64,000 nucleotides of DNA from Isoetes taiwanensis (lineage: Eukaryota; Streptophyta; Lycopodiopsida; Isoetales; Isoetaceae). Position 1 is the first letter of the stretch. Each line of letters opens with the position of its first letter. Shown one piece after another: positions 1 to 64,000 of this stretch. The notes under the pieces are model-generated. The model was given only the letters and a program-made list of their open reading frames with translations, was not told where the DNA came from and ran no database searches. The stretch spans positions 3,779,635 to 3,843,634 of the forward strand of contig JAJEKV010000099.1 of NCBI GenBank assembly GCA_021234155.1, given 5' to 3'. The position numbers and the translations under genes are program-made.

Positions 1-11
1 ATATAACGATT

Positions 12-785
12 ATGCAAGAAGAAACATTGTTCTCTGATGAAGAAGATGAGGACATTGAGGAAGGAGTAATGGACGAAATTGTCGACGAAGATGATTTCTA
101 TGGCATTGATATCAACAGTGAATCGAATGAATTATGCTTTATGGTGGAAGAAACAAAAGAGTACCCTAAACATTTCGTGGAGGCAGTGGAAAAAGAAATT
201 ACTTTGGAACCAACAAAAGCTCACAAGTTGGAAGATGGAAAACTTGTTCCATCTATGGGACTCCCAGAGCTAACAGAGCTAAACTTAGGAACAGAAGAAG
301 AGCCTAAATTCATCAAGATTGGAGCTCATCTTCCACCTGTCCTTTTACAATGTTCTCTTTTGTTCCTTGTTATCTTTTGTTCCTTGTTATCTTTTGTCCT
401 TTTATCCCAACCAAAAGTTAATGATGCTTTGATTGAGGAGCTTTTGAAAAATTGCAACATGGAAACACACCATGGTTTCACTCAGGCAACTGGTTCAGTC
501 CAAATCCCTTTGGAAATAATAGCAAAAGCTCTCAGAATACCAAAAACAGAGGATACTATCAAAAATCTCACAAAGTTTATTAACAGAGCAGTTGAGAGTT
601 CGGATCCTCTCATGTATGAACAAGCACAGTATTGCAAGTTGTTAGAAATCATTATAGCCCCTTATCCAGGAGCTAAAGAGCACCTGATAAATATCAATCC
701 AAATAAGTCTTGCCAGGAAACCATGATACGTGGCTCTCTTTATCAAGGTCAATCATTTACCCTCGGTTTGCATTCAATTATTTGA
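12..785 (+). pseudogene. Ty3/gypsy-like polyprotein relic
   Basis: This is a 257-codon open frame. An acidic N-terminus (residues 1-60) is followed at residues 91-105 by NLGTEEEPKFIKIG, which resembles the linker between protease and reverse transcriptase in plant Ty3/gypsy Pol proteins. No reverse transcriptase follows. Residues 110-131 are hydrophobic because a short stretch of DNA (about 357-400) is tandemly duplicated. The remaining residues (about 135-240) look protein-like but I do not recognise them. The frame ends in TGA and a different frame takes over at 730. I infer a degraded, rearranged retrotransposon piece. The gypsy assignment rests on the linker motif alone, and the window edge truncates the left side. 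Confidence 0.45.
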
Positions 786-1173
786 ACAAATGTGTACAAA
801 GGGGTTTTTGATCGATGCAAGTAAGAGCTTCTCTATTGAAGAACAAGCTTTAACAGGAGCTAGAAGAAGGGATGCCTATTATTTCCATAAGAGATATCGG
901 AATACTCATTTATGTTACAACCATCAAGTTAAGCAAGAAGACCCTAAGAAAAACCCCAAAAAGGGGGATAAGGTGAGTGAAGATCCCAAGATCTTCACTA
1001 AAAAGGGGGATAATGTATATGACCATGACCGGCGACGTCAACAAAAGACCGAAGAGGTGGCCGTCGATAGTAAGGACCGAAGTGGAGTACTGGAAGCTGT
1101 TAGAAAGTTACAAGAGGACGATAGTTGGGACCGGGCAAGCGGATCAAGCGAGAAGCGACCAAAGAAACAATAA
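730..1173 (+). CDS. Hypothetical charged ORF, probably retrotransposon-derived
   Basis: This is a 147-codon open frame overlapping the end of the preceding gypsy-like frame in another phase. It is rich in Lys, Asp, Glu and Arg and contains a repeated KKGD-type motif (DNA about 950-1015). I see no domain. Overlap and composition suggest it continues the same degraded retroelement after a frameshift rather than being a host gene. The start is the first ATG-type codon in frame and is not supported by anything else. Confidence 0.25.
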   Translation: MALFIKVNHLPSVCIQLFEQMCTKGFLIDASKSFSIEEQALTGARRRDAYYFHKRYRNTHLCYNHQVKQEDPKKNPKKGDKVSEDPKIFTKKGDNVYDHDRRRQQKTEEVAVDSKDRSGVLEAVRKLQEDDSWDRASGSSEKRPKKQ

Positions 1174-2048
1174 AGGCCATGGGGTTGTCCATGGTGCAAC
1201 AAGTCCATGTAACTTTGAAATATGTTTTAAAGAATAACAAGTTAGCTTAGAAAGTATTTAAATAAATGTGCTTTGGACATGTGGCCAAGAGGCACTATGT
1301 TACGGTTAGGATTAAATGTTAGAAAACACAAAAAATTAGATGTTGGAGATTACCCCAACTTAGGATTGCCATGTTGGACGGCATAGATTAATTGTCTTGA
1401 GTTATAAAAAGAGAGAGAAACGTTGTATTAAGAGAGGAAAATGTTGGAATAAAAAGTTTGATGACGATTCTCCATTGCTTTGCATTTTCTTGATGTGTGG
1501 CATGTGTAAAATGTTAATAACGTGTACCTTAAATGCTTGTTTGTGAATCCTAAACATGAACATTAAAAATTAATTAATAAGAAGGAAGGCAACGAACAGG
1601 CATAACCTGTTTAGGGCCGAACTGTCTGCGCAGCATTCGACCAGCGATCCGACTAGCGACTGCCATTCCGACCTCTTCAGCGACCTACAGATCCAGCAAC
1701 CAGGTGAAATCTGTTGTTGCTTTTTGTATTTCGAATTTGCTCAATGCTTATATCTTTAGAAAGGAGAATGGAAATGGAGTTTTTCGGTGGTTATGTGGTG
1801 GACAAAAGATATAAATTATTCCCGAACAATGTTCTATTCAGAAGTTAATCGTGTTCATGAATATGGTCACAGGCTACAGAATCTGAGTTTCCACAGTGGA
1901 ACTTCGTTTTGGTTATGAAAGAACAAAGAGATTGGTTACGGATACTTCTGGTTATGATTCTGGTGGATATGCTTGTGGTTATGGAAACTTGTCTCTGGTT
2001 ATCTGGTCATGAAAATAATTATTGTGGTGTATGTCTTGTGATGCAGGC
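1174..2048. other. AT-rich region, possible promoter and 5' leader
   Basis: I see no coding sequence. A TATA-like TTATAAAAAG lies near 1402. A GC-richer stretch at about 1590-1703 ends in CCAG followed by GTGAAATC, which could be a non-coding first exon with a splice donor. The next possible exon begins at about 2047. This is inference from splice-like signals only. Confidence 0.25.
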
Positions 2049-2120
2049 ATGGATACAGATGAGCAAGGAATCGTAAAGGAAACTATTAACTGGACAGACT
2101 TCCTGGGCAGCCCCTTAACG
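2049..2120 (+). CDS. Possible short first coding exon of an unidentified gene
   Basis: An ATG lies two bases after a splice-acceptor-like GTGATGCAG. It opens 24 codons (MDTDEQGIVKETIN and onward) ending exactly at a codon boundary before a strong donor, GTAAGA. The conserved-looking acceptor, ATG and donor suggest a real exon, but I found no convincing downstream exon and do not recognise the peptide. It could be chance. Confidence 0.25.
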
Positions 2121-3085
2121 GTAAGATAAACTTGTCTGGCTGTATTTCCTTATTTTGCAAAGCTGTTACTCCAGGGTGAGAGATGGAGGGTTAACATTTT
2201 TCTGCTTTTGGAGATATTGGCTTTTACGTTTCTCTGGCTTTTATGCTTTTTGTAAGGGCAAATTGGTTGTTACTCTTTCATGTTTTTTGTAAGGGCAAAT
2301 GTGATAAACCTAAGCACGTAGAAGGCGGTGGAATCTTGAATCTTCAATTCATCTTCAATGAGATAAAAGGAAGAGAAATACTAAGCAACTTGTCTATTCT
2401 TAAAGAAATGCTAGGATGACTCAGATCTGGGGGGGGAATTGTCTTATGAAGTTGTATTTCATTCAATATGGCTTAAGAGATGGTGCTAAGTCAGCCATAT
2501 TGGAAGAATTCCGTTGGTAGTGACACATCACATTAACATCAATAGCATTTTTGTTATATGTTGAGCTTTGATTCTGGCAAAGTTATGTGCTTTTGATCTT
2601 GTTATTCCTTACTCTTGCTGTCTTATTCTTATGATCACTTAATGTAGTTTAGGTCTAGGATCCAAATATGTTATGCAATATCAACTTCTTTTTTGTCCTA
2701 TATCAGCCTACTTTTTGTTAAAAGTCTATATAGTGGAACATACACGCCAATTTTCTTTTACTACGTAGTTGATTTCAAACGATGGACATATTAGATACAT
2801 TCAATTGAATTTCATAGTACACAAAGAAAGAGCACAAGGAAAACATGTATTACATTGGCGCCTTACTCTCACCAGTTACAGTGTAGAGTAAAATCTATAT
2901 GTTTTTCACTTCAGCTATATTCTATTGTTTTCTGCTTGAAAATCTCAAATACCGCATTCAAATGTGTGCCATAGACAAAATGTGACAAAAATTGAAAGTA
3001 TTGACTGGACAACTCAAGGGGGGTTCACCTAATGGTCACGTATTGACCAACTGCGTGAACGTTTAGGGTTTTTTTTTTGGGTGAG
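2121..3085. other. AT-rich non-coding region
   Basis: No gene is seen. A small direct repeat (TTTTTGTAAGGGCAAAT) occurs twice at about 2248-2300. The part at 2395-2480 is related to sequence at about 43245-43330 and is listed separately. Confidence 0.5.
2395..2485 (+). repeat. Dispersed repeat, copy 1 (second at about 43245-43330)
   Basis: The segment contains AAAGAAATGCTAG, then a run of eight or more G, then TATTTCATTCAATATGG. The same order and spacing occurs near 43245-43330 with scattered substitutions. It is probably the end of an unrecognised dispersed element. Confidence 0.5.
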
Positions 3086-3325
3086 TCGACCGTCCACGGT
3101 CGAGTTCTCATGGGTCGAAAGCCCATACTTCCGGCTTTGAACGTGAAGGGAGCAAAGGCGGGAAGGAGAGATCCGTAGGTGGTCGATTTGGGCTGTTCAA
3201 TCTGGCAGATAGAACAGGGTTTTTGCCTAAACGACTTGTATGCCGTTTTGCAAAACCTCATGAGCCCGGTGCTTATGTGCCATCTTTGGAATGGGTAATG
3301 CAGCAGCCGCATTTCAAAGACGTAA
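3086..3325 (+). CDS. Coding-like open exon without a start codon
   Basis: One frame stays open from about 3085 to a donor-like AAG|GTAAAG near 3325. It reads as ordinary protein (for example LVCRFAKPHEPGAYVPSLEW). No ATG lies in this frame. An ATG at 3110 belongs to a different frame that closes at 3177, so a frameshift or an upstream exon would be needed. I do not recognise the peptide. The opposite strand also stays open here, which weakens the case. Confidence 0.2.
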
Positions 3326-4216
3326 GGTAAAGTTTGGATCCTAGCCTGTGGTATTTTCATCCATTTTGAATCTAAGCTTTGTTCATTTTGGATTTTAATG
3401 GTCGTGGGCGCCCAATGCATCATCTTGGAATGAAGTTTTATCTTTGGTTCTGTGGTGCCCGGTATGATTTTGAGTTACATTCAAGGAGACATATGCAAAG
3501 GCATTTTTCTAGAGCTCCAAAGAAGCAATTTCAACAGTTCAAGATCCCAATAATTAAACCGGGAGCTTCCAAATTAGGTGTGACTTAGCCGCATTTCATA
3601 ACTTTAGACTCGGTTAGAAATGGCGAGTAAAATCTGTAAGTTCTTTGGCTGGTTTTGCGGCGTTTTGCTCTGCAAGTATAATCTTGCATGGGTTCCCTGT
3701 TAGTAATTTTTGCAGAGGTTTCATCTAGGTTGCTTATTGTGCTGTGATTCCCAAGCAACCAGCAGTGTCTTTTTATTTTTGCATGCCAATTGCTCTTCCA
3801 AATCTTCCCAAGGTATTCTTTCATCTTATTCCTGTTTGTAATACCATAAATTTCAATTTCAAAAAGTCTAGAGGTCTTATTGCATGATGCGACCTGCCCT
3901 AGGAGTGTAGCTTAGAAAGCCTGTTTTATCTACAGTGTCCCCATAACTCCAAGAACATTTCCCTGCTTCCCATTTCAAGCCTTTTATGTCCATATTTCGA
4001 AAGACATGTAGGTTAACATGTTGCCTAACTTGGACATGTGTGTCGGACTTCGGTACTTTTCCTGCAGTATTGATCACCCTTTTTCTTCTCTGTTGTGAAC
4101 AGGTATGTTGCATTCCTGTGTTTGAGGGACCTCTTTGGGAGCAATTTCGTCATCAATATTTATATTGAACTTGGTTACTAGGTCAGTGTTGTCGTTTTCA
4201 ATGTACCAAATGTTAA
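3326..4216. other. Non-coding region with short chance ORFs
   Basis: Several frames of 60-80 codons occur on both strands, but none has recognisable motifs or a consistent exon structure. I see nothing further. Confidence 0.4.
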
Positions 4217-4372
4217 TGTGTGTTTTTCTTAGCAATGTGGTCTCGAGTTCGAGACCGCCCAGAATCGCACTCGGTACTGTTGGGGGTACTGTTGGGTGTG
4301 TTGTCACATGTCCAGTTGGATGCTGCCTAGTGGCGTGACGTTAAAACTACTATCTATCTATCTATCTTAAAA
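4217..4372 (+). mobile_element. SINE-like segment
   Basis: The segment contains GAGTTCGAGACC, which resembles the B box of an RNA polymerase III promoter (consensus GGTTCGANTCC), followed by a GC-richer body. It ends in a short (CTAT)n tail at about 4348-4367. A B box plus a simple-repeat tail is typical of tRNA-derived plant SINEs. I could not find a clear A box or a target duplication, so the left boundary and the identity are tentative. Confidence 0.35.
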
Positions 4373-6090
4373 TTGCATGGCTTATTAGAGTTGGACATAG
4401 ATCTCTAGATTATTGTAGCTATAGTTATCCAGGTAATACCTCTAAGTCATTGTACAGTGGGCAAAACACTTAGCATTGTAATCTCAGGCTTTTATACTGC
4501 AACTTAGCATCATTCTTCTATATGTAGTGCATGTGGTTTGCAAGTAGTTCTGGATGCTACTTTAGTTGAGAAAGAGAAACTGCAGCACAAAGGGTAGAGA
4601 AATACTAAAGATTGTTTCCGAGGTTGAACAAAATAGAAGGAAGAATGTCATGCAAACTCCTGTTTATCTAAACCATTATTTAGCTATCTTTGAACGAAAC
4701 ATAGAGGTGATGGAGTCTGAACATTGCAGCTACAAAATGAAATTCAAGGACTGTTTGTAAATTTCTTTAATCGGCATATATGCAGATTCCAACTTGGTTC
4801 AGAGAAGATAATGCTCAAGTGTACATGTTTATTCAACATATATGCAGATTCGAACTTGGTAAGCATAATTCAACTTTTAAATTTTCTATTTGGTGAGGAA
4901 TTTCTATTTATCCACCTATATGTGTTTCTTTGTAGCTCGCAGTGAGGACTTGATTGGTAACACAACAAAGAAAGCAATCATTGTGCTAATTTTGATCAAA
5001 TATTAGGCAAATTCTAAGGACGTTCTCGTTTATGAGCCACACCCACATCTTCAAAACATTCTAAATATCTGGATCATCAATGAACAAGAGTCTTAATTTG
5101 AACTTGCTGGAGCATGATTATATGGAAAATGAAAAGCCGTTCCAAGTCTCAAATACTATTATACAAAAGGTGTTGATTTATTGTTTTTGTCGAATGCCTT
5201 GCAAGATTTTCAATGCAAAGCATTCAATTAGAAATAGCATGAGTCTGTGTAGGAGAGTTACATTTTTTGCTCAGTAATAGTTTTCAATGCCATGTCTATA
5301 TTACTAGTTAAATGCGGTTTGTAAATTTTGGAAGTTAGTGCCACATGGATGCCAATTGATGTACTTCTGAATGTGCTTTCCAATGTGACACGTTGCATAT
5401 CTTAAAAAAAAAAATGTCTGTGCTATGTAATTTTGTAAACCGTCATTGCTTCGCATGTCGTTATATGGTTGCATATGATGCCTATGCTCTACAAATGTTA
5501 GAAGTTTGTGTTCGTGAAATAAGCTTCTCAACTAGCAAAAATAACCATAACAATATGAACTCAAGATGTTAACAAATTATAGGTTAATCATACTACTTCT
5601 AGAAACAAGTGAAGGGAATCTACAAACCTTTTGAAAGACCATTGTGGCATATAGCAAAACAAATAGATATTAGCACAAGGGAGTGGTACTGGAAAAATGT
5701 AGAGAATGTTGTCTCATAAAGTTGACTTCATGTGATCTCAACTTGACAACATGAACCATTTTACATTGCACCAACTTTGCAATAGACAACTGCCATTACT
5801 TTTAATGGGGCATGTCATTTAATATTAGGCCTCTCTTTGGAATTGAGCTTGACTATCAAGGGTTAACTTTGACTTATGGCGCTAACTTTGACCTTGAGGT
5901 ACTTTATCTTCATGGGTTAGCAATCATTTGGAATTCTAATAGCATTTCATTCTAATAGCATTCTAAGCTAGTTCTCAAGTCCAATGGTGTAATGGGAAAA
6001 ATATTTCGATTATTCACCTCCTCTGTTGCATAGACCCCGTGATCAATCTGCCATGTTTACCCTGGAACGTGACCAACTCAACGTGACCAA
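4373..6090. other. AT-rich non-coding region
   Basis: No recognisable gene is seen. A 22-base stretch ending CATATATGCAGATTC is duplicated around 4774 and 4839. An open stretch at 5080-5170 ends in a donor-like AAAAG|GTGTTG and could be a stray exon, but it has no partner exons. Confidence 0.4.
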
Positions 6091-6101
6091 GGTCCATGGT
6101 G

Positions 6102-6152
6102 GTCCGTGCAAGCATATGGTCCATGCAAGCATATGGTCCATGCAAGCATATG
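6102..6152 (+). repeat. 17-bp tandem repeat, three units
   Basis: Three consecutive units of GTCCATGCAAGCATATG are present; the first has G in place of A at position 6. It is a short minisatellite of no evident function. Confidence 0.85.
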
Positions 6153-6474
6153 GTACAAAGTCGGAAAGGGATTATATAATTTGGCACAATCAATCGTAAA
6201 TATACGGATAGGGTCTATATTGTATGTTAGTTCGAAAAACCGTATGGTATGGGTTTTTCTACTCCAAAAAGCCGTATACAGGGGTTTTTCTATGACCCCT
6301 CGAACGCAGATGCCATCTGTCCATATATAGAGGTGCACCCCCCGGGGGACAACTGCAATCAGTTTAGTACCGACTCGTCCACCATTGTTTATTGGATCGA
6401 TCTCTGTATTGAGAAGAAAACAAAGCTTTTGTTAATGGATTCGTAGACTGATGCATTGTATCATGTTTGGCTTC

Positions 6475-7170
6475 TGTTTGTGCTTTCATGATGTGGACGC
6501 AAATTGTCAGGATTGTCAAGGGATGTCTGTATTAGTTATGCGGTTTTGGAAGTCATACAATATGCTGAATCATTTATGATAGAAGACTGTAATATTATAT
6601 TTAGCTTCCATTTATGTTTCTAGGGTGTCTATGTTTTGTATTGAGAAGAAAAGGTCAAGCTTTTATTACCAATGTATTTTTGGCCTTTTGCATTTTTATC
6701 ATTTTCAATTGGCAGAAACAAGGAGGCAAATAAAATACTCTTCAAAGCAAGAGAGTTTTTTACCTAGTCACATGTTATTTGTGAGGTGGTTCGTTGCACT
6801 GGTCCAATTTTTTTATTTGCTACTACCATGACTGTGGCTTTTAACAGGAGTAACCATATCTTCAGAAAATGGTGACTGGGGCATCTATATTATCTTGATT
6901 CATATTTGGCGTGATGCGACAAATGACATCCTTAGATGGATTGTTAGGATGAAATGCGACTCTTCTCAACTGGAAGTTTGTGACTCTAATAGTCTTCAAT
7001 TGGAGGAATCTAAACGAATCAATTTTGTATGGCCTATGTTGAAAACTAATACCACATTTTTAGAATTGGTGGCAGAACCTACAGGTCATTTCGAGTATTT
7101 GGAATAGAATAGAATAGATTTTTAACATCCACGGAGACCAATAGGCCATGGGACCCATACAATGAGTTAG
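6475..7170 (+). repeat. Duplicated locus, copy A (left part)
   Basis: This stretch aligns over its length with 41248-41921, with roughly one difference per 10-20 bases and small indels. Copy A is interrupted by the solo LTR at 7171 and resumes at 9944-10026. It is interrupted again by the hAT interval and resumes at 40279. An open frame at 6895-7107 is conserved in both copies (41641-41853) but has no motif I recognise. The two copies are about 34.8 kb apart now, but much closer if the insertions are removed. Confidence 0.85.
7166..7170 (+). repeat. 5-bp target site duplication of the solo LTR, left
   Basis: GTTAG here is repeated at 9939-9943 directly after the LTR. The paralogous empty site at 41917-41921 reads GCTAG once. 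Confidence 0.85.
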
Positions 7171-9938
7171 TGTGACGAGCCTGCCGAGTTGACCCTCCGG
7201 GCAACTCGGGATCTTGTCTGACTTACAACTAGATTTATGCACAGGTGAATTTAGGTGAAGAATTAAATCTTCCTTTGCAAATTAAATCCACAGTTTAGGC
7301 TCAACAAGCAATCCTGGTTCAGGCATTCAACATACTCATAAGCTTTTATATTCCAAGTTCTAACTGAGCAAATCAATAGCTCAAATATTTACAATGTGTT
7401 ATCAATATCCATGTACAACAACACTGAGCAAATCAACAGAAACTGCTAGCTCTAGAATTCAAGCACGATTCCCGGCCACATTGCCACCATCAACTTGGCC
7501 ACCTTGCGGGTTCACCGCACATGCACTCACCGGGTTAGTCCTCGTGACTAAGTGGGGATCCCGTAGTGCGCATCAAGGCATATAGGAACACTCGACATCT
7601 TGGATAACATACACATGAACAATTCCAAATATACAAGAGACTATGGTGCGGTGCTAGACAATGACAACAAAAGAAACATCATAAGAGTCCGTGAGCAAAG
7701 AACACAAAGCCAAAGTACCAAAACAACATAACAAAGCTCCGGACAATGGGAAGCTCACCCGACCTACATGCGAGGCCCCGTTAGCGAGAAATGCCCGCCA
7801 GCTCACATTCCGAGCCCCGCTAGCGGAGTTGGTGGGGTGAACCTCAGATATCGATACCCTTCCCAAATTACGCCCCGCGCGGAGGACCTCTTACCATGGA
7901 GTCACAGGAGGAGTTGACGTACAACCTCACCGGAAGCTACGCCTGGGTGAGGAGGCCACGCCCGGTGTCACAGAGCATAGATACAAAGAACACAGATGAC
8001 ATGAGAATGCCGGAACTACCCAGGCCACCGAACCCGGAAGTCCGACCCCGGAGGTTCCAAGTACATACATAATATCAAGAACGACAGTGGAACAATTCAA
8101 AGACCATAACATGTGTGTTCATTAGAGAATTTACTATAAATGTGCCTAGATCACACTCTTAGCCCTTGTCGAGGTTGCCCATACAACCTAACCATGCCGA
8201 TGTAGCTAAATCGATGATGAAAACCATAATGACTACTCAAACGTTGATGTAGCGTGCTCAAACCACCCCTATAAGGTTGATGCAGTACTCACTTCACCAT
8301 ATTATTTAATTAAGCTTCCTTAGATATGGTTTCAAGATTTTAATATTACAAATCCACTTTCATAGCTAACTAATTTATTGAGACAAGTAATGTGGAGTCT
8401 TATAATTCTGTGCTTACAACCTTAAAATCCACAACGTCTTTTGACCACAACTGTCGGTAAGCCTTGTCCCCTGATTCCAGGCTATGCCCCATCTCCAGGA
8501 ACAAGCCTATACCATTGCTCTAGATACCTTGAATTTTCTTAGATTTAAGTTTCATAATATACTAATTAGATTCAACCGTTCATGGAATACAAATGCTTAT
8601 TAACTGTATCACTATTGCCATTATTACCCCAGTTTAGCTCTTCAGGCTCCACTTTCCTCCATGGCTAACTCTTCTCTTAAACCAAGGCATAACCCAATTC
8701 ACCTAGCTTTCATATTTATGCATTATAATTCATTAACCAAAAGAAAGCCAAAACCCAAAATAACAAACATTCAAGAAAATAACAACACTTTTAGAAACAT
8801 GCAACACAGCAGCAACAAACGGCCGGCTGGTAGGAATCCAGCAGCCCCAATCTGGATCGAATCCTCCATAATCAAGTTCGAAATTGATAACAAACCCTTT
8901 CCTGGCAGACCCACAACGGATTCAGGGTGATTTAAGGCAGTTCTGAGCAATTCCGAGCCATTCTTTGGCCCTTCTATCATCACCCAACAAGCATTTCCAG
9001 CTCCAAATCCAATCTAAAAACAGATGCTTCTATAATTTCGGCCCTTTAGCAGGCCAAATCGGCATGTTTCAAGTCGAATCAACATGTTTCTAGGTGCTTC
9101 CATCAAACTGGCTCTCTGGATGAGACGATTTTGCTGCAGGTGAAAACTGTTGCTGCAGGCTATGCTTTCGGAATTAGATCCATACTGGGTCAGTTCCGAC
9201 CTGTTCTTGTATCAATCAGGAGTTCGGCAGCTCTGGAAAACCCTTGATCTCCCTGATTCATTGCTGCCCAGGACAGCTCAATCCTTCTATGGCCCAAATC
9301 GGCCCTTTTCATGAAATTCCAGCCTGATCTAGGCATATGATCCCTGGCTTCGATGCAGCAATCGAGACCGTTTTCATGTCTGCTCTTCTTATATTTATCT
9401 GGTTCCAGCATGAGAACAAATCCAATTCATCTTCCAAGCTTGCCTAAGTCCTGTAATTTCTGTCATGTTGCTCTATGGAACACCTCAATTAATTCTAAGA
9501 TACCTGCATATTCAATCTCGTCTCACAGGCTTTACTAGAGCCTCGGCAATTCCAACCGTAGCTAACACAGAAGAAATCTACCATCCAAAAGCATGTACAG
9601 ATTGATTCCTGCAGCCTATGCAAGCCATAACTTGAATCCACAAAATCCAAAACCCCACCTGGAAAGGAAGATTTGATGCCGTCTACGCAAGCTCTTGCCT
9701 CCAAATAGCTTCCTCCGACTCCTCTGCAACCCAAATTCCTCCTGGAGCTCCTCTTGCAAAAGAAACCTTACATACCACCAACAAAAGCCCTCTTCTACAA
9801 TTTTTCTTTTTCTAGTTTGGCTTATGTGGATATTGGATATATGCCACGCATATATCCCAATACATATATCCCAATCTATTAGATATATGCTTTATGTGCA
9901 ATACCAATGCTGGAGTCTTAGGGCCTAGGATCGTTACA
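7171..9938 (+). mobile_element. Solo LTR (2.77 kb)
   Basis: The segment begins TGTGACGAGCC and ends GGATCGTTACA, so it has TG...CA termini with a short imperfect inverted repeat. It is flanked by GTTAG direct repeats. The sequence just outside both ends is contiguous in the paralogous copy at about 41917-41922, which shows that the segment is an insertion. There is no internal polyprotein and no second copy of the ends, so I infer a solo LTR left by LTR-LTR recombination. Its length is at the long end for plant LTRs. Orientation is not established. The many short open frames inside are not coding. Confidence 0.8.
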
Positions 9939-9943
9939 GTTAG

Positions 9944-10026
9944 AACAACCCAGAACATCACCAAGTATAATGAAAACATTATAAAGCTTGGGCAAAAGCC
10001 AGATGAAACTATGGCTTAGCCCTTAG
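9944..10026 (+). repeat. Duplicated locus, copy A (middle part)
   Basis: Aligns with 41922-42004 at about one difference in 80 bases. It lies between the solo LTR and the hAT interval and contains the left GCCCTTAG at its end. Confidence 0.9.
10019..10026 (+). repeat. 8-bp target site duplication of the hAT element, left
   Basis: GCCCTTAG abuts the left terminal inverted repeat and is repeated exactly at 40279-40286. The paralogous uninterrupted site at 41997-42004 carries it once, followed by GCCAAT as on the right flank here. Eight-base duplications are the rule for hAT transposons. Confidence 0.95.
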
Positions 10027-10045
10027 CAGGGATAGGTTCAATACG
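10027..10045 (+). repeat. hAT terminal inverted repeat, left
   Basis: CAGGGATAGGTTCAATACG. It pairs with the reverse complement of 40260-40278 with a single mismatch. The CAGGG start is typical of plant hAT elements. Confidence 0.95.
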
Positions 10046-10148
10046 CTGTACATTTTATACTAAATACGTATGAATTGTATGATACGGCACAAATTTACCG
10101 TATAAAATGCAAAACATACGGCAAAAAACAATTCCGGCGTCGGAAAAT

Positions 10149-10349
10149 TTTCGCGTACGTGAAACCTTCAGAACCGCGTACGCGAAACCAAAATTTTTTC
10201 GCTTACGCGAAAACAACGCCACAGCGTACGCGAACTTTTTTTCGCGTACGCGGTTTAGTTGTTTTCGCGTACGTGGAAAATTTTGAACTTCACGTATGCG
10301 TTTCTGATGATTTCGCGTACGCGAAAGGGTGTTTCGGGTATGCGAAAAT
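10149..10349. promoter_or_regulatory. hAT left subterminal palindromic repeats
   Basis: At least nine variants of the palindrome TTCGCGTACGCGAA occur in 200 bases, in both orientations (near 10150, 10173, 10199, 10222, 10241, 10265, 10290, 10312 and 10336). Short subterminal repeats are the known transposase-binding sites of hAT elements such as Ac, so this is the likely binding array. The right end has a looser set of related motifs (GCGTCTGCGAA type) at about 39965-40105. Confidence 0.75.
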
Positions 10350-10430
10350 TTTCGACCTGTTTTGCCCAATTTACTAAACAAAAAAAATGTTTGCGCCCCT
10401 GTTTGGCCTATTTTGTGGCACTGTTAATAG

Positions 10431-10440
10431 TATATATAAG
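10431..10440 (+). promoter_or_regulatory. Candidate TATA box of the hAT transposase gene
   Basis: TATATATAAG lies about 345 bases upstream of the transposase ATG at 10785 and is the only good TATA-like match in this leader. The assignment is positional inference. Confidence 0.4.
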
Positions 10441-10784
10441 AAAAACGTGATTAGCCCTAGAATTCACCTCGAACGTTGACCGCCAGGTTGAGTCAAAATA
10501 CTCCTTGGGAAACGATTTGCCTTTGAGGTGTCGATTTTCGTGTCACGAGCCTGACGTTGGATACTGGAACGTGAGTTTACTCCGTCCCAGTAGTTTCCAG
10601 CCTTGGGTTCAAATCTGCTTCCATAAAATATCCTATAGGGTCCCGTCCAACCCCCCTTGATTCTCGCACGGAACGTCGACGTAACATATGCATTGTGAGC
10701 TTGCTCCTTTCCATATATACGTCTTCCTTTAGTTCGTGTAATCAAGGAGTCAGATTAAGAGAAATTGTCAGCCGGATCCGAGCA

Positions 10785-12906
10785 ATGGTGGCTACTGGTC
10801 ACGCATCTACCTCTGGAGGTGCAGGCAGCGGTCATGCATCCACTTCTAGAGGTGCGAGGACTGCGTGTGCCCGTGGCAGGGCCACGGGGACTCCAACTCG
10901 TCCACGTGGTCGCAGTACTGGAGTTGCGGGTCGGAAAAGAGGCTTAGAATGGGAGTTTGTGAAAGAGTTTGGCGTAAATGAGTGGGAATGTGTGTTTTGT
11001 GGATACTCATCGGTAAATGGTTCTGCAATAAGAATTCGAGCTCACATCTTACGTGAACGAGACGTCGGTGTCGCAACTTGTACTGCATCTGCTGACTTGC
11101 GAAAGGATGCCATTGAAAGATTGTCTCGACTAGATGGGATACGCAAAATGAAGAATAATATGAGAAAAAGACGAGTTACGAATACCCAAGAGCAGTGCCG
11201 AGCAGGCACCACCCCCCCTGTTGGGACAGCATACCAATCAGAGGAGGGTCAATAGGTATAAGCACGGGAGAACGGAGAATGATAGAGACAATTGAAATAG
11301 TGGAAAGACAGATGAAGCAATAGAGGGTTGATCATTGCTTAACATCAGAGCAACTGAAGAAGACGCAATTGAAGGTTGTAGAGGCATTTTTATATGCTGG
11401 GTTGTCTCCACATATTTTGGAGCACAAAGCAATGAAAGAAGCCTTCTAGGAAGTTGCCAAAGCAGGACCGGCTTTTAAATTGCCTTCATACAAGCATGCC
11501 AACAATAAAATGGTTGATGAAATACATGGAAAAATGGTTGAGAGGGTGGAGATGAAGTTGTGTCGTGTGACTGAAGCGCGGCCAGCTTCATTAGTGACTG
11601 ATGGTTGGAGCAATGTAAACAAGGACCATCTTATAAATTTCATGATCGTGTATCCAGGGGGTGAAGTATTTTTGAAAACCGTAGAAACCAAAACCACCAA
11701 GTAGGACCGGAGATTGGATTTTTCGAGAAAAAACAAAGGTCGTGATAGAGAGTTTTGGACCGAAGAGAATATTTCAAGTTGTAATGGATAACGCGTCTAA
11801 TTGCAAGCTAGCGGGTGAATTATTGAGTCTCAATTTCCGGGTTGCATGCTACTAGTTGCCAATGCCATTGCCCGAACCTATTCTTTGAAGGACCGGTTCT
11901 CACAGCACACGTGGTTCAAAGATCCCATTCAGAAAGCGCGTCGGCTTGTAAAATTCATCACAAAGAAGCCGGCAATTTATGCCATTTACAAGTCATTGCG
12001 TCAGAAGACCCTAGCACTCATGAATCCTGGCAAACTCGGTTTGGTTCCAATTACATCCGTCTTGAAAGAGTGCTTTGAAGTGTCGTGATTGGATTATCTC
12101 AACCTTTAATCATACGAGTTTTTGATTGGGAAAGGAGGCGAAAAGGGAAAAAATGCCGCCAAACACCGACAACAAGTCAAGCGCCCTTCGAAAATGCTTG
12201 GGCGGGAGACATTTTGGAAAGGTGTAAAAATGTTGTGAGGTGCATGCAACTTGTTTGTCATGCCATCAAAACCCTTGATTCTTCAAAGGCAAGCACTGGA
12301 AAGGTCTCGAGGTGTTGGCACTCCATTCAATCCTTCCGAGAACGTGATGGCCCCAATGCACCATTTGACAATGCTAAGCGCGCAGCACTACTCAGAGACT
12401 TCAATGAACGATGGAAGAAGTCATACAATGATCTTCATGGTGCCGCGCATGCCTTAGACCCACACAACCACGATATGGACCAGCATACAGATAAAGAAGT
12501 GATGGGCTCGTTGAAGAAGGTTGCAAAAATGTTCTATCCCAACAGCTTGGACTACAAGCTTTTCATTGCTGAGTTAACTGAATACTAGAACCTGAGTGGA
12601 AGGTGGGCAGATGAAGAGCTTCACGACGCAGTGGAGAGTCATAAGAAGGAACCAAATATGGAATCTTATGCATGGTGGCAAGCCCATGGGCAAGTTACTG
12701 ATACCTTGCAGGCAATTGCAATGACTATTCTCTCCTTGGTATCTTCCAATAGTGCAAGTGAGAGGAATTGGAGTGCCTATAAGTATATACACAGTGTCAC
12801 CCGCAATCGCTTGCTACATAAGAAGGTAGACAAACTTGTATACAACTTCTCAAACTGGCGGCTATTGAATCGCAACAGTGGTACATCCGCAATCGATAAG
12901 CTATAG
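10785..12906 (+). pseudogene. Degraded hAT transposase (BED finger, RNase-H-like core, dimerisation domain)
   Basis: The ATG at 10785 opens a Gly/Arg-rich N-terminus. A BED-type zinc finger follows (about 10985-11090, CVFC then His and Cys), and this frame stops at 11253. Further on, in other frames, are a DUF659-like segment with TDGWSN (about 11600), MDNASN (about 11787) and the hAT C-terminal dimerisation block with ASERNWSAYKYIHS (about 12760-12800), ending at a TAG after 12903. The Asp in TDGW, the Asp in MDNAS and the Glu in SERNW are the expected catalytic triad, so the active-site residues survive. At least two frame changes and several stops (for example at 11444, 11702 and 12586) break the gene. 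A conserved tail rich in Asp and Glu continues to about 13045. If functional it would cut and paste this family, but this copy cannot make full-length protein. Confidence 0.88.
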
Positions 12907-13045
12907 TTTCCTTTCATGGATCGCGATTCGGTGGAAGAGGACAGCTTCGAAGACAGTGAGGACGAGCTGCTTGCAATAAATGCTGCAAACCATGTTGATG
13001 AAGACATTCAACGTATACCCACTTCGTTGATGACGAAGATGATAT

Positions 13046-14354
13046 AGGCCAAGCCATATTCTCGCACGAGTCGGCCCGGCCGAGGACACCGAGGAGTCCG
13101 ATCTGAAAAGGCCGTGTCCGAGCAATGCAGTTGATGACTTGACTGGCCCACGTGATCCAGCGGACTCACCTTCACGTTTTGCCTTGACAAACAGAGATCG
13201 TGCTAGAAAAAACACTGGCCGAGGACGTTGCACTAAAGGAAAGGGTCATCGAAGGTTGAACCTAGGTCCCCAGGCAGAAGAGGATGGAATTGCGAATGAT
13301 GAAACTGATGAGGAAGGCGCTGCCTAGAAAAATGATGTGATAAGTATCTTCAGTATGTTGTAATTGGTCTTGAGGATTTTCATACTATTGTAACTGTCAC
13401 AGGCACTATTAATCCTATATTATAATGTTATTCAGTAAGTGTTGGACCCAGCCCTAAATCGAAGGGCCAGGATTTGATTGATTTAATTGAACGATTGGGA
13501 TCAGGGCAGGGCATCGGTGTAGAGTAGAGCAAGGCGTGGATCAGAGCAGAGCAGAGACTTGGTTCAGCTGAAGTAGAGCGGTCCGGTTCCGTTTATGTTG
13601 CTATGGATAGAAGGGAGAACTAGGGCAAAGAACGACGGCTGTGGTTTAGGGTTTGTTGTGGCAGCAAAATGACTATGGCAGATTCGAGCCTACAATCCAG
13701 GTCTCCGTTCTTCCAAAATCTCCTCCTTTATTTGGTTATCTGATGCTACTTCAGTCTTACAAACAATAATTCTCTTATCCGCTACATTCGCCCTATCTCG
13801 ATTTTTCAAAACCTTAATTTCTACAGCTCCTTCTTCTTTCCAAACCCTCCTGAGTTACCATTTCAATCAAACTTCTTTAAACTTTATCTCTTCCAAAATA
13901 CTATTGTTAATCGGGGAGTTGTTCCACGATGCATCCAAATGATTGGACAGAAAAGGAAAACGACCTTCAAAGAAGAATAATGTGTGATATTTCGTCAAGC
14001 TTGCTTCTTCTTCATAGAACAAAAGAGCAACTATGGTCTCAGTGGCCGGGGATCACCGCTGCGGGTAAAGGCCGGGGATCACCGAGAGGTAAAGGTGGTT
14101 GCATTCTTTTGTGTGAGGGTTATTTTGAGCGACTTCCTCAAAAACAATTTGAAATATTTGATTACTTATTGAATATTGAACCGTGTAGTTTGTCCAAATT
14201 TTGCCGAAGGTCTAGTCAGAATGCAATGTAGACGGGAAGAAAGAAAGAGAAGAAGCTTCAAAAGGAATTTGGTTGACATTTTTGAGATAAGCGTATCCTC
14301 ATGTACATAGGTGCTAGCCAGCTTAGGAAACTCAATTTAGTAATTTTTTTTTAT
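13046..14354. other. hAT interior without a recognised gene
   Basis: 13046-13327 is GC-rich and may be a degraded continuation of the transposase transcript. 13440-13920 holds nothing I recognise. A 100-codon frame at 13929-14231 has no motif and contains a local duplication (GGCCGGGGATCACCG, twice near 14044-14083). I call none of it a gene. Confidence 0.4.
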
Positions 14355-14361
14355 TTAATTC

Positions 14362-15853
14362 GGTTTCACATGTTCACTCTGTTTCCTTAGGAGATTGTCA
14401 AGGCATGTTCCCCGAAGTCGTCGGAATTCTATCCAAATTTTTCTAAAACTTGCAAATAAAGGAGTAGTTATTTTCTAATTTCGAGATTTGCTAGATGAGC
14501 AATTTTTAACCTTTCCTGCGAGTTTTGAAGATGCGCAAGAAGAGATTGCCTGGGGCATCCGCAAAACGCGTTGAGGGCATGCTTACTCGAGGAGGAGACA
14601 CCTTATACAAGCAAATGAGAGGTAACCAATGACTTGGAGAGCTTTGCAGATTTCACAAAGTATGCACAAAGGCACGATTCCTAAGACACAGTTCTAGGCA
14701 AAAAAGAATAGCATATTTATCCGGAAAGAAGAATAATTTAAGATGAGTCAAACATACCAGAAAAGAAGTGGTTCACATCACGGCCAGAGCGAGTTCATGA
14801 ACTATTTTCATAGGTTATGCATCTTTTTCCCCGTAGCTGAACCTCAATGATCAAGTCAAAGACATTCCCCAGAGGGTGAAACTAAGGGTTAAAACAAATG
14901 GAAGTGTAAAACAAGATATTTGTTACCCGTTGATTGGATCTTGCGCTGTTTTAACGGTTTCACATGTTTAGCTCTGTTTCCTTAGGAGATTGTCAAGGCA
15001 TGATCCCCGAAGTCGCCAAAATTCTATCCAAATTTTCTAAAACTTGCAAATGATTGGAGTAGTTATTTTCTAATTTCGTGGATTTGTTAAATGAGCAATT
15101 TTAACCTTTCTCAAGCAGAGTTTTGAAGATATGCAAGAAGAGATTGCCTGCACTGGGCATCCGCAAAACATTAAGGGCATGCTTATTCGAGGAGGAGACA
15201 TGTTATACAAGTCGAGAGGTAACCAATGACTTGGAGAGCTTTGCAGATTTCACAAAGTATTACAAAAGGCACATATTAGAAAGACACGCTTCTTGGCAAA
15301 AAAGGGATAGCATATTTATCCGGAAAGAAGAACAATCTAAGATGAGTCAAACATACCAGAAAAGAAGTGGTTCCACAAGAGAAGCAGAGTTCATGAACTA
15401 TTTTCATAGGTTATGCATCTTTTTTTAGTGTCTTGCAGAACCTCACGATCAAGTCAAAGACATTCCTGTGTAGGGTGAAACTAAGGTTAAAACAAATGGA
15501 AGTGTAAAACAAGATATTTGTTACCCGTTGATTGGATGCACCGCTTTAACGGTTTCACATGTTTAGCTCTGTTTCCTTAGGAGATTGTCAAGGCATGATC
15601 CATGAAGTCGTCGAATTCTATCCAAATTTTTCTAAAACTTGCAAAATGATTGGAGTAGTTATTTTCTAATTTCGGGATTTGTCGGATGAGCAATTTTTAA
15701 CCTTTCTGCAGAGTTTTGAAGATGCACAAGAAGAGATTGCCTGAGACCGGCATCTGCAAAACATTGAGGGCATGCTTACTTGAGAAGGAGGAGACACCTT
15801 ATACAAGCAGTCGAGAGGTAACCAATGACTTGGAGAGCTTTGCAAATTTCAAG
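14362..15853 (+). repeat. Tandem triplication, about 595-bp period
   Basis: The anchor GGTTTCACATGTT starts at 14362, 14956 and 15551, giving periods of 594 and 595. Copies 1 and 2 are complete. Copy 3 stops matching near 15853. The copies differ by scattered substitutions and short indels, so the duplication is not very recent. Confidence 0.9.
15123..15428 (+). CDS. Hypothetical ORF in triplication unit 2
   Basis: This is a 101-codon frame beginning MKICKKRLPALG and containing REVTNDLESFADF. The same N-terminal peptide, with changes, starts a 142-codon frame at 15716 in unit 3, while unit 1 is frameshifted. The relation simply follows the DNA repeat. I see no domain and no evidence of selection on the protein, so this may be non-coding. 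Confidence 0.2.
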   Translation: MKICKKRLPALGIRKTLRACLFEEETCYTSREVTNDLESFADFTKYYKRHILERHASWQKRDSIFIRKEEQSKMSQTYQKRSGSTREAEFMNYFHRLCIFF

Positions 15854-17308
15854 CCAGAAATACAGATATTTAAAGTCCACAAATGCTGTACGTGCAATCT
15901 GCTTTTATCCAGATATCTGAAGTTCACAAATGCCATAGGTGCTCTCATCATAGGTGCCATGCTACTGGGGCTGGCTTTAATCCTTCAAAATTCGATCCAA
16001 AGAGATAATTTACAACAACTATTTTTTCCTTTCTCATTGCGGATGATTTGTAGAAATTCTTTAGCTAATGATGAAACAAATCGAGAAAAGAATTTGTCAT
16101 CCGATTGGCGAATTTATTGTTGTACAAAGTATGTTGGTGTCTAGCAATATAGAAAGTTTGTGCATCATTTTTATTACGGTTGGGCATGTTCTACTAACCG
16201 ATATGGAAACAAAGTAGTTGAGATGTGTTAAACCCCCATCGAAAGTGAAACCATTTTCACCCTCTGAGATATGGAAACAAAGTAGTTGAGATTTGTGAAA
16301 CTACAAGTCCAATTGATAGAAGAAATCCAGATTCAAAATCAATATTACCATATCAATGCTTTTGGAAAAAGAATCCATTTCATAAAGTGGTACTTTAGCA
16401 TAAAGTGGTATGTTCATGACTTCATTTACACATTAAACTGTTCAGTATTGGAGCCAATGTAGTATAGCTGTTAAAACAAAATAGACCACCATAAAACAAA
16501 ATGGTCTCCATGCATCATAACGTGTCTCAAGAATCACAATGTTGTCGCACAACTTTTTCCAAAGAAATCCCAACAATACCTTATATTTTGTCCCCGTGCA
16601 CTTTGCAAGAATATGCAAAGCATCACCTTGCAAACTATAAAGTGTTCTTGACATTTTTCGGTTTTATTTTGCTCCTTCTGAGTTTTTGCCTTTTAGCCTA
16701 ATCCCGGTTTACAATTTTTTGCTTCACATCTAAGTTGTTGAATACATTTTATATTTCTAACATTTTATATTTCTAACATAACAACACAACAATTGTGGAT
16801 TGCTTCCAACTATGGCACATATAGAGTTTGGATGTCTTGATCAATTTTGCATTTCATAGCAGTATGATTGGAAACCGTTACTTCACAAGGAAACTGGATT
16901 AGGAAAATGAGACGACTTCTCAGGCACGATTGAGCGGTGATTGGATTGATTGTTAGGTGGGATTTATCATGATACAGGAGGTCCTCCTCATTTTGGGCTT
17001 CAAGTTTAAGGTTAGGTGGGATTTCCATTTAGAAGCTTTCTAAAACCTTATAACCAGGGTACTATCTTAACATCTCAAAACTTAATGGGCTTTGTGCTCA
17101 AAATACAACACATAATGGGTTTATCTTTTATAAAAGCCCAACATATGCAAAATAACCACATACAAAATTTGGATCACGTTAAGACCATTAAATTAATACA
17201 AACAAAACTCTTATACCATCAATCACGCATCTCCTCACTCTAAGCCCACTTCCAAGACATCACATGGAACGATCACAAAGGTGAACAATCACATGTAAAG
17301 CCCACCAA
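15854..17308. other. AT-rich hAT interior, no gene seen
   Basis: The 15716-16144 frame continues to 16144 with a hydrophobic stretch (about 15935-16000), but this is not enough to call a membrane protein. The remainder is AT-rich with short direct repeats such as GATATGGAAACAAAGTAGTTGAGAT (twice, about 16200-16292). Confidence 0.4.
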
Positions 17309-17509
17309 CAACGAGCAACAATATGAGATTTAGTACACAACATCAACAACTCATAGACATAGCCACATTAATTACAAGCAACGAGCAACAATATGAGATT
17401 TAGTACACAACATCAACAACTCATAGACATAGCCACATTAATTACAAGCAACGAGCAACAATATGAGATTAAGTACACAACATCAACAACTCATAGACAT
17501 GGCCACTTG
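17309..17509 (+). repeat. 70-bp tandem repeat, about 2.9 copies
   Basis: The unit starts ACGAGCAACAATATGAGATT at 17311, 17381 and 17451, exactly 70 bases apart. Copies are almost identical (one T/A change in copy 3), so this is a recent expansion. Confidence 0.95.
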
Positions 17510-17680
17510 CAACCTACAAGTTTCCAAAATGATCCAATGGCCTAAACTTGCAATCTGCAGGTTCCCAAGATGATCCAATGGCCTAGAAATTATTGTATGC
17601 AAATGTACAGTTCTAATGGCCTAGAAGTTACTTTAGGCAAATGCGCAAGTTCCCAAGTTCCAGCACTAGGTTCCAATTTT

Positions 17681-17709
17681 GCCCAGCAACGCTGGGCACC
17701 GTTACTAGT
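17681..17709 (+). mobile_element. Helitron-like 3' terminus on the + strand
   Basis: A 7-bp-stem hairpin (GCCCAGC-AAC-GCTGGGC) is followed after seven bases by CTAG and then T. A hairpin shortly before CTRR, followed by a T of the target, is the Helitron 3' signature. An inverted copy lies at 20470-20498. No Rep/helicase gene is near, so any element would be non-autonomous. Confidence 0.4.
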
Positions 17710-17836
17710 AAAAAGTAAAGTTTTTTGTTATAATTTTTTGTTACAAATGTTTCGTTCATGTATGATGGTTCTTTCTTTCATGTATACAGTATGATGGTTC
17801 TTTCTATGTTTCTTTCACGTGTACGCCAAATAGGGA

Positions 17837-18027
17837 ATAACTTCGGTACGCCAAATCGACATGTGAATGCCATCCGGACCTATAATTTGTACTCTATTCC
17901 TCTGGATGGCACATGCTCTGAATACCAAGTGGGTTTGCATGGCATGTGCCACCCAAAGGAATGGAGGTACAAATTATAGGTCTGGATGGCATTCAAATGA
18001 TGATTTGGCATACCGGAATTATGCCTC
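17837..18027. mobile_element. Fold-back MITE-like element 1
   Basis: The two halves are inverted repeats of about 90 bases. The left arm starts ATAACTTCGGTACGCC. The right arm, reversed, starts GGCATAATTCCGGTATGCC. Both share ATGCCATC(C/A)(G/A)GACCTATAATTTG. A related copy with the same order of sequence occurs at 19330-19521. The near-complete hairpin and lack of coding capacity fit a fold-back MITE. I could not define a target duplication. Confidence 0.7.
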
Positions 18028-18339
18028 ACCACTCCGTCGACCGTAGTGCCCTCAGAACCCTCCTCGGATCAGACCCGTCTCGACTTTCGTTGCTGCTTGC
18101 CTCTTTGCATGCCATAGAACCTTACTGATGAGAAGTAAACTACGCATGCCAAGAGGACAAACAGCCACGGACCAGCTGTGACGAATCTGATCCATCAGAA
18201 GGTTCTGAAGGCACATGATCCATATCCACATTCAGATAGTACATTCAGAATTCGTCAATCACTAATCTCTAATGAACCCATAGAATCGCAATCAACCACC
18301 AGGCTGATATCCTCCGCGACCACAATAAAAAGAGTACTC

Positions 18340-18507
18340 AAAATCTTGTTACCTCCGTCTAGAACGAACGATTTTTGCTCTGAATCCCATTTTGAGCCTC
18401 TCCATGTAATACAACCTAGCAAAGTATCTAAGCTATATTGACACAGAGAGACTACAAAAGAGATTCAGAGCAAAGCTCGCTCTTTCTAAAGGAGATAACA
18501 AGAATTT
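18340..18507. repeat. Long imperfect hairpin, copy 1
   Basis: The left arm begins AAAATCTTGTTACCTCC and the right arm ends with its complement, GGAGATAACAAGAATTT. The arms pair imperfectly over about 75 bases around a centre near 18425. A second copy lies at about 18943-19110. Confidence 0.7.
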
Positions 18508-18622
18508 CGAGAAGTCTATATTGTTTGCCGCGAAGAATATCAAACCTGGTGAGTGAGTTCACAACCATTCAAGAGGATCACGATCCAGGCTCACTCCCTT
18601 TTCAATTAGCCTATTTATATAT

Positions 18623-18678
18623 ATCTAAAGTGCCCCCTAAAATGAACCCGCGATCTCATCCCAGGGGGCACTTTAGAT
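18623..18678. repeat. Short perfect hairpin
   Basis: ATCTAAAGTGCCCCCT is followed 24 bases later by its exact reverse complement. A 16-bp perfect stem of this kind is unlikely by chance. It may be a remnant of another fold-back unit. Confidence 0.8.
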
Positions 18679-18942
18679 ACAATAAACAGGACAAACAAAA
18701 GAGACTAAGCAAGGACCTGGCCTGAGTGCAAGCATCGAGACTTCCCAATCCTTGCTTTGACCTCTCTTTGGACAATGGAACTTAGCATGTAAACTAAGCT
18801 ATATTGCCCAAAGAGGAGGTCGAAGAAAGATTGGGAAGTCTCGATGCTTGAACTCATCAATCACTAACATCCAATGAACCCACAGAATCGCAAGCAACCA
18901 CAAGGCTGATATTATCCGCGACCACAATACTGATAGAGTACT

Positions 18943-19110
18943 CAAAAACCTTGTAATTTCCTCTAGAACGAGCGATGTTTTCTCTGGGTCCTCTTCTGGG
19001 CGTCTTTGTGTAATGTAACCTAGCAAAGTAACTAAGCTACATTGACACAGAGACACCCAAAAGAGAGCCAGAGCAAAGCTCGCTCTTTCTAAAGGAGGTA
19101 ACAAGAATTT
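18943..19110. repeat. Long imperfect hairpin, copy 2
   Basis: Direct repeat of the 18340-18507 hairpin with scattered changes, about 603 bases downstream. The flanking sequence is also repeated (GGCTGATATTATCCGCGACC before it, CGAGAAGTCTATATTG after it). Confidence 0.75.
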
Positions 19111-19329
19111 CGAGAAGTCTATATTGTTCGCCGCAAACAATATCAAGCTTGGTGAGCTGACAGCCATCAAACGACCTGAGTGCAAGCATCGAGACTTCCC
19201 AGTCCTTGCTTTCCCCCCTCTTTGGACAATGGAACTTAGCATGTAAACTAAGCTACACTGCCCAAAGAGGAGAGGAAAAAAAGACTGGGAAGTCTCGATG
19301 CTTGAACCCATCAATCACTGACATCCAAT

Positions 19330-19521
19330 GGCATAACTTCGGTATGCCAAATTGGGATTTGAATGTTATCCGGACCTATAATTTGTACTCTATTCCTCTG
19401 GGTGGCACATGCTCTGAATACCAAATGGGTTTGCATGGCATGTGCCACCCAAAGGAATGGAGGTACAAATTATAGGTCCTGATGGCATTCAAATGCCAAT
19501 TTGGCGTACCAGAGTTACGCC
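19330..19521. mobile_element. Fold-back MITE-like element 2
   Basis: Second copy of the 17837-18027 fold-back in the same orientation. It is inserted between hairpin units of the cluster. Its terminal arms read GGCATAACTTCGGTATGCC and, reversed, GGCGTAACTCTGGTACGCC. Confidence 0.7.
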
Positions 19522-19911
19522 TCACCAATCTGTCGACCGGGCACTTTAGATACAACAAAGAGGACAAACAAAAGAGACTAAGCCAGGATCGACCTGAGTG
19601 CAAACATCGAGACTTCCCAGTCTTTGCCTTCACTCGCCTCTCTGGACAATGGAACTTAGCATGTAAACCAAGCTACGTTGCCCAAAGAGGCAGGGGAAAG
19701 AAAAATGGGGAAGTCTCGATGCTTGAACTCATCAGAACCATCCAATCGACCTGAGTGCAAGCATCGAGACTTCCCAATCCTTGCTTTCCCCCTTCTTTGG
19801 ACAATGGAACTTAGCATGTAAACTAAGCTGCATTGCTCAAAGAGGAGGGGAAGGAAAGATTGGGAAGTCTCGATGCTTGAACTCATCAATCACTTCACTA
19901 ACATCTAATTT

Positions 19912-20012
19912 GCAACCTAAAACAAGTGAGCGATCTCATCCTACGGGGGAAATTAGATACACCAAACAGGACGAACGAAAGAGACTAAGCCAGGGTGAGC
20001 GATTTGGAAGTC
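19912..20012 (+). repeat. 100-bp dispersed repeat, copy 1 (second at 25361-25472)
   Basis: Begins GCAACCTAAAACAAGTGAGC. The same sequence occurs at 25361 with a few substitutions and the same downstream TTTGGAAGTCTCGATGCT. It links the hairpin cluster with the region 5 kb to the right. Confidence 0.9.
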
Positions 20013-20469
20013 TCGATGCTACGTTGCCCAAAGAGGAGGGGGAAAGAAAAACGGGGAAGTCGCGATGCTTGAACTCATCGAAAGCTAACATCCAATGAGC
20101 GCGCAACATCGCAACCATCCAATCGACCTGAGTGCAAGCATCGAGACTTCCCAGTCCTTGCTTCCCCCCCTCTTTGGACAATGGAACTTAGCATGTAAAC
20201 TAAGCTACATTGCCCAAAGAGGAGGGGAAAGAAAGATTGGCAAGTCTCGATGCTTGAACTCATTGGAAGCTAACATCCAATGAACCCACAACATCGCAAC
20301 CATCCAATAGACCTGAGTGCAAGCATCGAGACTTCCCAGTCCTTGCTTTCCCCCCTCTTTGGACAATGGAACTTAGCATGTAAACTAAGCTACATTGCCC
20401 AAAGAGGAGGGGAAAGAAAAATTGGGAAGTCTCGATGCTTGAACTCATCAATCACTTCACTAACATCTA

Positions 20470-20498
20470 ACTAGTAACGGTGCCCAGCATTGCTGGGC
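20470..20498 (-). mobile_element. Helitron-like 3' terminus on the - strand
   Basis: Inverted counterpart of 17681-17709. On the minus strand it reads hairpin GCCCAGC-AAT-GCTGGGC, ACCGTTA, CTAG, T. The two ends face each other, so either two Helitrons converge on this nest, or the interval 17.68-20.50 kb is one element with inverted ends. Confidence 0.4.
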
Positions 20499-20510
20499 AT
20501 AAGTTGGAAG

Positions 20511-22176
20511 TTTGTAAATGTTTTGCCCGCAATGAATGAGAATGTCTGGCATAGCTGCATTCATATCTGGAAGATGCTCGCGTCTTCGAGTGTCTTCTCC
20601 CACTCCGCATTGTCTTGCAGTAAGCCGAGCTCTTTGACAGCTTCCATGAAGGTTGAACATAGTTTTCCATTGACAATGAAGAGATATGCTAAAGTTTTCT
20701 ATATCTTTGCATTTTCATAAACCAAATTTAAAAGTGGGCAAAGGTGAAAAAGGTCATGGCCTTTGTCTAAAAAAAAGGGTGACATTTTAAACAAAAAATT
20801 TTCAAGATAAAGTCTGCTTTATCTTAAAAAAAGCACTCCATTGCATTACCAAAAAATTGGTGGGCCTTTTTTGAAATGTGCATTTTTAAAGTGTGGGGGT
20901 GGGAATGGAGTGCCACACTCTATTGCATTTGCTAAGAATTGGTAGATATGATATTGCATTAGCTAGAAAGTAATGGTGAACTTTGATATTTTGTAACATA
21001 TTCATAAAAATGTCGTTCACGTCTATGACAAAGGTGGGCACTCCATGTGGTTGATTAAGTATAGCATTGATATTGCATTGGCTAGAAATTAAAGGAGAAC
21101 TTCGAATGTTTTGTAGCACATTCATAAAAATATGGCATATATATGGGTTATGATTATGGGTATGACATTTATGATTTGTCTAAAATGGGCTTATATATCT
21201 TCACCAATGACTATGAAGTAACACATACTCAAGTTGATTGAATTTTAGCATGTTGTTTATAGCATCAAGCTTTAAAATACCCAAGTTCTTATGCTTGTTC
21301 TTGTGGTTTGGATGCCATCACAAAAAGAGCTCCGCTATAAACACCTAAGCGACCCTAGTTGATTCATTGGTTGTCAATATCTCTCAGTAAACATGATCAT
21401 CAATTCTGTTGTGTCATTGTTGAGGACCAGAGCAAACTTGCAAATACCTTATGCCTTTTAAGTCCTTCAATTTCAGCAAAATAAGCATGAGCATAAGAAT
21501 TTGCTGGAAACCCATCCGAGTTAACTATATGTGATATTTGCTTCTATCCCAACTACAACAGTTTCCATGACTTAGGCAACAGGCAACATATCTTGCACAG
21601 TTTTTATTTTAATCTTCCTACTTGTGTATAGGCAGCATATCTTGCACATTTTTTTTATTTTAGTCTTCTTACTTGTGTTGTACCTTTGCATGCGGTTTGC
21701 ATACTCAAGGTGTAATCTTGTTTTCAAGGATGACATGAATGGCATACTAAAGGTGTAATTTTGTTTTCAAAAATGACATGAATGGCATACTATCGCTTCC
21801 CTTGATAGACAAACATCTAAAACTGAACCCGTTGAAATCTTCAAAATGCTCTTCAATTGCACCATTAAGTTATATACTGGCCCAAAGTGTTGCATTTAAA
21901 TAAATACCAAATGGAGGAAGATTGTAGTTTCCATCCTAATTGCCATAGATATTGTTGTCTTGATTAAATGGCGTCTATATGCCTTCCCAGGAATATTGTA
22001 ACAACTTTTCTAGTCTAAGAATGACCTCAGATGCTGTAACTGCTTAGCATATTTACAGAGATGGAAACCTTGAATCCAACAGAGATGTAAGTGTCATCAG
22101 GTTGCTGCTACTGGATGTCAATGTGATTTGATAACTCTGATCAGTTGCCACATCCTAAATAAGAAACACAAACGCT
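20511..22176. other. AT-rich region with local duplications, no gene
   Basis: There is a degenerate direct repeat at about 20945-21010 and 21068-21132 (TTGCATT(A/G)GCTAGAAA). Further duplications occur at about 21590-21680 and 21700-21795 (GGTGTAAT(C/T)TTGTTTTCAA). No open frame here has recognisable content. Confidence 0.5.
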
Positions 22177-22190
22177 GAAATCAGTAATGT
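22177..22190 (+). repeat. 14-bp target site duplication, left
   Basis: GAAATCAGTAATGT, repeated exactly at 23878-23891. It brackets the retroposon between. Confidence 0.85.
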
Positions 22191-23877
22191 TTTTTTTTTT
22201 TTTTTTTTTTTTTAGGGTAAGAAATTTTTTGATTGATATAAAAAATGGTACACGACCTTCTTGTGGGCTCCACAATAGGCCAGATAGGAAGTATATAAGC
22301 ACTTGGTCACCAGATAGAAAGCATTTAACCATGTAATGATCCCTTAATGGATCAGATAGAGTAGTTCTGCACTATAACCCAGATGCGTGAGCAGAAAATA
22401 GCATAACTCCAAGGCAACCATTTGAAGCAGGAAATCTTGTGACAGACTGAAGACAAGACACCACCTAAAGCTCCACCCCGAAGATTCAAGTAGATGGAAA
22501 CAAGTATAAAGAGGCTTCCTTCCGCGCGTTAACTTGGACCTGCAATCCCACATGCATCAAGGTACTTTCTGGGGAGGCCAACACGCTTTTCCAAGAAGTA
22601 CTGAGCGCAAAGACCTCGCCTTCTTCTCCAAATGCATATGTCGTCTCTAAGGCCCTCCCCAAATGGGTGGTCCACATCTCTTGTACTTGCTCCCATTTTC
22701 CTGCTGAGTTTCTGTCTCCCTTGAACTCTTATATGTCACTCAATCCTCCCGTACCAAGTGACAACTAGATCTCCTACCTGTTCCTGATCACCGATCACTA
22801 TGCTTTCACTAAATTCCACATCATCTCCTTCCAGCTGAGATGGAAGCGGGCCAACATAAAGGAAGAGACCTCCCTCCAAACTGCAGGTGCTAAAAATCAG
22901 CAACAATCATGGCTAATCATGAACAAAACTGGGCTGGCACAAGTCACCAAAGCTCTCCACAACAATAAGCATTGCTCGGGCTAAAGTTTACCATGCTTAA
23001 GGTGTCTTCTTTGTGCACCCTTAAGTGACTCCGAATGATTTCACACAAAGGGGACTACTCAATAACAAGAAAACTTACTACATCCCAACTCTACTCACGA
23101 TCAGGTAAGCCACTGCAAAAAAAGTGTCCTTAGATGCCGGCTAAATAAATCCAAATGACCTCCTCTTGCTGTACCCTGCCTGTAGCAAATAGAATCCTGA
23201 CATATCCAAAAGCTAACACTGGTGCAGCAGTGAACACAAGTAACCAGACTGCCACAATCTAAGCTCACATTTGCCCCAACTAATTCCCAATGTAATAACA
23301 CATGAACTTGAAAGAAAGAAAATGTCCTTCATGTTTCGAATAGAAAAAAACTCAACCAACTGATGATGCTGACATACCTTTCCCAAAATGAGAACCAAAT
23401 CATGGTACCTTGAGTCTGTAAGCTGCAGTAAGTGCAGCTTTCCTTCTTGACCACAGTGAGTGCAGCCTTCTACAAAGCTACAACGGATGCAGCATAACCT
23501 CCTGACCTGAATGATCTGACCTGACTAAGAACACACATCAAGAAAGGGAGAAAGGCATACCACACTGATTGAGATTTCCATGGCTTCCCATTCCGGTCTA
23601 ATCGCAGAAGAAAAGGTGAGTGAGCTTCTCTAACCGTAATCTTGGGCTGAAGAGCTTCTTCAGTAGCTAAGGCGAGCTCCAAACAACCTCTATTACCACA
23701 AGACTAAAAACTTGCATAGCCCTCTACTCTTTACTCTGCAAAGAGACAACAGCAATGAAGAGCCAGTGGCCAAGCATCGACCACTCTTCCAGCAGCAGGG
23801 AAGGAAAAATCTTCTGCACGAGATGGGCGGCCGCCTGCCGCCGCCCTAGCCGCGACCTAACCCTAGTGCCATCGTTC
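22191..23877 (-). mobile_element. LINE-like non-LTR retroposon, minus orientation
   Basis: A 23-base T run at 22191-22213 is the poly(A) tail of a minus-strand insertion. It is preceded on that strand by TTTTTTATATCAATCAAAA, which resembles plant L1 3' ends. The other end is GC-rich like an L1 5' leader. Exact 14-bp direct repeats flank it, as expected for target-primed reverse transcription. The 1.69-kb body has no reverse transcriptase or endonuclease frame, so it is either an internally deleted LINE or another transcript mobilised by LINE machinery. It is nested in the hAT interval. Confidence 0.75.
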
Positions 23878-23891
23878 GAAATCAGTAATGT

Positions 23892-24515
23892 GACCGGTTT
23901 GCCCTTTGATATCAATAGCAATTGTTGCCCTTGATCAAGTGTACTAAGATATCTCTACAAAACTGAGTTGAATTCAACACTTATTTGAGCTGCTTCTGCA
24001 GCTCTTTTTCAAGCCTGAGATCCCTTCTCTAAGGACAACAATTGACTCTGAAAAAGTAACAAAGCCTAAACCATCATCTTTATGCTACTGTGAATGGAAT
24101 CAAAGACAACAACTTACATGTGTTGACATATTTTTGGGTTGAACTCCAAGTGCTTAATTTACTGAGCTGATGTCTGCTTATAGCAAAAGTAGAATAATGG
24201 GAAAAACGACACACCTTGAATAAAAAGTCTTTGGCAAATCCAATCCTCAGGAAAGTAAATCCTGGTAAATAAATATCCCTGCAATCTCAAATCCATAGCT
24301 AGCCATTCTAGAATTTAGTTATATCAGAAGAGGCAAAGTTGTGGGCAAAATCTCTTCGCATTGGCAGGATCAGTAGCAGCCAACGATCCAGTGATAACCT
24401 GTTGAAGCTGCTCCTGCCGTAAAGAAAAATGATACCATTTGCAAAAATGAATTCATACCACGTTTAATCTTTTGCGACCTCAGCAAGAGCATCCATTCAA
24501 AGACTTCACCAAGAG
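23892..24515. other. No gene seen
   Basis: Moderately AT-rich sequence without motifs or repeats that I could identify. Confidence 0.4.
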
Positions 24516-24965
24516 CATCTGGGAGGGCTGAATTATCCGGCCCCCCTCGACTGAAGTATCCGCCCCTCCCGGTTGTATTATCCTACCCCCTTGGAAGAAT
24601 CTGGCCCCCCTTTGGAAGAATCTGCCCCCCTCATGTGGTTTTGCATCTGCATCTGCTTCAATCCACCATAGCCAAAAAGCTCCATCGCCCAATTGCACAT
24701 TCCTTTTTTAAGTAACAAACAGTCGGAGACAGAATTCCAGTCCAACTCTCTTTCTCCATAGATCAGAAGCTTATATTCTTCCCTCTCCATAGATCAGAAT
24801 CCTTCTGCATCCGCATCTGAAATCGCTCACACTCATTCACTATGCAAAGCGGCGGGGCGGATTCTTCAAAAAGGGGGCGGATTCTTCCAAAGGGGCGGAT
24901 AGTATAATCGAGGCGGGGGCCGGATAATTCAATCGGGGGCGGATAATACAAACTAGCCGAGCATC
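24516..24965. repeat. C/G-rich imperfect fold-back
   Basis: 24530-24632 contains repeated C-run units such as TTGGAAGAATCTGGCCCCCC and TATCCGCCCCTCCC. 24855-24955 contains the inverted counterparts (GGGGCGGATTCTTCCAAAGG, GGCGGATAATAC). Between them, CTCCATAGATCAGAA is duplicated (about 24755 and 24786). The arms are degenerate repeats of a short unit, so pairing can slip. Confidence 0.6.
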
Positions 24966-25360
24966 TATCCAGCTGTTTATCAGAGCTTACAACTTCGAAT
25001 CCGGCTGCCTCCGCTAATACAGCTGCTCCTGTGCAAAATCCGGCTACCCCAGTTGCCCCTTTGCAAATTTCGGCAGCCCCTTGGCTCAATCCGGCTGCCC
25101 CTGTTTTGTCTGCTCCCTGCTCTATGGCTTTTCGCCCTGGACTGCCAAATCTCATAGCCATAGCCATGCCGCCCTGCTCAAATCCAGCCGGATCTACCTC
25201 AGCCGGATTAGCTCCCGCCTCCTGCCCTGTCGTAAGAAAAACCCATCTGGGCCCTTTTTTTTTTTTAGTTAAATCAAATCATGGCCGTCGAATAATCAAA
25301 TTCTGGCCGTCGGATTTAGGGCTCGGTGCACTACTTACGACATTATAATATAAAGATTCG
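24966..25360. other. Pro/Ala-type low-complexity stretch, no gene
   Basis: About 25010-25110 carries degenerate repeats of AATCCGGCTGCCCC. They create open frames in several phases on both strands, so I do not call a gene. Confidence 0.4.
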
Positions 25361-25472
25361 CAACCTAAAACAAGTGAGCGATCTCATCCCACGGGGGAAA
25401 TTAGATACACCAAACAGGACGAACGAAAGAGACTAAGCCAGGGTGAGGGATTTGGAAGTCTCGATGCTTTTA
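25361..25472 (+). repeat. 100-bp dispersed repeat, copy 2
   Basis: Near-identical to 19912-20012, including the terminal half of a hairpin arm (TTTGGAAGTCTCGATGCTT). Confidence 0.9.
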
Positions 25473-25540
25473 CTCGATGCTTATTATCCATTCACAAAAT
25501 AATACAGGTCAAAATCCAATTTGTCTCAAAATGTACTGTC

Positions 25541-26925
25541 TCATTCGCATTGGTCATTTGGTTCTACGTAATCACCCTGTGGCCCTGAAGGTGGTGGCAG
25601 GAACTGGTTAATGTCTGGAACTGCCTCTCCTTCACGCGGCTCCTCCACTCCCCTCCACAATTCCATCTCGCGAAAGGTCTGAAAAGTGTGCACCTGCCCA
25701 TTCCTCCTGCGAGCGGTCAATTGTGGCAATGCTGGCATGCGACCTTGCATGTTTAATATGGCATATTGTAACTCAGGAATAATCCATCCATCTTGCGTTG
25801 GACAGAAGCGGCTTCCCAACGTCCAATCAAGAAGACATCGAATGTGCAGGCGATGCCCACACCCTAGAGTGTACCAACCCACCTGTGTCAGGTTGTCACC
25901 ACACACCTGGCAATGTCTGAAATCTTGGAGCCTTAGCTCTTCCCACTGCTCTCATACAAATACTCGCGAGGGAGATATGATATTGACTGCTCCGAAGTCA
26001 CCCTAAAAGGATCAGAATCCAACGATCTTGTCAGATTGTGCAAGTGATCGTTGTTAGTCATGAGGACCGTACCTCTCTGTTCAAAGCCGCTAGCTGCCGT
26101 TTAGCGTCCTCTAATTCAGCGGCCATCTTATCATACCCATCGGCACGGTCCTTTAAACGAATATTCTCTTCGGAAAGGGTTAGATTCCGACTTCTCTCAT
26201 TCTCCAGTTGGGCTCGAATATCTACAAGCTCATTCACGGCTCCAGCTGCAGCTACCCCTGCCACAAGGTATGTAATGGTGACAGGCTCACCATGTGCCCC
26301 ACTCTCGCTATCTTCCGATAGCTTGACCCTCTTGGTGCTGCCACTACCGCTTCCTTGCCTCCATTTTCTACTCCCATAATTTACGGGCACTTCCTTCACA
26401 AGCTCGTAGTATACTTGCTGCGCGAAACTCTTGCTGAACTCTCCATTGTGGGGTAAATGTCCCTTCACTTGGACATGCCGCTCGACTGCTTTTGCTCGAA
26501 CCACAGCAATCCTGCACTCGTGAGCCTTATACTTACCCCTCCTACTAGGCCACTCTCTTTCAAACTCATTCTTGTCCAAATTTGCCATTATGTCTTCGTA
26601 ATCTGCTCCATGCGGACAATGGCCTGACCCTGACTCACTGGCTACATTATGCACCTCTGTGATGGTGCAATCCTCCCTCTTCGAAACTTCGTCCATCGCA
26701 CGCAGCCTTCTTAACTCGGCCGTGCGAAACTCATTCGCTCTTGCATGTGCTGCTGCTCTCTCCATTTGCCGAGCAGCTGACATTTCAAGCTCATTCTCCA
26801 TGTCTTGCAAGAAAGAAGAGGGGGTCCTCAAATTCGTGGGTACCGAAAAATCATGCTGATCCTGCTGCTGCTCCGACGTACCCACATTCCGTGGATGAGA
26901 TTCTTCGTCTTCTTCACGAGATATA
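25541..26925 (-). CDS. Coiled-coil protein with C-terminal RING-like motif, two exons, 5' end missing
   Basis: The upstream exon (about 26925-26073) is open, with a Gln-rich start and a charged N-terminal helix region. A basic region follows (SRRGKYKAHE), then a C-terminal coiled coil (LENERSRNLTLSEENIRLKD). A donor AG|GTACGG at 26073/26072 and an acceptor TATGAG|AG at 25951/25950 give a 122-bp intron and keep the frame. The second exon (25950-25541) reads CQVC, CGHRLHIRC and FCPTQ, a RING-like spacing of cysteines and histidines. The expected last cysteine is absent (CPTQ rather than CPxC). The tail is Pro/Glu-rich. No ATG is in frame at the start, so the true first exon lies further upstream. 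A role as an E3 ubiquitin ligase is possible but not supported if a zinc ligand is lost. It lies in the hAT interval on the strand opposite to the transposase. Confidence 0.55.
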
Positions 26926-27203
26926 ATTATAGTGCTAACTTGGATAGATGCGTTGATTGACTTGTATAGGTGTGCTTTGACTTCTTGTCTTTATAATTTT
27001 CGTTAGCTGCGACATATAAAACAAACACACAATAAATAACACAAAAAACACGCGAAAATAGGAACTAAGCTATGCACACAAACAATGATTTCTCAAATAG
27101 CATCAAACGCTCGTTTAATCAATTTATTTGGAATATTATATAGTACAAGAATGTTTGAATGTGAATTTATGGTCGTGTGTGAATGCTCGACAAAATATGC
27201 ATG

Positions 27204-27443
27204 CTAAGCGTGACTAGGACCAGCTTGGTCTACTGCGTCGTCGCCACCCTGGCCAAGTTGAAGAATCCAATCTGATTCCAACTGTGGCCTCGTGCACGAC
27301 ATTGGAGAGCAATGAAAACTGCTCCGCATGGTGTCAAGTAGCTGGGCCATATCAAATTTTCGTGTCGGATGGGCATATTTGCTCATTATTCCAAGATCTG
27401 GACCGTACATAGCGATCCTCGTTTGTGGGGTATGCATGTACAA
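27204..27443 (-). CDS. Terminal exon-like ORF of an unrecognised transposon-associated gene
   Basis: This 79-codon frame ends DDAVDQAGPSHA. Its N-terminal half (PQTRIAMYGPDLGIMSKYAH) has a degenerate DNA match on the + strand at about 45828-45893, where it is broken. Such a recurrence together with neighbouring sequence suggests a gene of a repeat family rather than a host gene. I do not recognise the protein. Confidence 0.3.
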   Translation of the reverse strand: MYMHTPQTRIAMYGPDLGIMSKYAHPTRKFDMAQLLDTMRSSFHCSPMSCTRPQLESDWILQLGQGGDDAVDQAGPSHA

Positions 27444-27715
27444 GTTTTTGTATATTGTATATTAAGATTTGCAAAATACTATAAGGTTTGAGAGAATATA
27501 CTTAATGGTGTTAATTTTATACATGTATTGTAAATTTTTTGGGCTCTCGCTGCCCTACGTAACCCCCCGTGTAAATATGCACCCAAACCAAAGGGGGTTT
27601 AAGGGGGGTTTGAATTTAAATGTGTTAAATGCAATGGTTTGTGTTAATAATGTTAATGGTAGTTGTGTGTTGGTTGTTATATTAAAAAAAATTTAGGCCC
27701 TTCGGGCCCTAACTA
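27350..27715 (+). repeat. Repeat module Y, copy 1
   Basis: Contains GGGCTCTCGCTGCCC, then ATGCACCCAAACCAAAGGGG and TTTAAATGTGTT. The same series occurs inverted at 45460-45893 and in direct orientation at 45894-46118. It ends in the small palindrome GGCCCTTCGGGCC. A local DNA match to 45828-45893 continues into the exon-like frame at 27204-27443. Confidence 0.8.
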
Positions 27716-27739
27716 AAGCAAGCATAGGTAAACTTTATG

Positions 27740-28560
27740 GGCCTTTATACTTATTACTAAAAAGCACAATACCATCAAGACAAAAACAATAAAGGATTCA
27801 CAATAGTAAAATAACATAAAACAATGATATTGACAACACCATAACACATGGTGAATGATAGCGGATGGTGAACCATTGGGAATGCTAACGATACCATTAG
27901 ATGAACAATATGAACAAACAAATATGGACAACGTATTACTGTTTGACTTTACATCATTCTGCTGCATATTCTCAAAATATTCTAGTGCAACAAGGCCTTC
28001 AGCATTTTGAGTATACCCTATAATCATTGCATTCCATCATGCTTTGTTTTGATTAGCATTTGGCTAAAGATACTATAAGCTTACTCTACACTTCTACATT
28101 TATGTACACCCTATAATCATTGCATTCCATCATGCTTTGTTTTGATTAGCATTTGGCTAAAGATACTATGAGCTTACTCTACACTTCCACATTTATGTAC
28201 AGCATGTATATCTACACCATGCTTCCCATAGAAATGTCAGATTGGAGGCCCCTCTCATTAATTAGTTCATGAATGCATCTGGCCCTCTCTACTTTCCCAA
28301 TGCTGGCACACATAAGACTCAAAAAGCTTATTCTGTCAGGTTTTATTTCCTTCAGTTGTATTCTCTCAAAGCACTCTAGTGCAAAGAAGAGCTTTGACAT
28401 GCTGTGTGTAACCATTATTTATTGCATTCCATGTTACCACATCCCTATTTCCCAACATGACAAAGACCTTTGTAACCTCCCATATTTGGCATGCATATCC
28501 ACAATGGTGCTTCTCATAGAAACCTCAACCAGAAGGCCATTCTTCAAAATCTGATCTTCG
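27740..28560 (-). pseudogene. PPR (PLS-type) protein pseudogene
   Basis: Reading the minus strand, several frames give typical pentatricopeptide pieces: VDMHAKYGRL, NRDVVTWNAINNGYTQH (about 28390-28440), IKPDRISFLSLMCA (about 28290-28340) and MIIGYTQNAEGLVALEYFENM (about 27960-28025). These match the plant organelle RNA-editing PPR pattern of a KPD motif followed by a helix pair. Frames change repeatedly, and a 93-bp tandem duplication interrupts the sequence at 28015-28200, so this is dead. It probably came from a host gene copied into the element. Confidence 0.7.
28015..28200 (+). repeat. 93-bp tandem duplication
   Basis: ACCCTATAATCATTGCATTC begins copies at 28015 and 28108. Only about two substitutions separate them. 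It lies in the PPR pseudogene. Confidence 0.95.
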
Positions 28561-29065
28561 ATGTGCAATCCCTGTCTGTGCATTATTTGAAAGAGATGAA
28601 AAACAAAAAGAACTTACTATACAAAAACATGTTGAGCCCTCACCTGACAAGCTCCCAACGCATTGTACTTGTGAATACATACATTCACGGCCATTTTATG
28701 AATGAAATGAGGGAGAAAATGTAAGCAAGCTGTTTCATTTACTTGCTTCTGCTTCTAAATCTTCAGTCTTTATGTCAGTTCTTGTTTTAAACTCCCCGAA
28801 GAACCCAAGCTGCCTGGCATTATGGTAGAACAAATAGCTTCTGGCCTGAAGCAACAAATAGCGTCTGGTCTAATCTTGATAGATTACAGAAAAAAGCTGC
28901 AACAAGGGAACTAGTCTTGCAAGTAGATGTAAAATTTAAGAAGGGGCACATGTGCTTTCAGCTCGTGCAGGCATGATACTACCGATAAGAGAAGGTTGAA
29001 AACTGAAATTAAATGGGCAAAAGCTGGAATGAGAGACTCTTGTTCTGTAAAAACACAGTGAACAT
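28561..29065. other. No gene seen between the PPR and catalase pseudogenes
   Basis: AT-rich sequence. The minus-strand frame of the catalase fragment continues to 28911, but the peptide no longer resembles catalase after about 29066. Confidence 0.4.
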
Positions 29066-29699
29066 ATCCTGCTGCAATAGCATCATATAGATCCTTAGTT
29101 GCATGACTATGAGTTGAACCTCCAACAACAACTGCTTCATCATCCAGAAGATTCTTTTCCCCACAGGTTGGAATCCAGCACATAGGTGCATTTGCCAGCA
29201 GTTCAATGGCATATGCCTGTAGTTCAATGGGATCCCCACGTCATCAAAAAGGAAGGTAAACATGTGCAGACTCTCAGGATGATGAGAGAAGAAATCCAAG
29301 ATTCTCCAATTTTCCTGAATATGAGATTTCGGATTTGGTTTTAAAGCATGGACCATATCAGGGAATTTCATACCATCCCTTACAAAAAACACTGGAAAAT
29401 TGTTTCCAACCATGTCAAAGTTACCCTGGTAAGCCATAACAAAATCAGCTGATGTAAGAAAAGCTCATCGAATTTTAAGTTGCAACCGACCATATTACCT
29501 CTCTGGTGTAAAATTTAACAGCAAATCCCTTAGGATCTCGTAATGTTTCTGGACTCCCTCTTTCATGAATTACAGTTGAAAATCGCAAAATGATTGGGGT
29601 CTGAACCCCCGGACCACGGAGAAAATCAGCACATGTAAGATGGGAAATATCATGCGTAACCTCAAAAAAACCCTTTGCGCTAGCTCAAGCAACTGCGTG
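29066..29699 (-). pseudogene. Catalase pseudogene retaining an intron
   Basis: Exon 29699-29500 encodes catalase-like sequence ([18 protein letters not shown], then [17 protein letters not shown], then [11 protein letters not shown]). A 74-bp intron (29499-29426, GTAATATGG...TTACCAG) follows. The next exon continues in frame with [31 protein letters not shown] and [14 protein letters not shown]. After RHM a deletion and frame change jump to the later catalase block [16 protein letters not shown]...[15 protein letters not shown] (about 29180-29066). A TGA also lies near the start (about 29685). The active enzyme degrades hydrogen peroxide in peroxisomes; this copy lacks both ends and an internal part, so it cannot. 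The intron shows copying from DNA, not from mRNA. Confidence 0.9.
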
Positions 29700-29729
29700 C
29701 TGCAAAGGATGAATACCTTAGAAATATAG

Positions 29730-29993
29730 GTAGCCCCAATGTCTGAATTCAGCAAAAGACCATGCAAGAAGAGGTGTTGGTGATCCACGGCTGGGTTGAT
29801 CTGGCTTGATCCGGCAGCCTACCTGGATTCCGGCCTGTTGTAGCCGCACTAACGCCAAACGCTTGATCTGACTGACCTGCTGCAGCCGCCAAAGAAGCCC
29901 TAATAAGTCTCTCTTAATTCTCTCTTGATGCTTGAGGCCCGTCCTTTTCTTCCTTAAAATACAATGAATTCTATTAAAAAAAAAAAAAAAAAG
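29730..29993 (+). mobile_element. Possible LINE 3' fragment with poly(A)
   Basis: The stretch ends TTCTATT followed by an 18-base A run (about 29975-29992), like a retroposon tail on the + strand. No target duplication was found and the left boundary is a guess. Confidence 0.3.
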
Positions 29994-30139
29994 TTGTGAC
30001 CATTGAATTACCAAGGGAAGAAATGTATGAAAGAAAAGGGCTTTGATTATAAGCCCTTGGATCTTTTTGAATTAAAAGAGGGCTTTCTTTGTAAGCCCTC
30101 TGATCTTAACCATTGAGGAGGATGAAACAAAAACTGCAC

Positions 30140-30278
30140 AAATTGCATGCAAAAATTTAGTGCACTCTAGATGTACTGATTAGTATGCCTCGTGCAATAC
30201 GCCCATGAAATCATATGAAAACCATGCCAAAAAGCGTATAAAATCACAAAAAAACCCCCTGTTATAATGCTACATATT
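30140..30278 (-). repeat. Repeat module X, copy 1
   Basis: On the minus strand it begins AATATGTAGCATTATAACAG and runs to AGTGCACT. It shares a T-rich core, TTTTATACGC, GGTTTTCATATGATTTCATG and CATCTAGAGTGCAC with 44551-44685 and 46121-46250. All three copies lose similarity at the same left point, so AATATGTAGC is probably at or near an element boundary. It starts just after the kinase pseudogene stop. Confidence 0.8.
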
Positions 30279-30294
30279 GTCTCTCATTGGCGAC

Positions 30295-31859
30295 TCAACA
30301 CAATGTATCAAATAGTCGCACATTCTCCGATGCTTGCCTTGCTGCTCCAGGCTTCCTACCTATTGACTCCATGTAGGAGTGCTTACTAGCAAAGTCAGCC
30401 AAGTAGTAGACAATGTAGGCTGCCTCGTGCAAACCAATGTCAATCCTTGCAGGCACTGTCTTCGAGCCACTACCAAAAAAAAAGATCATCGTGCATATAT
30501 GGATGCATGGCCCTTTCCATCTCAATTCTTTTCTTACCCTCGCCATCCAAACCCTTGTAATGCCATCGTTTTACCTCTACTGTCTCATTGATCAACCTAG
30601 ATTCACCCCAATCACAAATGCCAATGTATACAGCCTGAGGATCAATACATCCCTTCCTTTCCATAATCAAAATGGAGCAATATATTTCCCGGATGCAAGT
30701 CCATATGCAAATATCTTTCTTGATGGAGTTTTCGTAGCCCGCTGCAAAATGACATTGCAAAGTCCCCAACCCTAGAGGCAACAAATAATTCTTTCTTTCT
30801 GCGCCCCTCAAGCAACCTCAAGTCTGTCTCAACTTTGGGGACAGCTCCTAACTTCTTGAATGCAAGCTCTGCAAAAGCATTGCTTCCATGACTTGTAAAG
30901 AAGGTTGCCAACGAACCTCCATTCCAAAAAGGGAAAATTAACCCTTGTCTTTCTAGGCCGGTTGTGCTACCAATGCACCGTATTATACACCCGTGCCTAA
31001 CTTTCATTCCAGACTCCCTCATGTTCTTCAACATAGCTTGCACTAACTTATTGGGATCTGTACTTAGGTGAAAATTATCATGTTGAAGTTTTACACAATA
31101 AGGTTCATCCTTAATAAAACTAGACCCTAAAATATTGCACTTATACACGGCGCCATATGAACCAGAACCAATTCGTTGTATGTTTATTATTTGTGATGAA
31201 CTTTGGCAAACCAAGTTGTCTTGGCATCTGCTCTTCTACGAGCTTCCCACTCCCTATCTGTCTCACCAGAACGTTTGGCTTTTATGGTTTGCGCCAACAC
31301 TTTCTTAACAAAATGAGGGAGTTGATGGGCTTCTTTCTTTAATTTTCTGTTGGTCCACGCCACATTCCATGTGCTGGCTTTTTCTTTTAGCTCTAGCCTC
31401 AAGCGATGACTACTCAAATTTGAAACTTCTGTGATCATATTCCCGGTAGTGCGGCTAATATTACCCACTATCCATGTATACCTCTCTTGCTCACACTTTT
31501 CGGGCTCTAGATCCATCATTCGAAGTTTAAAAGCCCTCTCGGCATCTTTTACCAAGTCTGCATAGTAGTCTAGCCATCCTTCCTTACTGTTGGTAATCAA
31601 TTCCAAATCCCGAGCCGAGGCATTGCACAGCCGATTACACAACCAGTTCATAAATTCTGGTCTCAAAGTAGACCATGCTTGTTGTGGTCTACTTCTTTTT
31701 CTACGCGGCAATGCTGCAGAACCCTGCAGAAGATGACTCAAGTTGCAACTCTGTAGCCTCTGTTTGGGACGCCAATGCCTCTACTAGTTGCGGCTCTATT
31801 TGAGACGTTAATGCCACATTTGGTTGGGGGTTAACTTCTGCTCTCTCTTCTGAAGTCAT
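30295..31859 (-). pseudogene. Protein kinase gene broken by frameshifts
   Basis: The ATG at 31859 opens an acidic N-terminus. A basic helical region follows (31741-31187, for example RRKRSRPQQAW and LDYYADLVKDAERAFKL). The kinase domain has the glycine loop IGSGSYGAVYK, YCVKL (ATP-binding Lys), HMDLHPGNILL (catalytic loop, HRD changed to HMD) and ICDWGESRL (DWG for DFG). The frame changes at about 31750, 31195, 30660 and 30478, the last at a nine-base homopolymer. It could be a real pseudogene, a gene with unseen introns, or a sequence with homopolymer errors. The substrate is unknown. It lies upstream of repeat module X in the hAT interval, opposite in strand to the transposase. Confidence 0.7.
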
Positions 31860-32836
31860 ACTGCTTGTCTTAAGGGATTGTCTAGCTAGCTAGCAAAATG
31901 CGACTCCACGACAATGCGCAAATGACAACAGCAACACCTACAAGTCAAGCAAAGACAAAACTTTCAATTTAGTGCTTAGCACATAACGGTAAATCAATTT
32001 CTTTAACCAGCATGAAAACGCTAATTTTAAGCTATTACACTAAGACACTAACATTTTATCCTATACTGGTAAATTTTAATTGGTTCATAAGTATGTATGT
32101 GCAAGGCCAAGGATGGGATAACAATGAAAGGACCAAAATACGATTTATGATCTATAGCCCAGCTACTGCCAAAATGCGAGGCTAGCAAGTTTAAAATGCA
32201 TTGCACTTGTCCCACCCAGGTCACGCTTTTTCAAAAGACGAGACCAATTGAATGCCTACTAAAACAAACGCCAGTTCCTCTATTGGTGTCAGACTTTCAT
32301 CAACAACACTATCATCAGGAACTAGGGAATGTATTAGTAAAATATTCTCGTAACCCTCAATAAGAGTACAACACACACCTTTCAACACCGCGTGACCAAG
32401 GCCAACAGCGGCGTCAGGCGAGGGTTATACTTCTTAAAAAAGGGTGACCCTAGTTGCCTTAAACTTCGGCATCACCACCCACCCTCGGCATGGCGCAAAT
32501 AAATGCGGCAATACCAGGTAAGGGGCATGCCTCCGCCCTTGGCAACACGAAACTCTAAGGCCACTAAATCTAATTGGTACTAAGGTTGTCCTTTCAAAGG
32601 GAAGGCAACAAAATTTAATATTTTTTTGTTTCTTTTTCTTTTTGTCTTGAATTATTATTTTTCTTGAATTATTTTTTTTATTTTTTTTTATTCTTTTTCT
32701 AAAATAGGCCAAGCTCAGCCCACAGAACAAGGCACTCACCATCGTCATGCCCCTTACACATGGGGGCAACAGGCGAGGGCCTAACTGGGGACCTTGCCTA
32801 GCCTAAACTATAAAAAAAACAACAAAAAATGTCTAA
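31860..32836. other. No gene seen; hAT interior left of the CACTA element
   Basis: This holds the 5' side of the kinase gene and AT-rich sequence. 32620-32710 is T-rich on the + strand. I see no repeat shared with the rest of the window. Confidence 0.4.
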
Positions 32837-32879
32837 AAACACAACAAGAAAAGGGTCATTTAGCGACGCCAATAACGAC

Positions 32880-33330
32880 GTCTGCTTGCGGCGATGCGTC
32901 GGCGACGTCGACGGGCGCCGCCAGCGCCGCTGGGACGTCGTTGAGACTACGTCCGCATGCGGCGTCGGCGTCGTCGCATGTGACGTTATCGGCGTCAGCG
33001 CGACGTCAGCGCAGACGTGCGCTATGACGTCGCATGGCACGTGACACGTGAAATATACACGTGGAATATACACGTGGAACATCACCAAAATCCACGCGTG
33101 CCGTAAATGCCACGTGTATACGTCGCATGCGACGTGACACGTGGAATTTACACGTGGAATATACACGTGGAATATACACGTGCGTAAAAGCCACGTGTTT
33201 ACGTCGCATGCGACGTGACACGTGGAATATACACGTGGAATATACACGTGGAAAATTCGAAAACCCGCGTATAGAAAAGCCACGTGGCAAAAAAAAAGCC
33301 ACGTGGATACGTCGCATGCGACGTGTAGGG
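32880..33330. promoter_or_regulatory. CACTA subterminal block 1: palindromes and G-boxes
   Basis: Dense copies of ACGTCGCATGCGACGT and ACACGTGGAATATACACGTG. The hexamer CACGTG (G-box, bound by bZIP and bHLH factors) occurs more than ten times. In En/Spm, subterminal repeats bind TNPA, so a similar role is likely. It is very CpG-rich relative to flanks. Confidence 0.8.
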
Positions 33331-33338
33331 GAAAAAAA

Positions 33339-33343
33339 TAAAA

Positions 33344-33368
<25 letters not shown>
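33339..33368 (+). repeat. (AT)n microsatellite
   Basis: Uninterrupted AT dinucleotides followed by AT-rich degenerate repeats (TATTTTTAAATAATCACAAAA type) to about 33520. Confidence 0.9.
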
Positions 33369-33374
<6 letters not shown>

Positions 33375-33559
33375 AAAAATATAAATATAAAAATATTTTT
33401 AAATAATCACAAAAGTGTTTTTATATTCATATTTTTAAATAGTCACAAAATTATTTTTGTATTTATATTTTTAAATAATCACAAAAGTGAATTGTATTTA
33501 TATTTTTAAATAATCACAAAAGACTCGTTAAGAGGAGTATCCACCCTTTTAGCCTAGAG

Positions 33560-35960
33560 CTAATCTCTCTCAGATTCGATTGGAGTAGTCATCCGAGTAC
33601 GCGTAGTTAGAGGGGCGCCATAACCGTCGGCCCGCTGCGGTTGGCGATTGGATGGCTCTCCAGCAATGTTTGCAGATCCCTCGCCGCCCCCGAGCACCAT
33701 GTCATGCTCTAGACCTTCATTCATATCCGCCACTGCTTCCTATAAAAACCAAAAGAATATGGCGTTAATGTAGTTCATAGAATTATAATAATTTTCTACA
33801 ACGCACCCCCCATTCCCGCCAAGTGGGAGAGTTCCCTCGTCGATAACCGTTGATACAGATAAACGGCTCCACGCCCGCGGTGGCTACTTGTACGTCTTTG
33901 CTTGTTAGGGCTTAAACCAGGTATAGATGTTCCTATGACAATATAACGAGTATTAGCTAGTGACATTTAAAGTTCTTATTAAAATTAATGTGAACTAATA
34001 TAGCTCTTACGAATCTATGGAAAAACCCTTTTCGATCACGGAGGGCAAATGAGAGCGGCTTTTTGCTCACTTTTAGTTGCTTTGTCGGTCCGAGCTCTAT
34101 GTTTTTTTCCTTCCTTTGCACGCTCGAATGCAATCTGATTGCAAGGCACACAACATTATCACAAGTTAAAGTGAACGAATGACAAAAAATAAGAAATACC
34201 TTGATATCTTCCTTGTGGAGATTAAGTGGTTTAGGGACTTTTGACCAATCGCCTCCTTCTTTTTTCGCAAAGTCCGCTTCGGTTCCTTGACCACATTGTG
34301 CCTTTGACATACATCGGTAGATCAACGCAATATCAAAATAATAAAAACAAGACTATGACTAGGTCATGTACCTCCTTTTTTCGTATAAGTCTTCCCCATC
34401 ATCGAAGTGAGCTTCTTCCAGTTAAACGCCTTTGCTTTTTCTATCTCTGGGAAACTCTGTTTCATTTTATTTTTGACGCTCTATTTCGCGTTGGTCATAA
34501 GCGCCAGGCCACTCCCCTATACCGCGGGGAGGCCATAAACGAGAGATATTATTTGTGACCGCCCCTCGATTGTAGTATAAAAGACACTTCCCTCATCATC
34601 CTTCTTAGGAAGAGCGTCCCCCGAAGCATAAATGGTGGGTATATAAAAGCGTGTTTATGTCTACCGTCAATATACATATCCCGTCCCGATTAAGAACCTT
34701 TTGAGCACTTTACAATGTATTCTAAGTGAAGAGAATGAACAAAACAACAAATTTAGATGACAAAGTACTAATATTTAAGGTTGATATCTTAAATAATATG
34801 TTCACATAACTTACATCAAAAAATTATTATTAATATGATAGTCGGGTATATTCGGGGCCAAATCACCCGCAGACTTACGTGTCTAAAACAAAGCGAAATG
34901 GACGCTCCTTCGTGTTCTTTCACGCAGGGGAACACTCAGCGTTGAGCGGCACCCATCCACATTATTGATGAATCGGGTTACTGCTTCAGTTTCATATGCC
35001 TCTATGGACAACATTAAACCAAAATCCACATCTAGTTTGGAGGAGACATCAGCATCATCTACCTACATATTTAGATATCATAAACATCTTGAATATATAC
35101 TTGAACTGAAAGAGATACTCTTAAAAAAAAAAAAAACAAATAATAATTGTATACCAACCTGATATCCATGACGAGCATCAGATCTGGTGGGTTGTTCAAA
35201 TGTACCAAATCTTATCAGATGGTCTTCAACAACCGTTCTAAGTCGTCTCTTCAGCCCCATACATCTTTTACAATCGCAAACTATTTTGTCCCTCCGCCAA
35301 TTACAAAACGTAAGTACTATATAATTGCACAATAGTTTGAACTACCGTGATAGATACAATATATGGTAGTATAAACCCTAAACCCTAAATCCTAAATGGA
35401 TGAATTGGGCCCGGACATCGTAGTCCTCTCCACTCAAGGTGAAGCCGACCATGCCCTTTCCGAAAAAATGCCCTTATATAAGTTTCAATTTCAATAAAGA
35501 TCTTTTGGAGACGCTAGCCCTCGATACATAGAGTCCCCTCCACTCAAGGTGAAGTCGACATATGACCTTGACTACGCGACACCTCAATTTTGTAATCTAC
35601 ATTGTACTTAGTAAGGTATGAAGGTGAGTTTGGGCCTGGCACACCTGGTCCTCTCCACTCAAGGTGGAGGCGACCGTGTCCTTGACCAAAAACACCCTGC
35701 TTTTTTTTACTCATGCGATTACGCCCTCTCCTAGTTTAGGAGGCGACCGTGTCCTTGACCAAAAACACCTGCGTTTTTTTTTTACTACTCGCAGTACACG
35801 TCCTCTCCTAGTTTATATATGTCTAGGCTACTAAATACAAGAATCAGTAACTTACATGTGACGGTTCCGCATATCCAGCCTCCCCTGGTGGTAAGACAAC
35901 ATCAATCTGTCTCCTGGCCATCTCCAGGCGTCGATCATGCCGATGACCATGGCGATCCAT
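33560..35960 (-). CDS. CACTA-internal multi-exon gene (transposase-associated-like domain)
   Basis: The ATG at 35960 starts MDRHGHRHDRRLEMARRQ, and the exon ends at 35856 before GTAAGTT. A further exon ends at 35159 before GTTGG and carries CDCKRC with VEDHLIRFG. This Cys/His-containing pattern is like the transposase-associated domain of plant CACTA tnp2 proteins. An exon from about 35063 reads VDDADVSSKLDVDFG. Others lie near 34440-34330 and 34280-34200. The last exon, 33739-33560, follows a good acceptor and ends IESERD. The order of exons is plausible, but not every junction could be fixed and one internal frame is closed. The large tnp2 catalytic core is absent, so this is more like an accessory DNA-binding protein or a deleted transposase. 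Confidence 0.5.
35370..35830 (+). repeat. Degenerate tandem repeat within the CACTA gene (intron)
   Basis: CCTCTCCACTCAAGGTG(A/G)AG(G/C)CGAC recurs at about 35425, 35527 and 35650. CCTCTCCTAGTTTA with GGCGACCGTGTCCTTGACC recurs at about 35690-35760. Spacing is irregular, 75-125 bases. Confidence 0.75.
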
Positions 35961-36083
35961 GTAGGGCAGCAACAAGTATAAGATATGGTTAAAAAGAAGA
36001 ACACCAAAGGCGCTAGGCTGGAAGAGGAGCGAAAGAAAATAACAATGAAGGCCGAGAAAAAAGTTGTTTATATAGAAATCTTT

Positions 36084-36440
36084 AACGTCGCATGCGACGT
36101 GACGTCGCCGGCGACGTAGTGTCAACGGTCACATGCCAGGTCACCTACGACTTGGCAGTACACCCGCAAATACGTCGCATCGTGTCATAATGTTTCGTAG
36201 ACCACGCCGCATCGACGATAGTCAACGGTCAAAATCCGGTCACATGCGACCGGCAAAGACACGCAATGCGTACGCATCGACGTCTCTCGGTTCAGACGCG
36301 TCCACGTCGCATGCGACGTATAGTCAACGGTCAAATTCCAGGGCACATGCGACCTAGCAGTACACGTGGCAAATACGTACTGGCGTGTCTTATGTTCTGT
36401 AATGTCACATGACGTCGCATGCGACGTCTGACATTTGTCG
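36084..36440. promoter_or_regulatory. CACTA subterminal block 2
   Basis: Copies of CGTCGCATGCGACGT are mixed with TAGTCAACGGTCA and CACATGCGACC. It lies just upstream of the ATG at 35960, so it may be both the original 5' terminal region and the promoter area. Repeats of TGACATTTGTCG follow at 36430-36470 and 36605-36640. Confidence 0.75.
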
Positions 36441-36640
36441 TGACATTTGTCGTGACATTTGTCGGTTATGAAATTTATGTATACCTATGCTGTTCTGAGC
36501 AACCTGAAATCTGAGCAAGTTTTGTGTAACAACCTAAAATCTGCATACCTTAAAACACTTGAACATAGCTTGATTAGCTGCATCACAGAGCAAATTGCGT
36601 GACAGGTCTGACATTTGCCGTGACATTTGTCGTGACGATG

Positions 36641-37361
36641 CCAGGTGGGCGATGGCGTTTTTTAGGCAAATTTTGATCAGACGCTTTGACACATGGGACA
36701 TTAATGCCTTGGATTTGCAAGGAGTCGTCGTGCAAGCGCTTCTCCCACTATCTTTGGACACCAAGTTCCTCATTCAGATTGCATTTTGTTGCTTCTCTAA
36801 AGATGTTGGACTGAGGATATGGGAGTCCCACTTTTTGACTACCCAATCTTCTCGTTGTAGAAATTCTAGGGGTAAATCCATATGTCATTTCTAATTCCTT
36901 CTTTTTTCTCTTTCTCTGGATCAACCAGAAGCTAAATTATGAGCTCAAAAAATTCTGGATCAACCATCTCCAACTCCATGTCCATCACTAAATTCATCTG
37001 CTTTTTCAAAATACCCATAGCACAAATAGGCCTATATAAATTAAAACAAGCAATATTATTGTCATATCCTTATTCATCGTGGCATTCATCTTCTTGATAT
37101 CCATCCTGATCATATTCATCTTCTTCATATTTTTATCTTCAAATTCCATTTTGAAAAACTGATTTCAGAAATCTATATCATATCATATATCCAGTTTTTT
37201 GTATTCTACATCATGCTTATATACATAAGGCAGTGCCTCAAAAATTCTGGATCAACCATAAGCTAAATTCTGAGCTCAAAAAATTCTGGATCAACCAGGA
37301 GCTAATCTGAGCTCAAAACTACCATATTATAGTTATATCAAAAGATAGAATTTAAGTTGCT
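36641..37361. other. No gene seen inside the CACTA cargo region
   Basis: A 99-codon frame at 36595-36894 has no motif. AAAAAATTCTGGATCAACCA recurs at about 36945, 37240 and 37278, a short dispersed repeat. Confidence 0.4.
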
Positions 37362-37704
37362 TCAATACCAAATATCGACTCCAAACAGCCTGAAAACTTT
37401 CTGCAAAGGGTCATTTGCATCCTCGTGATCAACACCGTAATTTCCAAACCAAATAGAAGGATCCCTTCGCCGGTGATGTAAATTTTTACCTTGGATATCT
37501 CTCTCAAACGAAACCACATCATTCACCTGCAAATTCTTTGCCTTGACAAATCTGCTCCAGCCTTTTGTGAAGACATAACTTTGGGAACTATCCCAATAAC
37601 AGTATCTAAATTTCCACATGCATTGATTTTCATCTTTTTTTTTTCTCCACAATTCCATCGCAAGGCAAATGTGCTTCTGCGTTGATTTTTGGAATGACGA
37701 GCTG
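37362..37704 (-). pseudogene. Captured RAV/NGATHA-type B3 exon
   Basis: After a strong acceptor (TTTTTTGTTTCAG) at 37705 the exon reads LVIPK, then AEAHLP. A 10-base A run shifts the frame. It then continues KFRYCYWDSSQSYVFTKGWS, RFVKAKNLQVNDVVSFER and, near the stop, RLFGVDIWY. The B3 core and the RLFGV repression motif are diagnostic of plant RAV/NGATHA transcription factors. The frameshift and missing first part of B3 make it non-functional as it stands. Confidence 0.85.
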
Positions 37705-37738
37705 AAACAAAAAATCCAACGCAGAATCAGTTATCAAA

Positions 37739-37975
37739 TCAAGCTGCCCACTTGGTTGCACAAGCACGAAATGAAATGCCAGTCTCAAGGACTTTCTTAT
37801 CTAACCAATCTACACTATCTTGAGAGCCAACTAGATCCACCACAGAAATATCTGGTGGAGTGTCTAGCATAATATCCTCTAGGCTGAACTTTTGTGGCAC
37901 GCATGGCTCAGTATCAAACGTGAATCCAAGCTCTCTGAAAAGATGACGCGCATCATTTTCTATACTCCTTGCCAA
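37739..37975 (-). CDS. Hypothetical ORF upstream of the B3 exon
   Basis: A 78-codon frame with FSLEDIMLDTPPDISVVDLV. It is on the same strand as the B3 exon and 34 bases upstream of it. I do not recognise it, and it may be from another captured gene. Confidence 0.25.
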   Translation of the reverse strand: MARSIENDARHLFRELGFTFDTEPCVPQKFSLEDIMLDTPPDISVVDLVGSQDSVDWLDKKVLETGISFRACATKWAA

Positions 37976-38034
37976 CCCTGATTGTTTGCACCTTGATTGT
38001 TTGCCCTAAATCGCTTTAAAAACAATGGGAACAT

Positions 38035-38362
38035 GAATTGAAGGAAAAAGTAGTACCATCTGTCAAGCTATCTGTGTACATATACCATGAAGATCAGAGA
38101 AGAATAAATTGTGTTGAACTTTGTAAGCACGACATTGTGCTTACTACATATGGAACCATTTGTTCTGAATTACAGAAGCCATCTGAAGAGGATGAAAAGA
38201 AGCAGCCCCCCAGGCTAAGGGGCACACTGTCGAACATTAGGTGGTTTAGAATTATTCTGGATGAAGCTCAATCCATTAGAAATGCTCACACTAAAAGTTC
38301 ATGTGCTTGCTGGGGCTTAAGGGCACAATGAAGATGGTGCCTTTCTGGAACATGCGACCTTC
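38035..38362 (+). pseudogene. Captured SNF2-family (RAD5/HLTF-like) ATPase fragment, part 1
   Basis: The frame reads KLSVYIYHED, HDIVLTTYG, RWFRIILDEAQSIRNAHT and, after one stop, RWCLSG. These match helicase motif II (DEAQ in place of DEAH) and the following W-C-L-S/T-G block of the RAD5/HLTF/CHR group. The Walker A (motif I) region is absent. The stop lies between LRAQ and RWC at about 38329. Confidence 0.85.
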
Positions 38363-38399
38363 TACGACACATATGTCACATACGTCACATATACGAAAG

Positions 38400-38417
38400 T
38401 TCTAGAATGTTCTAGAA
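38400..38417. promoter_or_regulatory. Perfect four-unit heat-shock element
   Basis: TTCTAGAATGTTCTAGAA contains TTC, GAA, TTC and GAA, each separated by two bases. This is the exact nTTCnnGAAn spacing bound by heat-shock factor trimers. Confidence 0.75.
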
Positions 38418-38470
38418 AGTTTTAAAAAGTTTTAAAATATAAGAGAATCTTGGGTGAGCCTAAGGAATCC

Positions 38471-38508
38471 TTCTAGAAAATTCCAGAATGTTGTAGAAAG
38501 TTCTAGAA
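38471..38508. promoter_or_regulatory. Extended heat-shock element array (eight units, one imperfect)
   Basis: Four 10-base repeats read TTCtaGAA, TTCcaGAA, TTGtaGAA and TTCtaGAA with two-base spacers. Only the third TTC is changed (TTG). It is 53 bases downstream of the first array. Confidence 0.75.
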
Positions 38509-38549
38509 TGAATGTTGCGAGAGAATACACTTATTTTCTTCCCAAAGCC

Positions 38550-38936
38550 AGAGCTATGTTCCAATTCCACTTTCCATGTATGGATCTCCGAAACAAGGCC
38601 ATCAACAGGTGTAGCCACATAGTATCTCGGCTTTTCAAAATCCTCATCAATGGGGTCGGCTTCATATGGAACTTGTGCAATTGAAACGCAAATTCCTCCA
38701 CCATCATATATCACAAAATCATCCAGACGTTTGGCAGGTAAAGTTGCAAGTTCAAGCATTGCTGCTGATTCCAACCTTGATGTTGATCTTTCAACTTCCA
38801 TAGTGCCATTAGAATTACTTGTATACCCAGCATGAGATTTTAGATCATAACCTTCTTCCCCCTGTATTGACGTATCCATATGTGCTTCTTTGGTTTGCTG
38901 ATATAGTTCCTGACAATATTTTTCCAGCTCTTGCAA
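38550..38936 (-). pseudogene. Captured fragment, possibly MET1-type replication-foci domain
   Basis: The minus-strand frame has an acidic N-terminal part with ELEKYCQELYQQ, then LATLPAKRLDDFVIYDGGG and TPVDGLVSEIHTWKVE. The LP-x-RRLDDF-x-x-x-D-G pattern is like the replication-foci domain of plant CG-maintenance DNA methyltransferases. The remaining similarity is weak, so the identity is tentative. The frame runs out into the heat-shock-element array. It lies in opposite orientation between two pieces of the SNF2 gene, so the region is a chimera. Confidence 0.35.
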
Positions 38937-39153
38937 GCTCTCAAAGCCCCCAAAAAAACCATTTTCCGCAGTTCGGTTTCTGAAGAGTCTAGATGAAGGA
39001 GGTAAACCTAGAATCCGCCATCAGGACGTCGGGACAAGCGGCTGCAAGTCATATTAAACACTATAATGCTTCGGCGGACAAAAGGTAAAAGTGTGGGATT
39101 TTTCTTGTGTTCTTGCACAAATTTTAAGGCTTTATCATGTTCTTCTCTCAGCA

Positions 39154-39250
39154 ACAATGATTGACAACAAGCCTATTGTCAAGTTACCTTCAAGGATTGT
39201 AAACTTGGAACAACTAGATTTTGACACAGACAACGTCAGTTTTATAATGA
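39154..39250 (+). pseudogene. Captured SNF2-family fragment, part 2
   Basis: After an acceptor-like CTCTCAG the frame reads ATMIDNKPIVKLPSRIVN then LEQLDFDT. This corresponds to the block after helicase motif IV in RAD5/HLTF-like proteins (KPI-x-x-LPP-x-T pattern). It is on the same strand as part 1, about 0.8 kb downstream. Confidence 0.6.
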
Positions 39251-39419
39251 ACAATTTATAGCGGTAGCACATCTACTGTGATGATGCATGCGCAGGCAAC
39301 ACGCTTTAAATGAAGCCTGCGGGTTGGTCGTCGAGTCTTTTTCGCATTGCGGTATCAATCGGGGCCATTATTGAATTTGTAATCCTAAAAACCATTAACC
39401 TTCGTGTATAAAAAAATAT

Positions 39420-39800
39420 ACGTCACATCGCGACCACCCTACGTCACATATACGTCTTGGACGTGTCATATCGTCACATATACATCTTGGCGTGTCATAT
39501 CGACATATATACGTCTTGGCGTGTCATATACGACACATATACATACCGGCGTGTCATATACGACACATACGTCACATACGACACATACGTCACATATACG
39601 ACGTCGCATGCGACGTGACGTCGTAAACATCCACCTGGCATGCAGACATGTCACCTGTCGTCCACCTGGCGCAAGCGTCCACCTGGCGTGTGTCAGACGT
39701 CGCATTACACGTCGCATGACGTCGCATGCGACGATGTTCCGACGTCGCGTCGCCGCGAGCGTCGCCGCGATGGCGTTATTTCGCGGCGTCCGCGTCGCCT
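39420..39800. promoter_or_regulatory. CACTA subterminal block 3
   Basis: Repeats of TACGTC(T/A)(T/C)GGCGTGTCATA and ACGTCACATA lead into CGTCGCATGCGACGT copies (about 39602, 39716) and CCACCTGGCG repeats. This is the inverted counterpart of block 1 next to the right terminal repeat. Confidence 0.8.
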
Positions 39801-39849
39801 GCACGTCGCAAAGCCCACGTCGCTAAATGTCCATTCTCTTGTTGTGAAA

Positions 39850-40259
39850 CTAAGAAAAATAAAAAAAAAAGGTTTTGGGGGCAAGTTAGAAGGTTTGGCG
39901 CAGAAGAATACCTTCTTTGCGGCGCAAAAACTGAATCCCCGCGCCGCATATATAAAAAAATTCAGCGTCTGCGAAAACCCGTGAAAGCGTCTGTGAAAAC
40001 TTTTTGCATCATAAAACGTGCTAAAGCGCATCGCGAACATCATACCCGGTTTAGCGTCTGTAAATGACTGGATTGCGTATCGCGAAAAATTTTCCAGCGT
40101 CTGCCGAATGTCGAACTTTCCGTCCTTTTCTTGTTGCGACCCTTTGTATTTCGCGACCCTTTTTTTTTCCCCGCGGCGAGATCTTTATATGTTAAATACA
40201 TATTTTATTAAAAAATACGTTTTTTATTAACTTTATACGTCAGGAATTTTAATTTTGTA
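39850..40259. promoter_or_regulatory. hAT right subterminal region
   Basis: Motifs such as GCGTCTGCGAA, GCATCGCGAAC and GCGTATCGCGAAA recur at about 39965-40105. They are similar in kind to the left palindromes but more diverged. The last 60 bases are AT-rich with repeated TACGT. Confidence 0.6.
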
Positions 40260-40278
40260 CGTATAGAACCTATCCCTG
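40260..40278 (-). repeat. hAT terminal inverted repeat, right
   Basis: Reverse complement reads CAGGGATAGGTTCTATACG; one mismatch to the left end. Confidence 0.95.
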
Positions 40279-40286
40279 GCCCTTAG
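40279..40286 (+). repeat. 8-bp target site duplication of the hAT element, right
   Basis: GCCCTTAG, identical to 10019-10026. Confidence 0.95.
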
Positions 40287-41247
40287 GCCAATCCAGACTA
40301 ACCGAAGCAATAGTTGGATGGTCAATATTCTAGAATAATTGTTGTACCTCCACGATAAACTGCCCACTTCTTTTGAATCCGCACTTCTCTCATTTTGCAA
40401 AACTCCTCCCTATGCTTGCAAAGCTGATGAGGAGAGAGAGCGTCTTGTACTAAGAACTTGGTACATTTGAGATGATTGACGTGATGAAGAATATGGATTT
40501 GATGAAGTGCATCTTAGAATCGTACTAGATGATGGTGAGGGCGACTAGGTCTTACAGCTCTTACCCGATAATCTAAATACAATGAGAATATCTTCAACTT
40601 CAACCAAAAGCTCCTGTATGTCTGCATATTGATAATAAGATATACTTCTATTTGGTTAGGACTGCCTCATATAGCAAAGTTTAATGCCATGTAAAAATTA
40701 TATTCTAGAGGGCCACATTACCATTTTATATTTTGGGTTGTTGGGGGAGCCAAATTAATCAATGTTTGGTTTATCAAAGTCAAAACATGTATAAAAATCA
40801 TTCTATTACCCAGTTGCTAAATGATGGATACGATGGATAGTTGCATACAGTACATAGCATTACGGAGGTGCTTGGACATTATATATGACGAGATTGTTAC
40901 AATTTTGAGCTAAGCCAGCTAGGTGAAGTTTATAAATTCTCACCATCATTGTTAGCTTCTTTTGCCATTAATTCTTGCAACTGGATTTTGACATTATTAG
41001 GGATCATCATAACAATGATTTGTTCTTTATGGCTCAACATTAGTCTATTGTTTTTAGATATTGGCTTGTCGTTGGAATTTGATCTCCACTTCTTTCTTAC
41101 TTCAGCAATTGCTATAATGCAATGCATATGAAGTGCACTTTCTGGCAACCGGCTCCCATCAAGAGACAACCGGTTTATCTTTGAATTAATCTATAACATA
41201 AAGCCGTCCAACCTTCTCATCTCTCCAAAACTCTAGCTTTTCTTTCA
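40287..41247. other. Right flank of the hAT insertion, no gene
   Basis: 40300-40355 (GAAGCAATAGTTGGATGG then TTGTACCTCCACGATAA) matches 43165-43225. The rest is AT-rich with nothing recognised. Confidence 0.5.
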
Positions 41248-42010
41248 CGATGTGGATGCAAATTGTCAGGATTGTCAAGGGATGCCCATTTAGTTATATC
41301 TGGGTTTTGGAATCTTTGAATCATTTATGATAGAAGACCGTAATATTATATTTAGATTCCATTTGTGTTTCTAGGGCGTCTATGTCTTGTATTGAGAAGA
41401 AAAGGTCAAGCTTTTATTACCAATGGATTTTTTTCCTTTTGCATTTTTATTTCAATTGGTAGAAACAAGGAGGCAAATAAAATACTGTTCAAAGCAAGAG
41501 AGTATTTAGCTAGTCACATGTCATTTGTGGGGTGGTTCATTGCACTGGTCCAATTTTTTTATTTGCTACTACTATGGCTATAGCTTTTAACAGGAGTAAC
41601 CATATCTTCAGAAAATGGTGATTGGAGCATCTCTATTATCTTGAATCATATTTGGCGTGATACAACAAATAACATCCTTAGATGGATTGTTCATATGAAA
41701 TGTGACTCTTCTCAACTGGAAGTTTGTGACTCTACTAGTCTTCACTTGGAGGAATCTAAACGAATCAATTTTGTATGGTCTATGTTGAAGACTAATACCA
41801 TATTTTTAGAATTGGTGGCAGAACCTACAGGTCATTTCGAGTATTTGGAATAGAATAGAATAGAATAGATTTTTAACATCCACGGAGACCAATAAGTTAT
41901 GGGACCCATACAATGAGCTAGAACAACCCAGAACATCACCAAGTATAATGAAAACATTATAAAACTTGGGCAAAAGCCAGATGAAACTATGGCTTAGCCC
42001 TTAGGCCAAT
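41248..42010 (+). repeat. Duplicated locus, copy B (uninterrupted target sites)
   Basis: Aligns with 6475-7170, then 9944-10026, then 40279-40292 without the solo LTR or the hAT interval. The solo LTR site is GCTAG at 41917-41921 and the hAT site is GCCCTTAG at 41997-42004 followed by GCCAAT. After 42010 it departs from copy A until about 43165. Confidence 0.9.
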
Positions 42011-43164
42011 TGCTTCATCTTTATAATCGCTTCATGTTGGTCGTTGGTGAAGGGAATATGCCACGCCATATTCCCTCTCCAAGAACCACAACCGTTGAGC
42101 AAAAATAAAGATGGGGTCAAACCCCATTTTCCACCTCAGCACATAGTTTTCAAACTATAATAGAAGTCAATCTACGCTATACAGTCGCCCTACAACAGCA
42201 ACAAAATTGCAACAACACATACAGAATTGCAAGAATATATAAAAATAGCCCTACCAGATCCTCTGTGTCATTCACAAGCATGAGCTCATCCACATATACG
42301 ACATCCAACCATAAGAACCTGAAAATGGACAAAACAAAGGGCAATGCAAATCTAGCAAAACAATTGGGGATGATTCAGCAAAATAATTGGGGATTTGAAA
42401 CCCCTGCCATGAGATGGTAGTATCAATGCCTTGCCATGAAAAGCAATGAATACTGTTGCAATTTCTAGAATCATCACTATTGCAACAACAGAAGGACTAC
42501 CATGGCAAAAAAATATGGAAAGAAAATGACTACGTCACTTTGCTCATCTGATACTCCGCTTCCTCAGAGCTTGATACATGCTAGATGCAAAAAGAATCAT
42601 GCAATAATCTTGCTTTGATGCAGGAAGAATCATGCAACAATCTCGCTTTGCCAGATTGTGGAACAAAAATGCATCAAAGGAAGGGGTTTTTGGGAAGGGG
42701 TTATAATTCTGGTGACAGCCATAGAGATATTGAAGCATTGTAAGCTCCACAACGTAGGATTCCTTCATAGTCCAAATATGGACTCATCGGAGCTCCACGA
42801 ATCTGCCTTTTCTAAAAACTCTCTTTCTGATGGCTGAAATCTGGCTTGGACTGAAACTAAAAGAGCCGATACCTGCTTAGAATCGGCATTGGTTCTTCTG
42901 CATTCTGTCTAACTCTGTTTCTTGGTGAAACCCCACTGCCATATCCATGCCGCCCTCCCTTGCTCTGCTCCATCGAGCCCACACGCCCACGAACCCATCG
43001 CCAGAACATCACTTCTAAAAAGGAAAATCCTTCGTCCTAGCCAGATCGATCATTGCTATCCCAAAACCTAATTTCTGACGTCAGAATAATACTCTTTAGC
43101 CATACGAATACCCCCCTTCCAAAATATTTATGCCAACCCAAATCAACAATTGCCCAAGATAAAC
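42011..43164 (+). other. 1.15-kb segment present only in copy B
   Basis: Sequence on both sides (GGCCAAT before, GAAGCAATAGTTG after) is close together in copy A (40287-40310), so this is probably an insertion in B or a deletion in A. It has a 9-bp-stem hairpin (GGGAATATG...CATATTCCC, 42053-42076). No target duplication or gene is seen. Confidence 0.5.
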
Positions 43165-43244
43165 ATAACTGAAGCAATAGTTGAATGGTCAATATTTTAG
43201 AATAATTGTTGTACCTCCACGATAATTCAAGAAATTCAAAGAAA

Positions 43245-43330
43245 TGCTAGAGTAACTCAGTTCGGGGGGGGAGTCCTATGAAGTGGTATTTCATTCAATG
43301 TGGATTAAGAGAAGGGACTCACAAAGGACA
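43245..43330 (+). repeat. Dispersed repeat, copy 2
   Basis: Counterpart of 2395-2485: AAAGAAATGCTAGAG, G run, TATTTCATTCAATGTGG. Confidence 0.5.
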
Positions 43331-44520
43331 AAAAACCGGCCGATAGGCTTGTCATTCATCACAGCAGCAGTATACAATGTTTGAAGAATAGAGAATAAAG
43401 AGGGGTAGCCGACCATAGGAACAATATCGGGCTACCCCAGAAACAAAAGAAATGGGCACAGGCAGTATAGAAGGGTAATGGCGACAACTTCTCATCGGGA
43501 TAAAAAAACCCCGCCCTTTCGGGTTTTTGAGGAAAACCCTAATGAGAAATGGTCGCCAGCAACCTTAAATGTGTTGCCTGGAGAACCGAAGGAGATGGGT
43601 CGATGGCGAAGCCAAAAAAAGCAGGACCTCTGAAGATGGCATAAAACCTGCAAGCAACACAAAGAACTCTAAAAAACACCTGTGAATGGTTAGAGAAAAT
43701 CAAACATGTAGCAGAAAAAGAGAGCGGCACCCAATAGGGTGGAGAACAGCATCACCCAACGGGTGGAGAACAATTATGTAAAAAGAAATATGTTACACAC
43801 GGATGGTCAAAACTGAACAAAAACAATAGACGAACTCAAAATAACATATAAGGGCGGGTAGGGTGGGAAGCAACGGACAAGGAAAGAGATGCTGCTGTGA
43901 GAAGACGCTGATAACGAGCCACAAGAAGGACGAGCACATATATAGCTGCACGTCTCTTCCCAAAATAACGATCTGAGGGCTCGGATCGATGCTATTCTGG
44001 GAAGGGACTTGCAAAGGATACAAAACCGGCCGCCTACCAGAGAACTTCCTTACCTACAAGCCCAGCCGACAGGAAACATCTAAATGGCAAGCAACATCGC
44101 AAACTACATGGCGAGAGGGAGAGACTATGTGCACGAAGAGAATAGAGCGGACATGTTGAGGCAGAAGGGGTAGAGAGGTGCGGGGGCGTGGGCCTGACAA
44201 GAGGTATATTGACGAGCCAAGGATGGTGGAGGTAAATCAACGGAGGTTGGAAGGTTAAAAATTTTTTTGGACAAAAAAGGTTATTGCGGCCTGGAGAACC
44301 GAAGGAGATGGGTCGATGGCGAAGCCGAAAAACGCAGGACCTCGGAAGATGGCGTAAAACCTGCAAGCAACACAAACAACTCTAAAAAAGACCCTTGAAT
44401 GGTTAGAGAAAATCAAACATGTAGCAGAAAAAAGAGAGGATTACCCAATAGGGTGGAGAACAGCATCACCCAACGAGTGGAAAATAATTACGTAAAAAGA
44501 AAATATGCGTCACCCTCGAG
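43305..44520 (+). repeat. Direct duplication, about 0.7-kb period
   Basis: GAGAACCGAAGGAGATGGGT starts at about 43581 and again at about 44294. The following 210 bases match with few changes. An upstream anchor (ACAAAACCGGCCG) occurs near 43329 and 44019. Middle parts differ, so one copy has been altered. No coding content is recognised. Confidence 0.8.
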
Positions 44521-44550
44521 GTGGAAATAAACAGCATCACCCGCAGGTGG

Positions 44551-44685
44551 AATATGTAGCATAATAACATGGGGTTTTCTTTGTGTTTTTGTACGCTTTT
44601 CACTAAGGTTTTCCTATGATTTCATGATATATTCAAATGGATGTACTAATGCATACATCTAGAGTGCACCATTTCTGAGCCATTG
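44551..44685 (+). repeat. Repeat module X, copy 2
   Basis: Begins AATATGTAGCATAATAACAT and ends in CATCTAGAGTGCACCATTTC. More diverged than the other two copies. Confidence 0.7.
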
Positions 44686-45459
44686 ATTTTAGCCTCTTTT
44701 TTTTCAATGGTCAACAACCAATGGCTCACAACAAAAGCCCTTTTTTTGTGCGTGTGGTGCATAATGGTCAACAACCAATGGCTTACAACAAAAGCCCTCT
44801 TTTTGTGTGTGTGGTGCATAATGGGCACATGAAGGGCTTGAAGGGCGCATGTAGTGCGTTTCCCTTGACAACACATTTCTTATCATAATGTTTGATCCAG
44901 AGCTCTGTTTCAAATGATTTTTATTGCGTTGGAAAGCCCTCTCCAAGATCTTTTTGATAGTGTATGATATGGATATGTTTGGTTAAGTTATCTATGCTAA
45001 AACAACAATTTTTCGGCCGGGTTTGGTAGGCTTTCACATCCTACCAGTTGATTAATACAGGATTGCGCTATTGGATATTGTTTTAAGGCGCATTCCGAAT
45101 GAAGCTTGCAAAAATTACCATGCATTTTTAGATTTTGAGGCAGTTATTAAGCAAATTCCAAGGCTTCTAGATCCTTGTGCTAACAAGCAGAAAAATTTCC
45201 CACTTTGGTTTCTCACCACAAGAATCCATGGAGGCCAAAACTACTGTTAAATTCCAGTTGAAAAATGTTTGTGTATGGGCGTTGCAAACTTTACGACTTT
45301 CAGAATAATAGGCTAATCTGCTCTATCTTTATGGTAACTTTTACTTATGTTCTGTTTGTTTTATTGTGATGAAATTCAAAAGCTACAGGTGATGAAAGCC
45401 TCAAATGAATTCTAGTTTTTTTCTGGTTTGAATTCTAAAATTTTTGTCACACCTTGAGG
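44686..45459. other. No gene seen; local duplication
   Basis: GGTCAACAACCAATGGCT with AAAAGCCCT is repeated at about 44708 and 44767. The remainder is AT-rich. Confidence 0.5.
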
Positions 45460-46118
45460 GGGTGGCGTCCCCTAAGGCCCCCTAGGGGCCAAAAATTTTT
45501 TAACACAAACCATTAACATCCAACATATAAAATTAAATCCCCAACACATAACAACCAACACATAACAACCATTGACATTAACAACCAACACATAACTACC
45601 ATTGACATTAATTAACACAACCATTGGGTCCAACACATTTAAATTAAAATCCCCCTTAAACCCCCTTTGGTTTGGGTGCATATTCACACCGGGGTGACGT
45701 GGGGGGCAGCGAGAGCCCTCATAATTGTATTTTTTTCGCACGAAAATCAACCCCATATAGTATTTGGCTTGAAATCTTATAGTATTTTGCGAATCTTGTT
45801 ATACAGTATAGCAAATTTTGTACTTGCATATCCCACAAACAAGGAACTTTACGTACGGTGTAGATTAAGGAATAAGGGGTGAATATGCCTATCCAACAGC
45901 TCTCGTTGCCCGGAGTCACCCCCCGTGTGAATATGCACCCAAACCAAAGGGGGTTTAAGGGGGATTTTAATTTAAATGTGTTGGACCCAATGGTTGTGTT
46001 AATTAATGTCAATGGTAGTTATGTGTTGGTTATTAATGTCAATGGTTGTTATGTGTTGGTTGTTATGTGTTGGGGGATTTAATTTTTATATGTTGGATGT
46101 TAATGGTTTGTGTTGTGG
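45460..46118. repeat. Fold-back of repeat module Y (arms of about 220-250 bp)
   Basis: The left arm 45471-45717 and right arm 45897-46118 are inverted copies of module Y, separated by about 180 bases. Shared signals include CCCCCTTTGGTTTGGGTGCAT and its complement, and repeated ATGTGTTGGTTGTTATGTG. The loop at 45828-45893 keeps a decayed match to the exon-like frame at 27204-27443. Confidence 0.85.
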
Positions 46119-46120
46119 GG

Positions 46121-46250
46121 AATATGTAGCATTATAACAGGGGTTTTTTTTTGTGATTTTATACGCGTTTTGGCATGGTTTTCATATGATTTCATGGGCG
46201 TATTATGCGAAGCATACTAATCAGTATATCTAGAGTGCACTCTGCATTTT
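46121..46250 (+). repeat. Repeat module X, copy 3
   Basis: Begins AATATGTAGCATTATAACAG immediately after module Y's right arm and ends AGTGCACTCTGC. It is closer to copy 1 (30140-30278) than to copy 2. Confidence 0.8.
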
Positions 46251-46365
46251 TATGGTCTAAATGGTTTACCCCTTTTTATTTTTATTCCTTTATTTCTTTT
46301 TATTCACTTTAGGGTTATTTTAGGTTACTTTAGGGTTCGTCGAGGTGGCCATACCTCCCACATCT

Positions 46366-46726
46366 ATGGCATCCGCCAGCATGACGGGCGTTTCCTCTTC
46401 TTCTGTCTCTGCGCCTAGTACCCATAAATGGAAATCTATCTCAGAGTCTATGAGATCTCGTAAAGTAGATAGAGACCCCGTTGCCTGTAAAAAAGAGATG
46501 GTTCAGCCTTGTTTCTGATTATAAACGAATTAGAGATTGGCAACGCCTCCCTGGGGTTGAGCCCTTTTGGCCAATGCAACCGGAAGATAGAAGGGAAAAG
46601 AAGCTGCCCTCTTGTTTCGATAAGGATATATTCAAGGAGCTTGATTCTTGGCTAAGCAGCAGGCCTGTAATCAGTCTAAGTCCTATTTTAGATTGTGAGG
46701 TTGATTTGGAAATGAGAAACAAATGA
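46366..46726 (+). pseudogene. Trihelix (Myb/SANT-like) DNA-binding protein with one frameshift
   Basis: The ATG at 46366 opens a Ser-rich start, then THKWKSISESMRSRKVDRDP. One extra A in the A run at about 46488 shifts the frame. The next frame gives KKRWFSLVSDYKRIRDWQR, then FWPMQPEDRREKKLPSCFD and DIFKELDSWL. The spaced Trp residues, the K-RW-x-L-x-x-DYK-x-IR-x-W pattern and RREKKLP-x-x-FD are typical of plant trihelix factors and of the SANT-like proteins that accompany some transposons. It follows repeat module X by 115 bases, so it may be transposon-borne. The frame ends at the start of a purine repeat. Confidence 0.65.
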
Positions 46727-47085
46727 GAAAGCATGAGAAAGAAATGAGAAAGAAATGAGAAAGCATGAGAAAGAAATGAGAAAGAATGAGGAAGAATGAG
46801 AAAGAGTGAGGAATAAAGAATGAGAAAGCATGAGGAAGAAAGAAATGAGAACGAATGAGGAAGAAAGAATGAGAAAGAAATGAGGAAAGAAGAAATATGG
46901 GAAGAAAGAATGAGGAAAGAATGAAGCATGGAAGAAGGAGGAAGAAATGAAGCATGAGGAAGAATGAGGAAGAAATGAAGCATGAGGAAGAAAGAAGGAG
47001 GAAGAATGAATGAGGCATGGAAGAATGGGAAGAAAAAAAATCAAGAACAAAGAAGAAGAGGAAGGAAAGGAAACCAAAAAAAGAG
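46712..47085 (+). repeat. Purine-only tract, degenerate GARAA/ATGAG repeat
   Basis: About 370 bases consist almost entirely of A and G with periodic ATGAG (AAATGAGAAAG, GAGGAAGAATGAG). Thymines occur almost only in ATG and pyrimidines are otherwise nearly absent. The long minus-strand frames here (Phe/Ser/Leu-rich) are artefacts of this composition. Confidence 0.9.
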
Positions 47086-47276
47086 GAAGGTTGGGCATGC
47101 ACCATTCAATCCAAAAAACCTATTCAATCTAAAAAACATGATATACTAACCTTAGAATAGTTGCTTGCAGGTAGATCAGGGTACTAGCGCCGCGGATCGC
47201 CCAAAAACCTCGAAGAAGTAGGGCAAAAAGAAGTTCCGGAAAAGCCGGCCGCCCGCGGGTTCAAAAAATCACAGAG

Positions 47277-47348
47277 CGTCGCATGCGACGTCACGTCGCA
47301 TGCGACGTTATTTCAAATCCTCGTCGCATGCGACGTCCCTGCGACGTG
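47277..47348. repeat. Isolated CACTA-type palindrome cluster
   Basis: Three copies of CGTCGCATGCGACG in 72 bases, identical to the subterminal palindromes of the 32840-39846 element. It ends TTATAGCGACGTTATT. No CACTA terminus is next to it, so it is likely a fragment of a related element abutting the satellite. Confidence 0.75.
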
Positions 47349-47489
47349 TTTTGTTATAGCGACGTTATTTTTTTTGCATCTTTTTTTTATGTGATGCTCA
47401 TTAAAGTTTGTCTTTAGGCTTATTTGAACAGTCCTGAGGCATGCATGCAGTCAATCACATTTCGGATTCTATTACTACCAGCGAAAATT

Positions 47490-48283
47490 GTATGAGCGAA
47501 GTCGAATCGCCGTTCCTGGGGACGGTCGCCCCAGGACGCTTCGCGGTTTGACAGGTTCTCCCGGACCGATCTTGGATTTTTTTGGTCCTGCTCGGAGCTG
47601 GATCCTTGAACGGAGGATTCAACGGTCGGATATATAGGGGAACTGAGCTTCGGGAGGGTGTTCATTAGCATACAGTCCCCCCAGGGGGCGGTGCCAGGAC
47701 AGACTGCCTCGAGAACGTTTTTGGGGTCCGTCTCCTGGGGACGGGACTCTCCCCTCTACTGAGGTGGCCATTCAAAGTCCTCGCCTTGTTTGACTTGGGG
47801 AAGGGTGCCAGTCATGCTTGCCCAACAACGCTGCCGCCTCGGACCGTTCTAACCCCAACGCTTTGGTGCGGACCTTATCCAAAAATTTTGGAAATTTTCC
47901 TCAGATCTTTGGTGATGACCATGGAAGCCAGCTGACCAAAAACCATAATTTAATTCCATGCCATGCATTAACTACGAATTTATGAACCATAAATGCAATA
48001 AAATGCATAACTAAAAGAGTGTGCATCGAAAAAAGGCGAGTCTTTGACCAGGGGGGCAACAAGGCGGTGCGGACACATTAAAAAAATTTCCACTTGGAAA
48101 CTATGAAGCAATCTTTCATCAAGGTACCCTTCTAGAACCTGCAACTCACAGGGTTTACGTTTCGGAGGCCCTCTCCTTGTCAGATTTGGCCGGGATCTTG
48201 CGCCGTGTCTTGACGTGGAGTGGGGGTGGTGACGCCAGAGCGAGGACCCTAAAATCCCCCCGGAAGTTGCTTGCCCCGAATTC
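47490..48283 (+). repeat. Diverged edge monomer of the satellite
   Basis: Matches monomer landmarks in order (CGCGGTTTGACA, GAACGGAGGAT, TTTGACTTGGGGAAGGGTGCC, GGGTTTACG, AAAATCCCCCCGGAAG), but with many substitutions and insertions, unlike internal monomers. It stops at GCCCCGAATT near 48283. Confidence 0.85.
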
Positions 48284-48618
48284 AGTTCATTACAAGTTAA
48301 TTATGCCATCCATGTCAAATAGCTTTAGGGAGCGGTCCGTTGAACAAGGGCATTCTCTCTATCCATATGCCTTGATACTGAAACACAACCATCATCACAA
48401 GCAACCAAATCTAACCCCCCCCCCAACCCGCACTAGTCTTTTGCTTTTCTGTAATCATTTATCTTCATTCTAGTAGTTATGATGCTTTTCTGTAATCATT
48501 TATCTTCATTCTAATAGTTATGATGCTTATATTCTCAATGCAATCTTAGACCAAGTATAACGTCCAGCGAGCCAAGGTCAACCCCAAGTACAACGATCCC
48601 ACAAACTCCATTCCTTTG
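48284..48618 (+). other. Interruption in the satellite array
   Basis: 335 bases unrelated to the monomer replace about 600 bases of the expected unit. The array resumes at GCTAACCCTTTGACC (about 48624). The interruption includes a 43-44-base tandem duplication (TTTTCTGTAATCATTTATC at about 48442 and 48485). Confidence 0.75.
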
Positions 48619-51600
48619 ACCTTAGCTAACCCTTTGACCTAGACCTTCTCCGAAAATTTCGAAAATTGGGCTGTGTCCTGGAGATGGATTAGGAATCCAG
48701 CTGGCAAAAAAATCAGAATTTATTTTCGTACAATGCATTAATTGCGAATTTATGAATGTCTTGCCACTGCAAAAGCGCCCCCCGACTTCTACTTGCCACA
48801 TCGGGAGGAGGACAGGCCCAAACTCCGCTCCGTCAGTTCCCCTTGCTCCGTATTCTCGGCTGCAGCTTCTCGGCCAGGTCCCAAGTGCAACAGACCAAGT
48901 CTCGGCCCCCAAAACGCAAACCCTTCTAGAACCTGGCAACCCACAGGGTTTACGTTTTGGAGGCCCTCTCTTGTCAGTTAGGCGGGACCTTCTTGGCGTG
49001 ACTTGGCGTGGAGTGGGGGTGTTGGCCTTAAAAGCACGGACCCTAAAATCCCGGGCTTGCTTGCCCGAATTTCCTCTCCCAAGGCCACAGGGGCCGGACG
49101 GGTGACCTCCCCTCTCCGGAATTGCGATTTGGCTCTGCCAATGGACTCAGAACGTCGACATTGCCCTGGGGACCAAGTTTCGTGGCCAGAAGACCACCCG
49201 ACCTCCAAGAAGCGCCAAAGTAGCTCACTTCCATCACACTCGTAGTCAATTGGCCTAGGATGTGGATGCGGGATCTTGTCGTGGAGGGTGAGTGTTTTCT
49301 TTCGTTTGCAAAACCGACCTTGTAACTTGCTCCCTAGGGTAATTTAAGCCATTCGGACGATTTGGCGGGGTTGATTTGCCATTCGGGGAGCCTCCCGGTG
49401 CCCGAACGACAAGACAATGCGGTTTCTACAAGGCCGACCCTCGGGGCGCCCAGCGGTTTGACAAGTTCTCGGGACCGATCTCGAATCTTTTGGGCCTTCC
49501 CAAGAGGGGCCCCCGAGCGGAGGATCCAACGGTCGGATAGGGGAACCAAGCTCCGGGGAGGGTGGTCATTAGCGTGCAGCCCTTGGGGGGCGGCTGCTAG
49601 GAAGGGGCTGCCTCGGGAACTTTTTGGATCCCGCCTCTTGGGGTCCTGGACTCTCCCCTCTTGTGAGGGATCCCCGCAAGGTCCCCGGCCTCGTTTGACT
49701 TGGGGAAGGGTGCGGCTTCGGTTGCCACCCGCAACGGGCTGCCCCGACCGTTCTAATGCTAACCCTTTGACCTAGACCTTCTCCGAAAATTTGAAAATTG
49801 GGTCTGTGTCTTTGGAGATGGATTAGGAATCCACCGCAAAAAAAATCAGAATTTATTTTAGTACAATGCATTAATTGCGAATTTATGAATGTCTTGCCCT
49901 TTTTGCAAAAGCCCCCCGACTTCTACTTGCCACATCGGGGAGGAGGACAGGCCCAAACTCCGCTCCGTCGGTTCCCCTTGCTCCGTATATTCTCCGGCTG
50001 CGGCTTCTCGGCCAGGTCCCAAGTGCAACAGACCAAGTCTCGGCCCCCAAAACGCAAACCCTTCTAGCACCTGGCAACCCACAGGGTTTACGTTTTGGAG
50101 GCCCTCTCCTTGTCAGATTCGGGCGGGACCTTGCGCCGTGACTTGACGTGGAGTGGGGTGTTGGCGCTTGAGCCGCGGACCCTAAAATCCCCCCGGAAGC
50201 TGCTTGCCCCGAATTTCCTCTCCCCAAGGCCCTGGGGACGGACGGGCGACCTCCCCTCTCCGGAATCGCGATTTGACTCCATGAATGGACTCGAGCGTCG
50301 GCGTTGCCACAGGGACCAAGTTCCGTGGCCAGAAGACCACCCGACCTCCAAGAAGCGCCAAAGTAGCTCACTTCCATCAAACTCGTAGTCAATTGGCCTA
50401 GGATGTGGATGCGGGATACTGTCGTGGAGGGCGTGAGTGTTTCTCTCTTTTGCAAAACCGACCTTGTAACTTGCTCCCTAGGGTAATTTCGCCATTCCGG
50501 ACGATTTGGCAAGGTCGATTTGCCATTCCGGAACCTCCCCGGTGCCCGAACGACAAGACAATGCGGTTTCTACAAGGCCGACCTCAGGACGCCCCGCGGT
50601 TTGACAAGTTCTCCCGGACCGATCTGGAATCTTTTGGGCCTTCCCGAAGAGGGGCCCCTGAACGGAGGATCCAACGGTCGGATAGGGGAACCGGGCTCCG
50701 GGAGGGTGGTCATTAGCGTGCAGCCCCCCGGGGGAGCGCTGCCAGGAAGGGCTGCCTCGGGAACTTTTTTGGATCCCGCCTCTTGGGGTCCGGACTCTCC
50801 CCTCTTGTGAGGGATCCCTGCAAGGTCCTGGCCTCGTTTGACTTGGGGAAGGGTGCCAGCTCGGTTGCCCTGCAACGGGCTGCCCCGACCGTTCTAATGC
50901 TAACCCTTTGACCTAGACCTTCTCCGAAAATTTCGAAAATTGGGGGATTCCATCTGGCAAAAAATCAGAATTTATTTTCGTACAATGCATTAATTGCGAA
51001 TTTATGAATGTCTTGCCACTGCAAAAGTGCCCCCCGACTTCTACTTGCCACATCGGGAGGAGGACAGGCCCAAACTCCGCTCCGTCAGTTCCCCTTGCTC
51101 CGTATTCTCGGCTGCAGCTTCTCGGCCAGGTCCCAAGTGCAGCGAGACCAAGTCTCGGCCCCCCCAAAGCGCAAACCCTTCTAGAACACGGCAACCCACG
51201 GGGTTTTACGTTTTGGAGGCCCTCTCCTTGTCCAGTCGGGGCGGGACCTTGCGCCCGTGACTTGGCGTGGAGTGGGGGTGTTGGCCTTGAGCCACGGACC
51301 CTAAAATCCCCACAGGAAGCTGCTTGCCCCGAATTTCCTCTCCCCAAGGCCACAGGGGCGGGCCGGGCAACCTCCCTCTCGGAATCGCGATTTGACTCTG
51401 CCAATGGACTCAGAACGTCGACGTTGCCCTGGGGACCAAGTTCCGTGGCCAGAAGACCACCCGACCTCCAAGAAGCGCCAAAGTAGCTCACTTCCATCAA
51501 ACTCGTAGTCAATTGGCCTAGGATGTGGATGCGGGATCTTTGTCGTGGAGGCGTGAGTGTTTCTCTCTTTTGCAAAACCGACCTTGTAACTTGCTCCCTA

Positions 51601-54600
51601 GGGTAATTTCGCCATTCCGGACGATTTGGCAGGGTCGATTTGCCATTCCGGAGCCTCCCCGGTGCCCGAACGACAAGACAATGCGGTTTCTACAAGGCCG
51701 ACCTCAGGACGCCCCGCGGTTTGACAAGTTCTCCCGGACCGATCTGGAATCTTTTGGGCCTTCCTGAAGAGGGGCCCCTGAACGGAGGATCCAACGGTCG
51801 GATAGGGGAACCGGGCTCCGGGAGGGTGGTCATTAGCGTGCAGCCCCCCGGGGGAGCGCTGCCAGGAAGGGCTGCCTCGGGAACTTTTTTGGATCCCGCC
51901 TCTTGGGGTCCGGACTCTCCCCTCTTGTGAGGGATCCCTGCAAGGTCCTGGCCTTGTTTGACTTGGGGAAGGGTGCCAGCTCGGTTGCCCTGCAACGGGC
52001 TGCCCCGACCGTTCTAATGCTAACCCTTTGACCTAGACCTTCTCCGAAAATTTCGAAAATTGGGCTGTGTGATGAAGATGGATTAGGATTCCAGCTGGCA
52101 AAAAATCAGAATTTATTTTCGTACAATGCATTAATTGCGAATTTATGAATGTCTTGCCACTGCAAAAGCGCCCCCCGACTTCTACTTGCCACATCGGGAG
52201 GAGGACAGGCCCAAACTCCGCTCCGTCAGTTCCCCTTGCTCCGTATTCTCGGCTGCAGCTTCTCGGCCAGGTCCCAAGTGCAACAGACCAAGTCTCGGCC
52301 CCCAAAACGCAAACCCTTCTAGAACCTGGCAACCCACAGGGTTTACGTTTTGGAGGCCCTCTCCTTGTCAGATTCGGGCGGGACCTTGCGCCGTGACTTG
52401 ACGTGGAGTGGGGGTGTTGACGCCAGAGCACGGACCCTAAAATCCCCCCGGAAGCTGCTTGCCCCGAATTTCCTCTCCCCAAGGCCCTGGGGACGGACGG
52501 GCAACCTCCCCTCTCCGGAATCGCGATTTGACTCTGCCAATGGACTCAGAACGTCGACGTTGCCCTGGGGACCAAGTTCCGTGGCCAGAAGACCACCCGA
52601 CCTCCAAGAAGCGCCAAAGTAGCTCACTTCCATCAAACTCGTAGTCAATTGGCCTAGGATGTGGATGCGGGATCTCTTGTCGTGGAGGCGTGAGTGTTTC
52701 TCTCTTTTGCAAAACCGACCTTGTAACTTGCTCCCTAGGGTAATTTCGCCATTCGGACGATTTGGCGGGGTCGATTTGCCATTCGGACCTCCCGGTGCCC
52801 GAGCGACAAGACAATGCGGTTTCTACAAGGCCGACCTCGGGGCGCCCAGCGGTTTGACAAGTTCTCCGGGACCGATCTGGAATCTTTTGGGCCTTCCCAA
52901 GAAGGGGCCCTGAGCGGAGGGATCCAGCGGTCGGATAGGGGAACCGGGCTCCGGGAGGTGGTCATTAGCGTCAGCCCCCGGGCGCTGCCGGGAAGGGCTG
53001 CCTCGTTAAGGAACGTTTTTGGATCCCGCTTCTTGGGGTCCGGACTCTCCCCTCTTGTGAGGGATCCCTGCAAGGTCCTGGCCTCGTTTGACTTGGGGAA
53101 GGGTGCCAGCTCGGTTGCCCTGCAACGGGCTGCCCCGACCGTTCTAATGCTAACCCTTTGACCTAGACCTTCTCCGAAAATTTCGAAAATTGGGCTGTGT
53201 GCTGGAGATGGATTAGGATTCCAGCTGGCAAAAAATCAGAATTTATTTTCGTACAATGCATTAATTGCGAATTTATGAATGTCTTGCCACTGCAAAAACG
53301 CCCCCCGACTTCTACTTGCCACATCGGGAGGAGGACAGGTCCAAACTCCGCTCTGTCAGTTCCCCTTGCTCCGTATTCTCGGCTGCAGCTTCTCGGCCAG
53401 GTCCCAAGTGCAACAGACCAAGTCTCGGCCCCCAAAACGCAAACCCTTCTAGAACCTGGCAACCCACAGGGTTTACGTTTTGGAGGCCCTCTCCTTGTCA
53501 GATTCGGGCGGGACCTTGCGCCGTGACTTGACGTGGAGTGGGGGTGTTGACGCCAGAGCACGGACCCTAAAATCCCCCCGGAAGCTGCTTGCCCCGAATT
53601 TCCTCTCCCCAAGGCCCTGGGGACGGACGGGCGATCTCCCCTCTCCGGAATCGCGATTTGACTCTGCCAATGGACTCAGAACGTCGACGTTGCCCTGGGG
53701 ACCAAGTTCCGTGGCCAGAAGACCACCCGACCTCCAAGAAGCGCCAAAGTAGCTCACTTCCATCAAACTCGTAGTCAATTGGCCTAGGATGTGGATGCGG
53801 GATACTGTCGTGGAGGGCGTGAGTGTTTCTCTCTTTTGCAAAACCGACCTTGTAACTTGCTCCCTAGGGTAATTTCGCCATTCCGGACGATTTGGCAGGG
53901 TCGATTTGCCATTCCGGAGCCTCCCCGGCGCCCGAACGACAAGACAATGCGGTTTCTACAAGGCCGACCTCAGGACGCCCCGCGGTTTGACAAGTTCTCC
54001 CGGACCGATCTGGAATCTTTTGGGCCTTCCCGAAGAGGGGCCCCTGAACGGAGGATCCAACGGTCGGATAGGGGAACCGGGCTCCGGGAGGGTGGTCATT
54101 AGCGTCTGCAGCCCGGGGCCGCCGGGAAGGGCTGCCTCGGGGAACTTTTTTGGATCCCGCCTCTTGGGGTCGGACTCTCCCCTCTTGTGAGGATCCACGC
54201 AAGGTCCTGGCCTCGTTTGACTTGGGAAGGGGTGCCAGCTCGGTTGCCACAGCGGGCTGCCCCGACCGTTCTAATCTAACCCTTTGACCTAGACCTTCTC
54301 CGAAAATTTGAAAATTGGGCTGTGTGCTGGAGATGGATTAGGATTCCAGTGGCAAAAAAATCAGAATTTATTTTAGTACAATGCATTAATTGCGAATTTA
54401 TGAATGTCTTGCCAGCTGCCAAAAAGCCCCCGACTTCTACTTGCCACATCGGGAGGAGGACAGGGTCAAACTCCGCTCCGTCGGTTCCCCTTGCTCCGTA
54501 TTCTCGGCTGCGGCTTCTCGGCCAGGTCCCAAGTGCAGCAGACCAAGTCTCGGCCCCCAAAAGCGCAAACCCTTCTAGAACACGGCAGCCCACGGGGGTT

Positions 54601-57600
54601 TTACTACGTTTTGGAGGCCCTCTCCTTGTCGGTCGGGCGGGACCTTGCGCGTGACTTGGCGTGGAGTGGGGTGTTGGCCTTGAACCTGGACCCTAAAATC
54701 CCCGGGCTGCTTGCCCGAATTTCCTCTCCCCAAGGCCACAGGGGCGGGACGGGCGACCTCCCCTCTCGGAATCGCGATTTGACTCCGCCAATGGACTCGA
54801 GCGTCGGCGTTGCCACAGGGACCAAGTTCGTGGCGAAGACCACCCGACCTCAAGAAGCGCCAAAGTAGCTCACTTCCATCAAACTCGTAGTCAATTGGCC
54901 TAGGATGTGGATGCGGGATCTTTGTCGTGGAGGCGTGAGTGTTTCTCTCTTTTGCAAAACCGACCTTGTAACTTGCTCCCTAGGGTAATTTCGCCATTCC
55001 GGACGATTTGGCGGGGTCGATTTGCCATTCCGGAACCTCCCGGTGCCCGAACGACAAGACAATGCGGTTTCTACAAGGCCGACCCTCGGGGCGCCCAGCG
55101 TTTTGACAAGTTCTCCCGGACCGATCTGGAATCTTTTGGGCCTTCCCGAAGAGGGGCCCCTGAACGGAGGATCCAACGGTCGGATAGGGGAACCGGGCTC
55201 CGGGAGGGTGGTCATTAGCGTGCAGCCCCCCGGGGGAGCGCTGCCAGGAAGGGCTGCCTCGGGAACTTTTTTGGATCCCGCCTCTTGGGGTCCGGACTCT
55301 CCCCTCTTGTGAGGGATCCCTGCAAGGTCCTGGCCTCGTTTGACTTGGGGAAGGGTGCCAGCTCGGTTGCCCTGCAACGGGCTGCCCCGCCCGTTCTAAT
55401 GCTAACCCTTTGACCTAGACCTTCTCCGAAAATTTCGAAAATTGGGCTGTGTGATGGAGATGGATTAGGATTCCAGCTGGCAAAAAATCAGAATTTATTT
55501 TCGTACAATGCATTAATTGCGAATTTATGAATGTCTTGCCACTGCAAAAGCGCCCCCCGACTTCTACTTGCCACATCGGGAGGAGGACAGGCCCAAACTC
55601 CGCTCCGTCAGTTCCCCTTGCTCCGTATTCTCGGCTGCAGCTTCTCGGCCAGGTCCCAAGTGCAACAGACCAAGTCTCGGCCCCCAAAACGCAAACCCTT
55701 CTAGAACCTGGCAACCCACAGGGTTTACGTTTTGGAGGCCCTCTCCTTGTCAGATTCGGGCGGGACCTTGCGCCGTGACTTGACGTGGAGTGGGGGTGTT
55801 GGCCAGAGCACGGACCCTAAAATCCCCGGAAGCTGCTTGCCCGAATTTCCTCTCCCCAAGGCCACAGGGGCGGGACGGGGCGACCTCCCCTCTCCGGAAT
55901 CGCGATTTGACTCCGCCAATGGACTCAGAACGTCGACGTTGCCCTGGGGACCAAGTTCCGTGGCCAGAAGACCACCCGACCTCCAAGAAGCGCCAAAGTA
56001 GCTCACTTCCATCAAACTCGTAGTCAATTGGCCTAGGATGTGGATGCGGGATACTGTCGTGGAGGGCGTGAGTGTTTCTCTCTTTTGCAAAACCGACCTT
56101 GTAACTTGCTCCCTAGGGTAATTTCGCCATTCCGGACGATTTGGCAGGGTCGATTTGCCATTCCGGAGCCTCCCCGGTGCCCGAACGACAAGACAATGCG
56201 GTTTCTACAAGGCCGACCTCAGGACGCCCCGCGGTTTGACAAGTTCTCCCGGACCGATCTGGAATCTTTTGGGCCGCCCCTGAACGGAGGATCCAACGGT
56301 CGGATAGGGGAACCGGGCTCCGGGAGGGTGGTCATTAGCGTGCAGCCCCCCGGGGGAGCGCTGCCAGGAAGGGCTGCCTCGGGAACTTTTTTGGATCCCG
56401 CCTCTTGGGGTCCGGACTCTCCCCTCTTGTGAGGGATCCCTGCAAGGTCCTGGCCTCGTTTGACTTGGGGAAGGGTGCCAGCTCGGTTGCCCTGCAACGG
56501 GCTGCCCCGACCGTTCTAATGCTAACCCTTTGACCTAGACCTTCTCCGAAAATTTCGAAAATTGGGCTGTGTGCTGGAGATGGATTAGGATTCCAGCTGG
56601 CAAAAAATCAGAATTTATTTTCGTACAATGCATTAATTGCGAATTTATGAATGTCTTGCCAGCATAAAAGCCCCCGACTTCTACTTGCCACATCGGGAGG
56701 AGGACAGGTCCAAACTCCGCTCCGTCGGTTCCCCTTGCTCCATATTCTCGGCTGCGGCTTCGGCCCGGGTCCCAAGTGCAACGAGACCAAGTCTCGGCCC
56801 CAAAGCGCAAACCCTTCTAGAACACGGCAACCCACGGGGTTTACGTTTTGGAGGCCCTCTCCTTGTCCCGGTCCGGCGGGGACCTTGCGCCCGTGACTTG
56901 GCGTGGAGTGGGGTGTTGGCCTTGAGCCACGGACCCTAAAATCCCCGAAGCTGCTTGCCCGAATTTCCTCTCCCCAAGGCCACAGGGGCCGGACGAGGCG
57001 ATCTCCCTCTCGGAATCGCGATTTGACTCTGCCAATGGACTCGAGCGTCGGCGTTGCCACAGGGACCAAGTTCCGTGGCGAAAGACCACCCGACCTCAAG
57101 AAGCGCCAAAGTAGCTCACTTCCATCAAACTCGTAGTCAATTGGCCTAGGATGTGGATGGGGATCTTGTCGTGGAGGCGTGAGTGTTTCTCTCTTTTGCA
57201 AAACCGACCTTGTAACTTGCTCCCTAGGGTAATTTAAGCCATTCGGGACGATTTGGCGGGGTCGATTTGCCATTCGGAGCCTCCCGGTGCCCGACGACAA
57301 GACAATCACGGTTTCTACAAAGGCCGACCTCGGGGCCCCAGCGGTTTGACAAGTTCTCCGGACCCGATCTGGAATCTTTTGGGCCTTCCGAAGAGGGGCC
57401 CCTGAGCGGAGGATCAGCGGTCGGATAGGGGAACCGGGCTCGGGAGGGGGTGGTCATTAGCGTCAGACCCGGGGCCAGCTGCCGAAGGAAGGGCTGCCTC
57501 GGGAACTTTTGGATCCAGCCTCTTGGGGTCCGGACTCTCCCCTCTTGTGAGGATCCCTGCAAGGTCACCCCTCGTTTGACTTGGGGAAGGGTGCCAGCTT

Positions 57601-60600
57601 TCGGTTGGCTGGCAGCGGGCTGCCCGGCCCGTTCTAATGCTAACCCTTTGACCTAGACCTTCTCCCAAAATTTGAAAATTGGGCGTGTCTTTGGAGATGG
57701 ATTAGGATTCCAGGTGGCAAAAAATCAGAATTTATTTTCGTACAATGCATTAATTGCGAATTTATGAATGTCTTGCCAGCAAAAAACTTCTACTTGCCAC
57801 ATCGGGGAGGAGGACAGGCCCAAACTCCGCTCCGTCAGTTCCCCTTGCTCCGTATTCTCGGCTGCGGCTTCTCGGCCCGGTCCCAAGTGCAGCGGACCAA
57901 GTCTCGGCCCCCAAAGCATAAACCCTTCTAGAACACGGCAGCCCACGGGGTTTCGTTTTGGAGGCCCTCTCCTTGTCGGTCCGGGGACCTTGCTTTTGCG
58001 TGACTTGGCGTGGAGTGGGGGTGTTGGCCTTGAGCACGGACCCTAAAATCCCGGAAGCTGCTTGCCCGAATTTCCTCTCCCCAAGGCCCTGGGGACGGAC
58101 GGGCGACCTCCCCTCTCCGGAATCGCGATTTGACTCCGCCAATGGACTCGAGCGTCGGCGTTGCCACAGGGACCAAGTTCCGTGGCCAGAAGACCACCCG
58201 ACCTCAAAAGCGCCAAAGTAGCTCACTTCCATCAAACTCGTAGTCAATTGGCCTAGGATGTGGATGCGGGATCTTGTCGTGGAGGCGTGAGTGTTTCTTT
58301 CTTTTTTGCAAAACCGACCTTGTAACTTGCTCCCTAGGGTAATTTACGCCATTCGGACGATTTGGCGGGGTTGATTTGCCATTCCGGACCTCCCGGTGCC
58401 GAACGACAAGACAATCGGTTTCTACAAGGCCGACCTCGGGGCGCCCAGCGGTTTGACAAGTTCTCCCGGACCGATCTGGAATCTTTTGGGCCTTCCCAAA
58501 GAGGCCCCTGAGCGGAGGATCAGCGGTCGGATAGGGGCCGGGCTCGGGAGGGTGGTCATTAGCGTCAGCCCCGAGGGCGGCGCCGGGGAAAGGGCTGCCT
58601 CGGGAACTTTTTGGATCCCCCCTCTTGGGGTCCGGACTCTCCCCTCTTGTGAGGGATCCCCAAAGGTCACGGCCTCGTTTGACTTGGGGAAGGGTGCGGC
58701 TCGGTTGCCACAGCGGGCTGCCCGGCCGTTCTAATGCTAACCCTTTGACCTAGACCTTCTCCGAAAATTTCGAAAATTGGGCTGTGTGCTGGAGATGGAT
58801 TAGGATTCCAGCTGGCAAAAAATCAGAATTTATTTTCGTACAATGCATTAATTGCGAATTTATGAATGTCTTGCCACTGCAAAAGCGCCCCCCGACTTCT
58901 ACTTGCCACATCGGGAGGAGGACAGGTCCAAACTCCGCTCCGTCAGTTCCCCTTGCTCCGTATTCTCGGCTGCAGCTTCTTGGCCAGGTCCCAAGTGCAA
59001 CAGACCAAGTCTCGGCCCCCAAAACGCAAACCCTTCTAGAACCTGGCAACCCACAGGGTTTACGTTTTGGAGGCCCTCTCCTTGTCAGTTTGGGGACCTT
59101 GCGCCCGTGACTTGGCGTGGAGTGGGGGTGTTGGCCTTGAAACCACGGACCCTAAAATCCCGGAGCTGCTTGCCCCGAATTTCCTCTCCCCAAGGCCCTG
59201 GGGACGGACGGGCGACCTCCCCTCTCCGGAATCGCGATTTGACTCTGCCAATGGACTCAGAACGTCGACGTTGCCCTGGGGACCAAGTTCCGTGGCCAGA
59301 AGACCACCCGACCTCCAAGAAGCGCCAAAGTAGCTCACTTCCATCAAACTCGTAGTCAATTGGCCTAGGATGTGGATGCGGGATCTTTATGGTGGAGGCG
59401 TGAGTGTTTCTCTCTTTTGCAAAACCGACCTTGTAACTTGCTCCCTAGGGTAATTTACCCCATTCGGACGATTTGGCGGGGTCGATTTGCCATTCGAGCC
59501 TCCCCATGCCCGAGCGACAAGACAATGCGGTTTCTACAAAGGCCGACCTCGGGGCCCCAGCGGTTTGACAAGTTCTCCCGGACCCGATCTGGAATCTTTT
59601 GGGCCTTCGAAGGGGGGCCCCCGAGCGGAGGATCAGCGGTGGGATAGGGGCACCCGGCTCCGGGAGGTGGTCATTAAGCGTCACGACCCCGGGGGGAGCT
59701 GCCGGGGAAGGGCTGCCTCGGGAACTTTTTTGGATCCAGCCTCTTGGGGTCCGGACTCTCCCCTCTTGTGAGGGATCCCTGCAAGGTCCTGGCCTCGTTT
59801 GACTTGGGGAAGGGTGCCAGCTCGGTTGGCCCAGCGGGCTGCTGCCCGACCGTTCTAATGCTAACCCTTTGACCTAGACCTTCTCCAGAAAATTTGAAAA
59901 TTGGGCTGTGTGCTGGAGATGGATTAGGATTCCAGCTGGCAAAAAATCAGAATTTATTTTCGTACAATGCATTAATTGCGAATTTATGAATGTCTTGCCA
60001 CTGCAAAAGCGCCCCCCGACTTCTACTTGCCACATCGGGAGGAGGACAGGCCCAAACTCCGCTCCGTCAGTTCCCCTTGCTCCGTATTCTCGGCTGCAGC
60101 TTCTCGGCCAGGTCCCAAGTGCAACAGACCAAGTCTCGGCCCCCAAAACGCAAACCCGTCTAGAACACGGCAGCCCACGGGGTTTCGTTTTGGAGGCCCT
60201 CTCCTTGTCGGGTCGGGCGGGACCTTGCGCGTGACTTGGCGTGGAGTGGGGGTGTTGGCCTTGAGCACGGACCCTAAAATCCCCGGAAGGCTGCTTGCCC
60301 GAATTTCCTCTCCCCAAGGCCCTGGGGGCGGACGGGCGACCTCCCCTCTCCGGAATCGCGATTTGACTCCGCCAATGGACTCAGAACGTCGACGTTGCCC
60401 TGGGGACCAAGTTCCGTGGCCAGAAGACCACCCGACCTCCAAGAAGCGCCAAAGTAGCTCACTTCCATCAAACTCGTAGTCAATTGGCCTAGGATGTGGA
60501 TGCGGGATACTGTCGTGGAGGGCGTGAGTGTTTCTCTCTTTTGCAAAACCGACCTTGTAACTTGCTCCCTAGGGTAATTTCGCCATTCCGGACGATTTGG

Positions 60601-63600
60601 CAGGGTCGATTTGCCATTCCGGAGCCTCCCCGGTGCCCGAACGACAAGACAATGCGGTTTCTACAAGGCCGACCTCAGGACGCCCCGCGGTTTGACAAGT
60701 TCTCCCGGACCGATCTGGAATCTTTTGGGCCTTCGAAGAGGGCCCCTGAGCGGAGGATCAGCGGTCGGATAGGGGAACCGGGCTCGGGAGGGGTGGTCAT
60801 TAGCGTCACAGCCCCGGGGCGCTGCCGGGGAAGGGCTGCCTCGGGAACTTTTGGATCCCCGCCTCTTGGGGTCGGACTCTCCCCTCTTGTGAGGGATCCC
60901 CTGCAAGGTCCTGGCCTCGTTTGACTTGGGGAAGGGTGCCAGCTTCGGTTGCCACAGCGGGCTGCCCGACCGTTCTAATGCTAACCCTTTGACCTAGACC
61001 TTCTCAGAAAATTTGAAAATTGGGCTGTGTGCTGGAGATGGATTAGGATTCCAGTGGCAAAAAATCAGAATTTATTTTAGGTACAATGCATTAATTGCGA
61101 ATTTATGAATGTCTTGCCAGCTTTGCAAAAAGCCCCCGACTTCTACTTGCCACATCGGGGAGGAGGACGGGCCCAAACTCCCGCTCCGTCGGTTCCCCTT
61201 GCTCCGTATTCTCGGCTGCGGCTTCTCGGCCGGTCCCAAGTGCAGCGGACCAAGTCTCGGCCCCCAAAATGCAAACCCTTCTAGAACACGGCAGCCCACG
61301 GGGTTTACGTTTTGGAGGCCCTCTCCTTGTCGGTTGGGCGGGACCTTGCGCCCGTGACTTGGCGATGGAGTGGGGGTGTTGGCCTTGAGCCGCGGACCCT
61401 AAAATCCCGGTGGCTGCTTGCCCCGATTTCCTCTCCCCAAGGCCCTGGGGACGGACGGGCGACCTCCCCTCTCCGGAATCGCGATTTGACTCCGCCAATG
61501 GACTCAGAACGTCGACGTTGCCCTGGGGACCAAGTTCCGTGGCCAGAAGACCACCCGACCTCAAGAAGCGCCAAGTAGCTCACTTCCATCAAACTCGTAG
61601 TCAATTGGCCTAGGATGTGGATGCGGGATACTGTCGTGGAGGGCGTGAGTGTTTCTCTCTTTTGCAAAACCGACCTTGTAACTTGCTCCCTAGGGTAATT
61701 TCGCCATTCGGACGATTTGGCGGGGTTGATTTGCCATTCGGACCTCCCGGTGCCGAGCGACAAGACAATGCGGTTTCTACAAGGCCGACCTCGGGGCGCC
61801 CAGCGGTTTGACAAGTTCTCCGGACCCGATCTGGAATCTTTTGGGCCTTCGAAGAGGGCCCCTGAGCGGAGGATCAGCGGTCGGATAGGGGAACCGGGCT
61901 CCGGGAGGTGGTCATTAGCGTCTGACCCCGGGGGCGCTGCCGGGGAAGGGCTGCCTCGGGAACTTTTGGATCCCGCCTCTTGGGGTCGGACTCTCCCCCT
62001 CTTGTGAGGATCCTGCAAGGTCTGGCCTCGTTTGACTTGGGGAAGGGTGCCAGCTCGGTTGCCACAGCGGGCTGCCCGACCGTTCTAATCTAACCCTTTG
62101 ACCTAGACCTTCTCAGAAAATTTCGAAAATTAGGGGCATGTCTTTGGAGATGGATTAGGATTCCACTGGCAAAAATCAGAATTTATTTTCGTACAATGCA
62201 TTAATTGCGAATTTATGAATGTCTTGCCACTGCAAAAGCCCCCCGACTTCTACTTGCCACATCGGGAGGAGGACAGGCCCAAACTCCGCTCCGTCAGTTC
62301 CCCTTGCTCCGTATTCTCGGCTGCAGCTTCTCGGCCAGGTCCCAAGTGCAACAGAGACCAAGTCTCGGCCCCCAAAACGCAAACCCTTCTAGAACACGGC
62401 AGCCCACGGGGTTTTACGTTTTGGAGGCCCTCTCCTGTCGGTTGGTGGGACCTTGCGGCCGTGACTTGGCGTGGAGTGGGGGTGTTGGCCTTGACCGCGG
62501 ACCCTAAAATCCCCAGGAAGCTGCTTGCCCCGAATTTCCTCTCCCCAAGGCCACAGGGGCCGGGCCGGCGACCTCCCTCTCTCGGAATCGCGATTTGACT
62601 CCGCCAATGGACTCGAGCGTCGGCATTGCCACAGGGACCAAGTTCCGTGGCGAGAAGACCACCCGACCTCAAGAAGCGCCAAAGTAGCTCACTTCCATCA
62701 AACTTCGTAGTCAATTGGCCTAGGATGTGGATGCGGGATCTTGTCGTGGAGGCGTGAGTGTTTCTCTCTTTTGCAAAACCGACCTTGTAACTTGCTCCCT
62801 AGGGTAATTTAGCCATTCGGACGATTTGGCGGGGTTGATTTGCCATTCGGAACCTCCCGGTGCCCGAGCGACAAGACAATGCGGTTTCTACAAGGCCGAC
62901 CTCGGGGCGCCCAGCGGTTTGACAAGTTCTCCCGGACGATCTGGAATCTTTTGGGCCTTCCGAAGAGGGCCCTGAGCGGAGGATCAGCGGTCGGGATAGG
63001 GGAACCGGGCTCCGGGAGAGGTGGTCATTAAGCGTCAGCCCCGGGGGGCGGCCGGGAAGGGCTGCCTCGGGAACTTTTGGATCCCGCCTCTTGGGGTCCG
63101 GACTCTCCCCTCTTGTGAGGGATCCTGCAAGGTCCCTGGCCTCGTTTGACTTGGGGAAGGGTGCCGGCTCGGTTGCCACCAGCGGGCTGCCCGACCGTTC
63201 TATCTTAACCCTTTGACCTAGACCTTCTCCGAAAATTTGAAAATTGGGCTGTGTCTTTGGAGATGGATTAGGATTCCAGTGGCAAAAATCAAAATTTATT
63301 TTTAGTACAATGCATTAATTGCGAATTTATGAATGTCTTGCCACTTTGCAAAAGCCCCCGACTTCTACTTGCCACATCGGGAGGAGGACAGGGCCCAAAC
63401 TCCGCTCCGTCGGTTCCCCTTGCTCCGTATTCTCGGCTGCTTCTTGCTTCTTGGCGAGGTCCCAAGTGCAACAGACCAAGTCTCGGCCCCAAACACAAAC
63501 CCTTCTAGAACACGGCAACCCACGGGGTTTCGTTTTGGAGGCCCTCTCCTTGTCGGGTTGGGGCCGGGACCTTGCGCCGTGACTTGGCGATGGAGTGGGG

Positions 63601-64000
63601 GTGTTGGCCTTGAGCACGGACCCTAAAATCCCAGGAAGGCTGCCCGAATTTCCTCTCCCCCAAGGCCACAGGGGGCCGGACGGGGCAACCTCCCCTCTCG
63701 GGAATCGCGATTTGGCTCCGCCAATGGACTCGAGCGTCGGCGTTGCCACAGGGACCAAGTTCCGTGGCCAGGAAGACCACCCGACCTCCAAGAAGCGCCA
63801 AAGTAGCTCACTTCCATCAAACTTCGTAGTCAATTGGCCTAGGATGTGGATGCGGGATGTGGCTTGTCGTGGAGGCGTGAGTGTTTCTCTCTTTTGCAAA
63901 ACCGACCTTGTAACTTGCTCCCTAGGGTAATTTAGCCATTCGGACGATTTGGCAGGGTCGATTTGCCATTCGAACCTCCCGTGCCGAGCGACAAGACAAT

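Follow-up and report, generated by a model that had tools for sequence, protein, structure and literature searches.

A 30-kb hAT insertion in Isoetes taiwanensis is almost certainly an ~11-kb kinase- and RING-bearing element enlarged by four nested inserts

A cut-and-paste transposon typically contains one or two genes. The 64,000-nucleotide stretch of Isoetes taiwanensis DNA analysed here (the window) holds a far larger unit with hAT-type ends, raising the question of whether it is a giant cargo-carrying hAT or an ordinary one swollen by nested insertion, and which of its genes belong to it. The preliminary description took 10027-40278 to be a single hAT insertion, and its boundaries bear this out: the left junction has GCCCTTAG (10019-10026) followed by CAGGGATAGGTTCAATACG, the right one has ...CGTATAGAACCTATCCCTG ending at 40278 followed by GCCCTTAG at 40279-40286, the terminal inverted repeats (TIRs) agree at 18 of 19 positions, and the 8-bp duplication is exact, the chance of eight identical bases flanking one given end pair being ~1/65,000 (Table 1). 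The unoccupied target site proposed at 41997-42004 survives in part. It has a single GCCCTTAG, and its flanks match those of the insertion on the left (9938-10026 versus 41916-42004, 97.8%; further out, 6483-7170 versus 41242-41921, 89.8%) and on the right (40299-40358 versus 43166-43225, 95%). However, to the right of GCCCTTAG just six further bases match (GCCAAT) and homology resumes at 43166, leaving a ~1.16-kb gap that looks like an insertion of the paralog's own; we therefore dropped the idea of a clean empty allele in favor of a duplicated paralogous segment bearing its own later insertion. That the window flanks rejoin as the paralog predicts argues against an assembly chimera, and the right junction, with identical duplication and flank, also occurs at a second assembled locus (C979). 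A scan of the whole window against Rfam returned no match at gathering thresholds.

Table 1. Features of the insertion and of the related target site (window positions)
Feature	Position	Strand	Evidence or remark
Left target-site duplication, 8 bp, GCCCTTAG	10019..10026	.	single copy at paralogous site 41997-42004
Left TIR, 19 bp	10027..10045	+	18 matches with right end
hAT transposase region, broken here	10575..12906	+	DUF659 and Dimer_Tnp_hAT in C920 and C907 counterparts
Helitron H1	13413..17708	+	5' TC; hairpin followed by CTAG at 3' end; A|T target; empty site in C920
Tandem-repeat block, hAT core	17709..20470	.	TRF; related repeats at corresponding place in C920, C1095, C907
Helitron H2	20471..25356	-	3' hairpin end shared with H1; block missing from C920, C1095, C907, C954
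RING/coiled-coil gene, frameshifted here	25550..26924	-	RING Pfam matches; 468 aa in C954
Kinase gene 3' end, severed by nested insert	27207..27365	-	window kinase matches at 30277-31628 and 27207-27365
Unclassified 2.9-kb insert inside kinase gene	27366..30276	.	missing there in C920, C1095, C954, C907
Kinase gene, main part, frameshifted here	30277..31859	-	PK_Tyr_Ser-Thr 5.6e-12; predicted start codon
CACTA-like element	32840..39846	.	TIR CACAACAAGA..., 3-bp duplication AAA, subterminal repeats; missing from C23, C1095, C907, C954
Right hAT part including right TIR	39847..40278	+	comparison with relatives
Right target-site duplication, 8 bp, GCCCTTAG	40279..40286	.	same junction in C979
Paralogous unoccupied target, one GCCCTTAG at 41997-42004	41916..42004	+	within-window alignment

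The internal hAT transposase reported earlier is recognizable through relatives of the element in the same genome, the corresponding region of two long copies (C920 and C907) matching DUF659 (4.9e-26) and Dimer_Tnp_hAT (1.9e-9) in Pfam. In the window the region is interrupted by frameshifts and stops, and the two ORFs scanned there had no Pfam match; over 11257-12906, its identity with the 39 other loci scored is 88-96%. A genome-wide search with the 200-bp ends (for the left end, 1662 first-look candidates, the best 40 of which were scored) recovered further copies with 8-bp duplications. The two ends, which the preliminary description allowed might never co-occur elsewhere, are found together in copies of 0.65, 5.3, 6.7, 10.9, and 11.2 kb, and the duplications are exact in L009 and L010 and 7/8 in C23 and C954. 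Copies with both ends at several loci, with differing duplications, indicate mobility to unrelated sites; together with the 8-bp duplication, the short TIRs, and the transposase (in relatives), this places the family in the hAT superfamily. The copies retrieved rank among those most similar to the window and so form a biased sample. One candidate, C919 1347102-1354971, was rejected as a single 7.9-kb copy, being instead a left hAT part with an adjoining 3.1-kb hAT (duplication CTCTAGAA).

Within the window copy, 19.1 kb of the 30.25 kb consists of four nested inserts that are missing from the long relatives, comparison with which gives base-exact junctions for three of the four blocks. Helitrons are characterized by a 5' TC, a 3' hairpin plus CTRR, and insertion at A|T with no duplication. 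H1 and H2 fit the terminal hallmarks (TC...hairpin...CTAG at A|T). The H1 empty site in C920 matches at 89.5% over 124 columns, and the H1 3' end recurs, with two 100% copies on the same contig; for H2 no base-exact counterpart of the empty site was seen, as the repeat block varies between copies. The third block has ~29-bp TIRs, repeats near both ends, and an AAA duplication judged against the empty site, and alignments to its left end start at query base 1 in 40/40 scored loci. TIRs of the CACTA superfamily begin with CACTA or CACTG; here they begin with CACAA, and we therefore label the element CACTA-like. It resembles Pack-CACTA elements in its 3-bp duplication, TIRs, subterminal repeats, and host gene fragments, which comprise B3 (minus strand, 3.9e-14) and SNF2 (plus strand, 6.9e-12), and differs from them in the CACAA start. 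The block inside the kinase gene carries minus-strand catalase (3e-29, 1.1e-24) and PPR-like exons (PPR_2 at 2e-6, slightly under the cut-off); no TIR or duplication was found in it and, by eye, no Helitron signature. Its left edge yields 2859 first-look candidates in the genome, and copies of that edge often adjoin an inverted partial copy. Among the insert ORFs scanned there was neither a Rep/helicase nor a CACTA transposase.

These blocks decide between the two readings left open in the preliminary description. Movement of the entire 30 kb as one cargo unit, nested elements and gene fragments included, is very improbable, and we reject it because the long relatives lack all four blocks. The ends and duplication are indeed intact around all 30 kb, and other swollen copies may exist: transposase and kinase are 17-24 kb apart at C1029, C922, and C1047, and 13.6 and 28 kb apart at C1053, although the last may hold separate copies. 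Yet three blocks have base-exact junctions or termini of their own and the fourth has Helitron termini, and of the 39 B3 loci listed outside the window, 0 have a listed kinase or RING locus within 50 kb. At one other locus, C979, the B3 block was seen next to this hAT end, but that locus has the window's flank and duplication, and is therefore a segmental copy and not a jump. The B3, SNF2, catalase, and PPR sequences, all inside nested inserts, were rejected as hAT cargo. Subtracting the four inserts (4296 + 4886 + 2911 + 7007 bp) from 30,252 bp leaves a core of 11,152 bp, colinear with the long relatives, of which two are complete: C907 (11,228 bp, duplication CCGTCGTA exact) and C1095 (10,945 bp, duplication 7/8), both with kinase and RING genes. 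The insertion is thus almost certainly an ~11-kb hAT core swollen by four nested inserts. The long form of the family comprises a plus-strand transposase, a tandem-repeat block, and minus-strand RING/coiled-coil and kinase genes, between ends that generate 8-bp duplications; two Helitrons, one CACTA-like element, and one 2.9-kb unclassified element later entered the window copy, adding 19.1 kb to an element whose own genes are broken. In every long copy read, five in all (window, C920, C1095, C954, and C907), at least one of the three genes is not open. Pack-TYPE elements are non-autonomous and devoid of a transposase gene, a definition that this family does not fit, the transposase region lying within the core, though broken in the copies read.

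The kinase and coiled-coil/RING-like genes, described previously as unusual passengers on the opposite strand, are indeed present on the minus strand, both broken in the window copy. In relatives the kinase occupies stop-to-stop frames of 526 aa (C920) and 502 aa (C907) and matches Pfam at 1.2e-11. Protein kinases are marked by a Gly loop, the VAIK Lys, the HRD Asp/Asn, and the DFG Asp; all are found here, HRD as HMD and DFG as DWG, and K181, D311, N316, and D341 are each invariant in 18/18 kinase copies. A RING finger has eight zinc ligands, of which seven are conserved here in 17/17 to 19/19 copies (with one exception, the ligand C348, at 18/19); the eighth Cys is missing, and an Asp lies near its place in 18/19 copies. 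The Pfam scores of the RING fall below every RING cut-off but one. Searches of PDB with phmmer gave weak RAF matches for the kinase (best 5.5e-4) and weaker ones for the RING (best 0.015), and we therefore assign no finer kinase class.

Judged by its distribution, the pair belongs to the family. Among the matches listed, a same-strand RING accompanies 17/39 kinase loci outside the window, the matched stretches lying 553-611 bp apart. Of the transposase loci outside the window, 18/39 have a kinase, a RING, or both listed within 30 kb on the opposite strand, the orientation of the pair relative to the transposase. A hAT right terminus was located for 27/39 of the listed non-window kinase loci; at least two pairs of these share a flank, and so they represent fewer than 27 independent insertions. 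For the remaining 12/39, the 851 bp inspected contained no right end (11 loci) or a partial one (1 locus). Rough counts of first-look candidates are 552 for the kinase and 469 for the RING.

Codon evolution was assessed on 19/20 RING copies (C1079 left out, coverage 0.46) and 18/20 kinase copies (C149 and C379 left out, 0.00 and 0.57), with a null of 300 composition- and CpG-matched neutral simulations. In a first look at codons, pairwise dN/dS had a median of 0.27 for RING and kinase alike. On internal branches N/S is 0.34 (RING) and 0.41 (kinase) of the neutral null, and 0/300 simulations reached so few nonsynonymous changes for either gene; terminal branches are weaker (0.64 and 0.51). Stops number 2 versus 14.8 expected (RING) and 2 versus 7.8 (kinase). 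Among the 15 copies common to the four RING, kinase, and noncoding alignments, third codon positions diverge ~2x as much as positions 1-2. These substitution patterns show both genes to be under purifying selection, strongest on internal branches. The transposase alignment, in two parts retaining 7/7 and 6/7 copies (the second part is absent from C954), gives N/S of 0.59-0.85 of the null, with one of four tests beyond 5% (1/300; the others 53, 86, and 197/300), a weak signal of selection in 6-7 shallow copies.

This bears on two other accounts of the pair. Host genes captured once and amplified with the hAT as passive Pack-type passengers, useless to it, would fit with gene capture being common among plant DNA transposons, as stated in passages of PMC8903248 and PMC2528002, with the weak signal of the transposase itself, and with the frameshifts and stops in many copies; since gapped blastn probably raised the number of frameshifts scored in some rows, these tallies were not taken as lesion counts. 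We nevertheless regard it as unlikely in view of the post-capture purifying selection among copies beyond a matched neutral null, the invariant catalytic residues, and the conserved place and spacing of the pair. Quite unlikely, too, is selection at the level of the host, in which the pair benefits the plant, or sequence is repeatedly exchanged between the family and functional host genes, the hAT being merely the vehicle. Constraint extends to terminal branches, and the unequal third-position divergence of RING (0.123) and kinase (0.071) hints at exchange; the high candidate counts speak against it, as does the constant layout, in the copies read, of the pair relative to transposase and ends. 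Third-position divergence of the transposase, calculated on other copies, is 0.045-0.047, and given the inequality among the three genes the elements may be mosaics. Sequence comparison thus places the kinase and RING genes in the core of the ~11-kb hAT family and not among accidental passengers.

We consider it very likely that the locus as a whole is such a swollen hAT with family-owned kinase and RING genes, for whose products we infer an accessory role. That the two proteins serve the transposon in this manner is, taken alone, reasonably likely; their targets in trans would be the element itself or host factors. A kinase and an E3-like ligase might, for example, mark a silencing factor, a cell-cycle factor, or the transposase, and copies that are broken or shortened might rely on rarer functional ones. 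A tentative possibility is a selected two-enzyme module, in which the predicted kinase and RING E3 ligase jointly add phosphate and ubiquitin to a host restriction factor, or control when the transposase is active; if true, it would supply a hAT counterpart of the VANC/Kaonashi anti-silencing genes, operating via signalling instead of DNA recognition. A specific anti-silencing role appears doubtful. With its high copy number and selected kinase and RING genes, the family offers a way to test whether a DNA transposon exploits host-type signalling enzymes for its own spread.

Our searches of a library of open-access papers listed no hAT with kinase and RING genes. The family resembles plant hATs (the Ac, Bg, and Hatvine families) in its 8-bp duplications, short TIRs, hAT dimerisation transposase, and MITE-like short derivatives, and differs from them in the extra conserved RING and kinase genes opposite the transposase, the internal tandem-repeat block, and the ~11-kb size; grapevine hATs are given TIRs of 8-23 bp and duplications of 8 bp in part of PMC2528002. 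The nearest analogue would seem to be ULP1 in the Kaonashi MULEs (KI-MULE, KIU), high-copy DNA transposons with a captured enzyme gene, which, in the relevant sections of PMC13317346 and PMC2528002, is described as conserved and suggested to be advantageous, the KI-MULE copy lying in reverse to the transposase gene; there a MULE carries a protease, whereas here a hAT carries a kinase and RING pair. Hatvine-6 and Pack-hAT likewise hold captured host sequence between hAT ends, but their captures are often copy-unique or the elements non-autonomous, going by portions of PMC2528002 and PMC8903248, unlike the one gene pair here that is common to copies, placed alike, and under selection. The 30-kb copy illustrates that a transposon enlarged by nested insertion can pass for a giant cargo carrier; the two can be told apart by subtracting inserts with their own ends and then seeing which genes recur under selection. 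Another cargo-bearing element once classed as a hAT, the 14-kb fungal ToxhAT, was found to have a TA duplication suggesting Tc1/mariner and was renamed ToxTA, according to an excerpt of PMC12506042.

A single copy of GCCCTTAG occurs at 41997-42004 in a paralogous segment of the window that is homologous to both flanks of the hAT insertion; the flanks thus rejoin as a real insertion predicts. The homology is interrupted in the paralog by what appears to be its own ~1.16-kb insertion, with CAATTG at each edge. The duplicated host segment that carries the hAT has an interruption as well, at 7171-9938: a 2.77-kb TG...CA insertion with GTTAG on either side and LTR-type ends. The genome (1.66 Gb, 1110 contigs) is eukaryotic and, from its B3, PPR, and DUF659 families, appears to be that of a land plant. 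Searches of it with the 200-bp ends of the hAT insertion indicate that both are high-copy (1662 and 1108 first-look candidates, as rough counts; the best 40 were scored for each end). The preliminary description named ends that are never paired elsewhere as a refuting result, and this was not what was observed. They occur together in two ~0.65-kb elements (L009, L010) with exact 8-bp duplications, in copies of 5.3 (C23), 6.7 (C954), and 10.9 kb (C1095), each with a duplication matching at 7 of 8 positions, and in an 11.2-kb copy (C907) with an exact one. This co-occurrence in elements of several sizes establishes the left and right ends as partners.

The hAT insertion and the elements nested in it
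Feature	Position	Strand	Characteristics
hAT insertion	10027-40278		TIRs matching at 18 of 19 positions; exact 8-bp duplication GCCCTTAG
Helitron H1	13413-17708		starts TC, ends hairpin-CTAG; between A and T
Helitron H2	20471-25356	opposite to H1	3' hairpin same as H1, 5' end similar
Unclassified insert	27366-30276		interrupts kinase gene, which is uninterrupted there in four relatives
CACTA-like element	32840-39846		~29-bp TIRs starting CACAACAAGA; 3-bp AAA duplication; subterminal repeats

Once deletions and repeat-block differences in the relatives are set aside, the window copy is colinear with those on C907, C1095, C920, and C954 save for four extra blocks (the right end of the C920 copy was not found, making it uninformative on the last block), and the C23 copy has the same order of parts in shortened form. 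The four nested blocks total 19,100 bp; subtracting them leaves 11,152 bp, in line with the complete relatives. Of the two readings first offered, a giant cargo-carrying hAT or a normal one swollen by nesting, the latter accounts for these 19,100 bp but not for the kinase and RING/coiled-coil genes, which belong to the core. Nested insertion is ordinary in itself, as are Helitrons and CACTA-like elements that carry gene fragments.

The joined flanks of H1 give a 124-column match (89.5%) in C920; C1095 and C907 differ near the joining point. Further copies of its 3' end exist in the genome, two of them 100% identical and on the window's own contig (109 bp each, G000 C1110:3688390-3688498 and 3705912-3706020, 74-91 kb upstream of the window), which may point to recent copying nearby. 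An exact empty site was not seen for H2, because the adjoining repeat block varies between copies. Neither a TIR nor a duplication was found for the 2.9-kb unclassified insert. Its left edge is a highly abundant repeat (2859 first-look candidates) seen in the window at 27366-27680 and 45579-46035; many of its scored copies lie a few bases from their own inverted partial copy (e.g., window 45898/45899). At each of the 40 loci scored for the left end of the CACTA-like element, 39 of which lie elsewhere, the match starts at query base 1.

The catalase, PPR-like, B3, and SNF2 exons all lie inside nested inserts. The catalase piece is also found at most about 2 kb from the left-edge repeat of the unclassified insert on C35, C1093, C1062, and C1019. 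The B3 block is itself multicopy, and none of the 39 other loci listed for it is within 50 kb of any kinase or RING locus on the lists. The kinase and RING genes belong to the core of the hAT family. Among the best 40 matches taken for each of kinase, RING, and transposase (from roughly 470-670 candidates), a listed RING lies on the same strand at 17 of the 39 other kinase loci, with 553-611 bp between matched stretches (3510 bp in the window), and a listed kinase and/or RING lies on the opposite strand within 30 kb at 18 of the 39 other transposase loci. The hAT right end, scored as a match reaching at least base 124 of 127, was found at 27 of the 39 other kinase loci (one more partial, 11 without; seven of the 39 stretches were placed with the end already known). 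These 27 are not all independent insertions, since two pairs share a flank.

The RING/coiled-coil gene is a single open frame of 468 aa in C954, and the kinase runs stop to stop for 526 aa in C920 and 502 aa in C907, both having lost part of one end to a shift. The kinase matches Pfam PK_Tyr_Ser-Thr (1.2e-11); the RING matches are weak, all but one below cut-off. All 18 copies have the kinase Lys, HMD Asp, Asn, and DWG Asp. Seven RING ligands are present in nearly all copies, and the position of the eighth has an Asp close by. Across 15 copies, divergence at codon positions 1, 2, and 3 is 0.067, 0.054, and 0.123 for RING and 0.036, 0.033, and 0.071 for the kinase, with 0.083-0.091 in adjoining noncoding DNA. 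We mapped changes on trees (RING 19, kinase 18 copies) and compared them with a null that had the same base and CpG context. Relative to neutral, nonsynonymous/synonymous ratios for internal branches are 0.34 (RING) and 0.41 (kinase); terminal branches give 0.64 and 0.51. In each of the four cases, 0 of 300 simulations yielded nonsynonymous counts as low as those observed. New stops number 2 against 14.8 expected (RING) and 2 against 7.8 (kinase) on internal branches, and 19 against 27.5 and 13 against 19.6 on terminal branches. Judged from these substitutions, the pattern is that of genes that would be required by still-jumping lineages and released after insertion. All three genes are broken in the window copy, and none of the other four long copies that were read keeps the three of them open.

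The transposase signal is weaker (ratios of 0.59-0.85 relative to neutral, in 6-7 shallow copies), with one of four tests strong (1/300) and the others at 53/300, 86/300, and 197/300. Its third-position divergence, measured on other copies, is 0.045-0.047, and the inequality among the three genes suggests possible mosaic exchange between hAT copies.

Homology, ends, and duplications indicate that the element is mobilized by its hAT transposase. The kinase and RING proteins would probably act in trans as accessory proteins. The neighboring kinase and E3-like genes suggest, speculatively, that a target might be phosphorylated and then ubiquitinated, conceivably a silencing factor, a cell-cycle factor, or the transposase. 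Gene capture by hATs has been reported for Hatvine-6 (PMC2528002) and Pack-hAT (PMC8903248), where the captures are variable or non-autonomous. For Kaonashi MULEs, a captured ULP1 enzyme domain is described as conserved and suggested to be advantageous (PMC13317346). ToxhAT is now considered Tc1/mariner-like (PMC12506042). In the available text of PMC6431247, which reviews giant eukaryotic transposons, a word search for hAT returned nothing. The titles and abstract openings listed, from mostly open-access literature and in two cases covering 15 of 885 and 15 of 36 matching papers, report no hAT with kinase and RING genes, so absence from print is only weakly indicated.

Members of the family also insert into one another, as a 3.1-kb copy with duplication CTCTAGAA sits inside the repeat block of another copy (L012, C919:1347102-1354971). 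Local or segmental duplication is the probable origin of some copies, since C1053:3379320 and 3393727 share right-flank bases (ATTCCCTCTG), as do copies on C978 and C1058 (GTTTTTTCAA). A tandem array of ~1.1-kb units, without Rfam matches at gathering thresholds, fills the window's right end (47529-64000; GC 56-61% from ~49 kb onward). Window 34907-46710 recurs at 94-96% identity, hAT right junction included, at a second locus on C979, which might be a segmental duplication, a divergent haplotype, or a misjoin; there (C979:1092071-1130806, L013-L017), the 1.1-kb array lies on the other side relative to the window.
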